33,103 nucleotides of DNA from Sedimenticola sp. (GTDB taxonomy: Bacteria > Pseudomonadota > Gammaproteobacteria > Chromatiales > Chromatiaceae), in assembly GCA_027068915.1 (NCBI GenBank), contig JAMOLT010000031.1, forward strand, positions 1 through 33,103. The letters are read 5' to 3'. Positions 1 to 33,103 of this stretch are shown here, one piece after another. Under the pieces are notes generated by a model. That model made no database searches, was not told the origin of the DNA, and saw nothing but the letters and a program-made list of their open reading frames with translations. Numbering within the stretch: the stretch's first letter is position 1; the number at the start of each line of letters is the position of its first letter. The position numbers and the translations under genes are program-made.

Positions 1-233
1 GTTACTTGCGGCATATTGGCCTGTACGCCTATAGAGCTGCTTTCATCAAGGAATATGTCAGCTGGCCTGAAGCACCTATCGAAAGCAGTGAATCATTGGA
101 ACAGCTGCGTACCTTGTGGCATGGCAAACGCATTCATGTTTCTCTGGCCGCAGAGATTCCCCCGGCCGGGGTGGATACCATTGAAGATCTGCAGCGGGTT
201 GAGGCCCTACTCGGGAATACGCCCGGACAATAA
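1..233 (+). CDS. kdsB: 3-deoxy-manno-octulosonate cytidylyltransferase, C-terminal end (partial)
   Basis: KdsB activates Kdo as CMP-Kdo in the cytoplasm for lipopolysaccharide inner-core synthesis. Only the last 77 or so codons are present; the reading frame enters from outside the window, with the first whole codon at 3-5, and ends at TAA 231-233. The segments [25 protein letters not shown] and [18 protein letters not shown] are the usual KdsB C-terminal blocks, which shape the dimer and the active-site lid. The stop lies inside a direct repeat of about 160 bp whose second copy is at 2764-2925. The gene's 3' end overlaps by 27 nt a remnant of a convergent gene on the minus strand. This copy is the functional tail, since the other one is frameshifted. 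I am confident of the family. Confidence 0.93.
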
Positions 234-303
234 TTCCATTACCTTCGTGGAATACTCATCCGCATTGTCCTTGTTGCTCAAGGACAAGGTCTTGCAATGG
301 TCA
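143..303. repeat. Direct repeat, copy 1 (kdsB tail plus tail of a convergent gene)
   Basis: This stretch is repeated at 2764-2925 with roughly 95% identity by eye and one single-base indel (five C here, four C there, near 159-163 and 2781-2785). It holds the last 29 or so codons of kdsB and, on the other strand, the last 31 or so codons of a small conserved gene. Similarity stops abruptly at about 303, exactly where an IS91-type transposase fragment begins. The two copies bracket an island of about 2.46 kb. Confidence 0.93.
207..303 (-). pseudogene. 3' remnant of the small conserved gene that is intact at 2829-3095
   Basis: On the minus strand this encodes the end of the 88-residue protein found whole at 2829-3095 and finishes with the same [11 protein letters not shown] and TAG stop. 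Compared with the intact copy it carries four amino-acid changes in about 31 residues (P to S, T to A, M to T, E to K) and has lost the upstream two thirds of the gene, replaced by the IS91-type fragment. It is therefore a dead tail left by a duplication or insertion. Confidence 0.8.
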
Positions 304-505
304 TTACGGCTTTCTGGCCAATCGCTGCCGAAAGGCCTCACTGACCCTGATACGCAAGATCCTGGCGCAATCGGAAAAAGCGGAAGAAAAGGGGGAAGCC
401 GAAGCGCCCGAAAGCACCTTGCTTTGTCCCAAATGCCATCAGGGGCATCTACTGCCAATCCGGATCCTGAATCCGTCATGGTCGTCAATCACCGCGCCTG
501 GCTGA
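302..505 (+). pseudogene. C-terminal fragment of an IS91-family transposase
   Basis: An open frame without a start begins right at the end of the direct repeat and reads HYGFLANRCRKASLTLIRKI, later CPKCHQGHLLPIRIL, stopping at TGA 503-505. The GFLANR block followed by a CPxCxxG zinc-binding pair close to the C-terminus is what I recall for IS91-type rolling-circle transposases (Y2 HUH family). Only about 67 codons remain, so the catalytic core is absent. The abrupt start at the repeat edge marks a recombination junction. Family assignment is by recognition, not by search. Confidence 0.6.
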
Positions 506-522
506 CGTGCTGAACCAGAGTT

Positions 523-543
523 GCTACCCGCTTGGTGGGTAGC
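523..543. repeat. Perfect 7-bp inverted repeat after the IS91-type fragment
   Basis: GCTACCC and GGGTAGC are separated by seven bases, 18 nt past the transposase fragment's stop. IS91 elements carry a hairpin near their terminus, so this may be the remnant element end. It has no T-run and so is unlikely to be an intrinsic terminator. Confidence 0.4.
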
Positions 544-750
544 TATGGTCAAAAGGCAGGAAATACCTTAGACTCGAAAGGGAATAGCAATAACGGGCAG
601 GGAAAATGCAAAGGAAGGGCAGCTCGAATGGACAATAACAGGTGCAGGAAATCTTCAAATCTGTCCACAGACCGTTGACCCAAACGGTTGCCGAAATACA
701 ATCCCCCCTATAGTAAGAGTGCGCCAGTCTGGTTGGCGGCATAGTCCAAC

Positions 751-791
751 AGGCATTTACCTGCCATGCTGCGCATAGCAGGTAAATGCTT
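751..791. repeat. Long hairpin upstream of the NYN gene
   Basis: Arms 753-764 and 778-789 are a perfect 12-bp inverted repeat (GCATTTACCTGC and its complement). After one mismatch the stem continues with four more pairs, 766-769 with 773-776, leaving a three-base loop. It lies 30 nt before the chosen start of the NYN gene, so it could be an operator, a transcript-stabilising hairpin or the end of a mobile element. There is no T-run on the plus strand. I see nothing recognisable in 544-750. Confidence 0.55.
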
Positions 792-820
792 AGATGTTAT
801 GTGAAAAAACAGGAAATTTT

Positions 821-1630
821 ATGGTATCTCCAAGATTGATAGCAAAAATAGAGTCAGAAGAACCAACTCTCAGGTTGGCGGTACTCATTGACGCTGATAA
901 TGCCCAGGCTGCAGTCATCGATGGACTCCTTGCGGAAATCGCAAGATACGGTGAAGCTACCGTGAAAAGAATTTATGGGGATTTTACTGCACCAACAAGC
1001 GCATCATGGAAGAAAGTTCTTCAGACATATGCAATAAAACCGATACAACAATTTGCGTATACAACAGGGAAAAATGCGACTGATAGTACCATGATTATTG
1101 ATGCCATGGATTTGCTATATACACGAAATTTTGATGGATTCTGCTTAATAACAAGCGATAGTGATTTTACAGGCTTAGCTGTTCGTTTGCGCGAAGAAGG
1201 TATTACTGTTCTTGGATTTGGTGAGCAAAAAACACCACAGGCATTTAGAAATGCATGTCATAAATTCATATTTACCGAGGTATTGCGCCCACAAATTGAT
1301 AATGGAAAAGTAGAGAGCAAACAAACAGCCATTCAGAATGAGAGTGAGGCGCAGCATAAGCCAAATACAACTACCAAACCGATTAAATTCCCGAAAAAGT
1401 TTGTTTTAAAGGCACTTGAACAATCTACAGATGATACTGGTTGGGCGAATCTTGGGACATTTGGTAGCTATCTCACAAAATTACAGCCGGACTTTGATTC
1501 AAGGTTATTTGGCTATAAGAAACTTTCTGATTTGGTTAAGGACAAAAGAGATATATTTGATGTTGAGAAAAGACGATCTCCTGGATCAGAACAAAATGTA
1601 CTTTATATTCGTGCTAATCAAAAAGTGTAA
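821..1630 (+). CDS. NYN (PIN-like) domain protein with C-terminal LOTUS/OST-HTH domain
   Basis: A 269-residue protein probably acting as a metal-dependent ribonuclease. The N-terminal half (about residues 18-155) is a NYN/DUF88 domain of the LabA type: LRLAVLIDADNAQ, then KRIYGDFT, IIDAMDLLY and ITSDSDFTGLAVRLREEG supply the acidic residues expected for metal binding. After a Lys/Thr-rich linker (about 166-190), the C-terminal part (about 190-265, with WANLGTF and FGYKKLSDLV) fits an OST-HTH/LOTUS domain, which in other proteins binds RNA. I chose ATG 821 because AGGA lies 6 nt upstream; an in-frame ATG at 794 has no such site. Codon use is markedly AT-rich compared with core genes nearby, consistent with transfer. 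It lies alone inside the kdsB island. The natural substrate cannot be told from sequence. Confidence 0.8.
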   Translation: MVSPRLIAKIESEEPTLRLAVLIDADNAQAAVIDGLLAEIARYGEATVKRIYGDFTAPTSASWKKVLQTYAIKPIQQFAYTTGKNATDSTMIIDAMDLLYTRNFDGFCLITSDSDFTGLAVRLREEGITVLGFGEQKTPQAFRNACHKFIFTEVLRPQIDNGKVESKQTAIQNESEAQHKPNTTTKPIKFPKKFVLKALEQSTDDTGWANLGTFGSYLTKLQPDFDSRLFGYKKLSDLVKDKRDIFDVEKRRSPGSEQNVLYIRANQKV

Positions 1631-1645
1631 CAGAATGTAACAGTG

Positions 1646-1712
1646 AGCGTAACAGAGCGTAACAGAGCGTAACAGAGCGTAACAGAGCGTAACAGGGTCA
1701 AGAGCGTAACAG
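1646..1712. repeat. 10-bp tandem repeat (AGCGTAACAG)
   Basis: Five perfect head-to-tail copies of AGCGTAACAG fill 1646-1695; a sixth follows at 1703-1712 after a 7-base interruption. Weaker versions (GTAACAG) lie just before, from about 1627. The array starts at the NYN stop codon and runs into the GGGTCAGG end of a RAYT-derived element. There are no spacers, so it is not a CRISPR array. Confidence 0.9.
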
Positions 1713-1948
1713 GGTCAGGTCTTGCTTTTTGCATCCAGGCGTTGTAGGTGGGAGAACATGGTCAGGCCGTTGCGAATAGGATTTGCAGGAGCGCTATACC
1801 ATGTCACTTCATGAGGCGGCAGGCGGGAAGATATCTATCTAGATGGTGATCGGCAGTTATTTCTCGATGTGCGGACAGTAGTAAGTGAGCGATTTGACTG
1901 GCGTATGAGAGTGGGGCTTGCAGCATGAACGCAAATAGCAAGACCTGA
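1713..1948 (+). mobile_element. Decayed RAYT-derived mini-element, copy 1
   Basis: The ends are inverted: AGGTCTTGCTTTTTGC at 1718-1733 matches the complement of GCAAATAGCAAGACCT near 1931-1946 at 15 of 16 positions. Between them a frame from ATG 1758 reads MVRPLRIGFAGALYHVTS, then an in-frame TGA at 1812, then GGRREDIYLDGDRQLFLDV, ending at 1928. This is the N-terminus of a REP-associated tyrosine (Y1, HUH) transposase, whose family reads PLRIEFAGALYHVTSRG at this place. The catalytic HxH and Tyr are missing, so it cannot encode an active enzyme. Copy 2 is at 2519-2727. Confidence 0.75.
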
Positions 1949-1994
1949 TACTCTCTGCGCTCTCTGCGCAGTACAAAATTATAAGGAGCATTTA

Positions 1995-2321
1995 GTGGGC
2001 GATAATAGGGCTATGCAAGTAAATAAGGCATTTTCACTTATTGTGAATAGCCTATTATTTATCGAGGCACTATTAACAACAATTGCCATTCCTCAATTTG
2101 AGGGCATATTAAATGGTCTAGAGAAAGAAATACCATTAATTACAAAAATTATTTTTCTAAGCCCTGTCTATATTTGGTTACTTCCAATATTTGGCATTTT
2201 TTTTTATATAAAGAATATAAAAAATTATAAAGGTGCTGGGTATGGGTATATAGCAACTTTTATAGCAGGTATATTGTGGTTGCCATTAGCAATATATGGT
2301 TTGTATTTGCCAATGCTATAA
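1995..2321 (+). CDS. Small three-helix membrane protein, unknown function
   Basis: A 108-residue protein starting at GTG 1995, supported by AAGGAG at 1983-1988. I see three hydrophobic segments: about residues 13-34, 51-72 (ending before KNIKNYKG, so that loop is probably cytoplasmic) and 82-106, which runs almost to the C-terminus. There is no signal-peptidase site. The region is strongly AT-rich (many ATA and TTA codons), like the NYN gene and unlike the core genes. I do not recognise a family. It sits between two RAYT remnants, so it may be island cargo. Confidence 0.6.
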   Translation: MGDNRAMQVNKAFSLIVNSLLFIEALLTTIAIPQFEGILNGLEKEIPLITKIIFLSPVYIWLLPIFGIFFYIKNIKNYKGAGYGYIATFIAGILWLPLAIYGLYLPML

Positions 2322-2322
2322 A

Positions 2323-2431
2323 GGCGCCTCCAATAATCGTCATTCCGGCGCATGCCGGAATCCATAAGCTCTTGATATTTTTAGACACCGGCCTGCGCCG
2401 GTGTGACGAAAATAGAATTATTCTAGGTGCC
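2323..2431. mobile_element. REP-pair / MITE-like element
   Basis: Two hairpins with similar stems face each other: ATTCCGGC/GCCGGAAT (2342-2361) and ACACCGGC/GCCGGTGT (2385-2404), each with a four-base loop and bordered by CGTC or GACG. The outer ends GGCGCCT (2323) and AGGTGCC (to 2431), each next to an AATAAT/ATTATT run, form imperfect terminal inverted repeats. This CGTCATTCCGGC type of paired repeat is widespread in proteobacterial intergenic DNA. It begins 1 nt after the stop of the membrane protein gene and could also end its transcript. Confidence 0.65.
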
Positions 2432-2518
2432 CATAAGTAATCAGAATTATAGTAGTAATAATAGGGGGCACCCATTAGCCGCCTCCGGTCAACAGGGCGA
2501 ATACAGTGTAATAGAGCA

Positions 2519-2727
2519 TTGTAGGCAGGAGAGCATGGTCAGGCTGTTACGAATAGAATTTGCAGGAGCGCTATACCATGTCACTTCATGAGGCGGCAGG
2601 CGTGAAGATATCTATCTGGATGGTGATCGGCAGTTATTTCTCGACGTGCGGGCAGTCGTATGCGAGCGATTCAACTGGAGTATGAGAGTGGGGCTTAATA
2701 GCATGAATGCAAATAGCAAGACCTGAC
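2519..2727 (+). mobile_element. Decayed RAYT-derived mini-element, copy 2
   Basis: This is a direct repeat of 1742-1948 (offset 777, roughly 85% identical by eye). The frame from ATG 2535 reads MVRLLRIEFAGALYHVTS, then the same in-frame TGA (2589), then GGRREDIYLDGDRQLFLDV, and ends at TGA 2724-2726. It retains the right-hand end GCAAATAGCAAGACCTGA, but the left GGTCAGGTCTTG end seen in copy 1 is not present. The shared stop codon means the ancestor was already broken before the two copies formed. Confidence 0.75.
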
Positions 2728-2763
2728 GCTCTCTCTGCGCTTGCGTCAGCAGGATAGCACTTT

Positions 2764-2855
2764 CTGCGGGCCGCAAAGATTCCCCTGCCGGGGTGGATAC
2801 CATTGAAGACCTGCAGCGGGTTGAGGCCCTACTCGGGAATCCGCCCGGACAATAA
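2764..2855 (+). pseudogene. Orphan kdsB tail (frameshifted)
   Basis: This matches the last 29 or so codons of kdsB including the TAA at 2853-2855. One C is missing in the PPAG region (2781-2789), which shifts the frame, and there is an ACG to CCG change near the end. No KdsB body precedes it; 2519-2763 is RAYT remnant and unrelated sequence. It is a relic of a former kdsB 3' end. Confidence 0.8.
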
Positions 2856-2925
2856 TTCCATTACCTCCATGGAATACTCATCCGTATTGTCCTTGTTGCT
2901 CAAGGGCAAGGTCTTGCAATGGTCG
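2764..2925. repeat. Direct repeat, copy 2
   Basis: Second copy of 143-303. Here the minus-strand gene tail is intact and joined to its full body (2829-3095), whereas the kdsB tail is an orphan without the rest of the gene. Similarity ends at about 2925 in GCAATGGTC, the same point as in copy 1. Confidence 0.93.
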
Positions 2926-3095
2926 CAGCGTCGCATGGCATTGCCATACTGATCCGCCTGAATGCGTTGGTTCTGGGCGGCCTGTTCGGGAACGATTACC
3001 AGCGCATCTTCTTCGCGCAGTATCTCGACAATAATCCAGACCTTGCCACGAAACAGAAAGCGTTGCCCGATGAGTTTTGTCAGTTGTGTATGCAT
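2829..3095 (-). CDS. Small conserved hypothetical protein convergent with kdsB
   Basis: An 88-residue soluble protein without signal or membrane segments. The N-terminal part (LIGQRFLFRGKVWIIVEILR) looks like a small beta-barrel opening; a central CDHC pair at about residues 57-60 could hold a metal but is isolated. ATG 3093-3095 is preceded on its strand by a G-rich stretch usable as a binding site. That the same gene tail lies convergent to the true kdsB end suggests it was the original kdsB neighbour before the island arose. Function unknown. The reality of the gene is supported by the decay pattern: this copy is whole while the detached tail at 207-303 has accumulated changes. Confidence 0.6.
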   Translation of the reverse strand: MHTQLTKLIGQRFLFRGKVWIIVEILREEDALVIVPEQAAQNQRIQADQYGNAMRRCDHCKTLPLSNKDNTDEYSMEVMELLSGRIPE

Positions 3096-3122
3096 GGCGC
3101 CTGCCTGCCAGATTGATCCTGG

Positions 3123-3150
3123 TTATCCAGAAACTCCCGGGTACTATAAT
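3123..3150 (+). promoter_or_regulatory. Candidate promoter for the methyltransferase gene
   Basis: A perfect TATAAT (3145-3150) is preceded at 16 nt by a weak -35 match, TTATCC (3123-3128). Transcription would start near 3157, giving a leader of about 117 nt before ATG 3274. Confidence 0.4.
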
Positions 3151-3273
3151 ACAGCTGCGCCTGGCAGGGAAACAGATGGCTTGTGATACACCTTCAACAA
3201 ATGCTGCATGCTGGCGTGGAGTTGATTCCTTCGCGTATACTGACGTGGATTTTCCACTTCTGCTGATTTGACC

Positions 3274-4116
3274 ATGCATCATTTTTCCTCCAAGGCAGCC
3301 TGGAACCCGGAGCATATTTCCACCGTCTGGTTCGACTCTCATTTCAATCATGCTGCAAATCGCGTGATTGATTGGGTGGGTGCTGAACTGGATATTGAAA
3401 ATGCAGCAACCATGTTGGATTTTGGCTGCGGAGGGGGGATTACCACTTTGGGTGTGGCGTTGCGTTATCCGTCTGTTCAGTTGCATGGCGTGGATATCGG
3501 CGACAAGTTTCTGCAATTGCCGGAATTGGCGAAAGAGCAACTGCATTTGCAGCAGTTGCCTGACAACCTGCATCTCCACAGGATACAACCGTTGCAGCCA
3601 CTGGCTGAAAGCCATGCGGTGGATGCTGTTTTCAACTGGTCGGTATTCGAACATGTGCCGCAATCCCACATCCCAGTGATATTTGCCGATCTGTATAACA
3701 GTATTCGGGAAGGAGGCCTGTTTTTCCTGCAAATCGAGCCTTTTTACCATTCGCCCTGGGGTTCCCATTTACGGCGTTTTGTCGATACGCCCTGGGCGCA
3801 TTTGCTTTGGCCTCCCGAGCGCCTTCAGGATGCGGTTATGGACTATGATGGCGAGATTCCGGCCCAGCATCAGGGGCATCAGTATCATGTGCGGGGCGTG
3901 GAGGATTTCAAGCGTTTCCACCTCGAAGAGTTCAACAGCCTGAACGGCATCACTGCGGATCAGATCACGGCATATGTCCGGGGTGCAGGGTTTGAGATCC
4001 TCAGAGAACAGCGATTGACCATGGATATTCCTGTCCCGGATGTATTGCTGGAGCAGTATCGAAAAGAGGATTTGCTCACCAATGGGATACTGTTGCTGGC
4101 GAGGAAACAGGTATAA
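3274..4116 (+). CDS. Class I SAM-dependent methyltransferase
   Basis: A 280-residue cytoplasmic protein. The SAM-binding motif I, MLDFGCGGGITTLGVALRYP, is at about residues 46-65, followed by motif II-like LHGVDIGD (about 71-78) and the motif IV region VDAVFNWSVFEHV, which ends the Rossmann-fold core. The C-terminal 110 residues are specific to this protein and rich in His and aromatic residues. I chose ATG 3274; a TTG two codons earlier has no advantage. The substrate cannot be inferred. Neither the upstream small gene nor the downstream copper cluster suggests a shared pathway, and the 100 nt before the next gene carry their own promoter-like signal. Confidence 0.75.
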   Translation: MHHFSSKAAWNPEHISTVWFDSHFNHAANRVIDWVGAELDIENAATMLDFGCGGGITTLGVALRYPSVQLHGVDIGDKFLQLPELAKEQLHLQQLPDNLHLHRIQPLQPLAESHAVDAVFNWSVFEHVPQSHIPVIFADLYNSIREGGLFFLQIEPFYHSPWGSHLRRFVDTPWAHLLWPPERLQDAVMDYDGEIPAQHQGHQYHVRGVEDFKRFHLEEFNSLNGITADQITAYVRGAGFEILREQRLTMDIPVPDVLLEQYRKEDLLTNGILLLARKQV

Positions 4117-4182
4117 AGCACCGCAATTTGTGATGCCTGGCCGGTTTATGCCTGCGAATATTGGGGTGGGGAGTAATTGTTG

Positions 4183-4211
4183 TTGACCGCTTGAATGAAA
4201 TTCATTATCGT
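4183..4211 (+). promoter_or_regulatory. Promoter with a palindrome in the spacer, head of the copper cluster
   Basis: TTGACC (4183-4188) and TATCGT (4206-4211) are 17 nt apart. The spacer holds a perfect 13-bp palindrome, AATGAA-A-TTCATT (4194-4206), which overlaps the -10. An operator between -35 and -10 is the arrangement used by MerR-type and some other metal regulators, but the spacing here is 17, not the 19-20 typical of CueR. Transcription would begin about at the ATG at 4218, giving a very short leader. Confidence 0.4.
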
Positions 4212-4217
4212 TTATCC

Positions 4218-4589
4218 ATGCGTACGCTGCACCGGAAATTCGTTGCCATCCTGCTTTCCCTGCTATTGGGATTACTGCCATTGCAGGGCGTGTTTGCAGG
4301 CGAAGCCCCCATGAACGCGCGGGGCAGTGTGGTTAATATGTCCGGTATGACGGGCATGGATCATGAGAAAATGCTCCAAATGGCACAGACTTGTGACCAA
4401 TGTGATCAGGATAGCTGCTGCAATGGCGGCTCCTGCAGTATTGATCATTGTGCATCTTGCGCCCTGTCGGCGGTGTTGACGGGTTCGTCCATGAATCTGC
4501 CCCTGCAGGTGAAAACCAGCTTGAGCGGGTTTGCTTCCCTGTCTCCCAGTTCCACGCTTTCGTTTCTGTATCGCCCTCCACGGGCCTGA
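4218..4589 (+). CDS. Secreted Met/Cys/His-rich small protein, putative periplasmic copper binder
   Basis: A 123-residue protein. Residues 1-27 form a signal peptide: MRTLHRK, then a leucine-rich core, ending in GVFAG with likely cleavage after VFA. The mature part has a Met-rich stretch (VNMSGMTGMDHEKMLQMAQ) followed by a Cys cluster, CDQCDQDSCCNGGSC and HCASC, and finally a Ser/Leu-rich tail. Met and Cys runs with His are typical of Cu+ binding. I chose ATG 4218 because it begins a proper signal peptide; longer in-frame GTG starts would bury it. It precedes the CopA oxidase gene by 94 nt. I know similar short proteins next to copA-copB in other proteobacteria but no settled name. Confidence 0.65.
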   Translation: MRTLHRKFVAILLSLLLGLLPLQGVFAGEAPMNARGSVVNMSGMTGMDHEKMLQMAQTCDQCDQDSCCNGGSCSIDHCASCALSAVLTGSSMNLPLQVKTSLSGFASLSPSSTLSFLYRPPRA

Positions 4590-4601
4590 TTCCCTGCTAT
4601 A

Positions 4602-4627
4602 GCTCCGTCCGGAGCCAATCCTTTTTT
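4602..4627 (+). terminator. Weak intrinsic terminator or attenuator before copA
   Basis: GCTCC/GGAGC with a four-base loop (4602-4615) is followed after six bases by TTTTTTT (4622-4628). The stem is short, so only part of the transcription may end here, leaving less of the downstream copA-copB message. Confidence 0.35.
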
Positions 4628-4683
4628 TGTTAAAAGTGTTCTTCGGTGCGTCTGGCGTACCGAAATGCAGAGGAATCGACAAC

Positions 4684-6519
4684 ATGAGATACAAATATAC
4701 AGACACTTCCGGGGCAGGTATGTCCCTTTCACGCCGCCGTTTCGTACAGGGGCTGGCCATGGGAGGCGTGGCCGCAAGCATGGGCTTGAGTTCCCGTGCA
4801 CTGTGGGCCAATGCCGGCCAGCAACAGAAGATCCCCACCCTCAGGGGCACGGAATTCAACCTGTCCATTGGTGAACAGGTGGTCAATTTCACGGGTACGC
4901 CGCGTATCGGCACTACGATAAACGGTTCTCTGCCAGCGCCAATCCTGCGCTGGAAGGAAGGCGAAACCGTCACCCTGCGGGTGACCAATAATCTGCCGGA
5001 AACCAGCTCTATTCATTGGCATGGCCTGATCCTGCCCAGCGGCATGGATGGCGTGCCGAATATCTCCGACGGTTTTTCCGGCATTGCCCCCGGGGAAACC
5101 TTCACCTACAAATTCCCCCTGGTACAGAGTGGCACCTACTGGTATCACAGCCATTCCGGGTTTCAGGAACAGACCGGCCTGTATGGGCCTATCGTCATCG
5201 AGCCTCGTGAACCCGAGCCTTTCGTTTATGACCGTGACTATGTGGTCATGCTGTCCGACTGGACGGATGAGGATCCCACAGTGGTGTATGCCAAGCTGAA
5301 AAAACTCAGCCACTACTACAACTTCAACGAGCGCACCCACAAGGATTTGATGAAAGACCTCAAGGAAAAGGGACTGGCCCGCACCTGGTCTGAACGCAAG
5401 ATGTGGAACCAGATGCGCATGAGCCAGCGGGATCTCGCGGATGTGACCGGCTACAGCTACACCTATCTGATGAACGGGCAGACCCCGGCCGATGGTTGGA
5501 TGGGCTTGTTCCGCAAAGGGGAAAAAATCCTGCTGCGCTTTATCAACGGTTCCGCCATGAGCTTCTTCGACGTGCGCATTCCGGGCTTGAAAATGACGGT
5601 AGTGGCGGCGGATGGTCAATATGTACAGCCGGTTTCCGTGGAAGAGTTTCGTATTGGCGTGGCGGAAACCTATGATGTCATAGTAGAGCCCGATGACGGC
5701 GCCTATACCATATTTGCCCAATCCATTGATCGCTCCGGTTATGCGCGGGGCACGCTCACGCCCGATCCCGCCATGACCGCCGAGGTTCCGCCAGTGGATG
5801 CGGTGCCTGATCTTACCCACACCGATATGGGGATGGATATGAGTGGCATGGCCCATGGTCAGCACGATATGGCTGGCATGGACATGCAAGGCATGGATCA
5901 CAGTCAGCATGACATGGGTGGCATGGACATGCAGGGTATGGATCACAGCCAGCATCAGATGGGCGGCGGCAAACCGGCAAACCCCTCGGATTTCTCTTCG
6001 GGAAAGATTATTCACGCGCCGGCGGAATATGGCCCCCATGTGGATATGCGCGTGAAAGCGCCCCAGTACCGTCTGGATGATCCCGGCGTTGGCCTGAGAA
6101 ACAACGGGCGAAGGGTGCTGACCTATGCGGATCTCAAACACCTTCGTGGCACCGATGATCCCCGGGAGCCGGATCGGGAAATCGAGCTGCACCTGACAGG
6201 CAATATGTCGCGCTATATGTGGTCGATGGATGGCGTCAAATTTGCGGATGCCGAGCCCCTGCGCTGGAAGATGGGTGAGCGTCTGCGCATTACCTTCGTC
6301 AACGACACCATGATGAACCACCCCATGCACCTGCATGGCATGTGGAGCGACCTGGAAACCGGTGACAATGACTACATTCCACGCAAGCATACGGTTATCG
6401 TGCAGCCAGGCGCCCGTATCAGCTATCGGGTGACGGTGGATGCGGAAGGAGGGTGGGCCTATCACTGCCATCTGTTGTATCACATGCTGGGCATGTTCCG
6501 TGAAGTACAGGTCAGCTGA
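4684..6519 (+). CDS. copA: CopA-type multicopper oxidase (copper resistance protein A)
   Basis: A 611-residue periplasmic oxidase of the PcoA/CopA family, which oxidises Cu+ to the less toxic Cu2+ and binds extra copper. A Tat signal, SRRRFVQG, lies at residues 16-23. The copper ligands are all visible: HWHG at 111-114, WYHSHSG around 153-159, HPMHLHG around 546-552, and HCHLLYHMLGM at 594-604, where Cys595 is the type 1 ligand and a Met follows. A Met/His-rich insert with repeated GMDMQGMDHSQH lies at about 381-430. ATG 4684 has AGGA 9 nt upstream; an in-frame ATG at 4720 would also keep the Tat motif. copB follows after 11 nt with its own strong binding site. Not to be confused with the P-ATPase, also called CopA, downstream. 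Confidence 0.93.
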   Translation: MRYKYTDTSGAGMSLSRRRFVQGLAMGGVAASMGLSSRALWANAGQQQKIPTLRGTEFNLSIGEQVVNFTGTPRIGTTINGSLPAPILRWKEGETVTLRVTNNLPETSSIHWHGLILPSGMDGVPNISDGFSGIAPGETFTYKFPLVQSGTYWYHSHSGFQEQTGLYGPIVIEPREPEPFVYDRDYVVMLSDWTDEDPTVVYAKLKKLSHYYNFNERTHKDLMKDLKEKGLARTWSERKMWNQMRMSQRDLADVTGYSYTYLMNGQTPADGWMGLFRKGEKILLRFINGSAMSFFDVRIPGLKMTVVAADGQYVQPVSVEEFRIGVAETYDVIVEPDDGAYTIFAQSIDRSGYARGTLTPDPAMTAEVPPVDAVPDLTHTDMGMDMSGMAHGQHDMAGMDMQGMDHSQHDMGGMDMQGMDHSQHQMGGGKPANPSDFSSGKIIHAPAEYGPHVDMRVKAPQYRLDDPGVGLRNNGRRVLTYADLKHLRGTDDPREPDREIELHLTGNMSRYMWSMDGVKFADAEPLRWKMGERLRITFVNDTMMNHPMHLHGMWSDLETGDNDYIPRKHTVIVQPGARISYRVTVDAEGGWAYHCHLLYHMLGMFREVQVS

Positions 6520-6530
6520 GGAGGAATGAA

Positions 6531-7229
6531 ATGAAACATATCAATAAAGTATTACTGGCGTTGCTCTTCAGCGGGAATGCTGTCGCCGGCATGAGTGATG
6601 ATCCGTTCCTGTTTATGCTGAAAGTGGACAAACTGGAACTGCGCGATGCAGATGACGGCACCGCGCTGGTCTGGGATGCCCAGGCCTGGGCGGGGAAGGA
6701 CCTGCACAAGCTATGGCTCAAAACCGAGGGTGAGCGGATGAACGCTGAAACCGAGGAAGGAAGCGTGGAACTGCTGTACAGCAGGGCCATCGCGCCCTTC
6801 TGGGACTTGCAGGCGGGATGGCGGCATGATTTTCGTCCCGAACCGAATCGTGATTGGTTCGCCTTTGGCCTGAAGGGCCTGGCGCCCTATCTGTTCGAGG
6901 TGGATGCCACCGCCTATGTGGGGGAATCCGGTCGCATGGCGGCTGGCCTGGCGGTGGAATATGAATACATGTTTACGCAGAAACTGATTCTGTCGCCGGA
7001 ACTCGAGATGAGCTTCTATAGCAAAGATGACGAGGCCGTGGGTATCGGTTCCGGGCTGTCCGGGATGGAAGCGGGGTTGCGTCTGCGGTATGAAATCGTG
7101 CGGGAGTTCGCCCCTTATATCGGCGTCAACTGGTGGCGCAAGTTTGGCAATACCGCTGACTATGCCAGAGCAGAGGGTGGAAAAGTAGATGATGTCGAGT
7201 TTGTAGCGGGTTTCCGCTTGTGGTTTTGA
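6531..7229 (+). CDS. copB: CopB family outer-membrane copper resistance protein
   Basis: A 232-residue protein with a signal peptide (MKHINKVLLALLFSGNAVAG) and a body of alternating hydrophobic strands ending in GFRLWF, a C-terminal Phe typical of outer-membrane beta barrels. Blocks such as DLQAGWRHD, DWFAFGLKGLAPYLFEVDATAY and LRLRYEI are characteristic of CopB/PcoB. The family often has a long Met-rich N-terminal insert before the barrel; here it is missing, so this is a short form and the Met-rich function may be carried by CopA and the small secreted protein. GGAGGA lies 6 nt before ATG 6531, and copA ends 11 nt upstream, so both are on one transcript. Confidence 0.9.
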   Translation: MKHINKVLLALLFSGNAVAGMSDDPFLFMLKVDKLELRDADDGTALVWDAQAWAGKDLHKLWLKTEGERMNAETEEGSVELLYSRAIAPFWDLQAGWRHDFRPEPNRDWFAFGLKGLAPYLFEVDATAYVGESGRMAAGLAVEYEYMFTQKLILSPELEMSFYSKDDEAVGIGSGLSGMEAGLRLRYEIVREFAPYIGVNWWRKFGNTADYARAEGGKVDDVEFVAGFRLWF

Positions 7230-7243
7230 ACAGGAGAGAAAAA

Positions 7244-7726
7244 ATGAATAAGCAAAATACAATGCAGCGCAAGAGCCGATATGCAATCGCCTTGCTGATG
7301 TTTATGGGCGGCTTCGCCGCTGTCGGAACCTATCTGTTTATGCCCAAGGCGGCGCAGGCTGCGGAAATGGTGGTGTACAAAAGTCCGACTTGCGGCTGCT
7401 GCAAGAAATGGGTTGAGCATATGCGGAAGAACGGCTTCGATGTGAAGGTTCGCGAGCAACACAACGTCGCGCCGGTAAAAGACAAACTGGGTGTCCCCAA
7501 GCGGCTGCGTTCCTGTCATACGGCCAAAGTGGGAGGCTATGTGGTCGAAGGGCATGTGCCTGCCGACGTGGTAAAACGTCTGCTGGAAGAAAAACCGGAA
7601 GTGGTTGGCATCGCCGTGCCGGGCATGCCCATGGGATCCCCCGGTATGGAGGGTTTCCGCAAGGACCCCTATGACATCATTACCTTTTCCAGTACCGGCA
7701 GGATGAGTGTCTTCGCCAGCCGCTGA
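7244..7726 (+). CDS. DUF411 family periplasmic metal-binding protein
   Basis: A 160-residue exported protein. Residues 1-38 contain an uncleaved or cleavable signal (YAIALLMFMGGFAAVGTYLF, then PKAAQAAE). The DUF411 domain follows: VVYKSPTCGCCKKWVEHM carries the CxCC metal-binding pattern, later RSCHTAKVGGYVVEGHVPAD and GMPMGSPGME. The family is common in copper and silver resistance clusters and is thought to bind the metal in the periplasm; a thioredoxin-like fold has been proposed. GGAGAG (7232-7237) precedes ATG 7244, 14 nt after copB. It is followed by a strong hairpin that may end the copA-copB-DUF411 transcript. Confidence 0.87.
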   Translation: MNKQNTMQRKSRYAIALLMFMGGFAAVGTYLFMPKAAQAAEMVVYKSPTCGCCKKWVEHMRKNGFDVKVREQHNVAPVKDKLGVPKRLRSCHTAKVGGYVVEGHVPADVVKRLLEEKPEVVGIAVPGMPMGSPGMEGFRKDPYDIITFSSTGRMSVFASR

Positions 7727-7755
7727 TCGGCGCCCTGAAAAGTAGGTACGGGTGC

Positions 7756-7790
7756 AGAGCCTCTGGTAGGATTGGCAGACCAGAGGCTCT
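7756..7790 (+). terminator. 12-bp perfect hairpin between the DUF411 gene and the Cu+ ATPase gene
   Basis: AGAGCCTCTGGT (7756-7767) pairs perfectly with ACCAGAGGCTCT (7779-7790) across an 11-base loop. The tail TTCGCTGATTTG has few T residues in a row, so it may be an imperfect terminator, a stabilising 3' hairpin or an operator for the ATPase gene that begins 31 nt later. Confidence 0.45.
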
Positions 7791-7820
7791 TCGCTGATTT
7801 GATGATGAAAGGTTGCGCCA

Positions 7821-10769
7821 ATGCAAGCTGAGGACGGTTCCATTCCTGAAGAATATCTCCTGCAGGTGCAAGGCATGACTTGCGGGCATTGCTCCACACG
7901 GGTGGAGGAAGCGGCGCAGTCCGTGGAAGGGGTCGCCGGCGCCGAAGTGGATCTGGAAGCAGGTACGATCCGGGTTCGGGGTGGCCGCCCCCACGAAGTG
8001 CTGGAGGCAATCGGCAAGGCGGGTTATGAGGCCGCGCCTGTGCCGGATATTCCTCAAAGTTGTTCTTTGTCTGAGGAACAGAACGCAGCCTCCCCGTCGG
8101 TCTCGCTGGCCAATGCCTACACCCTGTCGGTGGGCGAGATGACCTGCGCCAGCTGTGTGGGGCGGGTGGAAAAAGCCATACTCGCCGTGGATGGCGTCCG
8201 GGCAGTGGCTGTCGATCTGGTCAACCAGACTGCGCAGGTGGCGGGCGGCGACCCCCAGGCGGTTATTGATGCCATCGTCGACCAGGGCTACCCGGCGAAA
8301 TTGCAGCAAGGAGCGGTCCGGGATGATGGCTATGTGCTGACCATTGACGGCATGACCTGTTCCAGTTGTGTTGCGGCGGTGGAGAAAGCGATCAAGACGG
8401 TTCCGGGAGTCACCCGGGCCGCCGTGAACCTGCTGGAGAAAAACGCGCTTGTTCATGGTGGCGACCCCCAGGCCGTCATCCGGGCGGTCATCGACCAGGG
8501 CTATGAAGCCCGCCTTCAGGACAACCATGCTGCCACAGACGAATTCCGGCTGGTGTTTGCCGCTGCCGGCGATGCGCGCCAGGGCATGGAGGCACTGCAA
8601 ACGCTGCTGGCGGATGTTTCCGGCGCGGAAATAATCGAAGCGCAGTGGCCGGTGGTTACAGTAAGAACCGCAGAGCATCCCGCACGACTGGTGCTGCGCT
8701 TACGGGATCGTGGCATACAGGCTGCCGTCGAGGAGAAGTTTGTCGATCCCTATGTAGAGCAGGCGCGAAAAGCCCAGCAGGAAATTCGCCGCTCCTGGCA
8801 GCGCGCAGGTGTTGCCGGACTGATCGGCGGTCTGCTTATGGCAGGGGAATTCAGTGGCGTATTGCCTCACCTGAAAAGCGGGCAAATGGTTCTGGGCGTG
8901 AGCAGCCAGGTGATATGGGCCGGAATCGCTCTCCTGGTGTTGTTTGCCATGTGGTTCAGCGGCAGAAACTACTATCGTACAGCCCTCCGCCAGGCGCGCC
9001 ATTTTTCCGCCAACATGGATACCCTGGTCGCCCTGGGAACCTCCGCCGCCTGGCTGTCGTCGGCAATCTTTATCATCAATCCCAATTTCATTCCCGGAGA
9101 ACCCAAGCTGTACCTGGATGCCGCCGTGCTCATTCTGGCCTTCCTGCAACTGGGTCACGCCCTGGAAATCCGCGCCAAGCGCACCACCAGTGAAGCCATT
9201 GGCTCCCTGCTCAAGCTGGCGCCGAAAACCGCAAGAGTGGTGCTGGATGCGGAAGAGGTGGAACTGCCCGTATCCTTGCTGCGTCCCGGTGATTTCCTGC
9301 GTGTGCGCCCGGGGGAGACAGTGCCTATCGATGGGGTGATTGCGGAAGGCGGTTCCAGCATTGATGAGGCCATGCTCACCGGAGAACCCATTCCGGTGGA
9401 GAAAAAAGCGGGAGATACGGTGATTGGCGGCACCCGCAACCTCAATGGCAGCTTTGTGCTCCGGGTCAGCAAACCCGCCAATGAAACCACCTTGTCCCAC
9501 ATCATCGAGATGGTGAAGAAGGCGCAGCTGAGCAAGCCGGGCATCGCCCGCCTGGTGGACAAGGTGTCTGCCGTATTCGTGCCCATCGTCATCGTCATCG
9601 CCTTCAGCGCCTTTGATGTCTGGTATTTCGTTGGTCCCGAACCCTCTCTCGCCTACGCGCTCACCGCCGGCATCGCCGTGCTGGTGATTGCCTGTCCCTG
9701 CGCCCTGGGCTTGGCCACCCCCATTGCCATCATGATGGGGACGGGCAGGGCGGCGCAGCTGAATATTCTGATACGCAACAGCGAAGCCCTGCAAAGTGCG
9801 TCGAAACTTACGCACCTGGTGGTGGACAAGACGGGAACCCTGACCCAGGGCAGGCCGGAAGTGACTGGAATCTATCCGTCTCAAGGTGTTAGCGCGGATG
9901 AGTTATTGGTTCTGGCGGCCAGTCTGGAGAGCCAGTCAGAGCACCCCTTGGCGGAAGCCATCAACAAGGCTGCCGGGGAAAGGGCGCTGCCCCGGCGTGA
10001 GGTAGATGATTTTCTGGCCGTATCCGGCCGGGGCATTCAGGCAAGAATCGATGGGGAGCTGACCGTGCTTGGCAACCAGCATTATCTGCGCGATGCGGGC
10101 ATAGAGATTCCCCATGAGCTGCAGCAGATTGCCGCACGGGAAGCGCAGCTTGGCGGCACGCCCATCTGGCTGGGCAGGGGCGGCAAGCTGGGCGGCTTGC
10201 TGGTGTTGAAGGATCCCGTTCGTGAAGATACGCCCAAGGCGGTCAAGGCCCTGCAAAAGCGGGGCATTCAACTGGTTATGTGCACCGGAGACAATGAAAT
10301 CACCGCCCGGGCAGTGGCCAAACAGCTGGGCATTGCAGAAGTGCATAGCGAAGTCATGCCCGAGGAAAAGCTTGCCGTGGTCAAGAATTTGCAGGCGCAG
10401 GGACATAAGGTTGGCATGGTGGGCGATGGTGTAAACGACGCCCCGGCCCTGGCCCAGGCCGATACCAGCTTTGCCATTGGCAGTGGCACCGATGTGGCCA
10501 TAGACAATGCGGATATCACCCTGGCGGGCGATTCTCTCGCCAATGTCAGTACGGCCATTGCCGTTTCCACGGCAACCATTCGTAACATCAAGCAAAACCT
10601 GTTTGGCGCCTTCATTTATAATGTGACCGGCATTCCACTGGCGGCAGGAGTGCTTTACCCGCTGACGGGCTGGATGCTGGAACCCATGTTCGCCAGTGCG
10701 GCCATGGCGTTGTCATCGGTCACTGTAGTGACCAATGCCAACCGCCTGCGTTTTTTCAAACCTGAGTAG
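7821..10769 (+). CDS. copA: Cu+-exporting P1B-type ATPase with three N-terminal metal-binding domains
   Basis: A 982-residue inner-membrane pump that drives Cu+ (or Ag+) from cytoplasm to periplasm. Three HMA domains carry GMTCGHC (Cys21/24), MTCASC (Cys109/112) and MTCSSC (Cys180/183); a fourth region with weaker HMA-like layout but no CxxC covers about 235-300. Then come membrane helices, the transport motif CPC at 625-627, phosphorylation site DKTGTLT (Asp669), the SEHPLAEA histidine motif and the hinge [10 protein letters not shown] (Asp869). C-terminal helices end in [20 protein letters not shown]. The second and third HMA tails are nearly the same (GGDPQAVI...DQGY), suggesting internal duplication. 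Usual family members have one or two HMA domains and about 750-850 residues. It is followed by a CopZ-like gene after 12 nt. The symbol is shared with the oxidase at 4684. Confidence 0.95.
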
Positions 10770-10781
10770 CAAGGTATATCG

Positions 10782-10991
10782 ATGTCTAGGGAAATCAAAC
10801 TGACCATTACCGGCATGACCTGCGGCCATTGCGTGGCGCATGCCAAAAAGAGCCTTGAAGCCGTTCCCGGCGTCAGCAAGGTGGAAGTAAGCCTGGAGCC
10901 GGGATCTGCAACCATCGAAGGCGATGTGGATACAGCGGCGCTGCTGGCGGCGGTGAAAGATGCCGGTTATGAGGCTGTGATTGATGAATAG
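10782..10991 (+). CDS. copZ: CopZ-like copper chaperone (HMA domain)
   Basis: A 69-residue single-domain protein with the site GMTCGHCVAHAKKSLEAVPG (Cys14 and Cys17) and the usual closing VKDAGYEAVI. Such proteins carry Cu+ in the cytoplasm and hand it to the HMA domains of the exporter, here encoded 12 nt upstream. The extra His beside the second Cys (GHC) matches HMA1 of the ATPase. Its end overlaps the next gene by 8 nt, so the phosphatase is likely translated from the same message. Confidence 0.92.
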   Translation: MSREIKLTITGMTCGHCVAHAKKSLEAVPGVSKVEVSLEPGSATIEGDVDTAALLAAVKDAGYEAVIDE

Positions 10992-11484
10992 GCAGGACAA
11001 AGTCGGAGTTTTGTTTATCTGCATGGGCAATATTTGCCGGTCTCCCACTGCCCATGGTGTGTTTCGAAAGCTGGTGCAGGATGAAGGGCTGGAGCAGTGG
11101 ATTGAAATCGATTCCGCCGGCACCCATGCCTATCATGTGGGCTCTTCACCGGATCCTCGCGCCCAGGCGGCAGCGGCGAGTCGGAATATTGATCTTTCGG
11201 ATTTGCGTGGCCGCCAGGTCGAGATGGGAGACTTCCATCGTTTTGAATACATTCTGGCCATGGACACTGAGAATCTCGGTATCCTCAAGGAGCTTTGTCC
11301 GGCGGAAGCGGAAGAAAAGCTGTGCCTGTTCATGGAGTTCGCCCCGGATTACGGGATGCGGGAAGTACCAGATCCCTACTATGGTGGTGATCGTGGTTTC
11401 GATCAGGTCTTTGATATGATTGAAGAGGCGTCCAAGGGGTTGATAGCAGAGATACGCCAGCGCCATCTATCAGCAGGCTGTTGA
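10984..11484 (+). CDS. Low-molecular-weight protein-tyrosine phosphatase
   Basis: A 166-residue cytoplasmic enzyme. The phosphate loop CMGNICRSP starts at Cys13 and includes Arg19; the general-acid loop is VPDPYYGG at about residues 121-128. SAGTHAYHVG and DPRAQAAAASRNIDLSDLRGRQ match LMW-PTP proteins rather than arsenate reductases of the ArsC type, which have extra conserved cysteines. ATG 10984 overlaps the copZ stop by 8 nt, so the two genes are translationally coupled; a TTG one codon earlier is a poorer choice. The reason for placing a phosphatase with copper export is unknown. The last codons form part of a 15-bp hairpin. Confidence 0.9.
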   Translation: MNRQDKVGVLFICMGNICRSPTAHGVFRKLVQDEGLEQWIEIDSAGTHAYHVGSSPDPRAQAAAASRNIDLSDLRGRQVEMGDFHRFEYILAMDTENLGILKELCPAEAEEKLCLFMEFAPDYGMREVPDPYYGGDRGFDQVFDMIEEASKGLIAEIRQRHLSAGC

Positions 11485-11509
11485 AAAACACCAGTTTTCA
11501 ACAGCCTGC
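11473..11509 (+). terminator. 15-bp hairpin overlapping the phosphatase stop codon
   Basis: GCAGGCTGTTGAAAA (11473-11487) pairs perfectly with TTTTCAACAGCCTGC (11495-11509). The stop TGA (11482-11484) is inside the left arm. There is no T-run after it, but the A-T part of the stem resembles a terminator in either direction. The half sequence also resembles terminal repeats of some insertion sequences, so it may be a footprint of a mobile element. Confidence 0.5.
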
Positions 11510-11530
11510 ACACCGTATAAGGACGTGCGG

Positions 11531-11563
11531 CCATTTTCAATGACCATAAGCCATTGAAAATGG
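11531..11563. repeat. 12-bp inverted repeat in the spacer between the phosphatase gene and rne
   Basis: CCATTTTCAATG and CATTGAAAATGG are separated by nine bases. Together with the hairpin 22 nt upstream it makes a pair of strong stems. The remainder of 11485-11744 shows no gene I can support. Confidence 0.5.
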
Positions 11564-11744
11564 AAGTTCATCATCTTATTCAGCAAAGCCAGCGGCGGGG
11601 TTGTTGTCAATATTGCTATTGGCAATGAATCCAACTGCATAACAATTCGTTTTACCGGGGGAGATTTCCTTTTGCTTGCGCAAAAGCCGCACCACTTTTT
11701 CTGCCGCTGATGGGGCGAGGTTAGGATGCTCCTGATTGTATTGC

Positions 11745-11780
11745 AAAAAAAGGCCGCTCGGAAATGGAGCGGCCTTTTTT
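11745..11780 (-). terminator. Bidirectional intrinsic terminator after rne
   Basis: A-run, AGGCCGCTC, loop, GAGCGGCCT and T-run form a symmetrical terminator that works for rne on the minus strand (16 nt after its stop) and could stop transcripts coming from the copper cluster on the plus strand. Confidence 0.85.
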
Positions 11781-11795
11781 GGGGTGGGTTGCCGG

Positions 11796-14501
11796 TCAAT
11801 CCTTGTCCTTGTCCTTGTCCTTGTCCTTGTCTGCCTGTTTGTCTGCAGCCGCAGCACTAACTTTTTTTGGACTCGCTTTTGTGTCCGGCTCCGACGATGC
11901 GGTTGCTGGTGCTGCATCTGCATCTTTTTTTGAAGTGCTGGCGGATTTGCGCGCAGCTACCTTTTTCTTGGTGGGCCTGGCTTTTTTGCGTTTTGGTTTT
12001 TCCTTGGTTTCTGCGGCAGCAGGAGGCTGATTCGCAGCCGCGCTGCTCGCAGTAACGACGCCAGTGGTTTCCGGCGTTTTTTCTGACTTTGCGGTTTTTG
12101 GCGCAGTAGATTTTTCCTCGGTGACAGGTGCAGGAGGCTTAGGCTTTGGTTTTGATGATGCCGCCTCCACGGCTTTGCCGCTTTCCTCTGCCGCTGACTT
12201 TTCGGCTGGTTTTTTGGCCGGAGGGGTGGAGCTGTCTTTCTGCGTTTCATCCAGCCGGGGCACTGAGGACTTGGATTTCAGGCTGCCGGAGGAAATGGTG
12301 CGCTTGACCTTGAGTTCACCTTTTTCCTTTTGCGTCTCCTTTGGTTTTGCGACGGGTTGCTTGCTGGCATCATCGCTGGCAGGGGCCTTTTGAACCTGCT
12401 CTGCCGCCTGCTGCGGCGTGTCTTCCTTGGCCACTGCGGTGGTTTTCTCAGTTGCTTCCTGTTGGCGAGCCTGGTTCTGGCGGGCGCCTGGTCCACGACC
12501 GCGGCCGCCACGGCGACCGCGTTTCTGCGAGGTTGCATTGCGGCCATCCTGCTGTTCCTTCTTATCCGCCGTGCCGGTGGCCTTGTCAGCAGATGCAGGT
12601 TGTTCCGAAGGTTTGGCGCGCTGTGCGGCGGTTTTTTTCTGCGAGGGTTTTCTTTTCGCCCGGGATGATGGCTTGTTGCCGTTTTCGCCATCTGGTTTGT
12701 TGCGGCTGTTGTTTCGGCGGCGGTTGTCGTTGCGGCTTTTACTGCGATCTTGTGCCAGCTTGGATTGTTGCTCTTCTTCCTTGGCCTGTTCTTCGTCAGC
12801 TGAGGTAAAAATGGAAAACAGGCGCTTGATGATGCCACCTTCGGGCTTGGGCTCTTTTTTTGTCGGGGAGGATTCTGCTTCTGCCTGTGGAACCTGGCGG
12901 GCTGTGGGCTTGATGTTTTTCACCGCCGGTTGTTCAATACGCTTGCGCTGCTGTTCCTGGCTGGTGGTCATTGCTACATCAGGCTCCGCAATCATGTTGT
13001 AGCTGGAATCGCCACCCTCGGGAAGATCCTGACGGCGGATGCGTTCAATGCTGTAATGTGGTGTTTCCAGGTGCTTGTTGGGGATGAGCAGCACATCGAT
13101 ATTGTGGCGCTGCTCCACCTCGGAAATGGGCTGGCGCTTTTCGTTCAGCAGGAAGGTTGCCACTTCCACGGGCAACTGTGCCTGCACACGGCCGGTATTT
13201 TCTTTCAATGCCTCCTCTTCGATGATGCGCAAGATGGACAAGGCCAGGGATTCCACATCACGAATATGGCCCTGGCCGTCGCAGCGGGGGCAGACCTGGT
13301 GTGCGGATTCCCCCAGGGATGGGCGTAGGCGCTGGCGGGACATTTCCATCAGGCCAAAGCGCGAGATGCGGCCGATCTGCACCCGGGCGCGGTCTTCTTT
13401 CATGGCTTCGCGCAGGCGGTTTTCCACCTGGCGCTGGTTCTTGGAGGGGCGCATGTCGATGTAGTCGATGACAAACAGGCCGCCCATGTCGCGCAAGCGC
13501 AGCTGCCGGGCGATTTCCTCGGATGCCTCCAGGTTGGTGGTCAGGGCGGTGTCCTCGATATTGCTGCCCTTGGTTGCCCGGGCCGAATTGATGTCGATGG
13601 AGGTAAGCGCTTCCGTGGGGTCGATGACAATGGATCCGCCGGATGGCAGGCGCACTTCCCGCTGAAATGCGGTTTCGATCTGGGACTCGATCTGGTATCG
13701 GGAGAACAGGGGAACTTCATCGTCATAGTGATGCAGCTTGCTCAGATATCTGGGCATCACCTGTTCGATGAATTCCCTGGCCTGGGCATAGATCTCCGGG
13801 TTGTCGATAAGAATCTCGCCGATATCCGCCCGCAGGTAATCACGCATGGAGCGAATGATGACGTTGCTGTCCTGGTACACCAGGAATGGTGCCTTGCGCT
13901 CCTGGGATGAGGTCTCAATTGCGGCCCAGAGCTGCAGCAGGTAGTCCAGATCCCATTGCAGTTCTTCCGGGTTTTTCCCGACGCCGGCGGTGCGCACGAT
14001 AAGCCCCATGCCTTCTGGTGCTTCCAGCTGGCTCATGGCTTTCTTCAGTTCGGTACGCTCCTGGCCCTCGATGCGCCGTGAAACGCCTCCGGCCCGGGGG
14101 TTATTGGGCATGAGCACCAGATAGCGGCCAGCCAGGGAAATGAATGTGGTCAGGGCTGCACCCTTGTTGCCCCGCTCCTCTTTTTCGATCTGGAAGAGGA
14201 TTTCCTGGCCTTCGCGCAGTGCTTCGCGAATGCTGGGACGTTTGTTTCCTTCCAGATGTTTCGGGTCGAAGTAGCTGTGGGCGACTTCTTTCAGGGGTAA
14301 AAAGCCATGTCGCTCTGATCCATAATCGACGAAGGCGGCTTCCAGGCTGGGTTCGACGCGGGTGATTTTTCCTTTGTAGATGTTGGCCTTTTTTCGTTCC
14401 CGGCCGGGGCTTTCGATATCCAGATTGTAGAGTTTCTGACCATCTACGATGGCTACGCGCAATTCTTCAGGCTGAGTTGCGTTGATCAGCATTCTTTTCA
14501 T
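11796..14501 (-). CDS. rne: Ribonuclease E
   Basis: A 901-residue endoribonuclease that starts mRNA decay, processes rRNA and tRNA, and scaffolds the degradosome at the inner membrane. The catalytic half has the start [20 protein letters not shown], the S1 domain (about 36-118, [20 protein letters not shown]), the DNase-I-like region with [11 protein letters not shown] where Asp303 is the metal ligand, and the Zn-link CPRCDGQGH. After about residue 530 follows the low-complexity scaffold: Lys/Arg-rich stretches with [10 protein letters not shown] (RNA binding), then Ala/Pro/Lys repeats. The end is (Asp-Lys)n, coded by a hexanucleotide repeat. The gene stands divergent from rluC, as in enterobacteria, but with a spacer of about 800 bp. 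Confidence 0.96.
11800..11829 (-). repeat. Hexanucleotide microsatellite in the rne 3' end
   Basis: Five perfect copies of TCCTTG on the plus strand encode the C-terminal Asp-Lys repeats of RNase E. The unit length is a multiple of three, so slippage would add or remove DK pairs without a frameshift. Confidence 0.9.
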
Positions 14502-15303
14502 TTTGTGTTTTGTCCTGTGAAGAGCTACACAGTGTGCGCTGGACAGGGGAGGGCTTACAGATGGCTTCCAGTAGGAGCCGGGGCATCACCAAGATGGTAT
14601 GAAATGCCGGTCTGTGCCGCTAGGCATATGGGTAAGAGCGCCGGGGTCAGGCCCGGTCAGCTCATGGTGCTTTTCCTTGGTGATCGCCCACTATATTTGA
14701 ACAACCACGGGCTATATGCGTTTTTCCTCTGTGCGCCAGCAACCATTCCGGGTTCTGGTCAGGCACTCTTGTATAACTCGAAATAAGCTATCCATGACCA
14801 CCGCTTTATGGTGCTGGTGGTCTCGTATCGGTTGAAATCAACATACCGTGACTTCAGCGGGAGATGTGGCAGGCCTGGCGCGATCGGAAGCGGTATTGCC
14901 TTCACGGGGCGCTGAAGAATGCCTTCACCCAACGTAGTCCCCTGCCATGGCAGAGAACCGGAAAATCCTGTTACTGGAAGGCAGGTATAACTGCCTTCGG
15001 TTGGTGAAATATACCAAAAATCAGCAACATAGTTCAAATTATCTTGTTTGTTTTGGGGGGGAAGCCAAAGTTTTTTTGGGAATTTGTTTTGGAGGTTTAT
15101 TTAAGTTGTTGATATCTCAGTGTAAATATACAATTTAGGGTGGTGCCGCAGCAGATTTCTATTTGTCCCTGCTGGTGTGGTTACTGTATAAAGGACACAT
15201 ATCAGAGCCCCCCAAAAGCACCAGGACAGGTGGGGTGCGCAGGTTTTCTCTGCAGCGCGTATAATCCCGCCTCACTATCCGGGCAACTTTTATTTCCGTC
15301 ACG
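14502..15303. other. Long spacer between divergent rne and rluC
   Basis: About 800 bp without a convincing gene. It should contain the rne promoter and its 5' untranslated region, which in E. coli is long and used for autoregulation. On the minus strand a TATAGT (complement of 14685-14690) could be a -10 but lacks a clear -35. An 8-bp stem, GAAGGCAG/CTGCCTTC, lies at 14977-14998. The part 15040-15140 is AT-rich with G/T runs on the plus strand. A weakly open minus-strand frame (14759-15037) does not resemble any family I know. Confidence 0.5.
15260..15265 (+). promoter_or_regulatory. Candidate -10 element for rluC
   Basis: A perfect TATAAT lies 39 nt before the rluC ATG. The -35 region about 17 nt upstream (GTGCGC or TGCGCA) is poor, so the promoter may need an activator or the call may be chance. 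Confidence 0.4.
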
Positions 15304-16248
15304 ATGAATCCTATCCCTGCGCAAGTGCGGTACGTTACTGTTGATGAGCGCGGCGATGGCCAGCGCATTGACAACTTTCTTCTGCGAGAGCTGAAAGGGG
15401 CGCCCAGAAGCCTGATTTATCGCCTGTTGCGTAAAGGAGAGGTGCGGGTGAACAAGGGACGGGCCAAGGCGGGGAGAAAGCTGCTTGCCGGAGATGTGGT
15501 GCGTATTCCGCCGGTGCGTCTGCCGAGCCCCTCGCAAAAATCCGAGCCACCAGATTGGCAGATAAAGAAAATTGAGAAATCAATATTATATGAAGATAAA
15601 TTATTGTTAATTCTTAATAAGGAATCTGGCCTGGCGGTACATGGGGGCAGCGGGATTTCCTTTGGTGTTATCGAATTGCTGCGTGCCGGCAGACCCCGGG
15701 AAAAGGCGCTGGAGCTGGCCCACAGGCTAGACAGGGATACTTCGGGATGCCTGATGCTGGCGAAAAAACGCAGCGCATTGCGAACCCTGCAGCAGTTGCA
15801 GCGGGAAGGGAAAGTGCAAAAACGCTATCTGGCGTTGCTTGCCGGTCACTGGGACAAGGATCGGCAACAGGTCAAACTGCCGCTGAAGAAGAATACCCTC
15901 AAGAGTGGCGAACGAGTGGTGCGGGTGGATGCCCAGGGTAAGGATGCACACACGGAATTTCGGGTGCGGAAGCGTTTTGCGCAGGCGATGCTGGTGGAAG
16001 CCGTGCTCAAAACCGGGCGCACCCATCAGATCCGGGTGCATGCCCAGTCTCTCGGCACTCCGATTCTCGGCGATGAAAAATATGGCGATGAGCAGAGGAA
16101 TCGTGAATACCGCAGGTTTGGTTTGAAACGCCTGTTCCTGCACGCGGCGAGTCTCCGATTCCCCTGGCCGGAGCGGGAACAAGGCTATGCCTTTGAAGCA
16201 CCCCTGCCAGCCGAATTGCAAACTGTACTGGATAAACTCGATGTATGA
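15304..16248 (+). CDS. rluC: 23S rRNA pseudouridine synthase RluC
   Basis: A 314-residue cytoplasmic enzyme making pseudouridine at positions 955, 2504 and 2580 (E. coli numbering) of 23S rRNA. An S4 RNA-binding domain is at about 18-80 (QRIDNFLLRELKGAPRSLIY, KAGRKLLAGDVVRIPP). The catalytic domain carries AHRLDRDTSGCLMLAKK with Asp143 as nucleophile, then KTGRTHQIRVHAQSLGTPIL and LFLHAASLRF. Codons 86-108, just between the two domains, are strikingly AT-rich (TTA, ATA, AAT) in an otherwise GC-rich gene. The stop overlaps the next gene by 8 nt, so the HAD phosphatase is probably coupled. RluC rather than RluD is suggested by the rne neighbourhood. Confidence 0.93.
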   Translation: MNPIPAQVRYVTVDERGDGQRIDNFLLRELKGAPRSLIYRLLRKGEVRVNKGRAKAGRKLLAGDVVRIPPVRLPSPSQKSEPPDWQIKKIEKSILYEDKLLLILNKESGLAVHGGSGISFGVIELLRAGRPREKALELAHRLDRDTSGCLMLAKKRSALRTLQQLQREGKVQKRYLALLAGHWDKDRQQVKLPLKKNTLKSGERVVRVDAQGKDAHTEFRVRKRFAQAMLVEAVLKTGRTHQIRVHAQSLGTPILGDEKYGDEQRNREYRRFGLKRLFLHAASLRFPWPEREQGYAFEAPLPAELQTVLDKLDV

Positions 16249-16897
16249 ACTGATCGTATTCGACTGGGACGGCACCCTCATGGACTCGGAGGCAACCATA
16301 GTGAACTGCCTGCAAATGGCCGCCAGGGATCTGGGAATTGCGGAACCCGGGCGGGAGCGCGCCAGAAATGTCATCGGTCTGGGCCTGCATCAGGCGCTCG
16401 CCAGTCTGTTTCCCGCTTCTTCAGATGCAGAGGTGGATGCCCTGGCGCAACAGTATCGCAAGCATTTTCTCAGGGAGGACAGGGCGCCTTCACCCCTGTT
16501 TCCCGGTGCCCGTGAATTGCTGGAAGAACTGGCCTCCCGGGACTATTTCCTCGCCGTGGCCACGGGAAAAAGCCGCCAGGGTCTGGATATGGAGCTGGAG
16601 CATAGCGGCCTGGGGGCATTCTTTCAGGCCACCCGCTGTGCGGATGAGGCATTCTCCAAGCCACATCCGCAACTCCTGCTGGATGTGCTGGATCATCTGG
16701 GTGTGGCAAGCGGACAGGCGCTGGTCGTTGGCGATACGGAATATGACATGCAGATGGCCGCCAATGCGGGCAGCGACGCTATCGGCGTTGGTTTTGGCGT
16801 ACACAGCCCGGAGCGCCTGCGGGAACATGGGGCGTTGACGGTGGTGGAACGCTTGCAGCATGTTTCCGACTGGCTTGCCGGCGTACAGCAGAAATAG
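16241..16897 (+). CDS. HAD-IA family phosphatase (phosphoglycolate phosphatase-like)
   Basis: A 218-residue cytoplasmic hydrolase. Motif I, FDWDGTLMDSE, gives Asp8 and Asp10; motif II is AVATGKSR, the conserved Lys lies in FSKPHPQLLLDVL, and motif IV is VVGDTEYDMQMAANAGSDAIGV. Between motif I and II there is a helical cap, class C1. ATG 16241 overlaps the rluC stop by 8 nt. Pairing of a HAD phosphatase with rluC is common in gammaproteobacteria; the substrate is not established from sequence and could be phosphoglycolate or another small phosphoester. It ends 3 nt from the convergent maf gene, with no terminator between. Confidence 0.88.
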   Translation: MYELIVFDWDGTLMDSEATIVNCLQMAARDLGIAEPGRERARNVIGLGLHQALASLFPASSDAEVDALAQQYRKHFLREDRAPSPLFPGARELLEELASRDYFLAVATGKSRQGLDMELEHSGLGAFFQATRCADEAFSKPHPQLLLDVLDHLGVASGQALVVGDTEYDMQMAANAGSDAIGVGFGVHSPERLREHGALTVVERLQHVSDWLAGVQQK

Positions 16898-16900
16898 TGT

Positions 16901-17485
16901 TCAGGGCAGTTCGATGCCCTCCAGCGCCAGCATCTCCACCAGGCGGATCAAGGGCAGTCCGATGAGGGCATTGGGATCATCGCCTTCCAGTTTGTGGAAC
17001 AGGGTGATGCCCAGGCCTTCCGACTTGAAGCTACCGGCGCAGTTGAAGGGTTTTTCCGCACTCACATAGCGTTCGATCTGCTCGCTACCAAGATTCCGGA
17101 AATGCACCAGAAAATCTTCGCAAAGCAGCTGTGTGTTGCCGCTTTTGCTGTTGTACAGGCACAAGCCGGTGTGGAAACTGACGGCCTTTCCCGACATGGC
17201 GCCGAGTTGGGCGATGGCGTTTTCCCGGTTTCCGGGTTTTCCCAGTATATGCCCGTCCAGACAGGCGACCTGATCGGAGCCGATAATCAGTGCCCGGGGG
17301 TATTGTGCCGCAACTGTTTCGGCTTTTCCCCGGGCAAGGCGTTGCACCAGTGAACGGGGCGGCTCATCTGGCTGTGGGCTTTCGTCGATATCCGGCGCTG
17401 CGGTGGAGAAGGGCAGCCCCAGCTTTCTCAACAGCGCCTTGCGAAAGGGCGACGTGGAGCCGAGCACCAGTTCCAGGGCTGGCAT
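16901..17485 (-). CDS. maf: Maf/YceF family nucleotide pyrophosphatase
   Basis: A 194-residue enzyme of the Maf family, which hydrolyses modified or non-canonical nucleoside triphosphates; the YceF subgroup acts on 7-methyl-GTP. Seen here: LVLGSTSPFRKALLRKLGLPF at the N-terminus, DESPQPDE, the IIGSDQVA motif with the catalytic Asp, LGKPG, and SFKSEGLGITLF with a Glu near the C-terminus. The neighbourhood with rne and rluC is that of yceF in E. coli, which supports the YceF subgroup. Its ATG overlaps the stop of ppk2 by one base (TGATG), so it is translationally coupled to ppk2. Confidence 0.92.
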   Translation of the reverse strand: MPALELVLGSTSPFRKALLRKLGLPFSTAAPDIDESPQPDEPPRSLVQRLARGKAETVAAQYPRALIIGSDQVACLDGHILGKPGNRENAIAQLGAMSGKAVSFHTGLCLYNSKSGNTQLLCEDFLVHFRNLGSEQIERYVSAEKPFNCAGSFKSEGLGITLFHKLEGDDPNALIGLPLIRLVEMLALEGIELP

Positions 17486-18384
17486 CAGGAGCTGAATTTG
17501 CCTTTACGCAGGCGTTCTGCCTCCATGATCTCCACTTCCCTGGCCCCGGAGATGACAATGGCCGGGTCGGGAACGAAATCCAGTTTGGATTCACTGCGGT
17601 CATAGGGCACGGCGTTCAGAATGACTTTCATGGCATTCAGACGGGCCAGGTATTTGTCGTTGGAGCGGATCACTGTCCAGGGTGCGTGGGTGGTGTGGGT
17701 CTTTTTCAGCATTTCGTATTTCTGGGTAGTGAAATCGTCCCAGCGCTCCTGGGCCTGTACGTCAACCTCGCTCAGCTTCCATTGCCGCAGGGGATCTGTC
17801 TTGCGGCGCTCGAAGCGGCGTTCCTGTTCTTCCTTGGTGACGCTGAAATAGAGTTTCACCAGAATGGTGCCCTGGCGCACCAGGTCTTTTTCAAAGCCGC
17901 TCACGCCGCGCATGAAGTTCTTGTACTCTTCCGAGGTGCAGAAACCGAAAATGGGCTCCACCATGGCGCGGTTGTACCAGCTGCGATCAAACAGCACCAC
18001 TTCGCCCCCACGGGGAAACTGGGTGGTATAACGCTGGAAAAACCACTGGCTGCGCTGCTCGTTGGTGGGTTTTCCCAGAGCGACGACACGGTAGTGCTTC
18101 TCGTTCATGTAGCGGGTAACCCGGCGTATGGTGCCGCCCTTGCCCGATGCATCGCGCCCTTCGAACAGAATGATCATGCGCTTGCCGGTATTGTCCATGA
18201 ACTGCTGCATCTTGATCAGCTCGGCCTGATAGGGCTTGAGCGACTGTTCCTGGCGGCGGCGCAGGAGCGCCTTCTTTGCGGCCTTGCTCAGCTTTTGTTT
18301 CGCATTTTTCGCAGCCTTGTACTTTTCGACAAGTTCATCCGCGGTCAATTGCTGGCCGTCGATTTCTATGAGCTGGTTTTCCAT
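17485..18384 (-). CDS. ppk2: Polyphosphate kinase 2
   Basis: A 299-residue kinase of the PPK2 family, which transfers phosphate between polyphosphate and nucleoside diphosphates, often making GTP or ATP from polyphosphate. Walker A, EGRDASGKGGT, is at residues 75-85; the block VVLFDRSWYNRA at 129-140 is Walker B with the aspartate; the lid holds RRFERRKTDPLRQWKLS. A helical N-terminal extension of about 50 residues is normal for one-domain PPK2. ATG 18384 has GCAGGA about 8 nt upstream; an in-frame GTG ten codons earlier is less likely. It lies 75 nt after smpB and overlaps maf by one base, so smpB-ppk2-maf are probably one transcript. Confidence 0.94.
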   Translation of the reverse strand: MENQLIEIDGQQLTADELVEKYKAAKNAKQKLSKAAKKALLRRRQEQSLKPYQAELIKMQQFMDNTGKRMIILFEGRDASGKGGTIRRVTRYMNEKHYRVVALGKPTNEQRSQWFFQRYTTQFPRGGEVVLFDRSWYNRAMVEPIFGFCTSEEYKNFMRGVSGFEKDLVRQGTILVKLYFSVTKEEQERRFERRKTDPLRQWKLSEVDVQAQERWDDFTTQKYEMLKKTHTTHAPWTVIRSNDKYLARLNAMKVILNAVPYDRSESKLDFVPDPAIVISGAREVEIMEAERLRKGKFSS

Positions 18385-18459
18385 GGTTTGAATCCTGCTT
18401 CTGTCTCGGTGCACAAGAATAATTATCGCGCTATTTTCGGGGCTGGCGGTTGATGCGGA

Positions 18460-18939
18460 TCAGCCGCGTTTGAACAATCGTGCTTTTTCCCGTTGCCAGT
18501 CCCGGTCTTTGGAGACGGCACGCTTGTCATGCTGCTTTTTGCCTTTGGCCAGGCCAATTTCCAGCTTGACGCGCCCGCGCTTCCAGTACATGGCTGTGGG
18601 CACCAGAGTGTAGCCCTTGCGCTCCACTTGTCCGCGCAGCATGTCGATCTCCCGGCGGTGCAGCAGCAACTTGCGGGTGCGGATGGGGTCGGGGTTGATA
18701 TGTGTCGATGCAGTGGGCAATGGCGTGATGTGTGCGCCGAACAGCCAGATCTCATCATCCTTGACCAAGACATAGCTTTCCTTGAGATTCACCCGGTTTT
18801 CCCGCAAACTCTTCACTTCCCAGCCTTCGAGGGCGATGCCTGCCTCGAAGCGCTGTTCAATAAAAAATTCATGTCCGGCGGCTTTGTTCAGGGTAATGGT
18901 ATTACCTTTGCTGCCCTTATTTTTGGTCTTTTTTGCCAT
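18460..18939 (-). CDS. smpB: SsrA-binding protein
   Basis: A 159-residue basic protein that binds tmRNA and brings it to stalled ribosomes for trans-translation. The OB-fold core is [32 protein letters not shown], then [18 protein letters not shown]; the C-terminal tail ([20 protein letters not shown]) is the helix that mimics mRNA in the decoding centre. The start MAKKTKNKG at 18939 is the normal one; the frame is open further upstream but overlaps the divergent gene. tmRNA itself (ssrA), often next to smpB, is not in this window. Confidence 0.96.
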
Positions 18940-18996
18940 AGGACAATTGTAACCCGTGGCAGGCCGGCATGAGAACCGAATTGCGGGAGAAAGCTT

Positions 18997-20532
18997 GTGA
19001 GCAGAAATATTGTTGGTACTGGTATGTTGCTGTTGCTCGCGGTGATGGCTGGTGGTGCGCTTGCCGGACAGGAAGAGATGGCGGCAGGAACGCTGAACAA
19101 CGCCTTGGGCATGCTCAATGGCTGGCTGGGTACGGTGCTGTTTTTTGATGTGTTTCCCGGACAGGCCGAGTTCCCCTTTATCGTTGCCTGGCTGGTTGCC
19201 GGTGCCGTTTTTCTTACCGTAAAAATGGGTTTTATCAATTTCCGCCTGCTGGGGCATTCCGTAGCGGTTCTGCGGGGTAAATACAGTCGTCCGGATGATG
19301 TGGGAGAGGTTTCTCCGTTTCAGGCGCTGACCACGGCCCTGTCTGCAACTGTAGGTTTGGGTAATATCGCCGGGGTGGCAATTGCCATCGGCATTGGCGG
19401 CCCCGGGGCTACTTTCTGGATGATTGTTGCCGGGTTGTTGGGGATGACCACCAAATTTACCGAGGCCAGTCTGGCACAGATGTATCGTGAAATTCGTCCC
19501 GATGGCCATGTCATGGGTGGTGCCATGGAATATCTGTCACGGGGATTTGCGGATCTGGGCTGGAAACGCTTTGGCAAGGGGCTGGCGATTTTGTTCTGCA
19601 TTCTTACCATTGGCGCCTCGCTGGGCGGGGGCAATGCTTTCCAGGTCAGTCAATCCCTGAGCGCGGTCAAGCAGCAGATTCCCTATCTGGCAGAAGAGCC
19701 CTGGGTGTTCGGGGTGATAATGGCCTTTCTGGTGGGTGTGGTCATTATCGGTGGCATTCGCCGTATTGCCCATGTTGCGGAAGCAATTGTTCCTACCATG
19801 GTAGTGATCTATTTGCTTGCGGCGGGCTGGATCGTTCTTTCCCATGCCGACAGGGTGCCGGAGGTTCTCGGCCTGATCTTTTCCAGCGCATTCAGCATGG
19901 AGGCCGGGCTGGGTGCCTTAATTGGCGTGATTGTCCAGGGTTTCAAGCGGGCGGCATTCTCCAGCGAGGCCGGCATCGGCTCGGCGGCCATTGCGCATTC
20001 CACCGCACGCACACCCTATCCAACCCGGCAAGGTATTGTCGCCCTGATGGAGCCGTTTATTGATACGGTGGTCATCTGCACCATGACGGCCCTGGTGATT
20101 GTCATCACCGGCGTATATGACGGGAATGGAGAGCATGCAGAACTGATTGCCAGCAACCAGGGGGCGGCATTGACTTCTGTGGCCTTCGGCAGCGTGATCA
20201 GCTGGTTTCCGGTGGTGCTGTCCATATCCGTGGTGCTGTTTGCCTATAGCACCATGATTTCCTGGTCATACTACGGAGAGCGTTGCTGGACCTACCTGTT
20301 CGGGGAACGCTATTCCATGCTTTATCGCTTGGCATTTATGCTGGTGATCGTGGCCGGCTCTATTGGCAGCGCCTCGGCAGTGCTGGATTTTAGTGACTTG
20401 TTGCTGCTGTCCATGGCGTTCCCGAACATGTTCGCCCTGTATGCCCTCAGTGGACAGGTCAAGCGCAAGTTATCAACTTACCTGGAAAAACTTCACAGTG
20501 GTGAATTGGACAGAGAAGTGGGGCGCAGCTGA
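18997..20532 (+). CDS. Sodium:alanine symporter (AGCS family)
   Basis: A 511-residue inner-membrane protein that imports alanine or glycine with Na+. After an N-terminal hydrophobic segment (residues about 5-23, possibly a signal-like first helix) there are about ten further helices. The family signature [19 protein letters not shown] lies around 120-138, and [16 protein letters not shown] and [20 protein letters not shown] are typical. Start GTG 18997 has GGGAG about 7 nt upstream. It is divergent from smpB and ends in TGATG overlap with ratA, an unusual insertion, since ratA is normally the first gene opposite smpB. Specificity for alanine over glycine is by family only. Confidence 0.92.
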
Positions 20533-20975
20533 TGGCAATCGTTGAAAAAACGGCACTGGTATCGGTTCCGGCGGCAACTTTGTATGAAATTGTCAATGAT
20601 GTGGACAGCTACCCGGCGTTCCTGCCCTGGTGCAAAGATGCCCGTCTGCTGTCGCGTACGGACGAAGAGCTGTGCGGCGAAATCGTGGTGTCCAAAGCGG
20701 GTGTGACCCGGGCATTTTCCACCTGCAATCGCCTTTTTCCCTATCATCGTATCGAGATCCGCTTGAAAGATGGCCCCTTTCGCAAGCTCGAGGGCGCTTG
20801 GGAATTTACCGAACTGCGGGAGGATGCCTGCAAGGTGTCTCTGTCTCTGGACTTCGAGTTTTCCAGCGGCCTGATGGACAAGGCTTTTGGCATTGTATTT
20901 TCCCAGATTGCCAACTCCCTGGTGGATGCGTTTTGCAAGCGGGCCAATGACCTGGCCAAAGGAGCCGTAAAATGA
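20532..20975 (+). CDS. ratA: RatA family ribosome-association protein
   Basis: A 147-residue START-like fold protein. RatA of E. coli binds the 50S subunit and blocks joining of the subunits when overproduced; it is also related to coenzyme-Q10-binding COQ10 proteins. Seen here: [31 protein letters not shown] and the amphipathic C-terminal helix [20 protein letters not shown]. The start ATG shares one base with the stop of the symporter, and its own TGA overlaps the rnfH ATG by four bases. Whether it works as toxin or as quinone-binding helper here cannot be told. Confidence 0.92.
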
Positions 20976-21271
20976 TTCAGGTTGAAGTGGCCTATGCCTT
21001 GCCGGAGGAACAAATCGTACATGTGGTGGAAGGCGAGTCGGGGATCACGGTGGAGCAGGCGATCAGGAGCTCGGGGATTCTGGAAGAACATCCTGAAATT
21101 GACTTGAGCAAGAACAAGGTAGGTGTTTTTGGCAAGGCTGCCAAACTCGATGCAGTGCTGTATCCCGGTGACCGGGTGGAAATCTACCGCCCGCTTATTG
21201 CCGATCCCAAAGAGGCGCGCAAGAAGCGGGCCAGCCAGGGCAAGGTGCTGCGCAAGGGCGGAAGGAAATAA
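20972..21271 (+). CDS. rnfH: RnfH family protein (UPF0125)
   Basis: A 99-residue beta-grasp (ubiquitin-like) protein. [32 protein letters not shown] and [17 protein letters not shown] are the hallmark blocks. The family is named from the rnf electron-transport cluster but is most often found, as here, after ratA, where it was considered a possible antitoxin (RatB). The tail is basic (KVLRKGGRK). ATGA overlap with ratA shows coupled translation. No terminator is evident in the next 100 nt. Confidence 0.92.
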
Positions 21272-21385
21272 AAGGAAATAATAAGCTGCTCTCCTCACAC
21301 GATAAACTGATTTCATTCGCCTCCAGTGATTTTCGCTTCAAACGGTTGCGTCCGACAGGCTCCTAGGCGATATTTGTCGAATATC

Positions 21386-21414
21386 TTGACGAAAGCGCCA
21401 AAAAAAACTATCAT
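21386..21414 (+). promoter_or_regulatory. Strong sigma70-type promoter for the rimP-nusA operon
   Basis: TTGACG (21386-21391) and TATCAT (21409-21414) are separated by exactly 17 nt; the start would be near 21421. An A-run lies just ahead of the -10. It is the best promoter match in the window and lies about 185 nt before rimP. Confidence 0.75.
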
Positions 21415-21420
21415 CGCGGC

Positions 21421-21526
21421 GCATGAGAGGGCAGGGTTGCCCTGACACGGTTGTTAGCCAGATGGCGTAACAGTGGGAAATTTGATTGTTGAGGTTTCCC
21501 GGAACCCCGTTTACGGGGTTTTTTTG
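21421..21526 (+). ncRNA. Structured leader of rimP-nusA, possible attenuator or small RNA
   Basis: From the predicted start, the transcript would form AGGGCA/TGCCCT (21428-21443), GGGAAA/TTTCCC (21475-21500) and an intrinsic terminator (21503-21526). No tRNA is present here, although E. coli has a tRNA-Met gene at this place. The RNA is about 105 nt and could be a released small RNA or a leader with regulated readthrough into rimP. An attenuator-type rimP leader has been described in enterobacteria; I cannot show homology. Confidence 0.5.
21503..21526 (+). terminator. Intrinsic terminator 1 in the rimP leader
   Basis: AACCCCG/CGGGGTT with a four-base loop followed by a run of eight T residues (21519-21526). 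It lies about 80 nt before rimP and downstream of the strong promoter, so it must be read through for the operon to be expressed. Confidence 0.85.
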
Positions 21527-21543
21527 TTATTGGTAGATCAGGA

Positions 21544-21567
21544 ATGGGCCTCGCGCCCATTTTTTTA
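21544..21567 (+). terminator. Intrinsic terminator 2 in the rimP leader
   Basis: ATGGGC/GCCCAT with a five-base loop, then a run of eight T residues including the end of the stem. It follows terminator 1 by only 17 nt, making two tandem terminators ahead of rimP. Confidence 0.75.
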
Positions 21568-21604
21568 TTTGTGAGTCTGAGCCCGCAGCTTCAGATTGGA
21601 AGAT

Positions 21605-22063
21605 ATGCAGAAAGCATCGGCGAAATTGCAGGAAATAGTGCGTAACGTGGTTGAACCCATGGGTTATGAGCTTGTGGGAGTAGAATACCTGAGCGGTTAC
21701 CAGGGTGGTAATCTGTTGCGTATCTATATAGATACGGAGAAGGGAATCGATGTTGACGACTGTGCTGCCGTGAGCCACCAGCTCAGCGGCGTGTTTGATG
21801 TGGAAGATCCTCTTCCCGCCCAGTACAGCCTGGAGGTATCGTCTCCGGGGCTGGATCGGCCGTTGTTCGATACGGAAGATTATCGGCGCTTTGTCGGGCG
21901 CAAGGTAAACATCAGGCTTGATTCATCCATTGGCGGGCGCCGCAAGTACAAGGGGCTGCTGGTGGGAGTGGAAGACGATGAAATCCTGGTAGAGGTGGAC
22001 GGTGAGGTCTATCCTTTGTTCATGGAGCAGATTCAGGAGGCGCGTCTTGTTCCGGAAATTTAA
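21605..22063 (+). CDS. rimP: Ribosome maturation factor RimP
   Basis: A 152-residue protein needed for 30S subunit maturation. Blocks seen are VVEPMGYELVGVEY, LLRIYIDTEKGIDVDDCAAV, QYSLEVSSPGLDRPLF and the C-terminal SH3-like part from about 85 on. ATG 21605 gives a normal length, but GGAAG is only 2 nt before it; a TTG at 21596 three codons earlier is possible. It is first gene of the operon, 18 nt before nusA. Confidence 0.93.
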   Translation: MQKASAKLQEIVRNVVEPMGYELVGVEYLSGYQGGNLLRIYIDTEKGIDVDDCAAVSHQLSGVFDVEDPLPAQYSLEVSSPGLDRPLFDTEDYRRFVGRKVNIRLDSSIGGRRKYKGLLVGVEDDEILVEVDGEVYPLFMEQIQEARLVPEI

Positions 22064-22081
22064 TTTACTGAGGGTATCGCG

Positions 22082-23608
22082 ATGACCAAAGAAATCCTGT
22101 TCGTCGTAGACGCGGTTTCTAACGAAAAAGAAGTCGATAAGGATATTATTTTTGAAGCCATTGAGGCTGCACTTGCTTCTGCCACGCGGAAAAAGCATGG
22201 TGGGGATATTGAAGTGCGTGTGGTTATCGACCGGGAAACTGGTGATTACGATACCTTCCGCCGCTGGTTGGTGGTAGATGACAGTGAAACCCCGGTGTTG
22301 GAGAACCCAAAATCGGAAATTACCCTGAGCGCAGCTCGTGCCAGTGACCCGGATGTCCAGCCCGGTGACTATGTAGAAGAACCTATGGATTCCATCGAGT
22401 TTGGCCGAATTGCCGCCCAGACCGCCAAGCAGGTTATCGTACAGAAAGTGCGGGAAGCAGAAAGAGCCAAGGTAGTGGAAGCCTATGAAGACAAGATAGG
22501 GCAGCTGGTTACCGGCGTGGTAAAGCGCCTGGATCGTGGAGCCATCATCATGGATCTTGGTGGCAATGCGGAAGCGATCATTCCCCGCAGCGATGTTATC
22601 CCCAAGGAGCCGGTCAGAATCGGCGACCGTTTGCGCGGATTTCTGCAGGCGATTCGTACCGATGTGCGCGGCCCGCAATTGTTCGTTTCCCGTACCGCGC
22701 CCGAGCTGCTCATCGAATTGTTCAAACTGGAAGTGCCGGAAGTCGGCGATGGCCTGATTGACGTACTGGGTGCGGCTCGTGATCCCGGGCGCCGCGCCAA
22801 GATTGCGGTGCGTTCCAACGATCCGCGTATCGATCCCGTTGGTGCTTGTGTGGGCATGCGCGGCTCCCGGGTGCAAGCAGTTTCCAACGAGCTGGCGGGG
22901 GAGCGCGTGGATATCATCCTGTGGGATGATAACCCGGCCCAGTTCATTATTAATGCCATGTCTCCGGCAGAAGTGGCTTCCATCGTGGTGGACGAAGATG
23001 CTCACTCCATGGATATTTCCGTAAAGGAAGAGAACCTTTCCCAAGCCATTGGAAGCGGCGGTCAGAATATTCGTCTGGCCAGCCAGCTTACCGGCTGGAC
23101 ACTCAATGTCATGAGTGAGGATGAACTGGCAGAGAAAGCAGATGCCGAGGCACAGCAATACGTGCAGGGCTTCATGGAAGAGCTGGATGTGGATGAGGAG
23201 GTGGCGATCATTCTCGCGCAGGAAGGCTTCACCTCAGTCGAGGAAATCGCCTATGTGCCCGAAGAGGAGCTGCTCGCCATCGAAGAGTTCGATGCCGATA
23301 TTGTGGAAGAACTGCGCAACCGTGCCAGTGATGCATTGCTCACGCGTGCCATTGCCAGTGAGGAAAAACTGTCAGATGCCGAGCCGGCGGAAGACCTGCT
23401 GGCCATGGAAGGCATGACGGAAGACCTGGCGCATCAGCTGGCTTCCAATGGCATCGTCACTATGGAAGATCTTGCGGAGCAGGCGGTAGATGAATTGATG
23501 GAATTGGAAGGCATGGATGAAAAACGTGCTGGTGAGCTGATCATGACAGCACGGGCGCCCTGGTTTGAAGAAGCCGAAAATGAAACAGAAACCGAGCCCA
23601 AGGGGTAA
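22082..23608 (+). CDS. nusA: Transcription termination/antitermination factor NusA
   Basis: A 508-residue protein that binds RNA polymerase and nascent RNA, affecting pausing, termination and antitermination. Order: N-terminal RNAP-binding domain (about 1-125), S1 domain (about 135-200, GQLVTGVVKRLDRGAIIMDL), KH1 and KH2 (about 200-345, VGACVGMRGSRVQAVSNEL and SQAIGSGGQNIRLASQLTGW), then two acidic repeat domains (about 365-500), where DLLAMEGMTEDLAHQLASNG and DELMELEGMDEKRAGELI show the repeat. The acidic repeats are the form found in gammaproteobacteria. It is 18 nt after rimP and 12 nt before infB. Confidence 0.97.
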   Translation: MTKEILFVVDAVSNEKEVDKDIIFEAIEAALASATRKKHGGDIEVRVVIDRETGDYDTFRRWLVVDDSETPVLENPKSEITLSAARASDPDVQPGDYVEEPMDSIEFGRIAAQTAKQVIVQKVREAERAKVVEAYEDKIGQLVTGVVKRLDRGAIIMDLGGNAEAIIPRSDVIPKEPVRIGDRLRGFLQAIRTDVRGPQLFVSRTAPELLIELFKLEVPEVGDGLIDVLGAARDPGRRAKIAVRSNDPRIDPVGACVGMRGSRVQAVSNELAGERVDIILWDDNPAQFIINAMSPAEVASIVVDEDAHSMDISVKEENLSQAIGSGGQNIRLASQLTGWTLNVMSEDELAEKADAEAQQYVQGFMEELDVDEEVAIILAQEGFTSVEEIAYVPEEELLAIEEFDADIVEELRNRASDALLTRAIASEEKLSDAEPAEDLLAMEGMTEDLAHQLASNGIVTMEDLAEQAVDELMELEGMDEKRAGELIMTARAPWFEEAENETETEPKG

Positions 23609-23620
23609 GGGGGTATTGGC

Positions 23621-26191
23621 ATGAGTGATATTACAGTCAGCCAGTTGGCCGCCGATGTAGGCGTTCCAGTGGATCGTCTCCTGGAACAATTTTCCCAGGC
23701 GGGATTGGACAAGAGCAGTGGCGATGATGCGGTGACGGCAAAAGAAAAGCTGGAGCTGCTTAACTACCTGCGTCGCAGTCACGGTAAGCAAAGTTCTGGA
23801 GAAAAAGCTGCCACAACAGGCAAGGTGACCTTAAAGCGCAAAACCACCACCGAGTTGAAGCAACCTGCCTCTGCCGGTCGTTCGCCCGCGGCACGGGCGA
23901 CCCGTACCGCAAAAACCGTGAATGTGGAAGTTCGCCGCAAACGCACTTTCGCGAAAGAGCCAACGGCAGAAACGGACAAGGAGCGCCTGCTCAAAGAAGC
24001 GGAGGCGGCGAAAAAGGCGCTGGCCGAACAGGCTGAGCAGCGCCGGATGGCGGAAGAGCAGGAACAGTCCCGCCGCAAGGCGCAAGAAGCCCTGCTGCAG
24101 GCAGAGCAGGATGAACGCAAGCGCATGGAAGCGGTACGCAGCAAGGCCGAAGAAGAAGAGCGTACCAAGGCTGAAGTGGAAAAACAGCGGCGAGAAAAGG
24201 ACGTCGAGCTTGCTCGCCGTGCCCAGGAACAGCGTCGAGTCCAGCAGGAAGCCCGTGAGCGCAAGGAAAAAGCCCAGCGTCGTGCGGAAGCGGGAAAGCC
24301 CGGTCGTGGGCGCAAGGAATTGCATGTGGCTGCCGGTAAGAGCGGCAGGCGTAAGCCTGCCAGAAAAAGTCGCGGCAGGGACGCTTCGCAGGCAGATATG
24401 GATCATGGGTTCCAGAAACCGACAGCACCCGTGGTGCATGAAGTAAAAATTCCTGAAAATATCAGCGTCGGGGAGCTCGCTCAGCAAATGTCCGTGAAGT
24501 CGGCGGAAGTCATCAAGGAACTGATGAAAATGGGCATGATGGTGACCATCAACCAGGTGCTGGATCAGGATACCGCTGCGCTGGTAGTTGAGGAAATGGG
24601 ACACAAGGTAGTCTTCCACAAGGAAGAGGATGTGGAGGACAAGTTGATTGCCTCCATTGCTGACGAGCCTGAAGGTGAGCTGGAGCCGCGCGCTCCGGTG
24701 GTTACGATCATGGGGCATGTAGACCATGGCAAGACCTCTTTGCTGGACTACATCCGCAAATCAAAAGTGGCGGATAGCGAAGCTGGCGGCATTACCCAGC
24801 ATATTGGCGCCTATCGCGTGGAAACCGGGCACGGAACCATCACCTTTCTGGATACACCGGGGCATGCGGCTTTCTCTGCCATGCGCGCCCGTGGTGCCCA
24901 GGCAACAGACCTTATTATTCTGGTGGTGGCTGCAGATGATGGTGTCATGCCGCAAACCAAGGAAGCGGTGCAGCACGCAAAGGCGGCAGGCGTCCCCCTG
25001 ATTGTGGCGGTGAACAAGATCGACCGGCCGGAAGCGCAACCGGATAAAGTCATGCAGGAACTGGTGGCAGAAGAAGTTGTACCGGAGGAGTGGGGTGGTG
25101 ACACTCAGTTTGTCAAGGTATCCGCCAAGACGGGTGAAGGCGTTGAGGCCTTGCTGGACGCAATTTTGCTGCAATCGGAAATTCTGGAAATCAAAGCGCC
25201 TGTCAGCGGCTATGCGCGAGGAATCGTGGTCGAATCCAGTCTCGACAAAGGGCGTGGTTCTGTAGCGACGGTGTTGGTGCAGTCTGGCACTCTAAAGAGG
25301 GGCGATGCCATCGTGGCCGGGGTTGAGTATGGTCGGGTGCGCGCCATGTTTGACGAGAATGGCAAGAATGTAAAGGAAGCCGGGCCTTCAACGCCCGTTG
25401 AAGTGCTGGGCTTGTCCGGTGTGCCTCAGGCCGGTGACAGCATGGCCATCCTGCCAGATGAGAAAAAAGCGCGGGAAGTGGCGGATATGCGCCGTGAGCA
25501 ACAGCGGGATTCCCGTCTTGCCGAACAGAAGACGGCTCAGCTGAATGAAATGTTTACCCGCATGGGTGAGGGTGAGGTGTCCTATGTGAACCTGATCATC
25601 AAGGCGGATGTACAGGGTTCGGTGGAAGCACTGAAAGAATCCTTGCAAAAAATCCATACCGATGAGGCCCGAGTCAAGATCGTGGCTGCCGGCGTCGGTG
25701 GAATCAATGAATCTGATGCCAATCTGGCGCTTACCTCCGGTGCGGCAATTATCGGCTTCAATGTGCGGGCGGACGCCTCTGCACGCAAGGTGATCGAGGA
25801 AAGCAACCTGGATCTGCGCTACTACAGCATCATCTATGAAGTGATCGATGACGTGAAGCAGGCCGTAGCCGGTCTTCTTTCTCCCGAGATCCGCGAAGAG
25901 ATTATCGGCCTGGCCGAAGTGCGCGATGTGTTCCGTTCTTCCAAGCTCGGCGCCATTGCCGGCTGCATGGTGGTGGAAGGTGCGGTCAAGCGTAACAGCC
26001 CGATTCGTGTGCTGCGTGACAACGTGGTGATTTATGAAGGCGAACTGGAATCGTTGCGCCGCCATAAAGAGGATGTCATGGAAGTGAAGGCGGGTACGGA
26101 ATGCGGCATCGGCGTGAAGAACTACAATGACGTCAAGTCCGGTGACCAGATTGAAGTGTTCTCCCGAACCGAGGTTCAGCGCGAGCTGTAA
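23621..26191 (+). CDS. infB: Translation initiation factor IF-2
   Basis: An 856-residue GTPase that places initiator tRNA on the 30S subunit and promotes subunit joining. A first IF2_N domain is at about 1-50 ([20 protein letters not shown]), then a highly charged Lys/Glu/Arg-rich coiled linker (about 55-260), the second IF2_N (about 280-335, [20 protein letters not shown]), the G domain with [18 protein letters not shown] and NKID (about 355-520), and C-terminal beta barrels with C1/C2 domains. ATG 23621 has AAGGGGG before it. In E. coli shorter isoforms arise from internal starts; candidate internal starts exist but I cannot rank them. Confidence 0.97.
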
Positions 26192-26203
26192 GTATAGTCG
26201 GCC

Positions 26204-26569
26204 ATGAAGGAATTTAATCGTGGAGACCGCATTGGTGCGCAAATGCACCGGGAGCTGGCGTTGCTGTTGCGCGATGCCGCCAAGGATCCACGCTTGTCCG
26301 AGGTGACCATTCAGGAAGTACGGGTCACCCGCGATCTGTCTCATGCCAAGATCTATTTCACTATTCTGGACAAGGACGAGGCGCAGTATTTTGTCAAGGT
26401 TCTGGGGCATGCCGCAGGCTTTCTGCGCCGCCGTTTGGGACAGATCATGAAGTTGCGCACCGTGCCCGAACTGAAATTCGTTTATGACAGCTCCATCGAA
26501 GAAGGCAAGCGTCTTTCGGATCTGATCGAGAAAGCAGTTTCCTCGGATATCAGGGAAGAAGATGGGTAG
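26204..26569 (+). CDS. rbfA: Ribosome-binding factor A
   Basis: A 121-residue KH-fold protein that binds the 30S subunit near helix 1 of 16S rRNA and helps late maturation and cold adaptation. The motifs are RIGAQMHRELALLLRD, VRVTRDLSHAKIYFTIL and LRTVPELKFVYDSSIEEGKRL. It follows infB by 12 nt and overlaps truB by 8 nt. Confidence 0.96.
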   Translation: MKEFNRGDRIGAQMHRELALLLRDAAKDPRLSEVTIQEVRVTRDLSHAKIYFTILDKDEAQYFVKVLGHAAGFLRRRLGQIMKLRTVPELKFVYDSSIEEGKRLSDLIEKAVSSDIREEDG

Positions 26570-27488
26570 ACGCCGCCGTCCGCGGGGCCGGAACATCACC
26601 GGGATTTTGCTGTTGGACAAGCCCCTGGGCCTAACCTCCAATGCCGCTTTGCAGGAAGTGAAGTACCTGTTCAAGGCGCAGAAGGCCGGACATACAGGCA
26701 GCCTGGATCCCCTGGCTACGGGGCTTCTGCCCCTGTGTTTTGGCAATGCTACCAAGATATCCGCTTTTCTGCTGGATGCAGACAAACGCTATGAGGTGCG
26801 GATCAGACTGGGTGAAACCACTTCCACGGCGGATGCGGAAGGCGAAGTGATCGAGTCCCTTCCGGCGGAGCACATTACCCGGGAAGATGTGCAGGCCGTA
26901 CTTGGCGGCTTTCTCGGAGAAATTGCCCAATTACCGCCCATGTTTTCCGCGGTAAAGCACAAAGGCCAGCGATTGTACCAACTGGCTCGCCAGGGCATCG
27001 AGGTCGAGCGCGAGGCGCGCAATATCACCATATATGACCTGCGGCTGCTGGATTTTACCGGGCCGGAATTCAATCTTCTTGTGCACTGTTCCAAAGGTAC
27101 CTATGTGCGCACCCTGGCAGAAGACATCGGCAAGACCCTGGGCGTTGGGGCGCATGTTACAGCCCTGCGGCGCACCTTGGTCGGCCCGTTTGAAGAGCAG
27201 GATATGGTCAGTATGGAAACCCTGCAGCAGGTGTTTGAGGAGCAGGGGCTGCATGGGCTGGATCAATTGTTGTTGCCCATGGATATGGGCTTGAACCATT
27301 GGCCCGCCGTACATCTTGGTGCGGACAGTAGCTTCTATATCAAGCAGGGACAGCCGGTGCAGGTACCCAAAGCACCCACAGAAGGCTATGTGCGCATCTA
27401 TGGTGCAGATGAAAAGTTTATCGGCGTAGGTGAAATCGATGATGACGGACGGGTGGCGCCGCGTCGTTTATTGGCGAATCCCGGCTGA
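26562..27488 (+). CDS. truB: tRNA pseudouridine(55) synthase TruB
   Basis: A 308-residue enzyme making pseudouridine 55 in the T loop of tRNAs and acting as a tRNA chaperone. The N-terminus is Arg-rich (MGRRRRPRGRN), then GILLLDKPLGLTSN; the catalytic motif AGHTGSLDPLATGLLP gives Asp49. SKGTYVRTLAEDIGKTLGVG is the typical second block, and the C-terminal part (about 250-305) is a PUA-like domain. ATG 26562 lies inside the rbfA end (8 nt overlap), so translation is coupled. A gap of 150 nt to rpsO contains a leader. Confidence 0.96.
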   Translation: MGRRRRPRGRNITGILLLDKPLGLTSNAALQEVKYLFKAQKAGHTGSLDPLATGLLPLCFGNATKISAFLLDADKRYEVRIRLGETTSTADAEGEVIESLPAEHITREDVQAVLGGFLGEIAQLPPMFSAVKHKGQRLYQLARQGIEVEREARNITIYDLRLLDFTGPEFNLLVHCSKGTYVRTLAEDIGKTLGVGAHVTALRRTLVGPFEEQDMVSMETLQQVFEEQGLHGLDQLLLPMDMGLNHWPAVHLGADSSFYIKQGQPVQVPKAPTEGYVRIYGADEKFIGVGEIDDDGRVAPRRLLANPG

Positions 27489-27638
27489 ATGTAGGATAAT
27501 TCATTTTTTGCCTGGATCGGTTCAGGTTGTTGTTGCTGAAGACAGGGTTTTCGGCTTTATTTATCGCCAGTTCCGCCTGAACTCATTGTTGGACGGAACA
27601 TTGCATGTCGCAGGCGAGTGTTTATCTGGAGAAATATT
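27489..27638 (+). promoter_or_regulatory. rpsO leader with possible autoregulatory structure
   Basis: Two nested pairings are possible: GTTCAGG (27520-27526) with CCTGAAC (27576-27582), and, directly adjacent, GTTCCG (27570-27575) with CGGAAC (27594-27599). S15 autoregulates its own mRNA through leader structures that vary between bacterial groups, so this is a candidate binding site. I see no convincing promoter or terminator in the spacer. Confidence 0.4.
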
Positions 27639-27908
27639 ATGTCAATGAGTGCAGAGACCAAAAAGCAAATTGTGGAAGAGTATGGCAAGAGCCCTGCAGA
27701 TACGGGTTCTACCGAAGTTCAGGTGGCATTGCTTACCTGGCGCATCAATGACCTCACCTCCCATTTCAAGGAGCACAAGAAGGATCATCATTCCCGTCAG
27801 GGCCTGATCCGCATGGTCAACTCCCGCCGAAAGTTGCTTGACTATCTCAAAGGCAAGGACGTAGAGCGCTATCGTGATCTGATCAAGCGTCTCGGTTTGC
27901 GTCGTTAA
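27639..27908 (+). CDS. rpsO: 30S ribosomal protein S15
   Basis: An 89-residue protein, the exact length of E. coli S15, binding the three-way junction of 16S rRNA helices 20-22. [39 protein letters not shown] and the end [20 protein letters not shown] are fully typical. ATG 27639 follows TGGAG at 7 nt; a further ATG two codons downstream would be a shorter alternative. pnp starts 37 nt later. Confidence 0.97.
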
Positions 27909-27945
27909 TCCATGGCCATAAGTTCATAAACGAAGGAATACCCAA

Positions 27946-30039
27946 GTGACTGCAATCAAAAAAGAATTCCAGTTCGGCGATCACAAAGTGACGTTGGAAA
28001 CCGGAGAAGTGGCCCGTCAGGCAGATGGCGCGGTAATCATCAATATGGACGATACTGTGGTGCTCTGTACCGTAGTGGGCTCCAGGCATGCTATGGAAGG
28101 GCGCGATTTTTTCCCCCTGACCGTGGATTACCAGGAAAAGACCTATGCGGCAGGCAAGATTCCCGGCGGTTTTTTCCGTCGTGAAGGGCGGCCTTCCGAG
28201 AAGGAAATTCTGGTGGCGCGCCTCATCGATCGTCCCGTCCGACCGCTGTTTCCCAAGGGTTACACGAACGAGACGCAGGTGATTTGTACCGTCATTTCTC
28301 TCAATCCCTATGTTGATCCCGAGATTCCTTCGTTGATTGGCACCTCTGCTGCACTGGCTATTTCCGGCCTGCCCTTCCAGGGCCCCATCGGCGCTGCGCG
28401 AGTAGGCTATAAGGATGGACAGTATTTGCTGAACCCTCCTGGCGCCGGCCTGAGTGAAGTCACGGATCTGGATCTGATAGTTGCTGGTACAGACAAAGCC
28501 GTGCTGATGGTGGAGTCCGAGGCGCGGGAGCTTTCCGAAGAAGTAATGCTGGGTGCGGTGCTGTTTGGTCATGAGCAAATGCAGGTGGCCATCGAAGCCA
28601 TTCGTGAACTTGCTGCCGAAGCAGGCAAGGAAGCCATGGAGTTCAGTTTGCCGGAAGAAGATGCAGATCTGGCGCAGAAGGTTGCTGAAGTGGCGGGTGC
28701 CGGCATTGGCGAAGCCTATTCCACTACCGACAAAATGGAGCGTTATGCCAAGCTGGATGCAGTCAAGGCAGCAACGGTTGAGCAACTTTGTTGCGGTGAT
28801 GCGCCCCAGTGGTCGGAAGACCAGGTGTCAGCGGCACTGGACAAGCTGAAGAAAAAGACCGTGCGCAGCCGCATTCTTGCTGGCGAGCCGCGTATCGACG
28901 GTCGCGATACCAAGACCGTGCGCAATATCGATATCAAGACGGGTTTGCTGCCGCGTACTCATGGCTCTGCATTGTTCACCCGTGGCGAAACCCAGGCGTT
29001 GGTGATTACCACTTTGGGTACCGAGCGTGATGCACAGATCGTGGACGCCCTGGATCGCTCCTACCGCGAACCCTTCATGCTGCATTACAACTTCCCTCCA
29101 TTTTGTGTTGGTGAGACCGGACGTGTAGGCAGTCCCAAACGTCGTGAAATCGGCCATGGCCGCCTCGCCAAGCGTGGTGTGTTGTCGGTAATGCCCTCCC
29201 TGGAGGAATTCCCGTACTCCGTGCGCGTGGTTTCCGAAATCACCGAATCCAATGGTTCTTCGTCCATGGCTTCGGTGTGTGGCACCAGTCTTTCCCTGAT
29301 GGATGCCGGCGTGCCCATCAAAGCACCTGTTGCGGGTGTGGCCATGGGCCTGATCAAGGAAGGCGACGACTTTGCCGTGCTTACCGATATCCTCGGTGAC
29401 GAGGATCATCTGGGCGACATGGACTTCAAGGTAGCGGGCACAGAAGCCGGCATCAATGCCTTGCAGATGGACATCAAGATCGACGGGATTACCCGTGAGA
29501 TCATGGATACTGCACTGACGCAGGCCAAAGATGGCCGCATGTACATCCTCGGCGAAATGAACAAGGCCATCGAATCGCCCCGCCAGGAAATGTCCGAGCA
29601 TGCGCCGCGCATTATTTCCTTCCGCATCCACCCAGACAAGATTCGTGATGTTATCGGCAAGGGTGGCGCCACCATCCGCTCCATCACCGAAGAAACCGGT
29701 GCTACCGTCGATCTCGATGACAGCGGCCTGGTCAAGATCTTCTCCGTGGACAAGGCTGCCGGTGAGAAAGCGCGCAAGCGCGTTGAACTGATTACCGCAG
29801 ACGTGGAGGTCGGTACGATCTATGAAGGCAAGGTAGCCAAACTCATGGACTTCGGTGCTTTCGTGACTATTCTTCCCGGCAAGGACGGGCTGGTGCACAT
29901 CTCACAGATCAGCGAAGAGCGGGTCGAGAAAGTCAGCGACAAGCTGTCCGAGGGAGACGTCATCAAGGTGAAAGTGTTGGAAGTGGACAAGCAAGGGCGG
30001 ATTCGCCTGAGCATGAAAGCCGTGGGTGAGGACGAATAG
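27946..30039 (+). CDS. pnp: Polyribonucleotide nucleotidyltransferase (PNPase)
   Basis: A 697-residue phosphorolytic 3'-to-5' exoribonuclease and degradosome partner of RNase E, also encoded in this window. Two RNase PH domains (about 1-210 and 310-540) flank a helical linker; KH (about 553-610, [20 protein letters not shown]) and S1 (about 620-690, [20 protein letters not shown]) follow. The start GTG 27946 has AAGGA upstream. It ends in [10 protein letters not shown] and TAG 30037-30039, 31 nt before a terminator. A diverged copy of this last segment occurs at 32985-33028. The length matches the family (E. coli 711). Confidence 0.97.
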
Positions 30040-30070
30040 TCTCAAATCAGTAGCGGGCACAAAATAAAAA

Positions 30071-30092
30071 CGGAGCTTCGGCTCCGTTTTTT
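30071..30092 (+). terminator. Intrinsic terminator after pnp
   Basis: CGGAGC-TTCG-GCTCCG (30071-30086) with a stable UUCG tetraloop, preceded by an A-run and followed by TTTTTT. It ends the rimP-to-pnp operon. A second, shorter version of it is found at 33048-33065 next to the duplicate pnp tail. Confidence 0.92.
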
Positions 30093-30263
30093 GTTGTCCC
30101 CATTGTTTCTCAGAGATTCACCTGCGCTCGCCAGCCCATCCGCATGAAATATCTGGGCAGAGTAGAGTAGTAGCTTTTTCCCCTGTATGGGATAAGGTAT
30201 TTTTGAATTCGGGGAGTCTGAATAGCCAAAGAATTATCTCATGAATGAAAAACAGAAACCTCT

Positions 30264-31631
30264 ATGCCCGAGCGCAACGAACACCGCTTCGACCACACCC
30301 CCATGAATCAGGAAGACAGCTATATTCCGCCAGACATCGCTGGCGTCATCGACCCGGCCACCACCTACGACTACAATAAGGATCAGCAGCTCACCCGCAT
30401 TACCCATCCCGATGGCCAGACCATCAACCTGGACTACCATGCCCGAAAAGGCCAGCTCACCACCCTGACCCTTCCTCGTGGCAGCTACAATTACGCCTAT
30501 GATGTCACCAGTGGCGATCTCACCCGCATCACCGCACCCGATGGCGGAACCCTGTCCTACAGCTACGATGGCCTGTTGCCGGTCAACACCACCTGGGGCG
30601 GTGAAATCAGCGGCACTCTTATCCGTAGCTGGAACAATGACTTTCGTCTCAGCGCCCTGGGGCTGGATCTGGGCAATGGTGCTGATGCCCTATCCTACAG
30701 CTATGATAATGACGGCCTGCTCACCGCCACCACCCTGGGTGGACTGAGCACCACCAACAGCTACAACCTGTTCGGCGAACTGACTGCCCATAGCACCACC
30801 CACGGCTCCACGACGCGCTATGCCGCCACCTACCAGTACGACAATCTCGGGCGCATCACCCAAAAACAGGAAACTGTACAAGGTGCAGCCACCATCTATG
30901 ACTACACCTATGACCTGGCGGGCCGCCTGAGTGAAGTCAAGACCAACGGCGTCAACAACGCCACTTACGGCTTTGATGCCAACGGCAACCGCAGCGAGGG
31001 CACTTACGACGCCCAGGATCGCCTGCTTACCTGGGGCGGCGCCAGCTACGCCTACACCGCCAACGGCGAACTAAAGAGCAAAATCGAAGGGGGCGTCACC
31101 ACTCCGGGGTTCCAGCCGTTTGGGTTTGCTGGCGGCCTGTATGACCAGCATACCGGGTTGGTAAGGTTCGGGGCGAGGGACTATGATGCGGAGACGGGCA
31201 GGTGGACGAGTAAGGATCCGATACGGTTCGAGGGCGGGGATGCGAATCTTTACGCCTATGTGGCGAATGATCCGGTGAATTGGGTAGATTTGGATGGTTT
31301 ATCACCCTATCTGGGTGGAACAATGATGGATCCCGATGTCTGGTTGGCAGAGATGCTTGAATATGAATTTGATCCCGTTTTAGAAGAAGCTGTAGATTAT
31401 GGAAACTGCGTTTTATCGTGTGTGGGGGATGTCGCTATTGGTGAAGGTGTAACGCAATTAATAGAAAAAGGAGCCACAAAGGGCGCACAGTGTGTTTCAG
31501 AAAAGGCGGCGAAAGAGGTTCTGAAAAAAGCTGCAGAAAATGCTGCTAAAAAAGTAATACCTGTGATTGGGCAGTTATCTACTGGAGCTTCTGTTGGCCA
31601 GGCTGGGTCATGCTTTTGGATATGTGAGTAG
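30264..31631 (+). CDS. Truncated orphan Rhs protein with variable C-terminal tip
   Basis: A 455-residue frame. Residues about 30-290 are YD repeats (for example NLDYHARKGQLTTLTLPRGS, YDYTYDLAGRLSEVKTNGV). The RHS core follows at about 291-347: GLYDQHTGLVRFGARDYD, GRWTSKDPIRFEGG, LYAYVANDPVNWVDLDGL. Full Rhs proteins usually exceed 1000 residues; here the N-terminal portion, with signal or VgrG/PAAR adaptor regions, is missing, and the ATG at 30264 has no good binding site, so this is likely a displaced 3' end and may be silent. The tip of about 105 residues after DGL has five Cys, an Ala/Lys-rich helical middle and ends in GSCFWICE; I do not recognise it. The tip is much more AT-rich than the repeats. 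Confidence 0.75.
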   Translation: MPERNEHRFDHTPMNQEDSYIPPDIAGVIDPATTYDYNKDQQLTRITHPDGQTINLDYHARKGQLTTLTLPRGSYNYAYDVTSGDLTRITAPDGGTLSYSYDGLLPVNTTWGGEISGTLIRSWNNDFRLSALGLDLGNGADALSYSYDNDGLLTATTLGGLSTTNSYNLFGELTAHSTTHGSTTRYAATYQYDNLGRITQKQETVQGAATIYDYTYDLAGRLSEVKTNGVNNATYGFDANGNRSEGTYDAQDRLLTWGGASYAYTANGELKSKIEGGVTTPGFQPFGFAGGLYDQHTGLVRFGARDYDAETGRWTSKDPIRFEGGDANLYAYVANDPVNWVDLDGLSPYLGGTMMDPDVWLAEMLEYEFDPVLEEAVDYGNCVLSCVGDVAIGEGVTQLIEKGATKGAQCVSEKAAKEVLKKAAENAAKKVIPVIGQLSTGASVGQAGSCFWICE

Positions 31632-31633
31632 GC

Positions 31634-31786
31634 TTAATCATGAAAAAAATACTTGGAGAAAAATGTTTCATATTTTATGTATATTATTATGCTGATAAAT
31701 CCAATAATAATTGCGTATAGAGCAATCCAAAGTAGATAATCCATTGCTGTCTTATGGTATTTGTTGGGTTTTTGTGCGATTTTCAT
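31634..31786 (-). CDS. Possible small single-span membrane protein, antisense to the rhs end
   Basis: A 50-residue AT-rich frame starting at ATG 31784-31786 on the minus strand: a basic N-terminus (MKIAQKPNKYHKT), one hydrophobic helix of about 22 residues (LLWIALYAIIIGFISIIIYI), then a short charged tail. No clear ribosome binding site is visible, so it may be chance in AT-rich DNA. An immunity gene would be expected after an rhs tip, normally on the same strand; this one is convergent. The surrounding stretch 31640-31869 contains no other gene that I can support. Confidence 0.3.
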   Translation of the reverse strand: MKIAQKPNKYHKTAMDYLLWIALYAIIIGFISIIIYIKYETFFSKYFFHD

Positions 31787-31869
31787 GGGGAAATTAAAGC
31801 AAATTGCGAGTTTTGATGTCAAGTGAAGATAGGGTTATTTTGTCCGCAAAATGTTGAGAATCCCGTAGG

Positions 31870-31930
31870 GATCAATAGGGTCGATTGATTTTTTAATTGC
31901 TGCTGAACTAAACTGCCCCATCCACTCCAA
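31870..31930 (+). repeat. Left-end REP-like repeat of the RAYT element
   Basis: GATCAATAGGGTC, a short core with GATTGATT, then TGCTGAACTAAACTGCCCCA up to CCACTCC. The same series recurs at 32773-32835, and its first part recurs inverted at 32652-32680, immediately at the end of the transposase gene. Confidence 0.75.
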
Positions 31931-31945
31931 ATGAGCAGGCGAACC

Positions 31946-32668
31946 ATGGCGCGACTTCCTCGATTTGCCATCCCTGGCCATCCGCAACATGTTATTGTCC
32001 GTGGCAACAACCACGAGCCCATATTTTATGCTGACGAAGACTATCAGTTTTATCTGGAAAAGCTGAAACAGGCCTGTGAAAAACATCAATGTGATGTCCA
32101 CGCATATGTTTTGATGACCAATCATGTTCATCTACTGATGACACCCCATCGGGAAGATGGCCTGTCAAAAGTCATGCAGATGCTGGGGCGCTATTATGTT
32201 CAGTATTTCAACTACAGCTATGAACGTACAGGGACACTCTGGGAAGGTCGTTACAAGGCCTCGCTGATTGATAGTGATGTCTATGCCTTGATTTGCTACC
32301 GTTACATCGAACTCAACCCGGTGCGGGCAGGCATGGTGGATCATCCCGGAGGGTATCCCTGGTCAAGTTACTCACGTAATGCGTTGGGAAAGGAAGATGA
32401 GTTGGTAGCCCACCATTCTCTATACCAGGCCCTTGGGAAAACGGACGAACAAAGACAAAAGGCCTATCGATCCCTGTTTAGATCCAGAATACCAAACAGA
32501 ACGCTGGATGAAATCAGGGCGGCGACGAACAAGGCCTGGGTGTTGGGGAGTGAGCACTTTAAAGATAAAATTGAATCAAAGCTCAATCGTCCGGTTCGCC
32601 CCAGGGAGAAGGGCGGAGATCGAAAATCGGAGGCATATCGTAGGCAACATTCAATCAATCGAGTCTGA
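31946..32668 (+). CDS. REP-associated tyrosine transposase (RAYT, Y1 family)
   Basis: A 240-residue HUH-type single-strand transposase related to IS200/IS605 TnpA. The N-terminus MARLPRFAIPGHPQHVIVRG is characteristic. The HUH motif is MTNHVHLLMTP, and the region MLGRYYVQYFNYSYERTG followed by TLWEGRYKASLID includes the catalytic Tyr and the conserved WEGRY block; CYRYIELNPVRAGMV closes the domain. The C-terminal tail is basic (RPVRPREKGGDRKSEAYRRQ), suited to DNA binding. The start chosen, ATG 31946, gives the common family N-terminus; ATG 31931 five codons earlier is possible. The gene is free of stops and frameshifts, so it may be active on the REP-like ends that flank it. Confidence 0.9.
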   Translation: MARLPRFAIPGHPQHVIVRGNNHEPIFYADEDYQFYLEKLKQACEKHQCDVHAYVLMTNHVHLLMTPHREDGLSKVMQMLGRYYVQYFNYSYERTGTLWEGRYKASLIDSDVYALICYRYIELNPVRAGMVDHPGGYPWSSYSRNALGKEDELVAHHSLYQALGKTDEQRQKAYRSLFRSRIPNRTLDEIRAATNKAWVLGSEHFKDKIESKLNRPVRPREKGGDRKSEAYRRQHSINRV

Positions 32669-32680
32669 CCCTATCGATCG
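32652..32680 (-). repeat. Right-end inverted REP-like repeat of the RAYT element
   Basis: The complement reads GATCGATAGGGTCAGACTCG followed by ATTGATTG, matching the other two copies of the motif (31870 and 32773). It overlaps the last codons and the stop of the transposase gene. Confidence 0.75.
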
Positions 32681-32772
32681 CATAAACACAAGTTTTAGCT
32701 CACATAAGGTGCAATAGCACAGGGAGGTTGGCAAGCAGTATGATCAATAGCGGAACGCGCGAATATGCGCGC

Positions 32773-32835
32773 AGATCAATAGGGTCAGATTCGATTGATT
32801 TTTAGGTGTTGCTGAACCAAGCCGCCCAATCCACG
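32773..32835 (+). repeat. Third REP-like repeat, partial left end without transposase
   Basis: GATCAATAGGGTCAGATTCG, then ATTGATT and TGTTGCTGAACCAAGCCGCC up to CCAC, similar to 31870-31926 over about 60 bp. It lies about 100 bp beyond the transposase gene. The spacer 32681-32772 holds only a short palindrome, GCGCG-AATAT-GCGCGC, near 32757-32772. In 32836-32984 I see nothing recognisable. Confidence 0.7.
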
Positions 32836-32984
32836 GTGTTCTCATTCAGGACCTCCTGTTACGATGTACAAGGAAATACGAGTGTCGCGGCAGACAGGGT
32901 GCTGGGAGCGACCAAGGATCAACGTAATCCCGTCGCTGAACTTGATGGCAATGACATCCTCAAGGCCTGTCTCATCATCAACGA

Positions 32985-33028
32985 ACCTGAGTATGAAAGC
33001 CGTTGGTGAGGGAGAATAATCCTCAAAC
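32985..33028 (+). pseudogene. Detached copy of the pnp 3' tail
   Basis: The frame ending at TAA 33017-33019 reads [10 protein letters not shown], against [10 protein letters not shown] at the real pnp end (30007-30039). The match runs over about 42 bp from CCTGAG through the stop into CTCAAA, with about five substitutions and one inserted base. Changes within codons are mostly synonymous. Upstream of CCTGAG there is no PNPase sequence, so this is only a tail. Confidence 0.8.
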
Positions 33029-33047
33029 TGTTTGTAGTAGCAGAATG

Positions 33048-33065
33048 GGGCTTCGGCCCGTTTTT
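33048..33065 (+). terminator. Intrinsic terminator after the pnp-tail copy
   Basis: GGGC-TTCG-GCCC then GTTTTTG. It uses the same UUCG loop and position as the pnp terminator at 30071-30092 but with a shorter stem, supporting common origin of the two tails. Beyond it, up to the window end, nothing is recognised. Confidence 0.75.
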
Positions 33066-33103
33066 GTTGCGGGTCAGTTTATCTTGTGGATAGAGAGGGG
33101 ATA

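Follow-up and report, generated by a model that had tools for sequence, protein, structure and literature searches.

The window analysed here, a stretch of 33,103 nucleotides from a Sedimenticola sp. genome (G000), raises the question of why inserted DNA at the 3′ ends of two conserved genes, kdsB and pnp, should in both cases lie between two copies of the gene end and be accompanied by RAYT-type sequence. An earlier note on this DNA had offered two readings, either that RAYT-linked insertions form a class that targets gene ends or that such elements gather where gene ends were already disturbed. The window is an entire contig that shares exactly 127 bp at its ends with each of contigs C16 and C42, and it was compared with 14 relatives from the genus, with G006 denoting the sister species. 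In agreement with the earlier note, no integrase or DDE transposase was seen in the window; this result covers the list of ORFs and eight window proteins searched against Pfam. At gathering thresholds, Rfam gave no match in the window.

In the first island, the 3′ end of kdsB (1–233, plus strand, stop codon at 231–233) continues uninterrupted from contig C16, and a direct repeat links positions 139–302 and 2761–2924 (93% identity, E 2.8e-64). The copied kdsB tail described earlier is therefore real as a repeat, but it spans both ends of a convergent gene pair, about 95 bp of each: copy 1 holds the final ~95 bp of kdsB and the end of an 88-aa gene, and copy 2 runs on into the intact 88-aa gene (2829–3095, minus strand), whose end and that of kdsB share 27 bp (2829–2855 in copy 2). 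The same overlap of 27 bp, counted from the letters, is found in G006 and G005. Copy 1 is followed by 490 bp of IS91-family sequence that the earlier note had overlooked (304–793, plus strand), a cargo gene encoding a protein with NYN and OST-HTH/LOTUS domains by Pfam (794–1630, plus strand), a short RAYT-like element (1711–1963, plus strand, inverted ends at 1715–1740 and 1923–1948), a small listed ORF that appears hydrophobic by eye and is without a family match (1995–2321, plus strand), and a second short RAYT-like element with 89% identity to the first (2516–2741, plus strand), which stops ~20 bp before copy 2. Two elements with inverted ends are thus present where RAYT remnants had been reported; their derivation from a RAYT is a reading of the sequence.

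In the second island, pnp (27946–30039, plus strand; its last 199 aa are 88–98% identical across the 14 relatives) ends in a tail and terminator hairpin at 30006–30101 (plus strand), of which about 36–40 bp are clear and the remainder is placed by alignment. The second tail copy with its hairpin (32986–33081, plus strand) is continuous with the end of holC (stop at 33074–33076, minus strand). The direct repeat between 30006–30046 and 32986–33027 (86% identity, E 1e-5) bears out the claim that the island closes with a diverged copy of the pnp 3′ end. Between the copies lie an Rhs/YD-repeat fragment (30264–31631, plus strand, Pfam RHS_repeat) and, as had been stated, a RAYT gene of 245 aa (31931–32668, plus strand), whose product has a Y1 HUH transposase domain over the Pfam cut-off (Y1_Tnp, E 1.2e-14) and scores slightly below the NCBIfam cut-off for REP_Tyr_transpos (78.1 bits against 80). 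It contains HVH, which we take to be the motif of Y1 HUH transposases. The RAYT is flanked by inverted end repeats (32653–32679 and 32774–32800, spanning 32653–32800), a similar core of which occurs in G064, and a further similar copy near 31871 was seen by eye.

Comparison with the relatives reveals what the two sites look like without an insert. The 88-aa gene was found in 12 of the 14 relatives (G003 and G010 gave no match), and in all 12 a kdsB tail occurs no more than about 200 bp away, the G006 case spanning a contig break with overlapping ends; the kdsB insert is absent from G006. In G010 and G003, holC directly follows pnp, and in G010 the gap between them is 55 bp with one hairpin; this empty site matches tail copy 2 of the window with 89% identity over 119 bp. 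In G006, an IS91 remnant lies ~45–60 bp past the pnp terminator, and a second pnp tail adjoins xseB; the arrangement differs from that of the window, and no RAYT was found in the assembled parts of the site. The copy-1 terminator is common to the window and G006 (96%), which, together with the second pnp tail in G006, places the pnp event before the split between the two species. The short stretch to the left of the second tail is likely homologous, by eye, between G000 and G006.

From the duplications, the empty sites, the gene overlap and the IS91 material at the kdsB island and in the pnp locus of the sister species, all of which are observed, we infer a way of joining, a role for selection and an order of events. 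The best explanation, which we hold tentatively and at slightly under an even chance, is that two separate insertions-with-duplication took place at convergent junctions, were kept by selection and received mobile elements later; the RAYT sequences in both islands look mostly like passengers and not a common cause. Each inserted DNA would have been joined at two offset points where the convergent genes meet, and both sides of the insert would thus carry the 3′ end that the pair shares. One end of the insert may have been joined to one sister copy of the locus and the other end to the other, in an unequal, interchromatid event with little or no homology, and such joining would copy the stretch between both points. 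Copying the shared ends would keep both convergent genes whole. Given the 27-bp overlap of kdsB and the 88-aa gene, and the one hairpin within the 55 bp between pnp and holC, an insert that duplicated nothing would cut a gene or separate one from its terminator, and selection against such inserts could be the reason why duplicated tails are seen. With four convergent cases, namely the two window sites and one each in G007 and G064 (see below), the sample behind this selection argument is small. The spacer between the copies would then be a place where IS91 and RAYT elements could later arrive and leave without harm.

The joining proposed here is by analogy with pneumococcal merodiploids, for which PMC3784515 describes unequal interchromatid integration that sets incoming donor DNA at the duplication joint. 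Those duplications measure ~100–900 kb and arise via repeated IS copies, whereas the copies here are 0.04–0.2 kb, or 2.3 kb in G064; the large pneumococcal duplications also require a repeat, and a very small duplication is mentioned in a legend. Several findings count against our explanation: the RAYT ends in G064 lie precisely at the joint, RAYT material in both islands exceeds the expectation from its genome-wide density, one informative site (263) is in conflict, and the microhomology at the kdsB joints is small, about 3–5 bp by eye.

Alternatively, the overlapping gene ends might first have been duplicated in a short tandem, and mobile elements that entered between the copies afterwards might have stabilised them. 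No dedicated enzyme would be necessary for this, and two of the three informative kdsB sites favour copies from the own lineage: sites 167 and 222 group both copies together against G006 and G005, as expected if the copied DNA came from the own lineage, whereas at site 263 copy 2 agrees with G006 and copy 1 with G005, so that an own-lineage origin of both copies stands on two sites against one. Sites 167 and 222 count for our best explanation as well, as do the changes specific to each copy: those of copy 2 fall in the kdsB end that this copy no longer serves, and of the four in copy 1, three fall where the 88-aa gene ends. However, the later insert must have hit the old joint or trimmed the copies, and the insert of G064 lies exactly at the joint; we regard this order of events as unlikely.

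An event driven by the RAYT itself, a Y1 HUH enzyme, would have joined an element end to upstream host DNA on the sister copy, or recombined a circle that included flanking DNA, leaving the element between direct copies of host sequence. Among the places with a RAYT, and with the window left out, 2 of 131 were bracketed by a repeated gene tail, compared with 7 of 487 control positions within those loci and 9 of 420 in other stretches, which speaks against a RAYT-linked class aimed at gene ends. The strict rule behind this count asked for a repeat on each side containing at least 20 coding bases and the stop codon, with RAYT-overlapping ORFs excluded; 75 of the 131 places have flanks of 3 kb or more on both sides, and both matches fall among these. 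One match (L207) is clear and the other (L333) is doubtful because its repeat overlaps the RAYT edge, while the control matches are concentrated in L208, L335 and L336 and in L166 plus two pairs of L177, which resembles a transposon. A first strict count had given 3 of 132 RAYT places (window included) against 10 of 643 controls, some of them within the bracket of a RAYT; the final count drops such controls and the window. Still earlier, 20 RAYT regions of the family yielded 25 raw ORF-end pairs in two regions, against none in 20 controls, but 24 of these were rejected as a single array in L208 with a period of ~71 bp, CRISPR-like by eye, and the remaining pair is that of L207. With any direct repeat allowed, the count was 14 of 100 RAYT loci against 21 of 259 control positions, and the RAYT matches, inspected by eye, are mostly the RAYT's own ends or scattered repeats. 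When the joints of 88 direct repeats were scored for inverted repeats (the main L207 pair went unscored, its alignment being broken), the high-scoring pairs of L280, L315, L309 and L293 reached no ORF end, and those of L304 correspond to a copied RAYT and to two similar genes.

The prediction that other RAYT copies in the same genome would also be tail-bracketed did not hold for either of the two recognised RAYT genes, the RAYT's own ORF being excluded. Without that exclusion, the RAYT at C27:23514 has a bracketing repeat of 127 bp that reaches the end of a RAYT-overlapping ORF and was not accepted as a tail case. A candidate at C10:1771, with repeats of 335–553 bp and 37% identity over 63 aa, is missed by the Y1_Tnp model and was likewise rejected. 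Of seven other places with a short element, one (C46:5053) is formally bracketed: it is a 34-bp element fragment, and its 30–35-bp repeats overlap the fragment itself as well as the end of a 122-aa ORF. We excluded it from the gene-tail cases; a stricter reader might include it. Nor do tail duplicates occur only with a RAYT, since in G007 the tail of an alkyl sulfatase gene that faces queF is repeated around other cargo (L166:895–976 and 4214–4295), and the 20 kb of this locus contain no RAYT match at E 1e-3. The suggestion that elements gather where gene ends are already disturbed fits better than a RAYT-linked class: 28 of 99 RAYT places lie between convergent genes, compared with 138 of 710 other gene pairs (p 0.046 in one test on mechanically called ORFs). 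REPs are reported in PMC3733652 to lie mainly between unidirectional and convergent genes.

What keeps the idea of a RAYT-linked class alive is an independent case in G064, on a contig of 4.56 Mb, where an insert of a RAYT, HicBA and another ORF, with RAYT-type ends on both sides, lies exactly at the joint of a ~2.3-kb duplication (99.5% identity over 1125 bp) that covers the 3′ half of a kinase gene and a convergent gene. Its RAYT is 74% identical to that of the window, and in both window islands the mobile piece nearest to the right-hand tail copy is RAYT-type, ~20 and ~185 bp away. Like the RAYT of the window, the TIRtrons of PMC3733652 combine a RAYT gene with inverted end repeats, and the G064 end GGGGACAG matches the GGGGWSAS motif given there; unlike TIRtrons, the elements here lie between copied gene ends, and words in ‘duplicat-’ are absent from the part of that paper available. 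The window joints nevertheless do not coincide with RAYT ends, and the pnp tail copy of G006 adjoins xseB without a neighbouring RAYT, so that, with the counts above, a RAYT event is improbable as the source of both islands. That some RAYTs of this subfamily join one element end to host DNA of the sister chromosome, up to kilobases away, is a doubtful proposition that we rate quite low; if it were true, an element and its cargo would be found between long direct copies of host DNA, often at convergent gene ends, with G064 as a fresh example and both window islands as worn ones.

The IS91-family sequence offers another candidate, in which rolling-circle movement built both islands and gene tails were joined to 5′-truncated IS91 copies. 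Such a remnant immediately follows kdsB copy 1, and another is the one behind the pnp terminator of G006. The window remnant (304–793) is 74% identical to C33:873–1395 of the same genome, next to a Y2_Tnp/IS91 transposase that NCBIfam identifies as IS91 (176.5 bits). Like IS91-family rolling-circle elements, it combines a probable C-terminal remnant of a Y2 transposase (about 302–499) with a 3′ end bearing a hairpin (753–789, z −4.5); unlike full elements, it is truncated, without the upstream half and with only about 66 C-terminal aa of the transposase. An integron attC was considered for the hairpin and rejected, as the same end occurs at four places in G007 and one in G001; transposase sequence lies alongside at two of the four and in G001, and we treat the hairpin as an IS91 3′ end. 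However, the pnp island of the window gave no IS91 match when searched, the 3′ end in the window points at the NYN gene and not at host DNA, and the stretch around the sole Y2_Tnp match in G000, on C33, has no repeat at an ORF end. Among five other loci with an IS91 end, ORF-end repeats were found in L123 and L126, but those of L126 are copied genes of the element itself and those of L123 lie more than 4 kb from the IS91 end. An IS91 origin of both islands is accordingly given little credence.

Genomic islands at gene 3′ ends carry foreign cargo between copies of the gene end, which serve as integrase att sites, and the window cargo is likewise placed between gene 3′-end copies. That the islands are relics of a site-specific integrase since lost, with which site 263 would agree in being at odds with copies of the host's own DNA, is very improbable: neither the list of window ORFs nor the eight proteins searched against Pfam showed an integrase (one since lost would leave no trace), at 164 bp the kdsB repeat is long, the copies extend into both convergent genes, and two sites favour own-lineage kdsB copies.

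Insertion with duplication at convergent junctions would give a simple reason for duplicated gene ends around foreign DNA: where genes overlap tail to tail, an insert that copies the ends spares both. Duplicated tails would then flag old insertion events and not a single type of mobile element. Should the RAYT reading prove true instead, a transposase known mainly for the spread of short palindromes would become a source of gene duplications and rearrangements.

The two islands of the window, one beyond kdsB (304-2763) and one beyond pnp (30040-32984), each lie between copies of gene 3′ ends, here called copy 1 on the left and copy 2 on the right. At kdsB the copies (139-302 and 2761-2924) are 93% identical, and each consists of the end of kdsB together with the end of a convergent gene encoding 88 amino acids. 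This gene is present in 12 of 14 genus relatives, with the kdsB tail at most about 200 bp away in all 12, and had no match in G003 and G010, both of which are incomplete drafts. The two reading frames overlap by 27 bp in the window (2829-2855), and counting from the sequence letters gave the same 27 bp in the sister species G006 and the genus relative G005. The insert was not seen at the G006 kdsB site, where the two genes lie on two contigs with overlapping ends.

The leftmost 490 bp of the kdsB island represent the 3′ portion of an element of the IS91 family (Y2 transposase elements), 74% identical to positions 873-1395 of contig C33 of the source genome, G000, which adjoin a Y2 transposase assigned to IS91 by NCBIfam. 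The island then contains an NYN/LOTUS gene, two short elements resembling RAYT, the Y1 transposase of REP elements, and a small ORF; a short tandem array of GAGCGTAACA units (1623-1717) comes after the NYN gene and before the first of the two short elements. A hairpin at the IS91 3′ end (753-789) also occurs at four places in genome G007, with different genes soon downstream, and at one in G001. By eye, this hairpin looks like an integron attC site. In G001, IS91 transposase pieces adjoin a tyrosine recombinase gene (Phage_integrase) on contig C247 (locus L126), with parts duplicated 2.6-3 kb apart.

The origin of the kdsB copies was addressed by comparing informative sites among copy 1, copy 2, G006 and G005. 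Two sites (167 and 222) group copy 1 with copy 2, against one (263) that pairs copy 2 with G006 and copy 1 with G005, and copying from the lineage's own DNA is therefore favoured, though not proven; the first ~28 positions of the comparison are blurred by one insertion and one deletion in copy 2. Three of the four changes specific to copy 1 (245, 247 and 284) fall within the end of the 88-aa gene, and all those specific to copy 2 fall within the kdsB end; each copy has decayed mainly in the part no longer needed.

At pnp, the end repeat (32986-33081) comprises about 36-40 bases, plus the terminator more loosely, and holC comes next. In G010, holC directly follows pnp and the sequence resembles copy 2 (89% over 119 bp); the G003 site is also empty, and the remaining genus members have other genes after pnp or a contig end. 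Because the copy-1 terminator is common to G006 (96%), the event at pnp probably predates the split between G000 and G006. G006 also carries an IS91 remnant after pnp, and at locus L110 on its contig C36 a pnp tail copy and holC adjoin xseB-ispA (gene names by reading), which is probably a rearrangement breakpoint; xseB in G000 has other neighbour genes. To judge from these sequences, the surroundings of pnp have been reshuffled between the two genomes. RAYT is absent from what they have in common at this site, and since the G006 contig stops 624 bases past pnp, further DNA, RAYT included, may lie beyond its end.

The window is the complete contig C31 of a 2.83-Mb draft in 61 contigs. Its ends (1-127 and 32977-33103) overlap by exactly 127 bases with C16 (kdsB) and C42 (holC, and pepA by reading), which places the two contig breaks near the islands; such overlaps are the pattern that an assembler leaves at a branch. 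Base 128 is A and its G006 counterpart is G, and mixed alleles within the G000 sample are possible. In the shared stretches compared, the nearest relatives are G006, 90-96% identical in DNA, and G010, 92% identical around pnp.

The earlier note had proposed, as one of two alternatives, a class of RAYT-linked insertions at gene ends from this window, a sample selected for showing the pattern. RAYT genes of G000 lie on C31, at C10:140371 and at C27:23514, with a short Y1 match at C55:67832; two weak matches (C37 and C10:1771) were not recovered by the Y1 model. Under a strict rule (a repeat on each side, at least 20 coding bases plus the stop in the repeat, ORFs overlapping RAYT excluded), the two other RAYT genes both lack a bracketing gene-tail repeat, and the stretch on C55 gave zero direct repeats. 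Short RAYT-like elements occur at seven additional places, on C10, C51, C46 and C33, and one of these (C46:5053) formally counts as bracketed, by repeats of 30-35 bp that themselves overlap with the element fragment. The region C46:1-10000 (L118) also holds several copies of repeats of about 300-480 bp (1878-5021), and a 35-bp piece (5064-5098) lies at the end of a 122-aa ORF.

A wider survey, with the window's RAYT excluded, covered 20 family regions, 80 named loci, 19 further regions and G000 itself; it favours closer relatives, since the named loci are the best 80 of at least 587 confirmed relatives. Using draft genomes, mechanical ORF calls and BLAST repeat detection at E 1e-3, we found 2 of 131 distinct RAYT places bracketed (L207 and L333), compared to 7 of 487 same-locus control positions. 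Controls elsewhere were bracketed in 0/180 (G000), 9/180 (G007) and 0/60 (matched regions) cases. Both bracketed RAYT places are among the 75 with 3 kb on both sides. By mechanical ORF calls, RAYT lay between convergent genes at 28 of 99 places versus 138 of the 710 other pairs (p 0.046). The control counts argue against RAYT and tail duplication being linked in general; a weak link would escape 131 places. At one locus (L208, G081:C5), RAYT adjoins an array of ~71-bp period, possibly a CRISPR.

Nor are tail duplicates confined to RAYT sites. In G007 (L166, C1:1300000-1319999), an alkyl sulfatase gene has its tail in two copies (82 bp, 80%) that flank genes for a tetrapyrrole methylase-like protein and a GGDEF protein and an ORF of 71 aa, with queF next in the opposite direction, and RAYT had no match in this region at E 1e-3.

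The counts show no RAYT rule, but one case supports the proposed class. On a 4.56-Mb contig of G064, HicBA, another ORF and a RAYT that shares 74% identity with that of the window lie between two ~2.3 kb copies, which span the 3′ half of a histidine kinase gene and an entire convergent gene. The copies are identical until the stretch of the second gene that is rich in repeats, with point differences and indels beyond it. The insert has RAYT-type ends at both boundaries, about 10-20 bases from the joint, and because it lies exactly there, this single case suggests that the duplication arose when the insert was joined. In the literature searched, including part of PMC3733652, we noticed no account of gene ends duplicated in connection with RAYT, which is no proof of absence.

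The observations to be accommodated are the copies, the empty sites, the convergent overlap, IS91 material at one island and at pnp in G006, and the absence of a RAYT rule in these counts. As the most likely course, we infer that the incoming DNA was joined at offset positions on two sister copies. In pneumococcal transformation, interchromatid integration is described as placing donor DNA where the copies of a tandem duplication meet (PMC3784515). Selection would keep events in which neither convergent gene is broken, and mobile elements would reach the spacer between the copies later. RAYT material in both islands exceeds the expectation from genome-wide density; accessory DNA collects RAYT-type elements.
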